From positions 1 to 64,000 of the forward strand of contig JAACJP010000070.1 in NCBI GenBank assembly GCA_013368375.1: 64,000 nucleotides of DNA, in the 5' to 3' direction. Origin of the DNA: Tricholomella constricta (Eukaryota > Basidiomycota > Agaricomycetes > Agaricales > Lyophyllaceae). The position numbers were made by a program, and so were the translations under genes. Below, piece after piece: positions 1 to 64,000 of the stretch (position 1 is its first letter; the number at the start of each line of letters is the position of its first letter). The notes under the pieces are model-generated. The model made no database searches, was not told the origin of the DNA, and worked only from the letters and a program-made list of their open reading frames with translations.

Positions 1-1
1 G

Positions 2-165
2 TCGAGTGTGGCGCTTACGGGCGCGTGGTGTCACACAATATGATCACAACAAAATTGTCGATCATATATTGAGGATATTGGAAACAAAGTCATGATCAAT
101 CTCCTGCCGATAGATCATTGGTATTCCAAATAAATCTATCGATCATTTTCATCACATGCTCGCCA
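2..165. repeat. Left terminal inverted repeat of the outer P-like element
   Basis: Matches the reverse complement of 47641-47785. The outer 19 bases are identical, and a second well-conserved block (around 125-160) pairs with 47641-47675. In between the match is patchy, which suggests an old element or unequal decay of the two ends. Confidence 0.65.
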
Positions 166-521
166 TATGCTCACCGGATCAACGGTGATGATATTACAAA
201 TACATTCGAGTTTTCACCGGCGAACAAACGGTGATCCTATCTCTAATTTCTCTGTGATATCGGCGCCGATTTTGATGCGGGCATATTATAGAATATATTG
301 TAAAAAATCCCACCCTTTGTTCGTCGATCATTTTTCGGGTGTATTATAAATAAACTCATTATATATTCAACTCATATCCGACGGGCATATCGGCCAATGC
401 CCGCAGTGTATATTGTAAATAAATTCATCCTATGTTCGTTGATCATTTCTCGTACATTTTATCATTAAATTCATTGTATATTCAAGTTATATCCGACGGA
501 TATATCAGCCAATGCTCGCAG
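166..521. other. AT-rich subterminal region of the outer element
   Basis: No credible coding sequence. The stretch 160-400 resembles the reverse complement of 27630-27860, including a shared CACCGGATCAACGGTGATGA block, so the minisatellite is bracketed by inverted subterminal sequence. A short motif (ATTCA..TATCCGACGG..TATC.GCCAATGC.CGCAGTG) occurs twice, near 379-412 and 479-519. Confidence 0.55.
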
Positions 522-3500
522 TGGGATCTGAGAGTGCGCATATGTATTCCAGTGAACGGATACATATTCAAGGTGTATGCAGAGAATGCGCACACATATT
601 GCAGTGCGCAGATACATATTCGAGGTGTGTTCACATATTCCAGTGCCCGGATACGTACTCAAGGTGGATTCCAAGAGTGCGCATATGTATTCCAGTGCGC
701 GGATACATATTCAAGGTGTAATCCGAGAGTGCGCATACGTATTCCAGTGCGCAGATGAATATTCTGGGTGTATTCCGAGAGTGCGCATACATATTCCAGT
801 GCGCAGATACATTTTCATGCTGTATTCAGAGAGTGCGCATATGTATTCCAGTGCGCAGATGAATATTCAAGGTGTATTCCGAGAGTGCGCATATGTATTC
901 CAGTGCGCAGATGATTCAAGGTGTATTCACGTATTCCAGTGCGGGGATACATATTCAAGGTGTATTCCGAGAGGGCGCATACATATTCCAGTGCGCAGAT
1001 GAATATTCGGGGTGTATGCGGAGAGTGTGCATACATATTCCAGTGCGCAGATACATATTCGAGGTGTATTCACATATTCCAGTGCGCGGATACATATTCA
1101 AGGTGTATTCCGAGAGTGCGCATACGTATTCCAGTGCGCAGATGAATATTCTGGGTGTATTCCGAGAGTGCGCATACATATTCCAGTGCGCAGATACATT
1201 TTCATGCTGTATTCGGAGAGTGCGCATATGTATTCCAGTGCGCAGATGAATATTCAAGGTGTATTCCGAGAGTGCGCATATGTATTCCAGTGCGCAGATG
1301 ATTCAAGGTGTATTCACGTATTCCAGTGCGGGGATACATATTCAAGGTGTATTCCGAGAGGGCGCATACATATTCCAGTGCGCAGATGAATATTCGGGGT
1401 GTATGCGGAGAGTGTGCATACATATTCCAGTGCGCAGATACATATTCGAGGTGTATTCACATATTCCAGTGCACGGATACATATTCAAGGTGTATTCCGA
1501 GAGTGCGCATACGTATTCCAGTGCGCAGATGAATATTCAGGGTGTGTGCGGAGAGTGTGCATACGTATTCCAGTGCGCGGATACATATTCAAGGTGTATT
1601 CCGAGAGTGCGCATATGTATTCCAGTGCGCAGATACATTTTCACGCTGTATTCCGAGAGTGCGCATATGTAGTGCGCAGATGAATATTCAAGGTGTATTC
1701 CGAGAGTGCGCATACATATTCCAGTGCGCAGATACATATTCAAGGTGTATTCACGTATTCCAGTGCGCGGATACATATTCAAGGTGTATTCCGAGAGTCC
1801 GCATATGTATTCCAGTGAGCGGATACATATTCAAGGTGTATTCCGAGAGTGCGCAGATGTATTCCAGTGCGCAGATACATATTCTAGGTGTATTCACATA
1901 TTCCAGTGCGCGGATACATATTCAAGGTGTATTCTGAGAGTGCGCATATGTATTTCAGTGCGCAGATACATATTCAAGGTGTATTCACGTATTCCAGTGC
2001 GCGGATACATATTCAAGGTGTATTCCGAGAGTGCGCATACGTATTCCAGTGCGCAGATACATATTCAAGGTGTATTCTGAGAGTGCGCATATGTATTTCA
2101 GTGCGCAGATGAAAATTCAAGGTGTATTCATGTATTCCAGTGCACGGATACATATTCAAGGTGTATTCCGAGAGTGCGCATATGTATTCCAGTGCGCAGA
2201 TACATTTTCACGCTGTATTCCGAGAGTGCGCATATGTATTCCAGTGCGCAGATGAATATTCAAGGTGTATTCCGAGAGTGCGCATATGTATTCCAGTGCG
2301 CGGATACATTTTCACACTGTATTCCGAGAGTGTGCATACATATTCCGGTGCGCAGATGAATATTCAAGGTGTATTCACGTATTCCAGTGCGCGGATACAT
2401 ATTCAAGGTGTATTCTGAGAGTGCGCATACGTATTCCAGTGCGCAGATGAATATTCAGGGTGTGTGCGGAGAGTGCGCATACATATTCCAGTGCGCAGAT
2501 ACATATTCAAGGTGTATTCTGAGAGTGTGCATATGTATTTCAGTGCGCAGGTGAAAATTCAAGGTGTATTCATGTATTCCAGTGCGCGGATACATATTCA
2601 AGGTGTATATTCAAGGTGTATTCACATATTCCAGTGCGCGGATACATATTCAAGGTGTATTCCGAGAGTGCGCATACGTATTCCAGTGCGCAGATACATA
2701 TTCAAGGTGTATTCCGAGAGTGCGCATACGTATTGCAGTGCGTAGATACATATTCAAGGTGTATGCGGAGAGTGTGCATACATATTCCAGTGCGCAGATA
2801 CATATTTGAGGTGTATTCACGTATTCCAGTGCGGGGATACATATTCAAGGTGTATTCCGAGAGTGCGCATACATATTCCAGTGCGCAGATACATATTCAA
2901 GGTGTATTCCGAGAGTGCGCATACATATTGCAGTGCGCAGATACATATTTGAGGTGTATTCACGTATTCCAGTGCGGGGATACATATTCAAGGTGTATTC
3001 CGAGAGTGCGCATACGTATTCCAGTGCGCAGATACATATTCAAGGTGTATTCCGAGAGTGCGCATACGTATTCCAGTGCACAGATACATTTTCACGCTGT
3101 ATTCCGAGAGTGCGCATATGTATTCCAGTGCGCAGATACATATTCGAGGTGTATTCACCTATTCCAGTGCGCGGATACATATTCAAGGTGTATTCCGTGA
3201 GTGCGCATACGTATTCCAGTGCGCAGATGAATATTCAGGGTGTGTGCGGAGAGTGTGCATACGTATTCCAGTGCGCGGATACATATTCAAGGTGTATTCC
3301 GAGAGTGCGCATATGTATTCCAGTGAGCGGATACATATTCAAGGTGTATGCGGACAATGCGCACACATATTGCAGTGCGCAGATACATATTCAAGGTGTA
3401 TTCACGTATTCCAGTGCGCGGATACATATTCAAGGTGTATTCTGAGAGTGCGCATACGTATTCCAGTGCGCAGATGAATATTCAAGGTGTGTGCGGAGAG

Positions 3501-3691
3501 TGCGCATACGTATTCCAGTGCGCAGATGAATATTCAAGGTGTATTCACATATTCCAGTGCACGGATACGTACTCAAGGTGTATTCCAAGAGTGCACATAG
3601 CTATTCTAGTGCGCGGATACATATTCGAGGTGTATTCACCTATTCCAGTGCGCGGATACATATTCAAGGTGTATTCCGAGAGGGCGCATAC
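522..3691 (+). repeat. Minisatellite, left arm (52-bp and 39-bp units)
   Basis: Tandem array of a 52-bp unit with the landmarks GTGTATTCCGAGAGTGCGCA, TATTCCAGTGCGCAGATACA and TATTCAAGG. A 39-bp variant lacks exactly 13 bp (CGAGAGTGCGCAT). The 52-bp unit is itself a degenerate dimer of ~26-bp halves. The array is free of stops in the plus-strand frames because 52 is not a multiple of 3 and the unit has few stop triplets, so the reading frame cycles. I do not regard the long open frames as genes. It is interrupted at 3692 by gypsy A and resumes at 25437. Confidence 0.9.
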
Positions 3692-3912
3692 TGTAAGGGC
3701 GCTTACTATCTTATCGACTAATCTGATCTAATCGTATCTTATCGACACGATTATGCTATTGTTTGGCAACACCTTCCAGTGTTGCCTATTTAATCCTTTA
3801 CATTACATAATTAAATAGTAGACCTTGTACACCTATACGTAGCAATCGACGGACTTGTCAAGCTTACGTCTAGCGTGCACAGCAAGGTCCCCAATCTTGT
3901 AACCCCGTTACA
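3692..3912 (+). repeat. 5' LTR of element A
   Basis: TGTAAGGGC...CCCGTTACA. Contains a near-perfect hairpin GGCAACAC/GTGTTGCC. It differs from the 3' copy at four sites (one A/G, one T/G and an adjacent pair CG/GA). Confidence 0.95.
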
Positions 3913-4019
3913 TTTTTTTAAGCTACCTTGCTTTCTATTGTTGCGTACCCACGACGTTACGCAGAACCACATTCCATTTAGAACACCCATCATAAAAGAA
4001 CCCACGAGACTCAGACCTG

Positions 4020-6866
4020 ATGACACCAACTCCCACATCCGGAAAGAGCCGAACTCCGGTCCTCGAGGATGCGCCCATCACAACTTCCACTGCAACCAGT
4101 GGAAGTTGGATCAGTCGCTGGTGGACAAAGTCCACCAGCGCAGAATACACTAGGATTAGAATCGGAGGAACCTTGGCCGATAGCAAGCACCAATGTGCCG
4201 GGGAGCTTGGCCGACGAATTGGCCAGGTCACATCGACCTGGCCCCACGGCAGGAAGCAGATGGCCAGACAGCCGTCTGTCAAGTAGAGCGTTCGGGGCGT
4301 CCACCCTGAGCATAGTCAAGATGGAGTCGGACGAAGACGACTTGTCCGACCCCGAGGCCAATGAAGAAGAAGCCAGCGATAGGGAATTGCTGGCGCTAAA
4401 AGTGAAGCAATTCTGGGACACCACCGATGTTGTTAGCGAACATCGACGAAGACGACTAGAGGAACGAGCGGATAGGCTCGTTCTACGATCAACCGGAGCA
4501 CAGTCCGTTGGAGAAATGGTCGTACAGGAGTATGCCGACCGATACTTGGAAGCGCTGTCCGTAGTAGTTACGGAATACAGGAAGAAGTACCCTAAGGGAA
4601 CTTCGAATTCAGCAGTCAGTTCGATTGCTGGGACTCCTATACCTAGGAAAGCTCCGCTCAACAAAGGAAAAGGTCGTTGGGATGACCTTTTCACTCCTTA
4701 AGCAGTGGCCTCTGGATCGAACCAGCCTCTTGATGAGGCTGCCATGGCAGTATCGGCGCTGCATCAAGCGCGCCAGTTAGGAGAATCTGACAACAATTAT
4801 CGTCGTCGGTCCGCGGCAGCGAAACACGAAAGAATGACTCGTGAAGAGCATCTTGCGCGTTCACAGGGATCCAAATGGGTCCCTGTTAGTGAGTCTACGT
4901 TAGACCCACCCACTGAACGTAAGTATACAACCCCGCAACCAGCTGGCAACGAAAGCCTACCTATGGATGCGAAGGATGGCCGTGTTCCATTAGCGAAAGA
5001 TTGGAGCAACCGGATCGCTTACCAGCGTCTGAGAAATGCTGATCTATCACGGAGCAAGTTCACGAATTATGACGACCAAGGAGTCGTCTTTGAAGGACAT
5101 ATGCCCGTGGATGAGATGGCGAGGCAATGGGCCTCGCAAACTCAAGGTTCGGATGGTGGACTGGGAAATGGGGCCGTCGGAACACATAAGACGATGGCGA
5201 CGGCTAACGGCCGTCAAGACATGCGGGTTCGTATAAGTGACCACTGCCCATGTTCAGCCTCGATTCCAAAGTCGAGGCTATTCAATGCCTGAACCGATTC
5301 GCAGGAGTCAATCAATTGCGGACGGAATACATGCTGCCGGAGAGCAGCATAAAACTAAGATGCACGAACGGTTGCATCAACTGATACACGAGCGACTGGC
5401 TGTACGCCTATCGCTCCCTGATGGAATGAAATCTCGTCGTGCGGACTCAAAGTCCGTAGGCACTTATAGTGGAAGTGCCAAGTTTGGCGAATTGGAAGAA
5501 TGGCTAGCCAGCCTTGTCGTGATGCTGGCCGTGAGCCAGTTTGGAGGAGCAGAACGCGACCAAGAGCGCGTTCTGATAACATCCGAGTTCCTTGATGGTG
5601 AAGCTCGGAAGTGGTACAATCGCCATGTTATCCATGTGAACCGCGAAAAGCAGTCCTGGATGTTTGAAGACGTCATCCTAGGGCTGTACGATCGGTTCAT
5701 GCTGCCCTCAACCATGCAGGACGCTCGTAACGACTTTAACGCCGTTACCTATTCGGCGAGCAAAGGCATACAAGGTCTGTATGATGACCTTGTGGACCAT
5801 GCCATGAATATCGCAGCAAGAACGGACGATTGGACGTTCCTGGAGAAATTCCTCAAGACACTTCCGCGTGAGATGCGGAAGGCATTATTCGATGACGGGC
5901 TATCACCCAAAATCAACACGGCCCAAGAGTTCCTAGCGGTGGGCTTAGCACACCAAGCCACCCAGAAGACGGCTGATTACTTTGAGCGGACCATAACCGC
6001 TCAGCGAAGTCAACCGAGCCAAATGCGGAAACCAGATGGAGGGCGAGTAAACGCTCCACACAATACTTTCAACAGGGCATTTTGCAAAAGATTGCAAACA
6101 GCCCAAGAAACAGCGAGCGTTCCTACGGGCCGCACGTACAGCGGCACCTGACGCAGCAAGTGAGGCGGACGATGAAGATACTTCTCCCGAGGACCCGGAC
6201 GGACGAGACAATGGACGCCCTGATACAGAGGCGGACAATGAAGACGAAGGCAATGAGTTCGTAGATATGGAGGTCTACGAAAATGAATACTATGCTCGGG
6301 ACGATGAGACCGAGCGTATGTTTGCAATGACAGAAGTCATTGCGTCAGAAGAACGCAATGATAAACCACCAAGTCGTAAAGTGAAAGTGCGGACGGGTAG
6401 GGACAAGATTGCTCGTCCCGTAGTTCCGATAAAGGACAAGGAGTGCCTGGTCACCTACATTAATGTAGGTGGACATGAGGCTTGGACCCTCTGGGATTCC
6501 GGGAGTACGACTACTGGACTTACGCCGTCATTCGCTCAAGTGGCCGATATTCGAGTGTTTCCGTTGGAAGATCCATTAATCCTCCAGCTCGGAACTAAAG
6601 GAAGTCGGGCCACAGTAAATTTTGGCACGACGGTGGAAGCCGTTCTTCCAGGGTTTAAAGGCAAGGTTTACATGGACCTTGCTAACTTTGATCGATACGA
6701 CGTGATTATAGGCACGCCGTTTATGCGCGCAAACAACGTCGTGCTGGACTTTAACCGTGACGAAGTTGTCGTCAATGGAGTCGCTACACCAGCGACTAAA
6801 GTAAAAATGGAGGATACCAATGGCCGAGTTAGACGCCATCGGTCATTGGAGAAACGAAGAGAATGA
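4020..6866 (+). pseudogene. gag-protease of element A, degraded
   Basis: Homologous throughout to the intact gag-protease of B (11623-14703), ending at the same UGA-CUA context (6864-6866). Compared with B it has a 14-nt deletion near 4070 exactly at a hairpin. It has a CAA-to-TAA nonsense at 4699-4701, a frame break near 5235, and a loss of roughly 190 nt near 6076 that removes the CCHC zinc knuckle (B residues ~757-770). The aspartic protease part (DSGST, ~6498) is intact in frame. The damage means A cannot make a full Gag. Base composition is like B. Confidence 0.9.
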
Positions 6867-9800
6867 CTAAAAGTCACAGTAGAAGATGATGATGATCCTG
6901 ATAACGAGGGTAGGCCGATAAACAGCCTACCGAAGGATCACCCAGCACTTCTATTATCCGATGAAGAGTTTCAAGAAACTCTTAAGGAAGGGGATAAGCC
7001 ACCTCCGAAGAAGAGAAAACCCCAACGACAACAGCAGAAGGCACAAAACGAGCCTTCGAACGAACGAGCACGGACTCACGAGCCATGCGAAGAACGCCAG
7101 CACGATAATGAAGCGCGTAAGACGAGCGGGGCCGATAAGGATACGGAATCAGAGCCGTATACGAATACGAGTAATCGATCATTTTGGGATAGACCAAATC
7201 CACATCCACAATATGAGTGGATGTTCGACCCACGGATGCCGCAAGAATGGAACGCAGTAATAGCGTCAATGCGGGCTCACGAAGGAAGAAATGTAGGCAC
7301 GCGAGGACAAGCGTACCGAAATCCACGGCCTGAGGAAGTATCGGAGCCAACGGAAATGAATTTTCCGGTGAATATACAACGGGCTAAACGGCCGTTGTAT
7401 CGGTTACCAGTGAAGGATGAGAGTGACTTTGCTCTCGTAAAATTACGAGCTAGGTTTGATGTTAAACCTAGCAATAAAGACACAGCGCACATTCGCGCTG
7501 CAAGAACGGTGAACGGAAAAGGTAAGGCACCCAATGGAGGCCTTACCGCGGAAGATTATCCACGACTTCGCCAGCAATGGCATGACGAATTCGAAGATAT
7601 GGTGGGTGGTACGAAACAACAGCTACCACCCTGGCGGGAAGTCAATCACGAGATTACTCTCATCGATGATGAGAAACAGTACCAGTACCACGCGCCGAGG
7701 TGCCCAATGTCCCTTCGCGAGGAATTCTACGCGAAGGTCAATCGGTATACGGATTCTAAATGGTGGGAGCCTCGTTCGGTGAAGCAAGCAGCGCCGCTGC
7801 TATGTATCCCGAAAAAAGACGGCTCCCTGAGAACACCCTTGGACGCACGGCAGCGTAACGACAACACAATCAAGGACGTTACGCCCTTGCCAGACCAAGA
7901 AATCATTCGCGAGGATGTTGCCAGAGGGAACATACGATCAAAGATTGACTTAACGGATGCGTACGAACAAGTACGCATCCTCGAGAAGGACGTACACAAG
8001 ACCGCCTTTGCAACGATAGCAGGAACGTATGTTAGCAACATAATGCAGATCGGGGACTGTAACGCCCCCGCAACATTTCAACAATTAATGACGTCAATTT
8101 TTCGGGACGTCATTGGGAAGTTTATGCATGTATACTTGGACAACATATTCATATTCTTGAACTCCATCGAAGAACATGAAGATCATCTTCGAGTAGTGTT
8201 CGAACGATTACGCGAACAGTCCCTTTATTTGAAGTGGAAGAAATGCGAACTATATTCGGATTGCGTCGATTGCCTTGGTCATATAATCGACGACCAACGA
8301 ATTCACCCCGACGCCGATAAATTGGCACGGATTCACGATTGGAGGATTCCACGGAATTACAACGATATACAGCGATTCGTTGGACTGGTTAATTATCTGG
8401 GTCAATTCCTCCCAGATATATCCGCGTACACTGGGCCACTAATGGCGATGACCGAGAATGGGTCGCCATTCTATTGGAGACCAATTCATCAACGATGCTT
8501 TGAAATGATAAAGCATATATGTTGCACGATGCCAATTATTCGGCCTATTCAACCGAAGACAGACGAACCAATTTGGATTATATGTGACGCCTCCAAGTCA
8601 GGCGTCGGTGCGATGTATGGTCAAGGACCTACATGGATCCAAGCTCAGCCGGCTGGATTCATGTCCAAAAAATTCACGAATGCACAGCAGAATTACGCCG
8701 TGCATGAACTCGAAACCTTAGCTATCCTCGAAGCATTACTTAAGTGGGAGGATAAACTTGTGGGTTATAAAATCCACATCATTACCGACCACAAAGCCCT
8801 CGAATTCTTTAAGACCCAGGTGAATTTATCACCTAGGCAGCGTCGATGGATGGAATACATGTCGCGATTTAACTTCGACATTACCTATGTGAAAGGCGAA
8901 CTGAATAAAGTCGCCGATTGTCTATCGCGATATTTCGAGAGCGATAACCATCACGATCGTTACGACATCCACGACTTCGTAGCTGCCGATGCTAGAATCG
9001 ATCCTACTGGTGAAGATCTACCAGTACCACGATACCATGGAATCGTGGAAAAAGTAGTTGAGATTCGAGCGATGAAAGACGTAGAAATACGTCGAAGCAA
9101 GCGTCTTCAAGAACGCCAGGAGGATCGAGATGTCGAAGCTCAGATAATGGAGGCTGCGGCACCAAGTATCGCATCCGGACCATCGTCACACCTTCAAAAA
9201 AGCCAGAGGCCAACCGAACGGGAACATACAGTCGGAGATATGGTCCTCGGAAGGGACACAGTTGCCCCTCCCCCAGACAAAACGGACGAGAAGATCCGTA
9301 ACGACGTTATCCTTGGATACCCAAAGGATAAACTATTTTCAGTGATTCTCACTAACCCAACGGACTTTCGTACGTTCACTACGAAAGACAATCTTATTTG
9401 GACCACGAACGCTATAAATGATAGCGTTCTATGCATACCGCGAGAACCCGAGATCATCACGTCAATTGTTGAGCAAGCCCATAAAACCATGGGCCATTTC
9501 GGTGCCGAACGGACTACTGAATATATTCGACGATGGTATTGGTGGCCATCACTAGCCACGACCGTTCGTACGTTTTGTAAAACATGCGAGTATTGCCAGC
9601 AGATCAAGACGTCAAATCAGAAACCGTTAGGGAAACTACATTCCCTGCCAGTACCCACTAAGCCTTGGGACTCTATCGGAATGGACTTTATCGGTCCATT
9701 TCCAGAATCAAAGGGATATAACTACCTATGGGTAGTAATTTGTCGTATGACGAGTATGGTGCATATGATACCCATACATACGACGATGACGGCAGCCCAA

Positions 9801-10766
9801 TTATCATGGGTATACCTACGGGAGATCGTCAGGTTACATGGCCTGCCAAGCTCGATCGTAAGCGACCGAGATTCTAAGTTTACTTCGCGCTGGTGGCGCG
9901 AACTACATAAATTATTAGGAGCTAAGCTTCTAATGTCGACATCTTTCCATCCTCAGACGGATGGACAGACGGAGCGAGCCAATCGTAGTATTGGCCAGAT
10001 ATTTCGCGCCGTTGTAAGGCATGACCAAAAGGATTGGGTAGATCGTATACCCATGGCTGAGTTCGCGATAAATGCGAGCGTATCGGCTACCACCAAGTTC
10101 GCTCCATTTGAGTTGAATGGTGGATACATGCCGTCCATGTTGAAAGAGATACGCTCAGACAGCGTAATACCAAAGGGAATTCGGGAATACGCTGAACGCG
10201 CATTGCAGAACATAGCGGAGGCGCATGACGCTATAATCGAAACGCGCGTATTTCAAACGCGCGAGGCAAACAGGCGTCGATCCACTGGTCCGGAAATAAA
10301 GAGGGGTGACTTGGTATATTTATCTACCAAGAACTTGAACCTTCCCAAGGGACGCGCCCGGAAATTATGTCCGAAATTCGTCGGGCCCTACAAAGTATTG
10401 AAGGCCATGCCAGACACGTCGAACTATACGCTGGAATTACCTACGGCGCTTATGGAGCGTCGAATACATCCAACATTTCACATATCGCTGTTGCGCCCAT
10501 ACTACGCAACAAACGATGCAATGTTCCCTAATAGAACTCACCCGGAGCCCTATGATTTTGGGGCGCCGGACGATCACGAATGGTTTGTCGAAGAGATTTT
10601 GGGCCATAGATGGACCCAAAATAATAAAGTGGAATACCAAGTTAGGTGGAGTCTAGGTGACACCACCTGGGAATCGCACAACAATTGTAACAAGTTAGCG
10701 GCATTGGACCGCTACTTGGAATTGCAAGGGGTGGGCAGCACATCGAGGTTGCCGCGACGAACCTAG
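6867..10766 (+). pseudogene. pol of element A (open, but RT active site YLDN)
   Basis: Open in the same frame as the protease across the UGA stop at 6864-6866, with 118 stop-free codons before the first Met (7221). Domains: reverse transcriptase, RNase H, integrase with an HHCC zinc finger and a DDE core, and a C-terminal chromodomain (around 10573-10730). The RT metal-binding motif YLDD reads YLDN: codon 8142-8144 is AAC where B has GAT. Loss of the second Asp of this motif is expected to abolish polymerase activity. The rest is nearly identical to B, with mostly silent differences, so A was probably active until recently. Confidence 0.9.
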
Positions 10767-10891
10767 AATGTGGCGCGGTCATGTGATCACGGCGATCAGA
10801 AAAATTACATAACCATCAAAAGTTAGGACAGAAGGTTAAATATGTTTTGGCGCTAGGACGCGCAACCAAATTTTCAACCAACAACCACAAC

Positions 10892-11293
10892 ATGTACCCA
10901 ACCGCAGGAGCAAATTCAAGCAACGACGCGACTCGGGGCGGCGACAGCCACACCAACTATCAAAATATGGCCTCGGGATCGAGTCCAAAAGGGGAGGAGG
11001 TGCAGGGACGCGCGGAAAGCGCGCCCCCGCCCCCAACCTATATGGGCGTGCAGCCCCAAGCATTTCAATACCCATCGGTTGGCCATATGAGCCAACTGCC
11101 CCACCAGGGGCAACCGCCCCATCAGGGGCAACAATTATACCCTATGGTTGGCCACATGAGCCAACCGCCCCACCAGGGGCAACAACCACAGACGGGTGGG
11201 TTCTACCCACCGTCGATGGCATATCAACATATGCCATCAATGCAGAGCTTCATGGGGTACCCACCACCGACGTGGTACCCCCAAATGCCCGCC
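10892..11293 (+). pseudogene. ORF3 of element A, 5' fragment
   Basis: Begins at the same ATG context as ORF3 of B (18732). It encodes the Gln/Pro-rich N-terminus with GHMSQPPHQGQQ repeats. The frame is cut at 11293 by insertion of B and resumes at 22263. Allowing for the 5-bp duplication CCGCC, the two halves join in frame, which fixes the insertion site exactly. Confidence 0.9.
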
Positions 11294-11513
11294 TGTAAGG
11301 ACGCCCACTATCTTATCTAATCTTGGTTATCTAATCGTATCTTATCGAGACGATTACGCTATTGTTTGGCAACACCTTCTGGTGTTGCCTATTTAATTCA
11401 TTACATTAATTAAGTATAAACAACCTTGTACACCTATACGTAGCAATCGACAGACTTGTCAAGCTTACGTCTAGTGTGAACAACAAGGTCCCAAATTCTG
11501 TAACCCCGTTACA
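11294..11513 (+). repeat. 5' LTR of element B
   Basis: TGTAAGGACGC...CCCGTTACA. It contains the perfect hairpin GGCAACACC/GGTGTTGCC and ends with GTAAC/GTTAC. It differs from the LTR of A by many substitutions and small indels (sister subfamily). Confidence 0.97.
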
Positions 11514-11622
11514 TTTTTTTAAGCTACCTTGCTTTCTATTGCTGCGTACCCACGACGTTACGCAGACCCACATTCCATTTAGAACACCCATCATCAAAAA
11601 GAACCAACGAGACCGAGACCCG

Positions 11623-14600
11623 ATGACAACAACTCCCACATCCGGAAAGAGCCGAACTCCGGTCCTCGAGGATGCGCTCACAGCGCATCCTCCATCACAA
11701 CTTCCACTGCAACCAGTGGAAGTCGGATCAGTCGCTGGTGGACAAAGTTCACCAGCGCAGAATACACTAGGAGTAGAATCGGAGGAACTTTGGCCAATAG
11801 CAAGCACCAATGTGCCTGGGAGCTTGGCCGACGAATTGGCCAGGTCACATCGACCTGGCCCCACGGCGGGAAGCAGATGGCCAGACAGCCGTCTGTCGAA
11901 TAGAGCGTTCGGGGCGTCCACCCTGAGCATAATCAAGATGGAGTCGGACGAAGACGACTTGTCCGACCCCGAGGCTAATGAAGAAGAGGCCAGCGAAAGG
12001 GAACTGCTTGCGCTTCAAGTGAAGCAATTCTGGGACACCACCGATGTGGTTAGCGAGCATCGGCGAAGGCGACTGGAGGAACGAGCGGATAGGCTCGTTC
12101 TGCGATCTACCGGAGCACAATCCGTTGGAGAAATGGTCGCACAAGCATATGCCGACCGATACTTGGAAGCGCTGTCCGTAGTAGTTACGGAATACAGGAA
12201 GAAGTACCCTAAGGGAACTTCGAATTCAGCAGTCAGCTCGATCGCTGGGACGCCTGTACCTAAGAAAGCCTCGTTCAACAAAGGAAAAGGTCGTTGGGAT
12301 GACCTCTTCACTCCTCAAGCAGTGGCTGCCGGATCGAACCAGCCTCTTGATGAGGCTGCCATGGCAGTATCGGCGCTGCATCAAGCGCGACAGTTAGGAG
12401 AATCTGACGACGATTATCGTCGTCGGTCTGCGGCAGCGAAGCGCGAAAGAATGACTCGTGAAGAGCATCTTGCGCAACCACAGGGATCCAAATGGGCCCC
12501 TGTTAGTGAGTCTACGTTAGACCCACCCACGGAACGTAAGTATACAACCACGCAAGCAGCTGGCGACGAAAGCGCGCCAGCTATTCAAGTACCTATGGAT
12601 GCGAAGGATGGCCGTGTTCCATTAGCGAAAGATTGGAACAACCGAGTCGCATATCAGCGTTTGAGAAACGCTGATTTATCACGGAGCAAGTTCACGAATT
12701 ATGATGATCAAGGAGTCGTCTTCGAAGGACATATGCCCGTAGATGAGATGGCGAGGCAATGGGCCTCGCAAACTCAAGGTTCGGATGGTGGACTGGGAAA
12801 TGGGGCCGTCGGAAAACATAATACGACGGCGACGGCTAACGGCCGTCAAGACATGCGGGTTCGTATAAATGAACCCACTTCACACGCTCAGCCTCGATTT
12901 CAAAGTCGAGGCTACTCAATGCCTGACCCGATTCGCAGGAGTCAATCAATTGCGGACGGAATATATGCTGCTGGAGAGCAGCATAAAACTAAGATGCACG
13001 AACGGTTGCATCAACTGATACACGAGCGACTGGCTGTACGCCTATCGCTCCCTGATGGTATGAAATCTCGCCGTGCGGACTCAAAGTCCGTAGGCACTTA
13101 TAGTGGAAGCGCCAAGTTTGGCGAATTGGAAGAATGGCTAGCCAGCCTTGTCGTGATGCTAGCCGTGAGCCAGTTTGGAGGAGCAGAACGCGACCAAGAG
13201 CGCGTTCTGATAACATCTGAGTTCCTTGATGGTGAAGCTCGGAAATGGTATAATCGCCATGTTATCCATGTGAACCGCGAAAAGCAGTCCTGGACGTTTG
13301 AAGACGTCATACTAGGGCTGTACGATCGGTTCGTGCTGCCTTCAACCATGCAGGATGCTCGTAACGACTTTAACGCCGTTACCTATTCGGCGAGCAAAGG
13401 CATACAAGGTCTGTATGACGACCTTGTGGATCATGCCATGAACATGGCAGCAAGAACGGATGATTGGACGTTCCTGGAGAAATTTCTCAAAACACTTCCG
13501 CGCGATATGCGGAAGGCATTATTCGATGACGGGCTATCACCTGAAATCAATACAGCCCAAGAGTTCCTAGCGGTGGGCCTAGCACTTCAAGCCACCCAGA
13601 AAACGGCTGATTACTTTGAGCGGACCATAACCGCTCAGCGAAGTCAACCGAGCCAAATGCGGAAACCAGATGGAGGGCGAGTAAACGCTCCACACAATAC
13701 TTTCAACAGGCCTCGACGGGTGTATGGCGCAGTAAATGAAAAGCCATATGTCAAGCCAGCGTATCAGGATCAACCTGGACGTGGAGAGCAAAAGCCCCAC
13801 GTCGAAAAACCAGCGATGAAGACAGGAGATCGTCCGCGTTACGATCAACCTAAAAACCACGATCATCACAACCATCCTCCGGGGGAAGTGTGCTTTAATT
13901 GTGGAAAACTAGGGCATTTTGCAAAAGATTGCAAACAGCCCAAGAAACAGCGAGCGTTCCTAAGGGCCGCACGTACAGCGGCACCTGACGCGGCAAGTGA
14001 GGCAGACGATGAAGACACGTCTCCTGAGGACCCGGACGGACGAGACAATGGACGCCCTGATACAGAGGCGGACAATGAAGACGAAGGCGATGAGTTCGTA
14101 GACATGGAGGTCTACGAAAATGAATACTATGCTCGGGACGATGAGACCGAGCGTATGTTTGCAATGACAGAAGTAATTGCGTCAGAAGAACGCAATGATA
14201 AACCACCAGTTCGCAAAGTTAAAGTGCGGACGGGTAGGGACAAGATTGCTCGTCCCGTAGTTCCGATAAAGGACAAGGAGTGCCTGGTCACCTACATTAA
14301 TGTAGGTGGACATGAGGCTTGGACCCTTTGGGATTCCGGGAGTACAACTACCGGACTTACGCCGTCATTCGCTCAAGTGGCCGATATTCGAGTATTTCCG
14401 CTGGAGGATCCATTAATCCTCCAGCTCGGGACTAAAGGAAGTCGGGCCACAGTAAACTTTGGTACGACGGTGGAAGCCGCTCTGCCAGGGTTTAAAGGCA
14501 AGGTTTACATGGACCTTGCTAACTTTGATCGATACGACGTGATTATAGGCACGCCGTTTATGCGCGCAAATAACGTTGTGCTGGACTTTAACCGTGACGA

Positions 14601-14703
14601 AGTGGTCGTCAATGGAGTCGCTATACCAGCGACTAAGGTAAAAATGGAGGATACCGATGGCCGAGCTAGACGCCATCGGTCATTGGAGAAACGAAGAGAA
14701 TGA
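11623..14703 (+). CDS. Gag-protease polyprotein of element B
   Basis: 1026 codons from ATG 11623 (reading MTTTPTSGKSR), chosen because the homologous ATG exists in A; the frame is open further up into the LTR. Retrotransposon Gag core at residues ~490-690, CCHC zinc knuckle CFNCGKLGHFAKDC at ~757-770, then a long acidic linker. A retropepsin-like aspartic protease follows with active site DSGS near residue 904 and the flap/ILG-equivalent segment VIIGTPFM downstream. The frame stops at UGA 14701-14703 followed by CUA, and the same frame continues as pol. Function: particle assembly, RNA binding and polyprotein cleavage in the cytoplasm. Many short inverted repeats lie inside the coding sequence, for example ACTTCCACTG (11700) pairing with 11714-11723. 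Confidence 0.95.
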   Translation: MTTTPTSGKSRTPVLEDALTAHPPSQLPLQPVEVGSVAGGQSSPAQNTLGVESEELWPIASTNVPGSLADELARSHRPGPTAGSRWPDSRLSNRAFGASTLSIIKMESDEDDLSDPEANEEEASERELLALQVKQFWDTTDVVSEHRRRRLEERADRLVLRSTGAQSVGEMVAQAYADRYLEALSVVVTEYRKKYPKGTSNSAVSSIAGTPVPKKASFNKGKGRWDDLFTPQAVAAGSNQPLDEAAMAVSALHQARQLGESDDDYRRRSAAAKRERMTREEHLAQPQGSKWAPVSESTLDPPTERKYTTTQAAGDESAPAIQVPMDAKDGRVPLAKDWNNRVAYQRLRNADLSRSKFTNYDDQGVVFEGHMPVDEMARQWASQTQGSDGGLGNGAVGKHNTTATANGRQDMRVRINEPTSHAQPRFQSRGYSMPDPIRRSQSIADGIYAAGEQHKTKMHERLHQLIHERLAVRLSLPDGMKSRRADSKSVGTYSGSAKFGELEEWLASLVVMLAVSQFGGAERDQERVLITSEFLDGEARKWYNRHVIHVNREKQSWTFEDVILGLYDRFVLPSTMQDARNDFNAVTYSASKGIQGLYDDLVDHAMNMAARTDDWTFLEKFLKTLPRDMRKALFDDGLSPEINTAQEFLAVGLALQATQKTADYFERTITAQRSQPSQMRKPDGGRVNAPHNTFNRPRRVYGAVNEKPYVKPAYQDQPGRGEQKPHVEKPAMKTGDRPRYDQPKNHDHHNHPPGEVCFNCGKLGHFAKDCKQPKKQRAFLRAARTAAPDAASEADDEDTSPEDPDGRDNGRPDTEADNEDEGDEFVDMEVYENEYYARDDETERMFAMTEVIASEERNDKPPVRKVKVRTGRDKIARPVVPIKDKECLVTYINVGGHEAWTLWDSGSTTTGLTPSFAQVADIRVFPLEDPLILQLGTKGSRATVNFGTTVEAALPGFKGKVYMDLANFDRYDVIIGTPFMRANNVVLDFNRDEVVVNGVAIPATKVKMEDTDGRARRHRSLEKRRE

Positions 14704-14779
14704 CTAAAAGTAACAGTAGAAGATGACGATGATCCTGATAATGAGGGTAGGCCGATAAACAGCCTACCGAAGGATCATC
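14701..14779 (+). promoter_or_regulatory. Probable stop-codon readthrough signal between protease and pol
   Basis: UGA at 14701-14703 is followed directly by CUA. This is the type II readthrough context known from several plant viruses and mammalian genes. Downstream lies a two-part stem: GATGATCCT (14728-14736) pairs with AGGATCATC (14771-14779), enclosing GGTAGGC (14746-14752) with GCCTACC (14762-14768). Protease and pol share the frame with no other stop. Element A has the same UGA-CUA (6864-6869) and inner stem; its outer stem has one mismatch. Confidence 0.75.
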
Positions 14780-17700
14780 CAGCACTTTTATTATCCGAGG
14801 AAGAGTTTCAAGAAACTCTTAAGGAGGGGGATAAGCCACCTCCGAAGAAGAGAAAACCCCAACGACGACAGCAGAAGGCACAAAACGAGCCTTCGAACGA
14901 ACGAGCACAGGTTGACGAGCCATGCGAAGAACATCAGCGCGATAATGAAGCGCGTAAGACGAGCGGGGCCGACAAGGATACGGAATCAGAGCCGTATACG
15001 AATACGAGTAATCGATCATTTTGGGATAGACCAAATCCACATCCACAATATGAGTGGATGTTCGACCCACGGATGCCGCAAGAATGGAACGCAGTAATAG
15101 CGTCAATGCGGGCTCACGAAGGAAGAAATGTAGGCACGCGAGGACAAGCGTACCGAAATCCACGGCCTGAGGAAGTATCGGAGCCAACGGAAATGAATTT
15201 TCCGGTGAATATACAACGGGCTAAACGGCCGTTGTATCGGTTACCAGTGAAGGATGAGAGTGACTTTGCTCTCGTAAAACTACGAGCTAGGTTTGATGTT
15301 AAACCTAGCAATAAAGACACAGCGCACATTCGCGCTGCAAGAACGGTGAACAGAAAAGGTAAGGCACCCAATGGAGGCCTTACCGCGGAAGATTATCCAC
15401 GACTTCGCCAGCAATGGCATGACGAATTCGAAGATATGGTGGGTGGTACGAAACAACAGCTACCACCCTGGCGGGAAGTCAATCACGAGATTACTCTCAT
15501 CGATGATGAGAAACAGTACCAGTACCACGCGCCGAGGTGCCCAATGTCCCTTCGCGAGGAATTCTACGCGAAGGTCAATCGGTATACGGATTCTAAATGG
15601 TGGGAGCCTCGTTCGGTGAAGCAAGCAGCGCCGCTGCTATGTATCCCAAAAAAAGACGGCTCCCTGAGAACACCCTTGGACGCACGGCAGCGTAACGATA
15701 ACACGATCAAGGACGTTACGCCCTTGCCAGACCAGGAAGTTATTCGCGAAGATGTCGCTAGGGGAAAAATACGGTCCAAAATTGACTTAACGGATGCGTA
15801 TGAACAAGTACGCATCCTTGAAAAAGATGTACATAAAACCGCCTTCGCAACGATAGCGGGAACATACATCAGTAACATCATGCAAATTGGGGACTGTAAT
15901 GCTCCCGCGACATTTCAACGATTAATGACGTCCATCTTTCGGGACGTCATTGGGAAGTTCATGCATGTATACTTGGACGATATATTCATATTCTCGAACT
16001 CTATTGAGGAACATGAAGACCACTTGCGAGTTGTGTTCGAACGATTACGCGAACAATCGCTCTACCTTAAATGGAAGAAATGCGAATTGTATTCGGATCG
16101 CGTTGATTGCCTTGGTCATATTATTGACGACCAAGGAATTCACCCTGACGCCGACAAACTGGCACGGATCCGTGACTGGAGGATACCACGGAATTACAAC
16201 GATATCCAACGATTCGTTGGACTTGTTAACTATCTGGGACAGTTTCTCCCAGATATATCTGCATACACTGGTCCACTAATGGCGATGACCGAGAATGGGT
16301 CGCCATTTTATTGGAGACCAATTCATCAGCGATGCTTTGAAATGATAAAGCATATATGCTGCACAACGCCAATTATTCGGCCGATTCAACCGAAGACAGG
16401 CGAACCAATTTGGATTATCTGTGACGCCTCCAAGTCAGGCGTCGGTGCGATGTATGGACAAGGACCTACATGGATCCAAGCCCAGCCGGCTGGATTCATG
16501 TCCAAAAAATTCACTAATGCACAGCAGAATTATGCTGTGCATGAACTCGAGACCTTAGCTATTCTCGAAGCGTTACTTAAGTGGGAGGATAAACTTGTGG
16601 GCTATAAAATCCACATCATTACCGACCATAAAGCCCTCGAATTCTTTAAGACCCAGGTGAATTTATCACCTAGGCAGCGTCGATGGATGGAATACATGTC
16701 GCGATTTAACTTCGACATAACCTATGTGAAAGGCGAACTGAACAAAGTCGCCGACTGTCTATCGCGATACTTCGAGAGCGATAACCATCAAGATCGTTAC
16801 GACGTCCACGACTTCGTAGCTGCTGATGCTAGAATCGATCCTACTGGTGAAGATCTACCAGTACCACGATACCATGAAATCGTGGAAAAAGTAGTTGAGA
16901 TTCGAGCGATGAAAGACGTAGAAATACGTCGAAGCAAGCGTCTTCAAGAACGCCAGGAGGATCGAGATGTCGAGGCTCAGATAATGGAGGCTGCGGCACC
17001 AAGTACCGCATCCGGAACATCGTCACACCCTCAGAAAAGCATGAGTCCAACCGAACGGGAACGTACGGTCGGAGATATTGTCCTCGGGAGGGACACAGTT
17101 TCTCCTCCCCCAGACAAAACGGATGAAAAGATCCGTCACGACGTTATCCTTGGATACCCAAAGGATAAACTATTTTCAGTTATTCTCGCTAACCCCAGGG
17201 ACTTTCGTACGTTCACCACGAAAGACAATCTCATTTGGACCACGAACGCTATAAATGATAGCGTTCTATGTATACCGCGAGAACCCGAGCTCATCACCAC
17301 AATTATTGAGCAAGCCCATAAAACTATGGGCCATTTCGGTGCCGAACGGACTACTGAATATATTCGACGATGGTATTGGTGGCCATCACTAGCCACGACC
17401 GTGCGTACGTTTTGTAAAATGTGCGAGTACTGCCAGCAGATCAAGACGTCGAATCAAAAACCGTCAGGGAAACTACACTCCCTGCCAGTACCAACTAAGC
17501 CTTGGGATTCTATCGGAATGGACTTTATCGGTCCATTTCCAGAATCAAAGGGATATAATTACCTATGGGTAGTAATTTGTCGTATGACGAGTATGGTGCA
17601 TATGATACCCATACATACGACGATGACAGCAGCCCAATTATCATGGGTATACTTACGGGAGATCGTCAGGCTCCATGGCCTGCCAAGCTCGATCGTAAGC

Positions 17701-18603
17701 GATCGAGACTCTAAGTTTACTTCACGCTGGTGGCGCGAACTACATAAGTTATTAGGAGCTAAGCTCCTAATGTCGACATCTTTCCATCCTCAGACGGATG
17801 GACAAACGGAGCGAGCCAATCGTAGTATTGGCCAGATATTTCGTGCCGTTGTGAGGCATGACCAAAAGGATTGGGTAGATTGTATACCCATGGCTGAGTT
17901 CGCGATAAATGCGAGCGTATCGGCTACTACCAAGTTCGCTCCATTTGAGCTGAATAGTGGATACATGCCGTCCATGTTGAAAGAGATACGCTCAGACAGC
18001 GTAATACCGAAGGGAATTCGAGAGTATGCGGAACGCGCATTGCAGAATATAGCGGAGGCGCATGACGCTATAATCGAAGCGCGCGTATTTCAAACGCGCG
18101 AGGCAAACAGGCGCCGATCCGCTGGTCCAGAAATAAAGGGGGGAGACTTGGTGTATTTATCCACCAAGAACTTGAACCTCCCCAAGGGACGCGCCCGTAA
18201 ATTGTGCCCGAAATTCGTCGGGCCCTACAAAGTGCTGAAGGCCATGCCAGACACGTCGAACTATACGTTGGAATTACCTACGGCACTCATGGAGCGCCGG
18301 ATACATCCAACATTTCATATATCGATGTTGCGCCCATACTACGCAACGAATGATACAATGTTCCCTAATAGAACTCATCCGGAGCCCTACGATTTTGGGG
18401 CGCCGGATAATCACGAATGGTTTGTAGAAGATATTTTGGGCCATAGATGGACCCAAAATAATACTGTGGAATATCAGGTTAGGTGGAGCCTGGGAGACAC
18501 CACCTGGGAACCGCACACCAATTGTAACAAGTTAGCGGCACTGGATCGCTACTTGGAACTACAAGGGGTGAAGAGCGCGTCGAGATTACCGCGACGAACC
18601 TAG
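14704..18603 (+). CDS. Pol polyprotein of element B (RT, RNase H, integrase, chromodomain)
   Basis: 1299 codons after the UGA; the first Met is 118 codons in (15058). Reverse transcriptase with FDD-class motif YLDD at 15970-15981 (residues ~305-308 from that Met). RNase H has IICDASKSG and ITDHKALEFF. Integrase has the zinc finger HKTMGHFG...CKMCEYC and a DDE core (MDFIGPF, IVSDRDSKFTS, and the E in HPQTDGQTERANRS). The C-terminal chromodomain (EWFVEDILGHR...VEYQVRWSL...TWEP) is expected to direct integration to chromatin. Expression most likely needs readthrough of the preceding stop, giving a Gag-Pol minority product. An internal start at 15058 would still include RT but lose the N-terminal linker, and is less likely. 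Confidence 0.95.
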   Translation, partial: LKVTVEDDDDPDNEGRPINSLPKDHPALLLSEEEFQETLKEGDKPPPKKRKPQRRQQKAQNEPSNERAQVDEPCEEHQRDNEARKTSGADKDTESEPYTNTSNRSFWDRPNPHPQYEWMFDPRMPQEWNAVIASMRAHEGRNVGTRGQAYRNPRPEEVSEPTEMNFPVNIQRAKRPLYRLPVKDESDFALVKLRARFDVKPSNKDTAHIRAARTVNRKGKAPNGGLTAEDYPRLRQQWHDEFEDMVGGTKQQLPPWREVNHEITLIDDEKQYQYHAPRCPMSLREEFYAKVNRYTDSKWWEPRSVKQAAPLLCIPKKDGSLRTPLDARQRNDNTIKDVTPLPDQEVIREDVARGKIRSKIDLTDAYEQVRILEKDVHKTAFATIAGTYISNIMQIGDCNAPATFQRLMTSIFRDVIGKFMHVYLDDIFIFSNSIEEHEDHLRVVFERLREQSLYLKWKKCELYSDRVDCLGHIIDDQGIHPDADKLARIRDWRIPRNYNDIQRFVGLVNYLGQFLPDISAYTGPLMAMTENGSPFYWRPIHQRCFEMIKHICCTTPIIRPIQPKTGEPIWIICDASKSGVGAMYGQGPTWIQAQPAGFMSKKFTNAQQNYAVHELETLAILEALLKWEDKLVGYKIHIITDHKALEFFKTQVNLSPRQRRWMEYMSRFNFDITYVKGELNKVADCLSRYFESDNHQDRYDVHDFVAADARIDPTGEDLPVPRYHEIVEKVVEIRAMKDVEIRRSKRLQERQEDRDVEAQIMEAAAPSTASGTSSHPQKSMSPTERERTVGDIVLGRDTVSPPPDKTDEKIRHDVILGYPKDKLFSVILANPRDFRTFTTKDNLIWTTNAINDSVLCIPREPELITTIIEQAHKTMGHFGAERTTEYIRRWYWWPSLATTVRTFCKMCEYCQQIKTSNQKPSGKLHSLPVPTKPWDSIGMDFIGPFPESKGYNYLWVVICRMTSMVHMIPIHTTMTAAQLSWVYLREIVRLHGLPSSIVSDRDSKFTSRWWRELHKLLGAKLLMSTSFHPQTDGQTERANRSIGQIFRAVVRHDQKDWVDCIPMAEFAINASVSATTKFAPFELNSGYMPSMLKEIRSDSVIPKGIREYAERALQNIAEAHDAIIEARVFQTREANRRRSAGPEIKGGDLVYLSTKNLNLPKGRARKLCPKFVGPYKVLKAMPDTSNYTLELPTALMERRIHPTFHISMLRPYYATNDTMFPNRTHPEPYDFGAPDNHEWFVEDILGHRWTQNNTVEYQVRWSLGDTTWEPHTNCNKLAALDRYLELQGVKSASRLPRRT

Positions 18604-18731
18604 AATGTGGCGCGGTCATGTGACCACAGCGATCAAGAAAATTACATAACCATCAAAAGTTATGACAGAAGGTTAAATATGTTTGGCGCTAGACGCGCAA
18701 CCGATTTTCAACCCTCTCAACACAAACCAAC

Positions 18732-21686
18732 ATGTACCCCAGCCAAGTACCAACCTCCAGCAACGACGCGATTCGGGGCGGCGACAGCCGCACCGACCAG
18801 CAAAATTTGAACCCGGGGCCGAGTTCAAGTGGGGAGGGAGCGCAGGGGCGCGCGGAAAATGCGCCCCTGCCCCCAACTTACATGGGCTCGCAGCCCCAAT
18901 TATACCAATATCCTCCGGTTGGCCATATGAGCCAACCGCCCCATCAGGGGCAACAAACATTTCCGACGGTTGGCCATATGAGCCAACCGCACCACCAAGG
19001 GCAACAACCACCTATGGGTGGTTTTTACCCGCCAGGGCTGGCATTCCAACAGATGCCATCAATGGCGGGTTTCATGGGGTACCCGCAACCGACGTGGTAC
19101 CCCCAAATGCCCATGCAGCCTGTACCGCACAATACGCGGTACAACGAATCGGAGAAGATGGAGGTAGACGACCAAAGTCGTCTGCAAGCAAATGTCCCGC
19201 CGGCGCAAGTGGTGCGCGGCGAACCGGTGCGGCAACATGTTGCACCGAATGCAGACGACAAAGCGTCGTCGGCGTCGAGTTCGCGGAGGATGGCAGACGA
19301 TCGTAGAGTATCGCCTGCGTCAAGTTCGAGGAGACCATTCGCAGACGATGGTCTCCTTTCTTCTCTCTTGGATCGATTGGAAGACGCGGGTATTCACCGC
19401 GAATTTTGTGATTTCTTGGACGATGGAATGGCGCAGCTGGTTATAACCCAGCTGCTTGATGCATACGATGGAGTTTGCGCGGATTTGAGACGCGTGAAAG
19501 CGAGAGAAGCGGCCATGGCTGAGCAACTCAGCCTGGCAAGAAAACGGCCGGCAGTAGCATTGCCGGATCGCGGGGAGGGACCATCGTCCCGACCCATAAA
19601 AAGGCAGCAAATGGAGGTGCGTCGAGAAGAACGCACCTCATACGAGCCGCGACGACAAGAGAGGAGCGAGCCCAGGCGTCCGGAACGACGCCTGGAACAG
19701 GAGAATCGGCGGTACAACCGCCACCCCGACCAGGAAGTGTGGCGTGACGAACGCCCACTTGATTATGGTTCTCAACGGGAAGAGCGCCGAGAGGATCAAG
19801 GGACGCGCGAAGTGCGCCCCTTACCTGCTCGAGAAATCGAGCGCACGGCGTCGACATCGTCGACGTCAGCGGAAGCAAAGCCGCAAAACCTATCCGGAGC
19901 GTTACCGCCCCCGGGAGAAAGCCGGGTGCGGAACCCAGAACGAGGTTCTCAGAAGAAGGAACCTGTTGGCAAATATACTTTGCCAGCGCCAGCCCCTGCA
20001 CCACCTAGTACGATGGTGCAGCCCCCAACGCCGCCATCCAAAGGCAAACAGAAGGCATCGGATCCATATGCCGAGGCTATGGATGAATCGGACTGGGGCG
20101 AGTCGTCTGACGACGACAAGCCTGTCAGCAAGAAGAAGGCTGCCGGGCAAAAGCAGCATCGCGAGAATATGGCTCGCAAAGCTGAGAAGGAGATGCCGGG
20201 GCGGATCCCTGACGAGCTCGGGGTGGTCTTCATCAACGACCGCCACGAGAGGGACAACCGTTTTTGGGATATGCTAGTGCGGACGATATATGTATCGTCC
20301 GCCCAGAATCGTGCCTACGCACTAGGCACCGCAGCGCGAGTGTCCGAAAGCGAGTTGGGGACGGGACACAATTCTCGTCCCCCATCGGGACGGCTATATG
20401 CCGTCGCACCACGCGGGTTCCCAATGAACCCTCGTGAAGTTGATCAGTTGTATGCACTGATCAACGATCGGCGCCCCGGCGTGACGGATGAAGAGCGGGC
20501 AGAGGCCTTTATGCTCTTTAGGGAGTTCCGGCGAGTCTCCCTCTCGGTAGCGCCCCATTTGCGCGACCGATCCATGGCTCGAGCAGCCATGGATGAATTT
20601 AGAAGCGTCAACCGACCATTCGATACACGGTCACCCATTTGGCAGGCCGCGCCAATTAGGCGGCCTGGGAGGGCATTCGAATATAGGCCGGACAAGCCTA
20701 CACGAGGCGCTGGCCTGCCTCAGCCAGGCCCCGACCATGCCCTCGATGTCGAGCACTGGTGCCGACATATGATTCACCATGGGCGTATTGGTTCAAAGAA
20801 CCAATACGGAGGAATCATCATGGACTACCGGTTCCGCGTACATAGGCGCGGAACTTGGGGATACTTGTTGGCGAATGTACTAGCGCCAACTACCCACAGC
20901 ATGCGGTCATGGTTCATGCGACTTTTCGCGACCATTACTGCGCGGCCATACCTCTACGCAGAGGCTGTGGCTGCCTATAACGAGGCCAACCCAGATCGGC
21001 CTTTCACACCGATCGAAGGCCCTGAGGTTACCATACCTCGCATCCAAGTGATCCCTCCGGAGGTGCGGATCACTGAACAAGGTGTCTTGCAACACCTTAT
21101 CAACATTGGTATTCCAGTAAGTTGGATACACCATAGCTACACTTATGGTCTACATTATTTGGACCATAACTACTCTAACTCAGGTCCCTATAAGGACCTG
21201 TTCCGCAATGTTGACGACGATCGAGTTCGTCGTCTAGATGAAATGGGTGTTCCGCCCGCCATCCCTGAGTGGGATGGGTGGTACCATCCCACCACCGACG
21301 ACATCACGCGCATCCAAACACTGATGCACGTGGAATTCCAGACCGAATCACTAGACTGTCTAGTGAGTTCGGAATGGATGTTTGTGGGTGAAGACCCACA
21401 CTTCCGAGGACTCCGTGTTCGGGTGGGGGAATATCTCCCCCCAGGCCTGCATCACCCAGCTTCATCGGGATCGACGTCCATCAACGTCGAAATGGCGGAC
21501 CCGGCGGCAGCTATACCTGCCCCCGCGACACCCTCCACAGTCGTGGCAGCTCCAACTGGAGCTACCGAAACCCAAGTGGACCCCGTGTCGGCCCTTACAG
21601 GGCCTTTATCACTGGCGGTGATTACCACCAGCCAGGGTCTGGTGGACAACAACACCACCGACCCCGACACAGTGATGGAGTCATAG
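18732..21686 (+). CDS. ORF3 of element B, unidentified 984-aa protein
   Basis: Starts 128 bp after pol. The N-terminal ~130 residues are Gln/Pro/Met-rich with repeats of VGHMSQPPHQGQQ. Residues ~280-400 are extremely Arg/Glu-rich. A basic stretch SKKKAAGQKQHRENMARKAE near ~470 could be nuclear targeting. The last ~480 residues look globular and are the best conserved between A and B (for example DVEHWCRHMIHHGRIGSKNQ, GLHYLDHNYS). No signal peptide, membrane helix or known enzymatic motif was seen, so an envelope protein is unlikely. Differences from the A copy are largely silent, which suggests selection on the protein. I do not recognise the family. Expression route (spliced or subgenomic RNA, reinitiation) is unknown. 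Confidence 0.85.
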   Translation: MYPSQVPTSSNDAIRGGDSRTDQQNLNPGPSSSGEGAQGRAENAPLPPTYMGSQPQLYQYPPVGHMSQPPHQGQQTFPTVGHMSQPHHQGQQPPMGGFYPPGLAFQQMPSMAGFMGYPQPTWYPQMPMQPVPHNTRYNESEKMEVDDQSRLQANVPPAQVVRGEPVRQHVAPNADDKASSASSSRRMADDRRVSPASSSRRPFADDGLLSSLLDRLEDAGIHREFCDFLDDGMAQLVITQLLDAYDGVCADLRRVKAREAAMAEQLSLARKRPAVALPDRGEGPSSRPIKRQQMEVRREERTSYEPRRQERSEPRRPERRLEQENRRYNRHPDQEVWRDERPLDYGSQREERREDQGTREVRPLPAREIERTASTSSTSAEAKPQNLSGALPPPGESRVRNPERGSQKKEPVGKYTLPAPAPAPPSTMVQPPTPPSKGKQKASDPYAEAMDESDWGESSDDDKPVSKKKAAGQKQHRENMARKAEKEMPGRIPDELGVVFINDRHERDNRFWDMLVRTIYVSSAQNRAYALGTAARVSESELGTGHNSRPPSGRLYAVAPRGFPMNPREVDQLYALINDRRPGVTDEERAEAFMLFREFRRVSLSVAPHLRDRSMARAAMDEFRSVNRPFDTRSPIWQAAPIRRPGRAFEYRPDKPTRGAGLPQPGPDHALDVEHWCRHMIHHGRIGSKNQYGGIIMDYRFRVHRRGTWGYLLANVLAPTTHSMRSWFMRLFATITARPYLYAEAVAAYNEANPDRPFTPIEGPEVTIPRIQVIPPEVRITEQGVLQHLINIGIPVSWIHHSYTYGLHYLDHNYSNSGPYKDLFRNVDDDRVRRLDEMGVPPAIPEWDGWYHPTTDDITRIQTLMHVEFQTESLDCLVSSEWMFVGEDPHFRGLRVRVGEYLPPGLHHPASSGSTSINVEMADPAAAIPAPATPSTVVAAPTGATETQVDPVSALTGPLSLAVITTSQGLVDNNTTDPDTVMES

Positions 21687-22042
21687 GTCGGGGAGACAAC
21701 TTAATCCCCCCGTCAACGAACCGACCTCGACACGTAGGGCGTACCGCCGGGCCGACCGCCATTGTCAGGTGCAGACCACCTGACTCCCGAGGAGCAATCC
21801 GCAGGTTGCGTATTAACGCAACATTGGATGTCCTCACCACCATTCTTTGCCGCACGGCACTTTGAGGCCGTGCAGTGGCGCTAATGCATCCACTACTCGT
21901 TAAGTCAAGAATACGTATTATACCTACGTATTCTTGCATTATTTGATAGGTCTAGGTCGCCGGGACCTAGACCCTCCTTTTACTCTCTTTTTCTGCCCAA
22001 CTCCCTGGTGAAGATCGCTACACGCGATCTTAAAGGGGGGTA
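21687..22042 (+). promoter_or_regulatory. 3' untranslated region of B: chain of hairpins and polypurine tract
   Basis: Non-coding, but made of successive inverted repeats: CAAGAATACGTA (21906-21917) with 21925-21936; GGTCTAGGTC (21949-21958) with GACCTAGACC (21964-21973); AAGATCGC (22011-22018) with GCGATCTT (22024-22031). The last hairpin abuts the polypurine tract AAAGGGGGG (22032-22040), the plus-strand primer site, two bases before the LTR. The corresponding region of A keeps the second and third hairpins, the second with a compensating base-pair change. Confidence 0.8.
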
Positions 22043-22262
22043 TGTAAGGACGCCCACTATCTTATCTAATCTTGGTTATCTAATCGTATCTTATCGAGAC
22101 GATTACGCTATTGTTTGGCAACACCTTCTGGTGTTGCCTATTTAATTCATTACATTAATTAAGTATAAACAACCTTGTACACCTATATGTAGCAATCGAC
22201 AGACTTGTCAAGCTTACGTCTAGTGTGAACAACAAGGTCCCAAATTCTGTAATCCCGTTACA
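22043..22262 (+). repeat. 3' LTR of element B
   Basis: Same as 11294-11513 except two C-to-T differences (in the ACCTATACGTAG and GTAACCCC segments). It is followed by the duplicated CCGCC of element A. Confidence 0.97.
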
Positions 22263-24839
22263 CCGCCCCAACCGTACCGCAAAATACGCGGTACAACGAG
22301 TCAGAGAAAATGGAGGTGGACGACCAAAGTCGTCAAAAAACACCTACTCCACCGGCGCAAGTGGCGCGCAGCGAACCGGCGCAGCAATATGTCGCGCCAT
22401 ATGCAGACGAACAAAGAGGTTCGTTTGCGTCGAGTTCGCGGAGGCCGGCAGACGATCGCGCAGCGTCGTCTGCGTCAAGTTTGAGGAGACCATTCGCAGA
22501 CGATGGTCTCCTTTCGTCTATCTTGGACCGATTGGAAGACGCGGGTATTCACCGCGAGTTTTGTGATTTCTTGGACGACGGGATGGCGCAGCTGGTTGTA
22601 ACCCAGCTGCTTGATGCGTACGATGGAGTTCGCGCGGACTTGAGACGCGTGAAGGCGAGAGAGTCGGCCATGGCTGAGCAACTCAGCCCGGCAAAAAAGC
22701 GACCGGCAGTGGCGTCGCCAGATCGCGGGGAGCGACCATCGTTCCGACCCATGAAAAGACAGCAGACCGAGGTGCGGCGAGAAGAACGCACCTTATATGA
22801 ACCCAGGCGTCAGGAACGACGCCCGGAACAAAAGTATCGGCGGTTCGACCGCCATCCCGACCAGGAAGTGTGGCGTGATGAGCGCCCACTTGATTATGGT
22901 CCTCAACGAGAGGAGCGTCGCAAGGACCGAGGGACGCGCGAAGTGCGTCCCTTACCGGCTCGAGAAGTCGAGCGAAGGGCGTCGACATCGTCGACATCCG
23001 CGGTGCAGGCACCGCAACAGCAACATATAGCGGGAGCATTACTCCCACTACCGACCCCGGGAGAAAGCCGGGTACGGAACCCGGAGAGAGGGTCCCAAAA
23101 GAAGGAACCTGTTGGCAAGTATACCTTGCCGGCACCATCCCCTGCACCACCCACTACGATGGTGCAGCCCCCATCGCCTCCGCCAAAGGGCAAAGGCAAA
23201 CAAAAGGCGTCTGACCCGTACGCCGAATTTATGGACGAGTCGGACTACGGCGAGTCCTCCGACGACGAGAAACCCGTCAGCAAGAAGAAGGCTGCCGGGC
23301 AGAAGCAGCATCGCGAGAATATGGCTCGCAAAGCTGAGAAGGAGGCGCCGGGACGGATCCCTGAAGAGCTTGGGGTGGTCTTTATCAACGGCCGCCACGA
23401 GCGGGACAACCGCTTCTGGGATATGGTGTCGCGGACGGTATATGTGTCGTCCGCCCAGAATCGTGCCTTTGTGCTAGGCACAGCAGCTCGCGTCTCAGAG
23501 AGCGAGCTAGGGACGGGACAAAACTCCCGTCCCTCAGATGGACGGCTGTATGCCGTCGCACCATGTGGGTTCCCAATGAACCCCCGTGAAGTTGATCAGC
23601 TCTATGAGCTGATCAATAACCGACGCCATGGGGTGAGGGATGAAGAGCGGGCCGAGGCCTTTATGCTCTTCAGAGAATTCCGTCGGATCACCCTGTCGGT
23701 CGCGCCTCACTTGCGCGACCGAGCCATGGCTCGTGCAGCCATGGACGAATTCCGAAGCGTCTCACGACCGTTCAGTGAACGGTCACCCATCTGGAATGCC
23801 CCGGTCATTAGACGGCCGGGTAAAGCATTCGAATATCGGCATGACAAGCCGACACGAGGAGCTGGTCTCCCCCAACCCGGCCCAGCTCATGCATTGGATG
23901 TCGAACATTGGTGTCGACATATGATTCACCATGGGCGTATTGGTTCTAAGAACCAATATGGAGGTATCGTCATGGACTACCGGTTCTGCGTTCATCGTCG
24001 CGGGACCTGGGGATACTTACTGGTGAACGTATTGTCGCCAGTAACTCATAGTATGCGGGCATGGTTTATGCGAATCTTCGCAACCATCACCGCACGGCCA
24101 TACTTCTATGCAGAAGCGGTGGCGGCCCATAACGAGGTCAACCCTGATCGGCCGTTCACGCCGATTACCGGACCCGAGGTTATTATCCCTCGGATCCAAC
24201 CTACCGCTCCCGAAGGGCGGCTGACGGAACAAGGTGTCCTACAACACCTTATTAACTGTGGTATTCCAATTAGTTGGATAAACCACAGTTATACTTATGG
24301 TCTACACTATTTAGACCATAACTACTCTACTGCAGGTCCTCATAAGGACCTGTTCCACAATGTTGACGACGATCGCGTGCGTCGACTCGATCAATTGGGC
24401 GTGCCACCCGCCATTCCGGAATGGGACGGGTGGTACCATCCCACCACCGACGACATCACGCGCATTCAAACGTTAATGCGCTTGGAGTTTCAGAACGAGG
24501 GGCTGGATTGTTTATCCAGCGTGGAATGGATGTTTGTGGGTGAAGACCCACATTTCCGAGAACTCCGTGTTCAGAGAGGGGAGTTTCCCCCTCCGGACCT
24601 GCACACTCCCGCTCCATCGGGATCGACGTCTACCAACGTCGAAATGGCGGACCCGGCGGCACTCACAGCCTGCCCCCGCGACACCTTCCACAGTCGTGGC
24701 AGCTCCAATAGGAGCTACCGAAACCCAAGTGGACCCCGTGTCGGCCCTCACAGGGCCTCTATCACTGGCAGTGATTACCACTAGCCAGGGTCCGGTGGAA
24801 TCCAACCCCACTGACCCCGACACAGTGATGGAGTCATAG
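22263..24839 (+). pseudogene. ORF3 of element A, 3' fragment
   Basis: Continues the frame interrupted at 11293 and is collinear with residues ~135-984 of ORF3 in B. A one-base gain near 24665 (an extra base before CCTGCCCCCGCGAC relative to B) shifts the last ~60 codons. The original frame is still legible to the stop at 24837-24839. Apart from this, the conserved globular part is open, so the gene decayed late. Confidence 0.9.
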
Positions 24840-25215
24840 GTTGGGGAGACAACTTAATCCCTCCGTCAACGAACCGACCTCGACACGCAGGAGGTATCGT
24901 CGGGATGACCGCCATTGTCAGGTGTAGACCACCTTACTCCCGAGGAGCAACCCGCAGGTCGTGTACTCAAATATACGCAACACCGGATGTCCTCAATCCC
25001 ATGCCACCTCGGGCGGCACTTGGAGGCCGTGTAGTGGAACTATTGTCTCCACTATGTATTCGGTCATGAATACGTACCAGTAATACGTATTTCTTTGCAG
25101 GCGATATTGGGTGTAGGTCGCCGGGACCTACACCCTCCCTCTTGCCTTAATTTTATTATTACTTATTGCATTACTCCCTGGTGAAGATCGCTACTAGCGA
25201 TCTTAAAGGGGGGTA
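24840..25215 (+). promoter_or_regulatory. 3' untranslated region and polypurine tract of element A
   Basis: Homologous to 21687-22042. Hairpins GGTGTAGGTC (25110-25119)/GACCTACACC (25125-25134) and AAGATCGC (25184-25191)/GCGATCTT (25197-25204) are kept. The polypurine tract AAAGGGGGG ends two bases before the LTR. Confidence 0.8.
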
Positions 25216-25436
25216 TGTAAGGGCGCTTACTATCTTATCGACTAATCTGATCTAATCGTATCTTATCGACACGATTATGCTATTGTTTGGCAACACCTTC
25301 CGGTGTTGCCTATTTAATCCTTTACATTACATAATTAAATAGTAGACCGTGTACACCTATACGTAGCAATCGAGAGACTTGTCAAGCTTACGTCTAGCGT
25401 GCACAGCAAGGTCCCCAATCTTGTAACCCCGTTACA
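25216..25436 (+). repeat. 3' LTR of element A
   Basis: 221 bp, four differences from the 5' copy. It carries the perfect form of the LTR hairpin (GGCAACACC/GGTGTTGCC). Followed by the second copy of the duplicated target CATAC. Confidence 0.95.
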
Positions 25437-27018
25437 CATACATATTCCAGTGCGCAGATGAATATTCTGGGTGTATGCGGAGAGTGTGCATGCATATTCC
25501 AGTGCGCAGATACATATTCGAGGTGTATTCACATATTCCAGTGCGCGGATACATATTCAAGGTGTATTCCGAGAGTGCGCATACATATTCCAGTGCGCAG
25601 ATACATTTTCACGCTGTATTCCGAGAGTGCGCATATGTATTCCAGTGCGCAGATGAATATTCAAGGTGTATTCCGAGAGTGCGCATATGTATTCCAGTGC
25701 GCGGATACATTTTCACACTGTATTCCGAGAGTGTGCATACATATTCCAGTGCGCAGATACATATTCAAGGTGTATTCACGTATTCCAGTGCGGGGATACA
25801 TATTCAAGGTGTATTCTGAGAGTGCGCATATGTATTCCAGTGCGCAGATGAATATTCAAGGTGTATTCTGAGAGTGCGCATACATATTCCAGTGCGCAGA
25901 TACATATTCAAGGTGTATTCACGTATTCCAGTGCGCGGATACGTACTCAAGGTGTATTCCAAGAGTGGACATAGCTATTCTAGTGCGCGGATACATATTC
26001 AAGGTGTATTCCGAGAGTGCGCATACATATTCCAGTGCGCAGATACATATTCAAGGTGTAGTCACGTATTCCAGTGCGCAGATGAATATTCAGGGTGTAT
26101 TCTGAGAGTGCGCATACATATTCCAGTGCGCAGATACATATTCAAGGTGTATTCACGTATTCCAGTGCGCGGATACGTACTCAAGGTGTATTCCAAGAGT
26201 GGACATAGCTATTCTAGTGCGCGGATACATATTCAAGGTGTATTCCGAGAGTGCGCATACATATTCCAGTGCGCAGATACATATTCAAGGTGTAGTCACG
26301 TATTCCAGTGCGCAGATGAATATTCAGGGTGTGTGCGGAGAGTGCTAGTGTGCATGCATATTCCAGTGCGCAGATACATATTTGAGGTGTATTCACATAT
26401 TCCAGTGCGCGGATACATATTCAAGGTGTATTCCGAGAGTGCGCATACATATTCCAGTGCGCAGATACATTTTCACGCTGTATTCCGAGAGTGCGCATGT
26501 GTATTCCAGTGCGCAGATGAATATTCTGGGTGTATGCGGAGAGTGTGCATACATATTCCAGTGCGCAGATACATATTCGAGGTGTATTCACGTATTCCAG
26601 TGCGGGGATACATATTCAAGGTGTATTCCGAGAGTGCGCATATGTATTCCAGTGTGCGGATACATTTTCACACTGTTTTCCGAGAGTGCGCATATGTATT
26701 CCAGTGCGCAGATGAATATTCCAGGTGTATTCACGTATTCCAGTGCGCGGATACATATTCAAGGTGTATTCCGAGAGTGCGCATACGTATTCCAGTGCGC
26801 AGATGAATATTCAGGGTGTGTGCGGAGAGTGCGCATACGTATTCCAGTGCGCGGATACATATTCAAGGTGTATTCCGAGAGTGCACATATGTATTCCAGT
26901 GAGCGGATACATATTCAAGGTGTATGCGGAGAGTGTGCATACATATTCCAGTGCGCAGATACATATTCGAGGTGTATTCACATATTCCAGTGCGCGGATA
27001 CATATTCAAGGTGTATTC
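25437..27018 (+). repeat. Minisatellite, right arm, forward orientation
   Basis: Continues the 52/39-bp array split by element A, with the same unit and the same 13-bp deletion variant. A higher-order duplication is visible: the segment around 25880-26090 is repeated with few changes at about 26110-26320. Long open frames here (up to about 310 codons) reflect the repeat, not a gene. Confidence 0.9.
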
Positions 27019-27431
27019 GCACTGGAATATGTATGCGCACTCTCGGAATACACCTTGAATATGTACCCGCTCACTGGAATACATATGCGCACTCTCGGAA
27101 TACACCTTGAATATGTATCCGCGCACTGGAATACGCGAATACACCTTGAATATTCATCGGCGCACTGGACTATGTATGCACACTCTCGGAATACACCTTG
27201 AATATGTATCTGGGCACTGCAATACGTGAATACACCTCGAATATGTATCTGCGCACTGGAATAGGTACGTGCACTCTCAGAATACACCTTGAATATGTAT
27301 CTGCGCACTGAAATATGTATGCACACTCTCCGCATACACCCAGAATATTCATCTGCGCACTGGAATATGTATGCGCACTCTTGGAATACACCTTGAATAT
27401 GTATCTGTGCACTGCAAGCGTGAATACACCT
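27019..27431 (-). repeat. Minisatellite, inverted block
   Basis: From GCACTGGAATATG at 27019 the same units run as reverse complement (CACCTTGAATATGTATC...CACTCTCGGAATA) to about 27431. The array therefore switches orientation at a single sharp junction, GTGTATTC|GCACTGG, and can form a long foldback. Confidence 0.9.
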
Positions 27432-27852
27432 GAGGTGATGCCGTCCACAGTTGATACATATCCTAAAAGCGCACAAAGCATATATGAAGAGATTTTGCCA
27501 CGTCAGATATGGCAAATTGCTCACTAGTTCACAACTGACAGTGAGAATCACGATGTACATCTCTCGTAGCGATTTTTCCTGTTTTTCCAGATTCTTAAGA
27601 AAGCCCTCTTCTTCACACTGTGGACATTGGCTGATATCGGCGTAGAATATATTCTGAATTTACAGTGAATTCATTTGTAATATGCCCAAAAAATGATTAA
27701 TGATCAAAAGGTGAATTTATTTACAATAATCTCTTTAATATATCCATGTTATAATTTGTACCGATATTACGAGATAAGATCACTCTTTATATGCCGGCGA
27801 AAATATGATTTCTTTTGTAATATCATCACCGTTGATCCGGTGAACATTGGCG
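27432..27852. other. AT-rich spacer before the P-like transposase
   Basis: No gene seen. 27630-27860 is an imperfect inverted copy of 160-400. A promoter for the downstream transposase would be expected here, but no convincing TATA/initiator pair stands out. Confidence 0.5.
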
Positions 27853-28800
27853 ATAAGCGAAAGTTCAAAGACTCCGAAGATGAGGATGAAGAGGGCAAGG
27901 GGGCCAACAATGGGTCCGAAGATGACACCCTATCCGAAGACGAGATGTCGGGAGTTGAGGAACATGGTGGAAAGATGAACAAACGACAGCCTGGAAAGAG
28001 TAAATCAGCTGTCAACTCGAAAAAGCTTCGTGAGGCTTATGCAAACAAGACCCTCCTTGTCGATACGTCTAGCAAGGACTATCAAACCTTCCTGGATAAA
28101 ATCAAGCGCATCGACCCAAATGCTGTTGTTTCGACAAAATATGATATGTTGTTCGAGCCGACCTGCTCCAAATGTCAGTCACCCCGTGGGTATTAAGAGC
28201 CATACGCAACTAGTCGATTCAAATCACACTTCAGGGACTGCACGGGAAAGGCCAAGCATTTGAAAGCGACAGAGAAAATACCTGGGCCAAACCTCCTCTC
28301 CCAATTCGGGTTCTCTGTAATTCGGAAGGCCACAAGTTCGAAGAAGCAGCCCCAGTCTGCACTTTCAAAGGTCACAGGCATCCCCTGCCGTGGCCTCACT
28401 GCGTGTGAAGACAGCCGAATCCCTTTGAATGTCCGCCGTACACCAGCCATTGGTGGGGGCGCTCGAGCCGTCTATGTCATTGCTATGGAGAAATTTCAGA
28501 AGGTGTTCTCGAAACTCAAGAATAAACAACAGACAGTTGTTCTCGACACTCAACGGCACAAACAGAAATGGAAAAACGATCACCAGGGCCTCCGTGTGTT
28601 TGCGAAGAATTGCGACGAGGAGGTCACAGCGCCCACAGGCATCAACAAGCGTCCACAACCCTGTATCGCCTGCATCTCAGTCTTCAAAAGCAAGTCATTC
28701 AAAACCGCGATCGGTAAACAAACACCAAAACCAGAAAACTCCAAGCATACAAACCATCGTTTCCGCCATGAAGTTCTCGGTAAATTATATGCTAAATACA
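27853..28800 (+). pseudogene. P-like transposase of the outer element, 5' part
   Basis: Open frame with an acidic N-terminal stretch (KDSEDEDEEGKG), then a cysteine/histidine zinc-finger-like segment CSKC...RFKSHFRDC that may bind the element ends. An in-frame TAA at 28194-28196 lies inside this finger; the frame is otherwise open on both sides, so it looks like a single nonsense change. The exon is cut at 28800 by the KDZ insertion. After the 7-bp duplication AAATACA it continues in frame at 43951 (…AKYT|GLQEIFEA) up to a GTAAGC donor at 43977. The true start codon is uncertain: the only in-frame ATGs are far upstream (27693) or internal (27945). Confidence 0.7.
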
Positions 28801-29068
28801 CACATAGAGGCATCACAGTGTATTGTGTCCCACGGCCCACAGGGCCAATACATGTAGTGTGTTTGACGGAACGAGCGGGCCCGCTGTGGCTCCAGCGGGC
28901 CTCATACATCGTATCAATGCTCACGGTGCAGCGGGCCTTATACACTGTATCCACTCAGACGGTGTCAGCGGGTCCCGCTGGTCTGCACCAACAGGCCCGA
29001 TACAATGGACACCGCGGCATGCACGATACAGTGTAGCGGATGGCACGGTGCAGCGGGTTTGTACAAGG
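28801..29068 (+). repeat. Left terminal inverted repeat of the KDZ element
   Basis: About 265 bp, closely matching the reverse complement of 43677-43943, with landmarks GGCATCACAGTGTATTGT, GGCCCACAGGGCCAATACAT and GCAGCGGGTTTGTACAAGG. Contains several copies of the short motif AGCGGG(C/T)C. Confidence 0.92.
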
Positions 29069-30196
29069 TATCGGAGAGGACCAGTTCTGCCCCACCGCGG
29101 CATTGATGATTGTTGCAGGTGTTGAAAGTACGTCGTTCGGCCCCGCGGCATGAGATACAATGTATCGGGTTGCACGGCACCAGCGGGCCTGTTGCAGGTA
29201 TTGAAAATACCTCGTTTTGGGTGCCGCGGCGTGAGATACAATGTATCTGACTGCACGGTGGGACGGCCAGCGGGTCCGTTGCAGGTACATCGCGGGTGGT
29301 GCCGCGGCATGAGATTCAATCTAGCATTGCCGCGGCATGCATAATACAATGTATCGGGGCTACACGGTGTAGCGGGTGGTACAATGTATCGGGTTGCACG
29401 GCACCAGCGGGCCTGTTGCAGGTATTGAAAATACCTCGTTTTGGGTGCCGCGGCGTGAGATACAATGTATCGAGCTGCACGGTGTAGCGGGTGGTACAAG
29501 GTATCGTGTGGGACGGGGCCAGCGGGTCCGTTGCATGGCACCAGCGGGCCTGTTGCAGGTATTGAAAATACCTCGTTTTGGGTGCCGCGGCGTGAGATAC
29601 AATGTATCGAGCTGCACGGTGTAGCGGGTGGTACAAGGTATCGTGTGAGACGGGGCCAGCGGGTCCGTGGCAGGTACATCAGTTGGTGCCGCGGCATGAG
29701 ATTCAATCTAGCACTGCCGCGGCATGCATAATACAATGTATCGGGCTGCACGGTGTAGCGGGTGGTACAAGGTATCGTGTGGGACGGGGCCAGCGGGTCC
29801 GTTGCAGGTACATCAGTTGGTGCCGCGGCATGAGATTCAATCTAGCATTGCCGCGGCATGCATAATACAATGTATCGGACTGCACGGTGTAGCGGGTGGT
29901 ACAAGTTATCGTGTGGGACGGGGCCAGCGGGTCCGTTGCAGGTACATCAGTTGGTGCCGCGGCATGAGATTCAATCTAGCACTGCCGCGGCATGCATAAT
30001 ACAGTGTATCGGGCTGCACGGTGTAGCGGGGGTACAAGTTATCGTGTGGGACGGGGCCCGCGGGTCCGTTGCAGGTACATCAGTTGGTGCCGCGGCATGA
30101 GATTCAATCTAGCCCTGCCGCGGCATGCATAATACAGTGTATTGGGCTGCCCAGTGTAGCGGGTGGTCGTTTGGTGCCGCGGACCGCGGCATGCAT
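29069..30196 (+). repeat. Left subterminal repeat array of the KDZ element
   Basis: Tandem 134-bp units; three successive CCGCGGCATGCATAATAC landmarks lie at 29717, 29851 and 29985. Each unit has two CCGCGG palindromes, GTATCGTGTGGGACGGGGCC and GCGGGTCCGTTGCAGGTACA. Shorter related units occupy 29085-29700. The mirror-image array is at 42990-43676. Likely transposase-binding sites, by analogy with other DNA transposons. Confidence 0.88.
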
Positions 30197-30325
30197 GATA
30201 CTATTTATGTTGGATCTATTGGACTCAAGCCAGAGGGAATACATGTAGCCATCATCATTTTCTTATACACAATAATATGCTTGCAAAAAAAATTGGGATC
30301 GGGGGACAGGACAACATCATTCTAA

Positions 30326-31987
30326 TCATTCCTCCTCTTCTTCGCTGTCTTCGCTGAATTCCATTTCCATGTCGTCTGCGAGGATTGAATCAGGAATGTG
30401 TGCAAATGATGATGGCGTGTAAGGGCCATGCGGTACCTGAATACGAGTGGAACCGCTCGCGGTATGCTCCACCGTGTCTGGGATATCACCGTCGTCAAAG
30501 GCAAGCAGCTTGTCAAGGTCCAAATGGGGCAGCCCAGTGCCGGGGCGACGGACATCCTGAACCTCGTCATCACTCAAATCCACTGCAACGACTGCCTCAT
30601 CATCAGAGACATCTACAAGGACAATGCCCGTGGAAGGCTCATCATCACTGCTTAGCTCAAGTTGTGGAATGGCTGGACTTTGATCCTCATCGTCGCTAAG
30701 CACAATCATTGGGAGAGTTTCGTCATCATCAGTCAGCACAATCATGGGGACTGATTCCTCATCATCGCTGAGCAGGATCATAGGAAGGGATGTCGCTTCA
30801 TCTTCCTTGTCCTCATCATCTGACAACTCCAACGCAACGATGGAGGATGCCGCGGCGGTCTGCTTTCGTGATGCCGCGGCGTCCAAGTGTGGGGGCGCCA
30901 CGGCTGCCTGCTCTGGGGATGCCATGGTGTGTGCTGGGAGAGGAGTTACAATGATAGGAGACCGATCTCTATGGTAGTAGCCGCGGTATGGCTCCACATC
31001 GTCAATGAAGCTTCGTAGGGGTTGTTGCTCGAAATGGGTGGGTATTTCTGGGCTTTCCAGGCTACGTGGCTGGATGATGTCGGTGCCAATGGCATCAAAT
31101 CTGTGCGCACTGGAGGGGGAATGGGTGCCATCAGAAGAGTCCTCCCACTTCAAGGATCCTGAGGCCAGATCACCAAAGTCAGTTCCCAGAGGACCTGAAT
31201 TGGTCCCTGGTTCAAAGATGTCCTTGACCTCTTTAGCAGTGAGGTCAGTGGTTTCTGCTGCACCCGCGGTGTTCTCCTTTTGGACCGCGGCCTCATTCAT
31301 GCTGTGCAATGCCGCGGCACGGCGCATGATCAAATCCATGCGTGATCCAAAGATGCTGGTATATCCCTGTGTTTGACCCCGAATGTCATTGACGACGCGG
31401 CTGGCTTGATTAGACAGGACCGCCGCGGGAACCCAGGTCTTTGCAGAGTCCGGCTTTAATCCACGATGGGTATCCAAGCATGTGTTGATGGTAAACCGGT
31501 TAAAATCTTGCCGTGCGTCATCGTCCAAAGGGAAGCTCCACCAGTCACAGGAATAATCGCTGACTGGACCTGTGGGATAATCAATGTTCACCGATGCCTC
31601 GAGCTCCAGCTGCAACTCGGGAGATAGTTGCCATGTGTCCGTGAGATTGTGGGACAACAGGAAAAGGTTGCAGGCTAGGAGGCGAATGAGATCTGGAATC
31701 TCGCATGGGACCATCATTGCCGCAGCAGCACCAACATATCCCAGCGCAAAATCCTGGGTTGATCACATCAGTCACACAACACGTGATGTGATGTCACAAA
31801 TACGCACAAGCTCTTGAACAATGCGCGGCTGCATCCACTGCTGAACATCCTGTTCCTCTTTCTTGTATATCTCCAGGGCTTTGCGGAAGCGAGATTCACA
31901 GTAGAAGAGGACCTCCTGTATGTGAGCACCATGGACATTGTAAGTGCCCAGGGAGAAATCCATAGAATCTAATGGCTGGAGAGTCAT
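30326..31987 (-). CDS. Acidic protein with seven SUMO-interaction-like motifs (KDZ element accessory)
   Basis: Two exons on the minus strand: 31987-31808 and 31753-30326, with a 54-bp intron starting GTGCGT and ending CCCAG; 535 aa. The N-terminal ~250 residues look folded but match no family I know. Residues ~385-480 hold seven hydrophobic-acidic cores: IVALELSDDE, MILLSDDE, MIVLTDDD, MIVLSDDE, QLELSSDDE, IVLVDVSDDE, VVAVDLSDDE. This is the pattern of SUMO-interacting motifs flanked by acidic/phosphorylatable residues. The tail is Glu/Asp-rich (SEDSEEEEE). I infer a nuclear protein that binds poly-SUMO or SUMOylated chromatin proteins, possibly to guide the element or counter host silencing. 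It lies downstream of the transposase on the same strand with its own TATA-like promoter. Confidence 0.8.
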
Positions 31988-32091
31988 GAATGTTTTTGTG
32001 GAGGATTGGGATCAGATAACAAGTTGTGATGAATGTGTGACACTGACAGAAGAGCGTGACAATGATCGGAATTTCAACCGGCCATTCACAT

Positions 32092-32122
32092 TATTTATAG
32101 AGTGAGAGCTGGCATATTTATA
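32092..32122 (-). promoter_or_regulatory. Duplicated TATA-like promoter of the SIM-repeat gene
   Basis: On the minus strand TATAAATA occurs twice (32099-32092 and 32122-32115) in a perfect 23-bp tandem duplication that includes CCAGCTCTCACTC. The boxes lie about 105-135 bp upstream of ATG 31987, a normal distance. The rest of 31988-32441 is intergenic DNA with several CCGCGG sites. Confidence 0.6.
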
Positions 32123-32441
32123 GAGTGAGAGCTGGCACCGCGGCCCGCGGTGCGTGAGCTGTAATTCATATCCCTTTCTTAGTGACGATGGTTATGTTGT
32201 GTTGTATCTAATAATGGGCTAAGCACCATGGTGGCTCGGCCCCATGTGTTACTTTTTGGTGGTGCCGCGGTGCTACTTGAAGCCACCCTGGCCGCGGTGT
32301 GACCTTCAATTGTGACAATGTGCAGGCACACCGCGGTGCCCTGGCTGCAATATGAGTTCCTAGAGATAATGTAGTATGCCGCGGTGTCGCTTCAAATTTC
32401 TTGGTCAAAAACTTGGTCTGTATTCAAATCTTCAAATATTG

Positions 32442-35400
32442 CTACTGAATGACAAGTGTGAGGTATGCAGTGTTCACCCTTTTAAATTGTTCCTCTGCTG
32501 AAGATGCAAGGCGGTACCACATAGCTGCCTTTCGCTTGGCATAGGCAGCTGCACCGGCTTTACTCGCAGCATCCGCGGCATTGCCGCGGTCTTTCCAAGT
32601 TTTCATCTGATGAAGGAAATACCGTGTAGTCCAGGTCATTTCATATCCCACTAATATGTACTCCTCATTCCAGCGATGCTTTTGAGCGCGTGCACGTAAG
32701 AAATGGACCCTTTGATCTATTGGTGAAGAGTGAATTTAGTAACATTGCCGCGGCTAGGTGACGTCCAGTATGACACCTACATTCCAAAAGAGCTTCAGGA
32801 CTGTCAGAGGCCTGGCTGCCAGTTTGCCAAATCCAAGACAACCGAAGTGTTGTGGAACCAGGTATGTTAGGATCCAATATGGCTGTGCTAGCCTTGATGT
32901 GCTCTCTGAGTAAGATTTTGTACTTGTCCAATGTAGCTTCATCTGCGTGAAGGCGAACCATAGCAGCTCTGCACTTCCCATATGACTGACAAAGGGTATT
33001 GAGAGTGGTGTTGAGCTTGACGATGGTGACACGGGAGCGTGTACGAACAGCCTTCCGCGGAGCAATACGCATAACATGAGAGTATAGGAATGACTTCTCG
33101 GCAATGCTTTCCCGGAGGTTCGTCAGCAACTTCTCTGCTTGCAGCTTGCGAAATTTCAATTCAAGGCTTGCCAGAGGGGAGATGATTGCAGAATTGTTGA
33201 CCGAGGGCAGGAAGAGGGGGGTCCTTTCAGGTTCAATGACTGGGTCATCTGCCTCAGCAGGGTTGGCTCTACCCGCGGCATTGGTTGTGGTTGGGCCACT
33301 CCCCACGGCTCCTGCTCGGCCACTGCCACCATTTCGTGCCGCGGTATTCATCTCGCCACTCCCGCCATTTGGTGCCGCGGTATTTGGTGCCGCGGTATTC
33401 ATCTCACCTCTTTCCGTTGCACCTGCCGCCCCTTCCCCTTGGTCACCCTGTCCTTCTATCTCATCATCTTCCAGGTAATCAAACATGTCATCGGGAGGGT
33501 CATCTGGAATGACTGGGGTTGAATGATGATGTCCCGTGCGGGCTTGCAATGCTGTGAAGACGTTAATCTGCGTATGCAGACGTGCTCTTTCAGCCTCCAC
33601 TGCCTTGCGGTCCTCTTCCCGCGGCTCCCGCACCAACCTCTTCACTTTATTCTGAAGGCTAGTCCTGGCACATCAGGTCAGAATGATGTTCAACATAAAA
33701 TGCAAAAGACTAACTGCTGCTCTTGAAGGTCAATTCCTAGCTGGATCCACTGTTCTTCAAGTGTTAAGCATTCCATGACCTCTGGTGACTCTTCACGGGG
33801 TTCGATGGCTGTAGTGCGTGCCTTCAGAATGTCCATGGCCTTGGGATCGTTAAGCCTTTCCCTCTCCGCTTCTTCAATCTCTGCAACCCACTCAGCAATC
33901 TGCTCAACCGGAACTCCATTACACATTTGATCATAATATAGGTCGGCACTTTCCCTGGTTTCAGTAGCTCGACGGAATCTCGAACATAATGCCGCGGCTA
34001 GAGAAATATTAGGAGTCAACACATGACCGCGGCATACAACACACCGCGGTAAGACCATTATTACTCACACATGTCAAGCAACTTCTTCCAATTTGAATCA
34101 TTCATGTGGTCGTCCAGAATTTCTGCCCGATGGGCCAAAGTAGCTGTCCTAGTCATGGGGGAGACGGTGTTAAGGACGGCCCATAAGCTCTCTAGGATTT
34201 CTCCAGCAACAACCGCGGCACCAGGGATGAAAGATGATGCAAAGCGGAAGAAACAGTCAGGCTTGTGGCCATGGACATGCATAAGGCCAATAGCGCGGTC
34301 AATTATCATTTGAGGGGGAAGGGAGGGTCCGATGCGATCATCAAGGTGGATGATGTACTGGCAAACGATGTCGTAGATAAAAAGAAGCACCTCGATGTCA
34401 GTCATATTGGTTGTTTTGATTGCCTGTAGAAGAGACCAGTCTACATTCTTTTGTTGCTCGCCAGCATAAAGGTTAGCAAGGCTGTTGGGTGCAAAGCAAC
34501 CATGACGGGCGCATGCAACGGCAACAATCCCCGTCACATCACAAGCCTTGGAAGTCAGCAATGCTTGTTCCAAAACACGAAATTGGTTTTCACATGGGGC
34601 TTTCTGCCGCGGACAAGGTAATCAGTGCCGCGGCGATGCATAACCAAATAGACTTACAGTGAGTTTGTTGAATGCTGTCTTCAAAAACTCATGATAATCC
34701 TCCCTCTCGGCCATCATTCCTCCCCCCTCTGATAACCATACATCAGCCGCGGCGTTTGGCTGGCGAACATGGTCTGCTTTGAAATTTCCATCTGCTACAA
34801 AAGACCGAATGTAGACTTTCCTGTGTTCCAATCTGTTAAAATGCTTAACTTTATGGAAGAAATCAGGTGGAAGTACCTGTTCTGGTCAGATTTCCAGTCA
34901 GTGGGTAGATTGACCTCGGGCTGAGGGCATGCGGGGCAAAAAATTGCAAGATCACCCGCGACAGGGTTCATTGGATCATCTTTCTCATGTCCATAGCCAG
35001 CCCACTTTATTTTCTTCAACCACCTCCAGGAACGAGAAAGCCTCCGCAGTTCACGATAAAAATTATCAATGTCCGCGCTGTTCGTCGCCGCGGCCGTTGC
35101 ACGACTAAGTTTTTGCCAATACTGAAAAGCTGATGCTTTACATTCCAGGTTTGCCAATCGATAGTCATCCAAAACGCCAGCTGTGAAGAGTGTTGTGTAC
35201 CGAGTGAATGTTGTGGGTATCAAGCGGGCATGCATTAGGTCAATAGTGACCATTGACTGGCCATGGCAAGTGCAGAAGACCAGAGGGATGTAGTGGATTC
35301 CGTTGATGTGCACAACGCGAACATAGTTATTGTTCAGTCCATCATGCCGCGGCCCAAGGACAGAACTAACATTTCTGTCCGGTGGATCCAAGAATTCCTC

Positions 35401-36587
35401 GTCCAGGTCATCGTCCTCGATGTCCTCTGGTGTCTCTTGAGTGTCACGACCTTCCATGTCATCTTCCAAGTCGTCACCCATTTTTCGCCCACCTCTGAGG
35501 TGAAATAACTCATCCAGACGCGCTATATACTCTTCATCAGTGGCTGGGCCGTCATCCGCCAAGTCCGTGTCTTCAAATGCCGCGGCCGCGGCATTAGATG
35601 CCGCGGAGCCGGAAGCATTCATGTCCAAATCATATGCCGCTAATCCAGACTCAGCCACTTGTCCTAAGTCCGTGTCTTCAAATGCCGCTGATCCAGAATC
35701 GCATGCCGCGGCCGCGGTATCGGGCACCGCGGCATCGTTTTCCATAGTGTCAACTTCCATGACACTCTCCGCGGTGTACTGATGGTGTGGCGCAAGGCCT
35801 TCTTCCTCTGTGATAGGAGCTTCCGCCGATGTCCCTGTTGAATGACCTTGCTGTGGCTTAGAGCCCCGCTGGGATATGGTGTTCTGGTCCATGATATCTT
35901 TCTGGGTTTGAAAGGTCTCCAGACGGGTGCGCTGAAACTGAAGTTGGGAGCAGAACTGTTCCCCGGATGAGTGGGGGACGATAATGTACGCCCCAACCTC
36001 CCACAGTCGTGCTGTACGGAAGTATTGCCCATTCCAGCACTCAATCTTATGCAGGGGATTGTCTCGGTGATTGATCCGCATACAGTGGCGGCAGAGTATG
36101 CGGGGGCTGGTACAGTCCTGACACCGCCATCGAGCATAATTTTTGTGGGGACAGTCTGGGCAAGGGTGCTTTTCTTGCATAGTCTCTCTAGCCAGTAGAC
36201 CTTGCAGCATCTCAGGAGCATGGTCAACAAACTCCTGTAGGTAGTTGGCTTGTGTCTGTTCACCAATCATTGTCAAAGCAATAATGGAAAGCAACAGTAG
36301 TTTACCTTTGTCCGACGAATGGGCACTGGTATTTCTATGTCATCATTGAAATGACTTCCTCCATTATCAGGATCTACTGGAACTTGGGTTGAGCCAATGG
36401 GCACTGGCATGCGTGGAAAGGCACTGGGAATAGGGATAATTGGCCTTGACTGCAAAGGAACCATTGTTGATTCCACAACATCACCTCGAGCAGTAGTCCG
36501 TATGGATGTATGAACATCCAGGCCACCCTGCACCCGATCAGTCTGTCTAAGGATGGGATCCTTTTTGGTGCGTTTGCGCTTGAGCAT
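32442..36587 (-). CDS. KDZ transposase, CxC2-like, intact (1266 aa)
   Basis: Seven exons on the minus strand: 36587-36306, 36255-34877, 34820-34658, 34603-34069, 33997-33715, 33664-32781, 32716-32442. Each junction has GT..AG and the total is exactly 1267 codons. Residues ~125-180 form the cysteine cluster (CPDC..CQDC..CRHC..H) typical of KDZ proteins. The catalytic region begins with RSFVADGNFKADH (Asp ~564), followed by TGIVAVACARHGCFAP, FIYDIVCQY and HVHGHKPDCFFRF. Next come FIPGAAVVAGEILESLWAVL and ILDDHMNDSNWKKL, and the C-terminal signature RVHFLRARAQKHRWNEEYIL. All family landmarks are present, so the enzyme is probably functional. It would cut and move the 15-kb element in the nucleus. 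Ala-Ala pairs recur where CCGCGG falls in the coding sequence. Confidence 0.95.
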
Positions 36588-36923
36588 GGTAAGGAAAGAG
36601 GGTTGACAGAGAAAGCCTGGTGATGGCTGATAATCTTCACAATGATCTTGAATCACCCCATGTCATCTCCTCATGGCATTGAACCTCCTCATGGCATTGA
36701 ACCTCCTCATGGCATTGAACTCTGTACACATGACCTCCCTGCAGACACATGTACTGCCTTGCTTGCTACACATGTCCTGTCGGACCCCGGCCAGATGTTA
36801 ATCAAAGCGATGGATTTGTTTGCGCAGTGTCAGCTGGCCGCGGATCAAATTTCTAACTTGACCCGAGAACCAACCTCATGTTTGTTGTCCCATTTTGGTC
36901 ATTCCTTTCCACTACACTCTCAC
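36588..36923. promoter_or_regulatory. Bidirectional promoter region between transposase and the 707-aa gene
   Basis: 336 bp between divergent start codons. Contains three tandem copies of the 18-mer CTCCTCATGGCATTGAAC (about 36668-36722). One CCGCGG lies at its right end (36839). No further motif recognised. Confidence 0.45.
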
Positions 36924-39284
36924 ATGTCAGCCAACGAAGCCGAGGCACCAAAGACCATCAGAAAACAAAGTGCCTATTCAAGAGAGGAGCGTGATGTCCT
37001 TAACAAGTACAAGGACGAGTACCGGGGAGAGCCAGATGCAGCCAAGAGAGCCAAGATTTTTACATCCAAGGTGCTTGTTGACATTTTCAACTACTGGAGC
37101 TTGCAAAAGAAGGATCCCCAAACGGACGAAGCTTCACAAAAAGCAGTAAAGGTACACTATGCACCATTCAACCCATAATCATTTGCTAAACTGCCCACAG
37201 CAACTTGCCAATTGGGTGAAGAACAACTGGAGGGTGTACCCGGACTTCAAGAAATCTATGGGGGAATTGAACATCACCCTCCGACATGTGGTCATGCGCA
37301 CTAAGCGCGACGCAATCCATGATGAACTGGAGCACATACTGGGTGTGGACGACCTTGACCCAGCATGCCCCGAGGCATTTCAGCAGCGGAACAAGGCCAT
37401 TTCCAATGTCATCAAAAACCTGGCCCCTGATGAACGCCAAGCATTGGAAACGACAGCTCAGGAGTGGAGTAGAAAGGGATATCCACAGGAGGAAAGGCCA
37501 AAGTAAGTGTCACCGCGGCGGGCGGCGCACGCCGCGGCCCCGACGCCGCGGCTATCGTTATGAGGCTAACACTTGCCCTGCCCACAGAATTGCAGATAAA
37601 CATGGCTTCACACGGGTGGAAGATGTGGACAAACGGCGGTGGCGGGAAATGGGAATGGTTTCCCTTACATTTGTTGCATGGACCAACAGTGAAGGGCACC
37701 TTTGTGTGCGCACGTAAGTAATTTTTCACATTGCATAACTGTCCGCGGCCTGACGTTCCGCGGCGTAGTCACGACAAAATTGCTCACAACATGGGCGCCG
37801 TGTATAAGAAGTTTACAGAAACCTTTCCTACCTTGATTCAAGACTGCAAAGTCAAGCTTATGGATTATGTGGTTGCTGTACAGCAGTCACTTGACCCCAT
37901 CCCCCTAAACCCTCTCGAGGCCGCGCAGCCCAACATCCAAGTGAAGATACATGAGGACGGTTTTCCGATCTTACCATCTCCGGATGACACTCCAAAAACT
38001 CACAACGATCTTGAAATGATCGTACGTTACTATCTGAATTACCATTACAGTATGTTGTTGTCCATTGCTGTGTTGACTCTCTGACATACTCCTTTAGTGC
38101 TTGCCTCTGGCCGTACAAAAAACTCGACACCATTCAAGGCTGTGGAGGCAGAGTGCGCCAAATTTATTGCCGCGGAATATCTTCCCGCGGGACAGAGAAT
38201 TTGTGATCCACGCAACATTCGATTCAAGGAATTAGAATCGCTCCTTGACTTTTGGTACCAGCGCCAGGAGGAACATGGTCATTCTTCTGCATTCCGGTGG
38301 TCCTCTTACCTGAACACCAAGAAGGAGAGGGTTGCAGCAGTATATGGAGAACGAAAGGATTTGGAGGCCGCGGCAGAACGAAAACAGGCAATCAGGAAGA
38401 AGAAGAGGAAAGATAAACAAAGGATGCATATTGACCCTTTGTTGGAAGGGTTGACATCTATGCCCCCGTTGCCAGCCAGCGAAAACACCGGAGCGGACCG
38501 CGGCAGTCCAGGCCGCGGCGAAATGGAACCAGGGGAGACTGCAGTCAGTCCCAGATCACAGCAACCTAACACCAGCCCAAACACCGGAGCGGACCGCGGC
38601 AGTCAAGGCCGCGGCGAAATTGAAACAGCCACACAATTCAATACCAGATCACAGCCACCTAACACTGAGGCAGCCAGCCCAAATATCGGTGCGGACCGCG
38701 GCAGTCGAGGCCGCGGCGAAATGTCACCAGATGAGGATATGACTGTTGGGGTAGACCAAGGCATGTCTGGGCACCACAACCAGGAGGCTAATTTCAATGC
38801 AGCACACAAGGACACTCCTCAAGTCCAAAGTGTACTTGTAGACGATGATACCATGCGCAAGCTCATGGCCCGTGGCTTTGCAGGACAATACCCAATCAAT
38901 GGCCCTGCAGACGGACCACCAAAGTACCGCGTGCCTGAGACTGCACTAGAGCTATTGAAGCAGGATAATCCCACCACACCCATAAATGAACCTTCAGCAT
39001 CAAGGTCTCCAACCCCTCAACTATCCAGCACTACACCGGCATCACAAAAGCGAAAGCGCGATGAAGCTCATACGATGGGAACTAAGAAGTCAAGGAGCAC
39101 TCAGAGGCTGTTAGATGAGGCGCAGCAGATTCTAGAGGGGTCCAGTAGGAGATCGACAAGGCAGCAGGATGCCATGGCAGTTACATCAAGGGCAGCAACA
39201 CGGTCCGCGGCAGCGCGGGCCGCGGCACCCAAGCCCGCGGTAACAAGGTCCACAAAAGTCAAAGCAGATAAACGTAGACGTTAG
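36924..39284 (+). CDS. Unidentified 707-aa KDZ-element protein
   Basis: Five exons: 36924-37151, 37201-37502, 37588-37713, 37769-38049, 38098-39284; phases agree and sum to 708 codons. ATG 36924 is preferred over the in-frame ATG at 36642, which would add a low-complexity repeat. The N-terminal ~180 residues are charged with a helical, DNA-binding-like look (SREERDVLNKYKDEYRG, LANWVKNNWRVYPDF). The middle includes GMVSLTFVAWTNSEGHL. Residues ~330-370 are very basic (RKKKRKDKQRMH). Three copies of a GADRGSxGRGE repeat follow, each holding two CCGCGG sites. The tail is Arg/Lys/Ala-rich. Probably a nuclear accessory protein of the element; function unknown. Related conserved ORFs accompany transposons in mushrooms, but I cannot name a family. 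Confidence 0.8.
38490..38722 (+). repeat. Three coding repeats carrying paired CCGCGG sites
   Basis: GGAGCGGACCGCGGCAGTC...GGCCGCGGCGAAAT recurs at about 38493, 38587 and 38689 with ~100-bp spacing. Each copy has two CCGCGG about 15 bp apart. The DNA repeat is translated as GADRGSxGRGE. Confidence 0.8.
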
Positions 39285-39676
39285 AGGGAAGCTAGTCAAA
39301 TATCTACACATAATAGTATGCATGCTTATCAACCAGTCTGTTATGATTTAGAAATGTATCTGTGGTGATGGGCAGCAATGCTTGTGCCGCGGCATCATTG
39401 ATGTGCCGCAGCATTATAGCATTGCGGCACCTTCAATGACATTGGCACACGTCATTCACACTTCATTTGTTCAACACTTGAGTGCAAGAAAAATTTTTGA
39501 TTATCTACAGCTGTAACTAGTATATGTACAGTGTAGCTCTGGATGTTAGCTTTTTGTTATCTACAATTGTCTGAGGTATATATCTACAATTGTCTGAGGT
39601 ATATAGAATAGCTATTGTATACAATCAAGAAAGCAGGTGTCAAAAAACAATGTAAAAAAGGGCGTCCGCGGAGTGT
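39285..39676. other. Convergent intergenic region in the KDZ element
   Basis: 392 bp between two convergent genes. Holds a tandem 26-bp duplication (ATCTACAATTGTCTGAGGTA-type, ~39560-39605), two CCGCGG sites and AT-rich 3'-flank sequence. No gene seen. Confidence 0.6.
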
Positions 39677-42021
39677 TCAATTGAGGCGCGGTTTTTTCGC
39701 CGCGGCCTCATCCAAATCGTCATCTGCCTTCCGCTTTTCACCATCTGTGCTGATGGGAGCCTTGCTACGCGTCCGGTGAAGTGGCTCACCATCTTGATCC
39801 ATAGGTGCCGGTGTGCGGCTACGTGACCGTGAGCGACGAGTTGTAGCGGTTGGAGGGGGAGCTAGGTGTTCAGTCTCCGGGGTTGGCGAAGTCACTTGGA
39901 GGGTAGGCGGCAAAGGTGGGGGAGGGCTGTCCGGCACATGTGGAAAGGGCGAGGGGGATGGCGACGGTGGTGGTGGTGATGGTGATGGTGGTGGTGGTGG
40001 TGGTGGTGGTGGCAGGGTGGTGGTTGGTTGGGGCGGGGACACCGGTGCTGGGAAGTCAGCCGCGGCATGCATGTCCGCGGTGTCCATGTCCATGGGGCTC
40101 GCCGCGGCGTGAAGGTCGTCAGACTCCTCAGTACCAAGAGGCTGCTCACCACCTTCTGCGCCGTCTCCCGCCGCGGCATCGACGTTGTTGGGGGGGGGAA
40201 GCTACTGCCGCGGCATCAACGTTGGGGGAAGACTCACCCTCCGTCTCACTTGCCTCCTGCATCACCACCCTCTTTCTAAACACCCGGCACTCCATAGAGT
40301 CCACTCGGTCTGTCAGGACCGCAATGGATGCTGACATCCGGCGGACCGCCTCTGTCAACACTCCAACCCGTCGAGACATCTTCCCGAGAGCCTCAGAGTG
40401 ACCCTCCCTCCCTTCCTCCAGCTGCTCAATCTTGGACACCTGGGCAGTGACCTCAGAACGGAGGTTTGCGGTGTCCTCATCCATGGCGTCGGCAAAGTCT
40501 TCCAGCTCACGCACTGTCCCCTTGATCGATCTGATGGCGGACGACATGTCGTCGTTGTTTACCGCGGCATCAGGGGTCGGGGCCACCGCGGTGACGGGAG
40601 GAACAGTGGCCGCGGTGGGGGGAGGAACAGTGGCCGCGGTGGGGGGAGCGGTGGGAGCGCCAGGAGTGGGGGCCGCGGCCTTGCGAGATGCTTTCCCTAC
40701 TCTTAATTAGCTTTGAAACTGAAATACAAATTTTTACACTTACTTGGTTTGCTGGGCCCAGCCACCGGGACCTCATCACCCACCACTCTTGAAGTCCCAG
40801 CTGACTTCTTCCTCAAGGGGCCATACGTGCAGTGCCTCTTCTTGTCACGGCAAGCTTGACATGCCGTGGCTCCGGATGCTTGCTTCTTGCATTCTTGATT
40901 GAAGCGAACGCAGTTACTGCAGGGCGGGTGGTAGACTGTCGGGTCGAAGGGGGTGGGGGCTGTTCTCCGGGCACCAGCAGGGTCAGCATCTGAGTCGACT
41001 TCCATGTAAGTCGTCTCCCCACCGCTGTCTGCTCCCAGTGCGGTGAAGGAGGCCGCGGTCGACGAGTTGATGGGCTCCCCCACAGTGATGGTCGTCTTGT
41101 GGGGGGTGTGGGGGGGTGCGGGTGCCTTTTGCTTACCCTTGTCCTTCTTGGTGGCCTTGGGTTTGGGAGCGCGGGCCTTTGCCACCGCGGCCGCGGCCTC
41201 CTCCTCTCTCTTCCGCACCGCAGCCTCCTCCTCTCTCTTCCGCACCGCGGCCTCCTCCTCTCTCTTCCGCACCGCGGCCTCCTCCTCTCTTTTCCTCGCC
41301 TCCCCTCTTTTCCTCGCCTCCTCCCTTTTGCGCGCCGCGGCCTCCTCCACTTCTTTCTGTGCCGCCGCGGCCTCTTCTCTCTTCCGTGCCTCCAGTTCCC
41401 TCTTTGCCTTCTTGCTCGCCCTCTTCTCTTCCTGCTCCCTCACCCTCTTCTCTTCCTCCTCCCTCACCCTCCTCTCTTCCCGCTCCCTCACCGCAGCCTC
41501 CTTCATTCGTGCCGCGGCCTCCGCCTTGGTCTTTCTTGCCGCGGCCGCGTCCTTTTCTGCTTCGGCCTTCCTTTTTGCCACCTTCTTTGCGACAATGTCA
41601 TCAGCGACAAGGCTTGCCGCGGTCCCCGCCTGGACCTTTGATGACCCCTCACCCCTGTCCTCCTTCTCCTCCACCACGGTGACCCGCTTCTTGAACTCCG
41701 CAGCCTGCGTCCGGTACGCGGCGAGGTGCTCAGCAAACTTCTCGGTCTCACGAGAGACCTTTTGAAGCAGCTTGAGCGTGAGCCCAAAGAACGAGCTGTT
41801 GAATAGCTTGATTGTTTGGGGGTCTCGGATGCCGGAGACGCGTATGTAGAAGTCCTTCTGCTCAAATATTCAATAATTGGAAAAGAAAAAAAAAATTAAA
41901 AAGCGATGCTTACCGAGTCCTTGTAGATGGCGACGAACTCATCGCGCATCCCAGCCTTTACGGCCTTGAGGAGCCTCCGGTCAGTCGCAGCGAGGGTGGT
42001 TTGAACGGCGGAAGAATCCAT
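39677..42021 (-). CDS. Zn2Cys6-like, coiled-coil protein of the KDZ element (~726 aa)
   Basis: Four exons on the minus strand: 42021-41914, 41857-40744, 40699-40206, 40141-39677. The first three junctions are good. The last intron (GTAGCT...CAG) is needed to keep frame across a run of nine G on the plus strand, and could instead be a length error in that run. After ~95 residues comes a long Ala/Glu/Arg/Lys coiled coil with four AAVRKREEE repeats (27-bp units, most with CCGCGG). Then CSNCVRFNQECKK...CQACRDKKRHC follows, a C-x2-C-x6-C / C-x2-C-x6-C zinc cluster with the basic half second. A second helical region (TANLRSEVTAQVSKIEQLEE), poly-Pro, and a basic Arg/Ser tail end the protein. I infer a DNA-binding oligomeric nuclear protein. 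Confidence 0.75.
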
Positions 42022-42211
42022 CAAAGTTAATGTAAGGTGATCGGGTGGAAGAGGGTGCGCGGTGCGGGGGAAGTTGTGGTTGGGAAGAGAGAGAGGCGGT
42101 GAAATTTTTTTCAACATCAGTCACATGACCTTATCTCATCAATCCATCGATCAAACAAATTCACATAAAGTGCTTGGTCTCGGTCTTCAAAATCAATCAA
42201 CTCCCCCCATT
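42022..42211. promoter_or_regulatory. Bidirectional promoter region, 190 bp
   Basis: Shared upstream region of the divergent Zn2Cys6-like gene and the Lys-rich gene. No TATA pair is obvious. It contains pyrimidine-rich stretches and no CCGCGG. Confidence 0.4.
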
Positions 42212-42872
42212 ATGAACAACGAAGCCTCTGAAGGACACCGCGGTGAGAACCCCCGCGGTGCCAATTCCTCCCGTGTTGTGCAGTCCAGCACCGCGGCACC
42301 TCCCACTGGCTATTCTGTCATTGCCACTGAAAACGGGGACTATCTGGTGCCAAAGTTCCTCGTTCCTGTGACCGAACGTGCACTCATGGTCCAGCCAATG
42401 GACTCAACCTTTCCTGCTGGGGTGAGCCCAATTGAAAGCTTTTCTTTCTGCACACCACTCTGAATAATGCATTTTAGCCCTTGCCACACACAGAGGGCAA
42501 GTGCCATTTCCTAGCCCATGGAAATATCATGATACCTCCAGATCCAGTGGGTTTCAAATGATATGGGTTGAATACATACTAATATAGTTACAGCCCTTGA
42601 CTGGCCGTGAGGCCTTGCAACTTCACGCAGAGGTCCTGGCATACCAACAGCAATATGGCGGAACATATGCCGCGGCATCGCGCCAGCTTTATTTGGCAGA
42701 AGTTGCAAAGCTTGAAAGTGTGGCCGCGGCACACAATGCCTTCAGTAATCTGCGTTCTCAAATCGATGGTCCACAGTCAGGTAACATGATAGACAAAAAG
42801 GGAAAGGGAAAGGACAGAGAAAAGGACGAGAGGCCAAAACCCAAAGCTAAGAAGGGAAAGAGGGCAAAATAG
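42212..42872 (+). CDS. Small Lys-rich protein of the KDZ element (185 aa)
   Basis: Three exons: 42212-42421, 42478-42546, 42594-42872; each is a whole number of codons. The third intron end has a good branch-point-like TACTAAT before TTACAG. The N-terminal half includes GYSVIATENGDYLVPKFLVP. The C-terminal third of the protein has a helical segment (EALQLHAEVLAYQQQYGG) and a basic tail KKGKGKDREKDERPKPKAKK. No known domain. The basic tail suggests nucleic-acid binding. The middle exon is a prediction from splice signals and could be skipped without breaking the frame. Confidence 0.65.
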
Positions 42873-43676
42873 TTTACACTTGACAATTGAAGCACATTTA
42901 TCACAAGTCTTGCCACTATGTCCTTTTGAAACACCGCGGTATTACACGAAACAGAAAGTAGGTTGTTGACAAGTGAATATTGATACCATGATGCCTTGTA
43001 CACAACCGCTACACCGTGCAGCTCGATACATTGTGTGATGCATGCCGCGGCACTAAATGTGTTTGCCGCGGCAGTGGTACATTGTATTATGCATGCCGCG
43101 GCACCAGAAGATGTACCTGCAACGGACCCGCTGGCCCCGTCCCACACGATACGTTGTACCACCCGCTACACCGTGCTGCCCGATACACTGTATTATGCAT
43201 GCCGCGGCAGTGCTAGATTGAATCTCATGCCGCGGCACCAACTGATGTACCTGTAACGGACCCGCTGGCCCCGTCCCACACGATACCTTGTACCACCCGC
43301 TACACCGTGCTGCCCGATACACTGTATTATGCATGCCGCGGCAGTGCTAGATTGAATCTCATGCCGCGGCACCAACTGATGTACCTGTAACGGACCCGCT
43401 GGCCCCGTCCCACACGATACCTTGTACCACCCGCTACACCGTGCTGCCCGATACACTGTATTATGCATGCCGCGGCAGTGCTAGATTGAATCTCATGCCG
43501 CGGCACCAACTGATGTACCTGTAACGGACCCGCTGGCCCCGTCCCACACGATACCTTGTACACACCCGCTACACCGTGCTGCCCGATACATTGTGTTATG
43601 CATGCCGCGGCACCAATTATGAATGCCGCGGCGTGGCAGCCACGGCGTGCCGTCCTGCCAAAACTTTCTGACCTTC
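42873..43676 (-). repeat. Right subterminal repeat array of the KDZ element
   Basis: From about 42995, mirror image of the left array: 134-bp units with GCCGCGG landmarks at 43201, 43335 and 43469. 42873-42994 is short 3'-flank DNA of the Lys-rich gene with one CCGCGG. Confidence 0.88.
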
Positions 43677-43943
43677 CTTGTACAAACCCGCTGCACCGTG
43701 CAATCCGCTACACTGTATCGTGCATGCCGCGGTGTGCATCGTATCAGGCCTGTCAGCACAGACCAGCGGGACCCGCTGACACCGTCTGAGTGGATACATT
43801 GTATAAGGCCCGCTGCGCCGTGAGCATTGATACGATGTATGAGGCCCGCTGGAGACACAGCGGGCCCGCTCGTTCCGTCAAACACACTACATGTATTGGC
43901 CCTGTGGGCCGTGACATACAATACACTGTGATGCCCCTACCTG
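43677..43943 (-). repeat. Right terminal inverted repeat of the KDZ element
   Basis: Reverse complement of 28801-29068 with scattered substitutions. Followed by AAATACA at 43944-43950, the second copy of the target-site duplication. Confidence 0.92.
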
Positions 43944-46900
43944 AAATACACCGGACTGCAAGAGATATTTGAAGCGGTAAGCATGAATGGCTGTCATCGA
44001 CGAGGACACCAATAAAACATGATTTGCTAGCCTTCTTCGACACCTTGTATTCAAATCGCAAAGCAATATCTCGAAGGGAAGATGGAGGATAAGGAGGTTT
44101 TCAATGGACTCATGGCGGTGATGGCAGCTGAGCAAGGACGCAAGGAGAAAGGTCAGGGAAACCAGAATTTTCCGTACCCACCTGCGTACGAGGAACTATG
44201 TCAGATAGTTCGCGATATCAGTCCCCAGGCTTACAAGGCACTCTCGAAACATTTGCGAATGCCTGCCATTCGTGGAATACAGTCAGTACTGGTGCTATAG
44301 TGCGCGAAATTTGGAGACACTGATTTCTTGTCCGTTAATGCAGGCAAAAGCGAGCGCGTGAGCCTCGCTTTCCCATGACCATCTGCGATGACACCTTTGC
44401 AAGGGTTTCAGAACAGCTTGAGACTCTGGGTCATCGTGGACCAGTTGCTCTCAGCTGCAATGATACCAAGCTGCTGGACGCCCTGCGCTTGTACTGGGAT
44501 GAGAAGGATCAATGTCATTACCTCGTTGGTGCAGCAGAAGGACCGTTGAGAGTCGCCGATCCTGGACAAATGAAAGAGGTTCTTCAGGCATCGAACTATC
44601 ACAAAGCAACGAAGGTGTGTATGCACTAAATAGTATGCCTCCAGCGCAGCAAATTTACAGAGCTCTTCAGGTCCGCGTCTGGTGTTTGACAGTTCCCTCC
44701 CCAAAGATTACTCCCATCATTGTCGCTGCTCTCCCTATCACTGATAAGCTCGAGGCCGATGTTTTGTTTCCCCTTCTCAAGCAAATCCTCGATGGATTGA
44801 TTGACCGAGGCATCCGCGTTGTTTTGTATGCGAGTGATGGAACGGAAGTCGAGCGGAAGGTCTCACAGATGCTGTTGGACTCCGGAGAGGCAATGGAGCA
44901 TGTCATCTCAAACCGCCTTCCCCACCAGAAGCGCCCTGACACCCATGTTCGCTTCGCAAGGTATCGCGGTCAAGTAATGTGCATCATTCAAGACTCAAAG
45001 CATGGCTTGAAGACCTCGCGGAACAATGTGTTCTCTGGAGCACGCCTTCTTACAATCGGAAACTACATCGCATCCTACCGACGCATTTGTGAGGCAGCCA
45101 AGGGCGACGGAACACCAATACAGAAGCGTGACATCGAGAAGCTCGATCGACAGGACGACAATGCTGCAACACGACTCTTCTCAGCAGCCATGCTCAAGTA
45201 CCTCATCGACCACCACAAGGACGAGTGTCTAGGCGAAATTGTCTATCTGTTTGTCTTTGGGGAGCTCGTCGATGCCTACCAGAACCGATCTATGGAGCAC
45301 GTCGACCGTGTGCATCTCGCTCTTCGTGCCCGGTACTTCCTTGACTCCTGGGAAACCTTTCTCAAGGTGTCCGGCTATCCCATATCTCGTCACCATGTCT
45401 CCCGAGAAGCACAGGATATTCTTGACATCCTTGTCAATGGAATCATCGCCCTCGTTATCATCCACCGCGACCATCTCGACAGTCCTTGTCCACTCTGCCC
45501 CTGGCTCAACTCCACCGAGCCCTGCGAACATGTCTTTGGGTGTGCACGTCAAGTCGTGAAAGACTTCACGTTCCTCGATTTCATCTTCATGATACCGAAG
45601 CTTCGCGTGAAGCTTCGAGAAGCTGCTCTTCATTCGCACTCGTCGGATCCCAAGGCTTGTGCTTCCGGATATAACCATACATACTTCGATGATGGTGGAG
45701 TAGATTTCAATGTGCTGTCCTCCTTTCCAACTGATGCTGAGATCGCCCATGTTGCCCGTCTTGCTGCAGAGGAGGCTCAGAGTCTCATTGCACTCTTGGG
45801 CATCAATGTCACTCAGCTTTTCATGATCAACTCGCTGCAGACCGCCGCCGCCGACAATGTCACCCCTACACTCCCCCCTATTTCAACTTGGTGGCACGAC
45901 AACGAGTACAACTGCGACGATACCGACGAGGCCGATCCACCATCGACAAGCACTAGTGATCAAATCTGTGCAGTCATTCGAAGTGCAGGCTTGAACGCGT
46001 CGATGTCTGCACGGGATGAGACGCGAATGGAGGGCCTGGCGTGTGCTGGCATTGCTGCGTTAGCACAAGATTATATGCAAGTGTATGTGTTTTGCCAGTG
46101 GTTGAATATAGTCGCTTCAACTTACATGGCACTTCTGAATATACAGCCACGAATTCGCCGAAGGAACCGATAAAAGCCAAATCGAGGAAATCTTGTCCGA
46201 GGAACGTCAGCATGTGGCAGAAATGCGCAAGAGGCTTAAAGTCGCATCTCGCAATCTCCCTCCAGTTTCCTCCGTGGAGCTCGAAAGCGAAAAGCCGTTT
46301 GGTTCAGGGATACTCAATCTTGGCAACCTTGATCTGGAGGTGCTCGTTCAACTTCGACGGCAACACCAGACCCGACAAGCAGAGATCGGTGTTCGCACTC
46401 GACTCGGGCCAAGTCAGTCATCCGTAGCTGCAGAAACCAGCGAGACGAAGAAGAAGATTCGCACGGAGATGTTCAGCATCCTCAAGACCTACGAAGATAA
46501 ACAGGGTGTTGGTACAGGACTGGAGCGTGAGGCTCGATGGCGTGCGCCTGCTGCTGGTGGACGGGATGGGCTTGTGGCCGGGGAGGCTGCAGCGGAGCTG
46601 TTGGCAGGCAATGCTTCGAACGCAGCTGCTGTTGCAGGCGCGGCAGCGAACCAGGTATGCGTTCAACCAAGACTACCATTCATCGAGGGTTGACCGATTC
46701 TTTCACTCCGTATACAGCTATTGAGCAAACGGAAGACCGTTCTCGAGGCAGTGCTACGCCACACGCCCGCAAGAACCATCATCGGGCTGCTTGCTGATGC
46801 TCGTATTAGTGCTCTCTCGCCGTTCTTGATTGACAACTTCTGTTTCTTTCTCTTGTATGAGGGGAGGGTCCATATTGGGCGCGGTATGTAGTCTCTTTCT

Positions 46901-47334
46901 GCTGCCAAAACCATTGCTCATTACACTTTTGCATAGTGACGGACATGTACGCAAAGACCGCTGGTAAAAGCGGAAAGCACGCTGCAATCACCGACTCCTC
47001 CAAAGTAACCGCTATTTCAAATCTTGGGGTTCAGGTCTTCGAGAACAGAGCTGGAACCGCGCACTTCAGCATGTACCCAACTTATGACAACCTCCTCAAC
47101 ACTCTCAAGTTCTCTCTGATCCCCTCAATCCAGATCCTACTTTGGATACCGAGCTCCTTCCTTCAGAAACAGGTGAACATCGGTGTCGTTGTTGTGGATA
47201 GCGAGACTTTGCGTCAATACGCACTCTTAAACAATGCAGCAGCTCAATTGACCGACGCCGTGAAGCTTTGGAATTCTCGCATCTTCGGAAAGGCATTGAA
47301 ATTGTACCTAGAGTCTCGCGATGGTGGGGGGTAG
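43944..47334 (+). pseudogene. P-like transposase of the outer element, 3' part
   Basis: Continues the gene broken at 28800. Exons: to 43976, 44031-44281, 44344-44614, 44671-46082, 46147-46654, 46718-46883, 46937-~47334; introns 53-64 bp with GT..AG. It has AYKALSKHLRMPAIRGIQ, then a DDE-like region with QDSKHGLKTSRNNVFSG and, later, TEPCEHVFGCARQV. These resemble the D-x2-H-x2-K-x3-RN and LE-x2-F-x3-R signatures of P-element/THAP9 transposases; the second P-like gene in this window has the same pair. All downstream splice sites are still good, so inactivation was recent. The very C-terminus is uncertain: a zinc-ribbon-like HRCRCCG exists in an alternative frame near 47180. Confidence 0.7.
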
Positions 47335-47640
47335 TCGGTAGCAGTTATGGTGCGCCTACACGCGACATTTACTTAGTTCTGGCACTTGCGGGGCAAAATT
47401 TACATTGTTTCTGCGTGAATTGGAGGCTCAGTTAGCGCTTTGAGCGAAAAATGCGAAAAATAATCCGAAAATATATTATTTGAACCTAGGTCCCTTGGAC
47501 CGGACATTTTTTGGGACATTTCTCGGAACCTAGGTCCAGACCGGACAAACTGGCTGGTTTTGGACCCGACAGACTTTCGCTCCCTTGAACCTAGGTTCCC
47601 CCCCGGTTTTCAGGGGTCCTTGAACATGTTGGCGAACATA
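47335..47640. repeat. Subterminal region with three GAACCTAGGTYC repeats
   Basis: Non-coding. GAACCTAGGTCC at 47482-47493 and 47526-47537 and GAACCTAGGTTC at 47587-47598, each holding the palindrome CCTAGG. GGACCGG/ACCGGACA motifs lie between them. Position just inside the right inverted repeat suggests transposase or transcription-factor sites. Confidence 0.6.
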
Positions 47641-47785
47641 AGCGAACATATGGTGAAAAAGATCGACGAATCTATTTGTGATATTGGCGATCTATTGTCA
47701 GCAATCCCAATATATTCGACATATAATTGACGTAGTCATTGCGATCATATCGAAGATATCACGCGTCCGTAAGCGCCACACTCGA
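47641..47785 (-). repeat. Right terminal inverted repeat of the outer P-like element
   Basis: Ends ...CCGTAAGCGCCACACTCGA at 47785, the reverse complement of the window's left edge. The next bases (TGACGCGA) would be the 8-bp target duplication if this is a P-type element; the left partner is off the window. Confidence 0.65.
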
Positions 47786-48008
47786 TGACGCGACGCGAAT
47801 TTGCAGCTGTGGCGACAGTAACAGAGATTTGTAATACAGTATAAACAGTGTAAAAATACAATATACTACGGTAACGAAAGCACGAGGGCAGGACAAGCGA
47901 TACGCAATAGGGTTGCGCAGATCCGGTTCAAGAAAACTGATAAGCGTCGAGCTGTACAATCCGAAATTAAATCAGATATATGCCATCGAAAGGTCGAACG
48001 CACCTTCT

Positions 48009-48474
48009 TCAATTGCAGGGTACACTAGACGCTCCCGCCGCGGGAGGATCGTCCATGACTATGTCTTCATCGAAACCGAGTGGCGGCGGTGCGGGAGCGC
48101 TTACGACGGGCGGCGTTAGGTCGACGTCCATCGCATTTTCGTCCGGCGCGACGGGATCGACATCTATCGTGCCTATTTCTTCATGAGAGGGAAGGAAAGA
48201 AATGAAGTGGAATGGACGCACCAGGTGATGATGGAGCCGCGACGGCAGTCGGCGTTGGAGCCTGGGGGCTGGGGTCGACGTCCATTGTGGTAATTGAGTG
48301 TGTGTTCATAGCTGTAAAGCATGAAAAGCAGGATCAGGCAGTGAAAACTTGCATGCACTCACCATGGCCAGAAGAATCCAGGTTCACAGGAGGTATGGTG
48401 TCAGATGGCAGCATATTGATGTCTATAGATCATAAGAACACAGTTTGCATGAGTAAGGAGGACTGACCAGGCAT
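48009..48474 (-). CDS. Small Asp/Pro-rich hypothetical protein (108 aa)
   Basis: Four exons on the minus strand: 48474-48468, 48422-48363, 48311-48222, 48178-48009. Each junction is GT..AG and the sum is 109 codons. The sequence has repeated (M)DVDxxP motifs (TTMDVDPSPQAP, IDVDPVAPDENAMDVD) and is acidic and proline-rich, with no known domain. The first exon is only seven bases, so the real start may lie upstream (the frame is open through LPASAHHLFKMP). This is host sequence between the outer element and element C. 47786-48008 holds nothing I can identify. Confidence 0.5.
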
Positions 48475-48832
48475 TTTGAATAGATGGTGGGCAGAGGCAG
48501 GTAAGGTGGTGATGAAAAATTCAACGTTTGGTTTCGTTGTGCCTTCGTTTACCAAAGGCCTTCAACCAACGACATCACATCACATGCGTTGCGTCCACTA
48601 TCCTCCTGAGTATCCCTACTGCGATATCGCAATCGCAGTTTACTTTTCTGATACAAATTGAAAATGAAGGTTGAGCGTACAAGCAAGGTAAGTGATTTGA
48701 TCAACTTCTACATCTACCTCGCGCTCCTACGCGCGATCCTCCAGTACCTCCCTCACCAACTCCCCACCATCGTCCCCTCAAGAAGCGGAGTGAGAACTCC
48801 CAACGGCGACATCCCTGCCACACGTTGAGCCT
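48475..48832. other. Host spacer left of element C
   Basis: No convincing gene. The last ~40 bp (ACGGCGACATCCCTGCC...GAGCC) joins across element C to 60786-60860 and resembles 62030-62120. Confidence 0.4.
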
Positions 48833-49365
48833 GTCAGGGGAACTCCCGTTCACGCCCTCCGACGCTCTCTGGTCGTCCCCCGACTGCGCACGATCGCTCT
48901 CGTCCCGATTCCAATCGCATCCCCGACGCTCCGCCCCCAGCGTCGTGTACATACTCCTACATACCCATACACTCATTTAATCACCAACCGTCCCCTGACT
49001 GCGATCACGTGACCATCCGATTCCTCGGATGAGCACGTGACCGATCACTCCTCAGATGATCACGCGCCCAACCTCGTGCCTGCACCCTGAGTCACGAGGG
49101 TCGGGCAGCGTCGGGGACATGTACATACACGCGCCACTGACCCTTCCCTGTCATTACATGTACAGTATACCTTAGAGGACCTGCCCTCACGTACATACGT
49201 CGTATATAGTCGTTCCCCTGACATCTGGGAATCCTTTAGTCTATTCTCTTCGGATTCCCCCTTGTCAGGTAGGCCTGCCTTTACTACATTCCTTACTGTA
49301 CATAATATAACTTCGGATTCCCCCTTGTCAGTGTGATAGCGCTCCACTGTAAGGTTGCCCTAACA
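48833..49365 (+). repeat. 5' LTR of element C
   Basis: TGTCAGGGAACTCCC...CCCTAACA, 533 bp. Internal direct repeat CTTCGGATTCCCCCTTGTCA (around 49248 and 49311). Confidence 0.97.
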
Positions 49366-49494
49366 GCAGAATAGACTCATCCCAGAGACCCGACAAGGTT
49401 GACGAGTCAAGCCCTCGCGCCGAAACACGTGTTCGCCGCGCGCAGCATTGTCAGACGCCCGTTCGCTTCGACCGTCGCTAAGTCCCGTCTCGAG

Positions 49495-52400
49495 ATGTCG
49501 GATCGTGGAACTACAACACTCTCATCGCAAGCTCCCGTGCTCACGCCGGAGCAGCGACTAGAGGGTCTGGAAACCATGGTATCGGCTCTCACCACCCACC
49601 ACACCTCCAACTCGGCTAGTATGGACCGTCTGTTCGTTCTTTTCGAATCACTCCTCACACGGAGCCCACCCGCTGCCTCTATAGCAGCAAACGGCTCGTC
49701 GGAGTCGCAGTTGGGGGTAACCCCGACACCCGACGAACACCGATCGATGTCGCGCGACGTAGCGGCGTCGCCCCCGATGTCGCTCCCGCCCATTTTCGAC
49801 GGATCTCGGTCGGGCGGTCGCGCGTTCCTCAACGCGTGCAAACTGTACATGCTCCTGTGCCCGAGACACTTTCCCAATGAGCATGCCCGCGTTGCCTGGG
49901 TGCTTTCGTTCATGCAGCATGGTCGTGCTGCTGACTTCGTGGAGCGGGTTTTCCAATGCGCCACAATCCAGGAAGCCTTCCCGACCTGGGACGACTTCCA
50001 GGCGACCTTCACCACCGAGTTCTGCCCAATGAACGAGGTCGCCAACGCCGCACTTGCGCTCGAGTCATCGGCCTATTTTCAGAATGGTCGGACCATCGAT
50101 GAGTACATCGATTCGTTCCGTTCCCTGCGCCACAAGGCTCGGTACCCCGACGGGCGACACCTCGTCATGAAGTTTCGTCGTGGAATGGACCCCCAGCTCT
50201 GTCAACGCCTGGGCACCATCACTACTGGGCGACCTCATGATGAGAAGATCGAGGAGTGGCTAGCAATGGCGCGCTCGCAGGACTTCATCATGCGAACAGA
50301 GGAGGAGTTCCTCGGTTATGCCGACCCCGCACCGACTCCACCGACGGAGGTTTCGGTCAGAGCGCCAACCGCCGACGACACTTGCCGCCACTTGGAGCAG
50401 ACTTTGGATCGGTTAATCATGCACCGACAGGTCCGCCAGGAGATGACCACGGCTGACACAACACCGACCCCCGTCGTACTGCCCGTTCCGACCTTGCCTA
50501 GCACCATCGCACCTCAGCCCATGCTGTCGGTCGGATCGCAGACCAGTCGCCCACTCCCCACGACCAGTCGGAACCGTTTCGCCCCCCTCTCTGTCGAACC
50601 CATGGACGTTCTGGAGGAGACAGCAGCCCCACAGACTCCGTCGGTCGACCCAATGCCCGACCCGATCATTAGGTCGCGCCGTGGGCTACCACGCTGGGAG
50701 AAGCGCCTACCACGTCGCCTTGTGGTCGCCGCCATCCCTTGCCCCAGATCCCTGTGGTTGGACGTCAAATTGGAGACCACCGACACTCAGGAGTCGCACG
50801 CGATCACTGCACTAGTGGATAGCGGGGCGACCGGCAGCTTCATCAATGCGGCCTTTGTTGAAAAGCATAAGCTCACAACGAAGGCGCTCAGTCGGTCGTC
50901 CCCGGTGTACAATGTCGACGGAACCCTCAACGAGGCTGGCTCTGTCTCGTGTATTGTGGAGGCAGTGCTACGGTACGATGGTCACACCGAGCGCGCTATC
51001 TTCGGGGTCACCCAGTTAGGCAAACAAGACATGATCCTCGGGTTCAATTGGCTTAAAAACCACAACCCCGAGATCGACTGGGCGACCAAGGAGGTAAAGA
51101 TGAGCCGCTGTCCGACACACTGCGACACCTGCAAGGACGAGGTCAAGGCTGATCGACGCGCACGCACCAAGGTGCGCGCAGCAATTCACGCTTGTCGGGC
51201 CGACGGCATTCCGACAGTTGAGCCCGACCTGCGTGCCCCGACCAGTCCCTACGTCGAGGACGACTCGGATGGCGACGAGTTCCTCCCCTACACTCCGATC
51301 CTGGAGGAACCCGACCCAGAGTCCGACGACTTCCTGGTGGAAACCTTCCTGAACGGCGATCGCATCTTTGCGACCGCGATCCACCCGACCCCGACCGCTG
51401 AACATATTCGGGCCAGCCAAACGACATCGCAGCGACTTGCGGAAGCGCACGCTGCTAACTCCGTGCCCAAAACGTTCCGCGACGCCGTACCGACCCACCT
51501 CCATGACTTTGAAGATGTCTTCTCCAAAGTCGCGTTCGACGAGCTCCCAGAGCGCAAGCAATGGGACCACGCCATCGAACTGGAGCCGGGCGCGTCGCCA
51601 ACCGGCACGAAGGTCTACCCGCTGTCACCGGCAGAACAGGTCGAACTCGACGCGTTCCTTAAAGAGAACCTCGAGACAGGTCGCATCTGACCGTCCAAGT
51701 CGCCCATGGCGTCGCCGGTCTTCTTCATCAAGAAGAAGGACGGGTCGCTCCGACTGGTACAGGACTATCGGACGCTCAACGCGCTTACGGTGAAGAATCG
51801 GTACCCGCTGCCCCTCATTAGCGAACTGGTGAACAACCTTCGCGGCGCGCGGTACTTCACCAAGCTAGACGTCCGATGGGGGTACAACAACGTTCGGATC
51901 AAGGAAGGCGACGAGTGGAAGGCAGCGTTTCGGACGAACCGCGGTCTCTTTGAGCCGCTTGTCATGTTCTTCGGCCTCACGAACAGCCCAGCGACATTCC
52001 AGACCATGATGAACGACATCTTCCGCGATCTGATCGCCGAGGGTGTTGTTTGCGTGTACCTCGACGATATCTTGATTTACACCAAGACTCTCGAGGAGCA
52101 CCGTCGGGTCGCACGACTCGTATTGGACCGACTCCGCGAACATCAGTTGTTCTTAAAACCCGAGAAATGCGAGTTCGAACAGACCAAGATCGAGTATCTT
52201 GGGCTAATCATCTCGCACGGGCAAGCGGAAATGGACCCAGTCAAGGTCGCTGGAGTGTCGGAATGGCCGGCGCCGAGGAACAAGAAAGAGGTGCAAGCGT
52301 TCTTAGGCTTCACCAATTTCTACCGACGGTTCATCCAGGACTTCTCGCACCACGCCCGACCCCTGTTCGATCTGACAGGCAAGGACGTCGCCTGGCGCTG

Positions 52401-54465
52401 GGAAGAGTCGGAGCAGTCGGCTTTCCAACTCCTGAAGGAGGCGATCACGTCGGGGCCAGTCCTCATGTTCCCCGACGACGACCGACAGTATCGCATCGAA
52501 GCCGACTCGTCCGACTTCGCAACGGGCGCGGTCCTCTCGCAGGAGTCGCCGACCGACGGCAAGTGGCACCCGGTCGTGTTCTACTCGAAGAGTTTGAATG
52601 CGGTCGAGCGGAACTACGAGATCCACGACAAGGAGATGCTGGCGATCATTCGGTCTCTAGAGGAGTGGCGACATTTCGTAGAAGGTGCGAAGCACAAGGT
52701 GGAGATCTGGACCGACCACAAAAACCTCGAGTACTTCCTCACCGCGAAGAAACTCAATCGGCGTCAAGCTCGGTGGTCGCTCTATCTCGCCAACTTCGAC
52801 TTCGCTCTCCACCATCGCCCTGGTCGCAGCATGGGCAAACCCGACGCCTTGTCGCGTCGAGCCGACCACGGCGACGGGAGTGCCGACAATGCCGACATTG
52901 TGCTGCTCAAGCCCGAGTTCTTCGCGGTTCGTGCGACTGAAGGTCTCGTACTGGTCGGAGAAGAGGATGACGTACTGAAGGCAATTCGCAAGGGCAACCG
53001 TGACGGTGCACAGGAGGATGCGGTCGCGAAAGCGGCGCAACTGGTCAAGGCATCCAAGATCGCCGGTCGCTCTCTTCGCTTCGGCGAGTGGGGAGAGGAA
53101 GGCGGTCTGCTCACGTTCCGTGGACGGATCTACGTCCCGAACGTTCCTGACCTCCGCCGACGCATCGTGGAGCACCACCACGACTCCAAGGTCGCTGGTC
53201 ACCCAGGTCGCTGGAAGACGTTAGAGCTGGTGTCGCGCAACTACTGGTGGCCCCAGATGTCGCGTTTCATCGGGTCCTACACCAGCACCTGTGACATGTG
53301 CTTGCGCACAAAACCCCGCCGCCAACTCCCTGTTGGACAGCTGCAGCCGCTCCCAATCCCTGAAGGCCGATGGAACGTCGTGTCGGTCGACTTCATCACC
53401 GAACTCCCCGAGTCCAATGGCCACGACGCGATCATGAACATCGTGGATTCGGTCGGAAAGCGCGCGCACTTCATCGCGTCGCACACGACTTGTTCGGCTT
53501 TGGGGGCTGCGAACCTCTACCGTCGCCACGTCTGGAAGCTCCACGGTCTCCCAGACGCCTTCATCTCCGATCGAGGTCCACAGTTCGTCGCCGAATTCAC
53601 GCGCGAACTGTACCGACTCCTGGGTATCAAGCTGTCGGCTTCGACGGCGTACCACCCGCAGACCGACGGACAGACCGAGCGCGTGAATCAGGAGCTGGAA
53701 CAGTTCTTGCGGGTCTTCTGCAACGAGCGCCAGAACGACTGGGAGGATCTCCTGCCCGACGCCGAATTCAGTTACAACAATCACGTACATTCGGCGACGC
53801 AGCAGACCCCCTTCCTGCTCGACACTGGTCGGCATCCGCGCATGGGCTTTGAGCCGCGTCGGGGCGCTTCCAAGAACGAGTCGGCCGACGAGTTCGTGGA
53901 GCGCATGAAGGAAGCACAGGAGGAAGCCAAGGCGGCGCTTTCAAAGGCGAAAGACGACATGGAACGGTATTACAACCAGCGACATGCCCCAGCGCCCGAC
54001 TACCAGCCCGGCGACAAGGTGTACTTGGATGCGACTGACATTTCTACGACCCGACCGTCCAAGAAATTGTCGCATCGCTACCTTGGTCCGTTCGTCGTGC
54101 AAAGGCGAGTCGGCCCGCTCGCATATCGTCTTTTGCTGCCTCAGTCCATGAAGCGCATCCACCCGGTCTTCCACGTCGTGAAGCTCGTCCCCGCCGTTGC
54201 CGACCCGATCCAAGGTCGGCGAGCCGATCCACCACCGCCCCCCGACATCATCGACGATGAACCCCATTACGAGGTTGACAAAATCCTCGACAGCCGTATC
54301 TTCCGCAAGAAACTTCAGTACAAAGTTCTGTGGAAAGGATACGGCTATGAGGAAGCCTCCTGGGAGCCTCGCGAACATGTCTCCGCCCCCGACCTGGTAC
54401 GCAAGTTCCATCGCGACCACCCCGACCAAGGGGTAGGCGCCGGCAATTGCCGAGACATGGGGTAG
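49495..54465 (+). pseudogene. Gag-pol of element C with one internal stop in RT
   Basis: Frame opens upstream, first ATG 49495 (MSDRGTTTLSS). Order: Gag core (residues ~95-290, no CCHC knuckle seen), aspartic protease with DSGA at ~442. RT follows with YLDD at ~855, then RNase H (EADSSDFATG, WTDHKNLEYF). Integrase has the finger HHDSKVAGHPG..CDMC and DDE core; the C-terminal chromodomain is HYEVDKILDSR...YKVLWKGY...SWEP. TGA at 51688-51690 replaces the Arg of the widespread RT motif GRIRPSxSPxASPVFF. The frame is otherwise open, so it is a single C-to-T nonsense change of CGA (or very low-level readthrough). Chosen as pseudogene for that reason; one base separates it from a complete element. 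Confidence 0.9.
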
Positions 54466-54709
54466 GGAGGGGAGGGGGGGTCGGAGGGTCACTAAACGCA
54501 AAAGTTACCATGTCTTTAAAGAGTGTCGTTAATGGAAGATATTGCCCAACGACGCGTTTGAAAACATAAATTGGCTGGTAGAGACCATATATACCGCGTT
54601 TTCTATGGCAGGTGCGTTGCCAAGGACATAATTCTTACCTTCACGTGGTAAATGCGTCACCAAGAAGTTTTTTCTCGAGCGCCTAACAAGCGCTCAACAA
54701 CTGACAGGC
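54466..54709. other. Junction between pol of C and the P-like gene
   Basis: Begins with a G-rich tract (GGGAGGGGAGGGGGGGTC) followed by CACTAAACGCAAAAGTTACC. A similar G-rich block and TTAAACGCAAAATATAACC recur in direct orientation at about 60062-60113, so the extra gene is flanked by ~45-bp diverged direct repeats. No terminal inverted repeat was found. Confidence 0.5.
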
Positions 54710-57700
54710 ATGGGAAATCGAAAGAAGCAGGTGAGCGTGCACTACGTCCATCAGATCTTGATTATGATAACTCTAATCTAGGCCACGACGACGTTCAACG
54801 CATCGAGCACTCGCTACTGTACAGACTGCAAGATTGAGGTGCGACTTTCTTTTGGGGGTGAAGCTAACTGGGATATACATCTACAGAGCACGGCCCACCA
54901 ACAAAACGCACGGAGAGTTCCAAATAAGAACATCACGGACTTCTTTTCTAGAGCCCCAGTAAAGCCTACCACCAATCCCACGGCGTCGGCGAGCACCACT
55001 CAACGCCCAGCACCTCTTCCCAGCCTCCCACCTCCCCTCCTCACACCCGTTCAGCCCCACGACACCAGTACCTGCGCTGTTGACTTATCAGATAACGCGG
55101 ATGACGGCCTACACATCATCTGCCGCCTGCGTCGCCTTTCCCAGACCTTGCCCTCGAGTGTACCCCTTGGATCTACCCAGGACTGGATGGCCTGCTTTTC
55201 CGGAGATCCCTCATGGGTGATTTTGGACAGTGAAAGCCCCCAACAGATGGTCGACAAGACTTTAAACCACGCAATCGGCTACAACGCGAGAATAGAAGAT
55301 ATTTCCGGCCTCATTCGTCGCGGTAGCCTAGGAATGGATGGTATGTGCGATTGGATGGAGAAGTGTGTGGAGAAATACGCGATCGACATGGAGCAGCTTC
55401 GCGGCAAGCTCATGCGTCTCGTTGAAGCCATGAAATTCCTGTACGTTTGTTGTATCTTGCCCCCGAGCAATGCTCGCTCACTTGGCTCTACAGTGGTGCA
55501 TCCGACGAGCCTCCCCCGTCCACCCCGCATCCCACCACAGTCATCACGATCCCATCGACGCCTACTACACCATGTCAGTCACGCTGTATCGGATATCAAC
55601 TTGTGTTTCCCACTGGCCAATCACCGTATACATCGTATCCATTCCTCCTCCACACGCATCTAGAGTTGCCTTGGCATGTATCCATCAGCGAGGATGGGTT
55701 GTTCCTTCGTTCCAAGCGCTGTACCGATCCGGCATCGGCCGCTTCCCAGACTTGCTCGCACTGCAAGTCTCTCGAAAATCATAATGTGGTAATGGGTATC
55801 CGCCATCGTTCATTGGATGGGGCGCATGTAAACACGCCGTGGCCGTTTCTAAGTCCTTTGCAAATGTACGCTCGATTAGAGATAAAGACGGAGCAGAACA
55901 ATATTCTCAAATTGAAGACGTTGAACTTAGCACGATCAGTTGGTGTTCGAAACCGCAATCTCGATGCATGGAAGCGACTTTCTCTCGCGATTGCAAAGGA
56001 GGACATACCACGACTTCGCAGTCTTATGGCCACTGAATGTCGCAGTGGGCGGAGCGTGTTCTCGATGCTTGAAAAGGTCAACAAGGCAGCATCTCGTGCT
56101 TATCATCCTCGAGGCTACGACGAGGCCGACTTCCAGCGTGCCTTCCTTATCCTCAAGCTCGGCGGACGCGCTGCAGCAAATATTGCACACCGTACGCTTG
56201 GCACACCCTCGATTGACGCAACAAAGCGCCACATTGTAACAGCACCTCTCCAAGCATCCCCTGGCGTACCAACACGACGCGAGATCGAAAATAACCTCGC
56301 CCTGTGTCACCCCAAGCGCATGCACGACATCGAGCGCACTACCTCCAGACCTATCATTGGAATGAACATGCTGGTTGACGAGATCAAGATCCAGGAACGT
56401 TTGCGATGGGATCCTCTATCAAATTATATTCTAGGTGTCTGCCGTGAACACGGCCACGAGTGCGCCCTGGAATTTCGCTCCAAGTCTCAGGCCGATAAAC
56501 TTTTAGAATGCTTGCAGTCTGGGCGCGTACATCTCGCTTCGGAGGTATGTTATTCTTATATTCTTTGAAATCGAAGTATCTGAATAAATGTATAGGCCAC
56601 AGTCATCGCTGCTTCTATCTTGACTGATAATCCACGCGAGTATTCTGCTGCTCCCTTCGTAATATCAGGAAGCTGCAAGCGAGAGACGGTAGAACAACAG
56701 GAAAAGTTACTGCGTGGTTCAAGCAGTTCCCTGACAGATAGCCAGGAGAAGCTAGATCGACGTCTCTACTGTATTAGCTCAGATGGTGACTCTCGCCGCC
56801 GTCGAGCGTTGGTTTCCTTGTGTCTGGCTCGAAAATTGGCACCAGACAGTCCCGTATTCGAGTTGCTATCTCCTCTATCGCTCTTCAACACTCTTTGTGG
56901 CTCTGACGACTTGACCCCTGATTTTGACTGGAAGCATGTATTCAAACGCTTCCGTAACACCCTGCTTCGTCAAAAAGGCATCTTTATCAATGGTACAGCA
57001 GTCAGCGTTTCCGTTTTGAAGGCCCATCTGATGGAAAACGGCATGAGCGAAATGACTGCTGGAATATTGCTCGCTCCAAATGACAGACAAGATGTTGTCT
57101 TGATGGTAAAGCTACTCCATGCACTTTCAAACATGCCACCATGCGCGGGCGATGCCCGCCCGACTGTCAAGTCAACACGAGAAAGTCTTCGTCTCCTCGG
57201 GCATATCTACGATCATCTTCTGCAGGCATACTTAAACATCGAGCTATCACTGAATGCGCAGCTCGAACACCTCAGCACTGCTTCACACCTTATTCTCGCC
57301 CTCTATAATAAGGATAAAGGCGATTTTATACCAGTCCAGCTCTATTTTGACGTCCAGTCGATGGTCAAGAACGTCTTTTTCTGTATTGCAAAAACTCAGG
57401 TTGATAATCCAAGCGGCTCTTTCTGGATCATGCTACTTGGGACGGACGCTCTTGAGAAGGTCAGTGTCAGGTACAATTTACTTCTTCTTGGCCGATATCT
57501 TATATCATTCCAGGTTTTTGGGAAGGTTAGAACCATGATCGGAAATGATACCAATGCCGATCAATATCAGCTCATGAACCGTATTGACGGTGCCGTTCAC
57601 TGCGTTAATATCCTGGAGGATCATCCTGAATGGGGTGGTGAATCACGACGACTTTCCCTGAAGCCACTTGGGTCGACCGATACTGATGATATCTCGAGTA

Positions 57701-60007
57701 AACATGACCATCTCAACCCCAAGACCATGAAAGGGAATATGGCTGTGGGTAGCGTTGTGCTACACGGATGCTGGTCAGCTGGCCGGCGCTGTGCTGAGGA
57801 AGAGCTTTGGGCCGCTGGATTCGCTGTACCATTTGCGGAAATGGAAGGGACTGGAGGCTTTGACATGATGTGCCCTTTTGGGAATGATAAGGCTATACTC
57901 ATCGACGGTTCCTTGGCTCCTGGTGAATGCGAGGAGACTGAGGAGGAATGTGATGTGCCTGCAGCTTCAGCAGAAGCCGATGAAGCCCCTGCATCTTCCC
58001 TCGATAGCTCTGGCGCTGGTGACGAAGAACTGGAAACAGATCTCGATGACATTTTTGGTTCAGCCGAAGTTTCCGACAGTATTAAATCATATGAGCCGTG
58101 GATTGCACTAGATGATTCAGCTCCAGGGGAAGGAAAGAAGGTTCACAAGTCCTCCATCCTTCGGTTGTACTCGAATCCTTTTGCAGTGGCAAATTCGAAG
58201 GATAGACTGCGACGAGTTCGTGGATATTCCCAATTTGGGAATGAGACTCCTGCAGATAATGCACCACGCGAAATCTCTGCCGATCCTGATGCGGCTGAGG
58301 CCATCGTTGCGGTGGAGGATCCTGCACTCACCATTGTACGCTGCCAGGGAAAACATTTTCTGGCAGCATTTCAAATCCTTGGAATCCGTGTAGGCGACAA
58401 GGATGTACAGTCCATTCCTCCGCATCTTGCTCGTGAACCCAATATCTCATTCCATGGCCAGATAATGAAGCTCGTATTGACTGATGCTCACCATCAACCG
58501 GAGGGGACGGACTGGGAATGGAATGGGAATTATGAGGGAAAGGCTGTCATCCGAGACATATCTGGAAGGTCGATTGAACTGATTGATCCAGTTGTGTGTC
58601 GAGCTTCACGTGGGCGTATTGCGGGGCAAGATACATATGCATTCAAGTCCTCGGAACTTTGCTCAATGGCTGCAATCCTTCACGAGCGGATAATGAACGG
58701 TCCTATCACTCGTTGGCCGGAAATTTCACAAACAGACTCCTTTCCCTATCGCTCAGCAAATGGTGCGCCATATACCTCTTATTAAACATGTACATTTTAG
58801 AACTAACCGACTACTCTGCAGGACAGGCTTGCTTCGCATGCGAGAAAGACAATATTGATGGTGATTATTCACTGGAGCACGAATTGACTCGCTGTCGCCG
58901 CTGTCCCACTGTTGTTGTTGCCGAACTCAGTGGTCCCGAGTTACTCAAACATATGGGTGCGCATATCCTAATTGATGAGAGACTCAAAGACCAAAGCCCA
59001 TGTGGGTTTTGTCTTAACACGGGTACGACATGTTCAATTCGCCTCAAGAAGAGTGGAAAGAAGTATATTATTGATATGGACCGATCTAAATGCCCTAATT
59101 TGCGTCGCGTCTCCCTCAAGTCTGCATCTACACATTCTGATCGCTCTCCATGCACCAATCACCCTCTCCTATGCCCTATCTGCATATCACAACAGCCCAA
59201 GGACAATATTCCAGCCGAGTGGAAGTATAATCTTCGCTCACATATTCTACGTGAACATCCCACTGCAAATATCTCACTTTACCAGAAGTACTTCGACATT
59301 ACAGATCGGGAGCGGGTTTTGATGAAGGCGGCGTCATTAACTGTGCCTCGGAAATCAAACAAGACAAAAAGCACCAAGAAGTTGATCATTTCGGCGAGCC
59401 ACAGTACTCGCGCTGTCCTTGGGTATTGTTCTTTTATATCCACCTTCTGCATGTGCTAATGTCGTCAATTTAAAGACCATCTGAACTGGGGTTGGACAAA
59501 GATGGTGCAGAAGCGGCTCCTGAAGAAGCACCCGAAGAATCTAGTGAAAGCGACAGCTCATCGGAGTCAGAGAGAGATGTTAATGAAGGAGAAATACTGG
59601 AAGAACAGCACCCTCGTAAGAGTCGGATAGATTTATTTCTCGAGCACTATCACTGACATTGTTCTGTAGATAATGAGATAACTGAGTCTACCAGCTCACG
59701 GGGCCGTAAACGACGGCTGAGGGTGCTTGATCTCGATGGAGACGAGGTTCTCTGTGCTGATCATGGATGTGAGAAGGCCGTTAGCAATGATGAGTTGCTA
59801 CGTTGCAGTGCACCAGCATGCAACCTTGTGGTAGGCATTCCTTACTTGTCCCCCTCCATTTCTCCGCTCATCTGGTGTTTAAAGTACCACCTCAGTTGCA
59901 TGGGACTCTTTGAAAGGCCTTCAGGTGGTTGGTTCTGCGATAATGACTGCAGAAAGAATGCGGGCTATCGTGTTCGTGCTCCTGCTAAACGGCGTCGCCA
60001 AGAATAG
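54710..60007 (+). CDS. P-element/THAP9-like transposase with C-terminal PHD-like finger (1606 aa)
   Basis: Ten exons: 54710-54730, 54782-54838, 54887-55440, 55494-56544, 56596-57459, 57514-58762, 58822-59422, 59476-59615, 59670-59830, 59885-60007; introns are 48-62 bp and the total is exactly 1607 codons. The N-terminus has a CTDC knuckle. Residues ~560-900 carry the transposase signatures: DFDWKHVFKRFRNTLLRQKG and DALEKVFGKVRTM, the second created by splicing out the 57460-57513 intron. A cysteine-rich region follows (CFACEKD...CRRC, CGFC, CPIC), then an acidic Ser/Glu stretch. A PHD-like finger ends the protein (CADHGC..CSAPAC..YHLSC..WFCDNDC). No interruptions were seen, so it may be functional. 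The resemblance to P transposases is by motif only; a database search is needed for certainty. Confidence 0.75.
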
Positions 60008-60251
60008 TATCTCAAAATAGAAACTTATGATGTCATATCACATAATATTACCATATATAGAAGGAGGGGGGAGGGAGGGAGGGGTTTTGAGCCCTTAAAC
60101 GCAAAATATAACCTCGTGTACCGGAATTTTTTCTTGCATACCCCTTGACCCCGACGCCGCACGCCACATTCGCGGAATCTTCACGCTGTCCCCTGCTGTC
60201 TTCGCCAGCATCACCCCGCACCGAGTCGTTGCGATTCAAAAGGGGGGGTGA
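60008..60251. other. 3' flank of the P-like gene and pre-LTR region of element C
   Basis: Contains the second G-rich/TTAAACGCAAAA repeat (60062-60113), then unique sequence to the polypurine tract AAAAGGGGGGG at about 60237-60247. No gene. Confidence 0.6.
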
Positions 60252-60785
60252 TGTCAGGGGAACTCCCGTTCACGCCCTCCGACGCTCTCTGGTCGTCCCC
60301 CGACTGCGCACGATCGCTCTCGTCCCGATTCCAATCGCATCCCCGACGCTCCGCCCCCAGCGTCGTGTACATACTCCTACATACCCATACACTCATTTAA
60401 TCACCAACCGTCCCCTGACTGCGATCACGTGACCATCCGATTCCTCGGATGAGCACGTGACCGATCACTCCTCAGATGATCACGCGCCCAACCTCGTGCC
60501 TGCACCCTGAGTCACGAGGGTCGGGCAGCGTCGGGGACATGTACATACACGCGCCACTGACCCTTCCCTGTCATTACATGTACAGTATACCTTAGAGGAC
60601 CTGCCCTCACGTACATACGTCGTATATAGTCGTTCCCCTGACATCTGGGAATCCTTTAGTCTATTCTCTTCGGATTCCCCCTTGTCAGGTAGGCCTGCCT
60701 TTACTACATTCCTTACTGTACATAATATAACTTCGGATTCCCCCTTGTCAGTGTGATAGCGCTCCACTGTAAGGTTGCCCTAACA
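60252..60785 (+). repeat. 3' LTR of element C
   Basis: 534 bp; identical to the 5' LTR over the aligned 533 bases, with one extra G in TGTCAGGGG. Followed by GAGCC. Confidence 0.97.
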
Positions 60786-61069
60786 GAGCCCGTCTACCTC
60801 GCCGCGATGCGCACGGACTGACTTTTCCGCGCGCTCGTCGTCCCGCGCCTCCACGAGCTCCTGATCGACGCCCACATCCACTCCCACTCGCTTCCTGCAG
60901 GCGACGCTCACGACCTGCGGGCGCAGCAGCCTACGCAATCATCGACCACGGCGCGGGTGAGCCCTGCGCCTCGCGTCCGTTCGTGAGTCCGCCAGCGATC
61001 GCGACGCGATCGTACTCGAGACTGGTGTCGTGCATGCCCGTACGAGGAGGCAGCGGCTTTTTCTACTTC
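60786..61069. repeat. Host segment duplicated at 61880-62125
   Basis: TCTACCTCGCCGC..TGCGCACGGACTG..CTTTTCCGCGCGCTC..CGTCCCGCGCCTCCA at ~60793-60855 recurs with about ten changes at ~62053-62116. GGCAGCGGCTTTTTCTACTTCTCC (61050) also resembles CCACGGCTTTTTCTACTTCTCC (61911). Probably a local duplication of non-functional DNA; no gene identified. Confidence 0.55.
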
Positions 61070-61584
61070 TCCCCCGTGTTGCTTGAACATGATCACCACG
61101 AGAATGGCTTGAAAGGGTATGCCAATAATCAAGACCTGAATAAAGCGGAGCAAATGTAAAAGGGGCATTCCGCGACTCAACAAGCAGACACGTACCCCAA
61201 GCCCGACCAAGGCCGAGTAACCGAGCTGGGGGAACGAAATGAGTTGCTAAACAAAAGATCATGCAGGGGCAGTCAGACCCACGTTTCCAAGTAGGAGTCC
61301 AAAGCCGATCACAATCTGCGTTTTGATGTCAACACGCGCTGAGAGGGGATTTAAGGATTGTATACTAACCTGGATTGGAGCGACCCAAATACTATATTGA
61401 AATACTTCGTTAGTTATGATCGCGCTTTTGTTCTTTCGTGTTCTACTGACTAGTGTGCAAAAGCCGCAAACTGGTCAATCCGAGTGGCATCTGTAGATAT
61501 CATCGTCGTGATTTGCCCAACAGTATGTTCCAAGCGTGCACGTCCTGAAATTCTGGTCGATTTACGAAATATAGCACCGATGGT
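61070..61584 (-). pseudogene. ABC transporter (ABCC/YOR1-like) transmembrane-domain fragment
   Basis: Five exons on the minus strand splice cleanly: 61584-61451, 61391-61370, 61315-61283, 61225-61196, 61135 to about 61075. They encode TIGAIFRKSTRISGRARL, GQITTMISTDATRIDQFAAF, then AHYIWVAPIQ, IVIGFGLLLGN, LGYSALVGLG and VLIIGIPFQAILVVIMFKQH. This is the hallmark segment of the first membrane domain of full-length fungal ABCC-type transporters such as the yeast oligomycin pump family. The coding similarity stops abruptly after FKQH and does not extend upstream of 61584 within this window. It is therefore an orphan fragment of an export pump gene, although splice sites and frame remain good. 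Confidence 0.75.
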
Positions 61585-62010
61585 CTGCTTTTATGATCAA
61601 TAGACAGGACGAGGAAATTCAAATAAAAGTTCACTGACCGCGGCACGGGCACCGAACATTTACCGTGGCACGCCCCTGCCGCGCGTGGTTCCTGCTACCT
61701 TCACTGCGATTTTCAAATTGCGAGAACACTTATAAGACTACAGTCAGATCAGATCACTCAAAAAACCACAGTTGCACTCAACAGTGTCGCGGTACATTCT
61801 GACGAGCAAAGATACGGGCACACACTGGCATGAACGGCACTGGCACGGTACGTCGTCGCACGGGCACGCACTGACACGCGCAGCCGTGCACTGGCATGCA
61901 CGGGCATGCCACGGCTTTTTCTACTTCTCCTCCGTACGGCGTTCAAGTGCTCACCGGAATCGAGGCGTTTGTAGGCACCCTAGGGCGCGGATGTAGGCGG
62001 AACTGACACG
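61585..62010. other. Low-complexity host DNA
   Basis: GCAC/GGGCAC-rich stretch (61800-61915) with repeats such as GCACGGGCA and CACTGGCA(T/C). No supported gene. One TATA-like CTTATAAGAC at 61730. Confidence 0.4.
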
Positions 62011-62392
62011 CTACTCAGTACCCATCCCCGACGGCGACATTTGCCTGCCCCCCTCTACCTCGCCGCAGTGCGCACGGACTGGCTCTTCTGCGCGCTCATC
62101 GTCCCGCGCCTCCATGAGCGACCCCTGGCTTTCCTGTTCTGCCTGCGACTTATCCCCGTCCTCGTCCTCGCCATCTTCCATCCTCTTGCAGCCGCGGCTG
62201 GTGATACGAGGATGTTTCGACCCTCGGGTGGGCGTGGGTCTGGTGGTACACCTGCGGATAGGCATGAGCATGGGCCTGTGGGTGTGCACTTGTCCCAGCA
62301 TGCGGATACTGAGACGGCACGTACGGCTGGTGTCCATGCCTATGTGGGGTATGCAGGTACTGTCCAGGCTGGATCGGGGACAGGAGGTACGC

Positions 62393-62689
62393 TTACCCTG
62401 GCGGCGGTGTGGAGTAGGGGTGATAAGGATACGGGAGGTACGGTGCAGCCGCCAGACGTGAGGCCGAAGATGACGGGGCGGAGGACGCTGGGGGCATGCT
62501 ATATGCGTAGGGCGGAATGTGGTAGGGGTAGGGATACTGGCCATACTGCCCTGCTGGTGCATGGCCGTAGGTATAAGCTTGGCCGTGGACTGTAGGTACG
62601 GATTTCATATACAGGTATGTACACCCGCCTACATCAAATTTTGGATCCGACAGCGCACGGCGCATCCAACGATAGGTGTAGTGCGCCAA
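62393..62689 (-). CDS. Tyr/Pro/Ala-rich low-complexity ORF
   Basis: Open frame starting MAHYTYRWMRRALSDPK, with repeated PYPY/YHIPPYAYS/PYLPYPYHPYS segments. A neighbouring frame continues the same flavour (PGQYLHTPHRHGHQPYVPSQ, then His/Gln/Ala-rich) down to about 62150. This suggests the gene is longer and is spliced or frameshifted near 62380. The only GT..AG pair there gives a 28-bp intron in the wrong phase, so I could not join them. Unidentified. Confidence 0.35.
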   Translation of the reverse strand: MAHYTYRWMRRALSDPKFDVGGCTYLYMKSVPTVHGQAYTYGHAPAGQYGQYPYPYHIPPYAYSMPPASSAPSSSASRLAAAPYLPYPYHPYSTPPPG

Positions 62690-62947
62690 CTCTTTTCCTT
62701 ATATAGACAATTTCCATGCCATACTGATGCAACCTCAAAGCAAAAAGACCATCGAACATCGGCGCAGAGGGCCTTTTGTAGATTTCAGCTAATCCTTAGC
62801 CTAGAGATATAACTGTACTTACTCATGATGATAGGCATCTGATCATGATGAAGCTGCTACTGCAGGTTACAAGGTACAACTCGGCTAAGTAGAAAGACTA
62901 GAACCAGACGAGTTATATTCCTTTCTCAATTCATCTCTGATGCGAGA

Positions 62948-63951
62948 TCATCTAGCATGCTGAGAGCTCCGCATTGATCTTCTTTGCATGGTGTCTGGCG
63001 TGACCCATGCCGGAGTACCGAGCTTGCCAACCAACAAAGAGTTCCAGTTTGATTGTTGCCCCTCCTTAGCCAAATTGAACTGATCACTGTATTCGATGGG
63101 CTTCCATGCTCCCTCCACCGTCGGCTGATCCCAGACCCAGAGTTGAGGAAGACCTGGCTGCCTGTCAACTGCATTCACAAAGATAGTGCCATGGTGTATC
63201 GCGAAATTCCGAATGACGGTGGGTGGTTCTTTTATGGGCCTTTCACTTGACGTCTTGTACCAATATGTATAAGAATTAGTACCGTATTGCTTGCGCCTTT
63301 TCTGATTGTCAGGACTATAGACGGACGGAAGAGGTGAGGGTGTAGGCTTATGTCATAGTAGTCAGTTCTCGAGGCGTGGATGGTGTTCGCTGAACTCACT
63401 TTATTGTACGGCGAGTAACGGGCCTTTTTCTCGTCTGTAGATTGGGAGCGTCGTGAACCAGAGTCGGAGGTCTCCCCGACCTTCGACTGGTCATGTCTAC
63501 TAGATGTTGACGGTGAGGTGGGATTTGTCGAACGTCTGTGTATATTGATCATGCTGTGCGGTAGACTCATCATGATTTGTGACATACGTGAGTCTTCGAG
63601 GGGAAGATTCGGCCATGGTGTTGTCGAGGATTCCGAGTCATTCAGCTGCGTAGGCAATAATGTCAGAGCCGCTTGAGAAGGGACAAGTTGCTCACAGCAG
63701 TTTCGCTACCAGGGCCGGTGAGTTTTTCAGCACTCAGAGTGCTGTGGCAGCCTGAACACAGGATTAATGAGCCACTGGGCATTCTGCATGAGAACGTACA
63801 TGTCGGATTGAGGAGGTTGAGATTGATGATCAGTTGGGTTGGAACCAGTCCCAGGGATGTAGATCGTGGCTAAGCTGTCGCCTGAACCGGCCAGCGGTAC
63901 GATGACTTTGAACCACCGGCGATCGGTGACAAACGGCTGAAGGTGGGCCAT
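62948..63951 (-). CDS. Unidentified minus-strand gene, structure partly resolved
   Basis: Two exons join well: 63645-63400 (LNDSESSTTPWPNLP...) and 63301-62948 (KRRKQYGTNSYTYWYKTS...LPQLWVWDQPTVEGAWKPIE, stop at 62948). The intron is 98 bp and ends in CAATCAG. Upstream, an open stretch with MAHLQPFVTDRRWFKVIVPL from ATG 63951 looks like the first exon. I could not resolve the splice between about 63790 and 63700 because the frames differ. 63646-63695 is an intron with a GTGAGC donor. No known domain. The 49 bases beyond 63951 hold its upstream region. Confidence 0.45.
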
Positions 63952-64000
63952 GGGTGGATTATATGGAACAAGTCAGACTTTAAATAAGGTAGTAAGGGCT

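What the first reader, a model, noticed from the sequence alone, without database searches (positions are those of the whole stretch)
3692..25436. Elements A and B are saturated with short perfect hairpins, including in coding sequence
Reading along A and B, nearly every 30-60 nt there is a perfect inverted repeat with a 5-12 bp stem and a short loop. Examples in B: GAGGATGCGC (11668) with 11683-11692; ACTTCCACTG (11700) with 11714-11723; GCTAGGTTT (15286) with 15301-15309; CTCGATCG (17688) with 17700-17707; GGAGACCAT (19330) with 19348-19356; AGGTGCGT (19615) with 19631-19638; CCAGGCGT (19672) with 19688-19695; GGCGGT (19708) with 19717-19722; CTGCACC (19996) with 20015-20021. In A: GGATGCGTAC (7955) with 7971-7980; AATGACGTC (8087) with 8106-8114. 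For an 8-bp stem with a 3-16 nt loop, chance predicts about one per 4-5 kb; I found more than a dozen in B alone by eye. I do not see this density in element C or in the P-like genes. A coding sequence that keeps this must be choosing codons for RNA (or cruciform DNA) structure: a genome-wide ordered structure for packaging, RNA stability, or evasion of or feeding into RNA silencing.
Basis: seen in the sequence. Interest (0 to 1): 0.93.

Follow-up and report, generated by a model that had tools for sequence, protein, structure and literature searches.

The report
Hairpin-packed fungal retrotransposon coding sequence
A family of jumping genes in a likely mushroom-forming fungus fills its protein-coding DNA with short perfect hairpins, about 26 times more than shuffled sequence, and the excess depends on silent codon choice; this likely keeps the element's RNA folded along its whole length, as in RNA viruses.

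Summary
All 11 listed hairpins are exact. In two nested Ty3/gypsy elements, perfect stems of 8 bp or more (loops 3-20) number 112 against 4.3 in dinucleotide shuffles; element C has 6 against 2.6. Shuffles keeping protein, codon counts and dinucleotides do not reproduce it: 14-21 per ORF against at most 5 in 300 shuffles. All 30 family copies read carry 30-35 per 6.5 kb; 30 fragments of other elements, 28 of them C-like, carry 0-5 per 3.3 kb. Folding-energy excess is 24-25% in A and B and 3.4% in C; six RNA phages give 19.5-31.9%. Stems diverge about half as fast as other sequence, also at 4-fold sites, and double changes that keep pairing exceed slid controls (17 against 0-2). Selection for structure through silent sites is the best reading. 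Whether RNA, cDNA or duplex DNA is the folded molecule is open: changes making G-U are no better tolerated than others, unlike in RNA phages. Arm-to-arm copying by the reverse transcriptase is not excluded. No DNA of relatives from other species was obtained.

The parts
3692..3912 (+). 5' LTR of outer element A (TGT...ACA; 5-bp target duplication CATAC with the far side)
   Evidence: 4 of 221 positions differ from the 3' LTR
25216..25436 (+). 3' LTR of outer element A
11294..11513 (+). 5' LTR of element B, nested in A (5-bp duplication CCGCC)
   Evidence: 2 of 220 positions differ from the 3' LTR
22043..22262 (+). 3' LTR of element B
3913..11293 (+). hairpin-dense internal part of A, 5' of the B insertion (32 perfect stems of 8 or more, 1.4 expected)
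11514..22042 (+). hairpin-dense internal part of B (60 perfect stems of 8 or more, 2.1 expected)
22263..25215 (+). hairpin-dense internal part of A, 3' of the B insertion (20 stems, 0.8 expected)
11476..14703 (+). B gag-like ORF, CCHC knuckle at residues 805-821, first in-frame ATG 11623, ends with TGA; 16 stems of 8 or more, null mean 0.96, null maximum 4 of 300
14704..18603 (+). B pol frame (RT, RNase H, integrase, SH3_Tf2-1 in the ATG ORF 15058-18603), same frame as gag after its TGA; 19 stems, null maximum 5
18732..21686 (+). B ORF3, 984 aa, no Pfam match; 21 stems, null maximum 5
7221..10766 (+). A pol ORF, 1181 aa; 15 stems, null maximum 5
22310..24784 (+). 3' part of A ORF3, which element B interrupts; 14 stems with loop 3-16, null maximum 5
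4081..4108 (+). example hairpin in A: 12-bp perfect stem, 4-nt loop
11668..11692 (+). example hairpin in B: 11-bp perfect stem, 3-nt loop
21906..21936 (+). example hairpin in B: 12-bp perfect stem, 7-nt loop
21949..21973 (+). B hairpin (10 bp) whose A counterpart differs on both sides of one pair and keeps all 10 pairs

Best explanation
Elements A and B belong to one Ty3/gypsy-type LTR retrotransposon family whose silent codon choice builds a short perfect hairpin about every 100-125 bases along the coding sequence, a pattern likely kept by selection because it would fold the element's RNA along its whole length. Shown: the excess, its dependence on synonymous choice, its presence in all 30 copies read (the window's B among them), its absence from element C of the same window, slower divergence of stems between A and B, and double changes that keep pairing. 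Inferred: that selection rather than mutation keeps it; that the selected molecule is the genomic RNA; that the fold protects the RNA from antisense pairing, siRNA-guided silencing or nucleases and helps compact it into virus-like particles. It would work as genome-scale ordered structure is thought to work in RNA viruses: many small stem-loops, none indispensable alone, that leave little of the RNA single-stranded. Purpose (shield or packaging) is the least certain step.
For: 112 perfect stems of 8 or more vs 4.3 expected. Protein-, codon- and dinucleotide-preserving shuffles never come near. Folding-energy excess over such shuffles in 50 of 50 ORF fragments of 300 nt, 23.7%; over dinucleotide shuffles of 350-nt fragments 24.0% in A (29 of 29 fragments) and 25.1% in B (30 of 30), C 3.4% (20 of 29). 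Six RNA phages, whose genomes are known (recalled) to be folded, give 19.5-31.9%, and their excess too is concentrated in short loops. Plus strand folds slightly better than minus by a margin like the phages' (24.0 vs 20.1, 25.1 vs 22.5; phages plus higher in 5 of 6), though not significant in the ORF test (p 0.19). Stems of 7 or more diverge half as fast: 4-fold sites 23 of 249 vs 216 of 1177 (A-defined), 25 of 283 vs 214 of 1143 (B-defined). Fixed A-B differences hit stems 10 of 155 times against a stem share of 715 of 5142 sites (p 0.004), young singletons 23 of 164 (singleton vs fixed p 0.028). Double changes keeping Watson-Crick pairing in both: 17 of 23 double changes at true partners, against 0 of 18, 0 of 12, 2 of 10 and 2 of 13 at partners slid by -6, -3, +3, +6 (both elements used as reference, so shared pairs count twice; 11 distinct pairs). 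The codon register in which third bases face each other is under-used: 17 of 86 stems of 8 or more, 40 of 154 of 7 or more, vs 362 of 1047 in shuffles, p 0.003 and 0.027. Loops are A-enriched, 0.344 of 569 nt vs 0.280. The host has Piwi-domain and RdRP genes.
Against: No wobble tolerance: substitutions making G-U, A-C or transversion mismatches are equally reduced (0.60, 0.59, 0.60 of expectation, stems of 6 or more; 0.45, 0.54, 0.60 for 8 or more), whereas two RNA phage pairs give G-U 1.15 and 1.18. Stems with one internal mismatch carry A-C 67 times and G-U 35 times, in RNA phages 47 and 67 (p 0.0004; A and B are homologous, so counts are not independent; B ORFs alone, longer stems, 19 and 6). 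Stem ends lean the other way (G-U 21, A-C 11). No GNRA or UNCG tetraloop in 21, phages 5 GNRA in 33. The singleton-versus-fixed contrast is not significant at third codon positions alone (p 0.44) or for stems of 8 or more (p 0.16), and the slower divergence of B-defined stems is not significant at codon positions 1 and 2. The third copy, L061, shows slower stem divergence (0.006 vs 0.040; 0.023 vs 0.037) but no double change. Only two diverged lineages were compared; no DNA from other species was reachable.
Confidence: 0.52

Rival explanations
1. The hairpins are likely selected at DNA level: in the single-stranded minus cDNA after RNase H digestion, or as cruciform-prone duplex DNA, rather than in the RNA.
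For: Constraint is blind to G-U versus A-C; internal mismatches favour A-C on the plus strand, which is G-T on the minus strand; plus and minus strands fold almost equally well; no GNRA or UNCG tetraloops.
Against: Mismatches at stem ends lean to G-U on the plus strand; the folding excess is slightly larger on the plus strand; RNA phages show a similar small strand difference, so near-symmetry does not exclude RNA; I know of no need for dense hairpins in retrotransposon cDNA (recalled).
Confidence: 0.2
2. A mutational ratchet: the element's reverse transcriptase, or a host polymerase, would copy one arm of an imperfect hairpin from the other (template switching), so palindromes perfect themselves without being useful; protein constraint limits this to silent sites.
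For: Would explain Watson-Crick-only stems, equal suppression of all mismatch types, short loops, restriction to one element family, and stems that end where a silent fix is less often available (51 of 148 vs 1361 of 2994 in shuffles).
Against: New variants do not clearly make pairs: non-CpG derived variants carried by up to 20 copies gain pairing in 9 of 133 and lose it in 20 of 133; random expectation 4.6% and 22.1%. By my estimate a mutational balance would need about 19% gains (p 6e-5), but most singletons probably arose after insertion, so the test is partial (those in 2-20 copies: 1 gain, 5 losses of 29, random 5.9% and 20.9%). Where the other element has exactly two broken pairs, the changes sit on one arm in 6 of 12 cases and on both arms in 6 (my tally), no sign of one-step copying. 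RNA phages also have their excess in short loops.
Confidence: 0.17
3. The hairpins are dispersed packaging signals: Gag would recognise many stem-loops along the RNA, as coat proteins do in MS2 and satellite tobacco necrosis virus.
For: 104 non-overlapping hairpins of 7 or more in B, median spacing 80 nt; gag ORF has a CCHC knuckle; RNA phages show similar folding (packaging signals: PMC6281560 and PMC4751978, listing with abstract openings seen).
Against: No shared loop motif by base composition or tetraloop class, the only loop tests made; spacing is irregular (CV 0.71).
Confidence: 0.1
4. Compositional or coding artefact: base composition, dinucleotides, codon usage or repeated motifs produce the hairpins.
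For: None for A and B; a repeat of that kind (CCGCGG) does inflate counts in 28-48.8 kb.
Against: Protein-, codon- and dinucleotide-preserving shuffles give means of 0.9-1.6 stems per ORF against 14-21; CCGCGG is at 0.09-0.34 per kb in A and B.
Confidence: 0.01

Closest known systems
[quoted passage not shown]
   Same: Folding energy far above shuffled controls along the whole genome, made of many successive small stem-loops in coding sequence. Published values: HCV 7.5-10.7%, SARS-type coronaviruses about 15%, highest vertebrate virus then recorded 23.4% (PMC7642675, abstract, passages and one section seen); here 24-25% by a similar, not identical, protocol.
   Different: Carrier is an LTR retrotransposon, not an RNA virus; stems are nearly all Watson-Crick; stems are conserved between A and B, while that paper reports poorly conserved pairings between related viruses.
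RNA phage genomes (Leviviricetes: MS2, fr, Qbeta, SP, PP7, AP205)
   Same: Similar folding excess (19.5-31.9%) and an excess of stems concentrated in short loops.
   Different: Perfect stems of 8 or more are about 4.6-6 times denser in A and B (4.3-5.8 per kb) than in the six phages (22 in 23.4 kb); phage stems accept G-U changes freely and do not diverge more slowly overall, A and B stems do.
Ty1 and Ty3 yeast retrotransposon RNA
   Same: LTR retrotransposon RNAs with structured regions; stable structured regions make up to 30% of Ty1 and Ty3 RNA (PMC11381356, abstract and section 29 read).
   Different: Described there as a mosaic of stable and dynamic regions; no family-wide hairpin pattern at silent sites is reported in what I read. 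Ty1 and Ty3 sequences were not measured here.
Other fungal chromovirus-type Ty3/gypsy elements (element C; Agaricomycete pol relatives)
   Same: Similar pol domains.
   Different: Element C in the same window has near-chance hairpin counts; the others could not be tested at DNA level.

Membership tests
Ty3/gypsy LTR retrotransposon | two LTRs with TG...CA ends and 5-bp target duplication | tested here: met
Ty3/gypsy LTR retrotransposon | pol order RT, RNase H, integrase | tested here: met
Ty3/gypsy LTR retrotransposon | gag with CCHC knuckle | tested here: met
   (B; residues 805-821); A gag not tested
Ty3/gypsy LTR retrotransposon | aspartic protease | tested here: inconclusive
   no Pfam protease match in the B gag and pol ORFs given; the stretch 14704-15057 was not included
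Chromovirus clade | C-terminal chromodomain | tested here: inconclusive
   B pol E 0.00095, 19.5 bits, below the cut-off 25.1; A pol none
GORS | folding energy above dinucleotide-shuffled controls across the whole genome | tested here: met
   59 of 59 fragments of A and B positive; 50 of 50 ORF fragments with codon-preserving null
GORS | many consecutive small stem-loops | tested here: met
GORS | individual pairings poorly conserved between relatives | tested here: not met
   28 of 49 A hairpins and 27 of 56 B hairpins of 8 or more (gapped ones left out, 4 in B) are fully paired in the other element; stems diverge about half as fast. A and B are closer to each other than the viruses compared in that paper. 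So it works like GORS but is not filed as GORS in the strict sense
GORS | structure formed by the RNA itself | not testable with these tools
   needs chemical probing
Dispersed packaging signals | common recognition motif in the loops | tested here: inconclusive
   A-rich loops only; no GNRA or UNCG in 21 tetraloops; no motif search was run
Template-switch palindromes | new mutations create pairing more often than chance, several bases on one arm at once | tested here: inconclusive
   gains 9 of 133, random 4.6%; one arm vs both arms 6 to 6 (tally); most variants probably post-insertion

The most novel reading that the evidence does not exclude
A genome-wide structure code that works on DNA: the family keeps wobble-free hairpins so that its single-stranded cDNA, or both DNA strands, fold, or its own reverse transcriptase perfects them by copying arm from arm, making a retrotransposon whose coding sequence evolves as linked palindromes under protein constraint.
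Probability: 0.3. Interest if true: 0.95.

Novelty: new variant of a known kind. Interest (0 to 1): 0.8.

Why it matters
Genome-wide folding is discussed for RNA viruses. Here an LTR retrotransposon family shows it at the level of RNA phages, next to another Ty3/gypsy element in the same window that has almost none, in a host with RNA-silencing genes. That is a natural paired test of what such structure is for, and it shows that silent sites of a transposon can be under structural constraint, which affects dating and selection tests that treat them as neutral. Among the titles and abstract openings listed by my searches (three of them returned no paper, four listed only part of their hits) I saw no report of this in an LTR retrotransposon; subscription papers are largely missing from that library.

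Tried and rejected
Chance, composition and codon usage: rejected. A general property of the host's Ty3 elements: not supported by the 30 other RT fragments read, 28 C-like at 94.8-97.1% to C pol and two at 52-54%; they carry 0-5 stems of 8 or more per 3.3 kb against 0.2-1.9 in shuffles, so a few lie slightly above chance. Plus-strand wobble as proof of RNA: looked for and not found. E. coli rRNA as wobble control: too few stems to decide (G-U 4, A-C 0); replaced by RNA phages. Relatives' DNA: none in viral contigs or genome contigs; metagenome contigs were capped at zero and not tried. Rfam and tRNA scans of the window: no hits. ORF3: three protein relatives, all Lyophyllum; structure model useless (mean pLDDT 35.6), so no fold search was made. 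First windowed folding timed out and was replaced. The first variant test (207 derived singletons, 11 gain and 46 lose pairing, random 4.5% and 22.7%) seemed to exclude a mutational origin, but most C-to-T type changes are at CpG (115 of 161), so it was redone without CpG and downgraded. In one search the class of variants in more than 20 copies cannot be polarised safely and is not used.

Rows dropped: L023, L029 and L030 were kept out of the B clade; one search also drops columns with fewer than 20 good B copies, locally poor alignment, more than two alleles, or no single A-family state. One search was run on loci in mixed orientation and is superseded.
Full report
What is there. The window holds an LTR element A (LTRs 3692-3912 and 25216-25436, duplication CATAC) with a second element B inside it (11294-22262, 10,969 bp, LTRs of 220 bp, duplication CCGCC). 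The LTR pairs differ at 4 of 221 and 2 of 220 positions, so both are probably young. B encodes a gag-like ORF with a CCHC knuckle, a pol ORF with RT, RNase H, integrase and an SH3_Tf2-1 domain, and a third ORF of 984 aa without Pfam match. The genome is 44.1 Mb in 118 contigs; 39 matches to B pol were scored among 1209 candidates. Protein relatives number 1325, 120 listed, and the named ones I saw are Phanerochaete, Trametes, Mycena, Agrocybe and Phlebia; the three ORF3 relatives are Lyophyllum. From recalled taxonomy these are mushroom-forming fungi, so the host is likely one.

The observation. All 11 hairpins of the finding are exact. Stems of 8 or more with loops of 3-20 nt: 32, 60 and 20 in the three internal parts against 1.4, 2.1 and 0.8 expected; element C 6 against 2.6. 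In ORFs, shuffles that keep protein, codon counts and dinucleotides give means of 0.9-1.6 and maxima of 4-5 in 300 runs against 16, 19, 21, 15 and 14. 56 of 60 B hairpins lie wholly in ORFs. The excess is concentrated in short loops: for stems of 6 or more it is 6-11-fold up to 12 nt, below 2-fold at 13-19 nt and absent beyond; stems of 8 or more show a further small excess at loops of 25-39 nt (12 against 2.8). The 30 family copies read, the window's B included, carry 30-35 such stems per 6.5 kb, against 0.4-1.9 in shuffles; 30 fragments of other elements carry 0-5 per 3.3 kb against 0.2-1.9.

How strong the fold is. Over 350-nt fragments the folding energy exceeds dinucleotide shuffles by 24.0% in A (29 of 29 fragments) and 25.1% in B (30 of 30), 3.4% in C (20 of 29) and 5.6% in E. 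coli rRNA (11 of 12). With the codon-preserving null, 50 of 50 ORF fragments of A and B exceed it (23.7%); C 14 of 16 (5.5%). A published survey with a similar measure gives HCV 7.5-10.7%, SARS-type coronaviruses about 15%, and 23.4% as the highest vertebrate RNA virus then recorded (PMC7642675, passages seen). Six RNA phages measured here give 19.5-31.9%. The phages reach this with far fewer perfect stems: 22 of 8 or more in 23.4 kb, against 4.3-5.8 per kb in A and B.

Selection or mutation. Between A and B, stems of 7 or more diverge about half as fast as other sequence, also at 4-fold degenerate sites (23 of 249 vs 216 of 1177 with stems defined in A; 25 of 283 vs 214 of 1143 with stems defined in B). 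At codon positions 1 and 2 the slowdown is significant for A-defined stems but not for B-defined ones. Double changes that keep pairing are 17 of 23 double changes at true partners and 0 of 18, 0 of 12, 2 of 10 and 2 of 13 at slid partners. Young single-copy variants hit stems in proportion to their length (23 of 164; stem share 715 of 5142), fixed A-B differences less (10 of 155); the contrast has p 0.028 over all sites, 0.44 at third positions alone and 0.16 for stems of 8 or more. This suggests that stems are not mutational cold spots in the host and that changes in them are removed over replication cycles. It does not fully test the reverse transcriptase, because most young C-to-T type changes are CpG decay, probably after insertion (115 of 161); without CpG, gains of pairing are 9 of 133, random 4.6%, where by my estimate a pure mutational balance would need about 19%. 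The codon register in which third bases face each other, which leaves the fewest silent choices, is under-used (17 of 86 vs 362 of 1047), and stems end more often where no silent fix exists (51 of 148 fixable vs 1361 of 2994). Both fit a process working through silent sites.

Which molecule. In folded RNA, G-U pairs should be better tolerated than other mismatches. Here they are not: substitutions making G-U, A-C and transversion mismatches are reduced alike to 0.60, 0.59 and 0.60 of expectation (stems of 6 or more), while two RNA phage pairs give G-U 1.15 and 1.18, A-C 1.04 and 1.02, transversions 0.74 and 1.06. Stems with one internal mismatch favour A-C over G-U in A and B (67 to 35, shuffles 23.5 and 18.2) and the reverse in phages (47 to 67; p 0.0004). 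Stem ends in A and B point the other way (G-U 21, A-C 11 of 106, null 12.7% and 19.2%). Strand folding energies are nearly equal, plus slightly better. Loops are A-enriched, which would suit RNA loops and, on the other strand, T-rich DNA loops (recalled). So the molecule is unresolved; I favour RNA because of the match to RNA phages in folding excess, strand difference and short loops.

How it likely works. Inference: many small stem-loops leave little single-stranded RNA for antisense strands, siRNA-loaded Argonaute or host RdRP, and make the RNA compact for particles. The host has Piwi-domain and RdRP matches and cytosine methyltransferase-like matches, so silencing pressure is plausible but was not measured.

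What it is called. It works like genome-scale ordered RNA structure, but one reported trait of that class, poor conservation of pairings, was tested and not met (28 of 49 A hairpins and 27 of 56 B hairpins fully paired in the other element), and the carrier is a retrotransposon; hence a new variant of a known kind.

Limits. Two diverged lineages only, plus one ORF3 copy at 96.5% identity to B (L061, 16 stems of 8 or more, slower stem divergence, no double changes). Counts from A and B overlap by homology. No structure was probed.

Noticed in passing
about 490-3690 and 25590-27420: A satellite array of 52/39-bp units lies on both sides of element A, which appears to have inserted into it; part of the right side is in inverted orientation.
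   Followed up: partly
28001-48800: The palindrome TGCCGCGGCA occurs 24 times here and not in A, B, the C region or the left satellite; CCGCGG is at 5.6 per kb against 0.09-0.34 in the elements. Part of it lies in an inverted pair of arrays at 29.6-30.0 and 43.1-43.6 kb, 97% complementary.
   Followed up: partly
14701-14703: B gag ends with TGA and an open pol frame follows in the same frame at once, which suggests stop-codon readthrough as the gag-pol switch.
   Followed up: no
18732-21686: ORF3 downstream of pol has no Pfam match; the three relatives found are in Lyophyllum, one of them a protein named tannase/feruloyl esterase (P0123), perhaps a mis-joined gene model.
   Followed up: partly
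G000:C57:38063-44705 (partly L023): A copy with B-type pol (99%) followed by ORF3 at 84% to B, the identity of A-type copies; it looks like a recombinant of the two subfamilies.
   Followed up: no
L001-L030: Young C-to-T type variants are mostly at CpG (115 of 161; CpG share of cytosines 998 of about 3290), as expected if the copies are CpG-methylated.
   Followed up: partly
11514-11540 and 3913-3940: No obvious tRNA-type primer site directly after the 5' LTR by eye (TTTTTTTAAGC...); a polypurine tract AAAGGGGGG precedes the 3' LTR.
   Followed up: no
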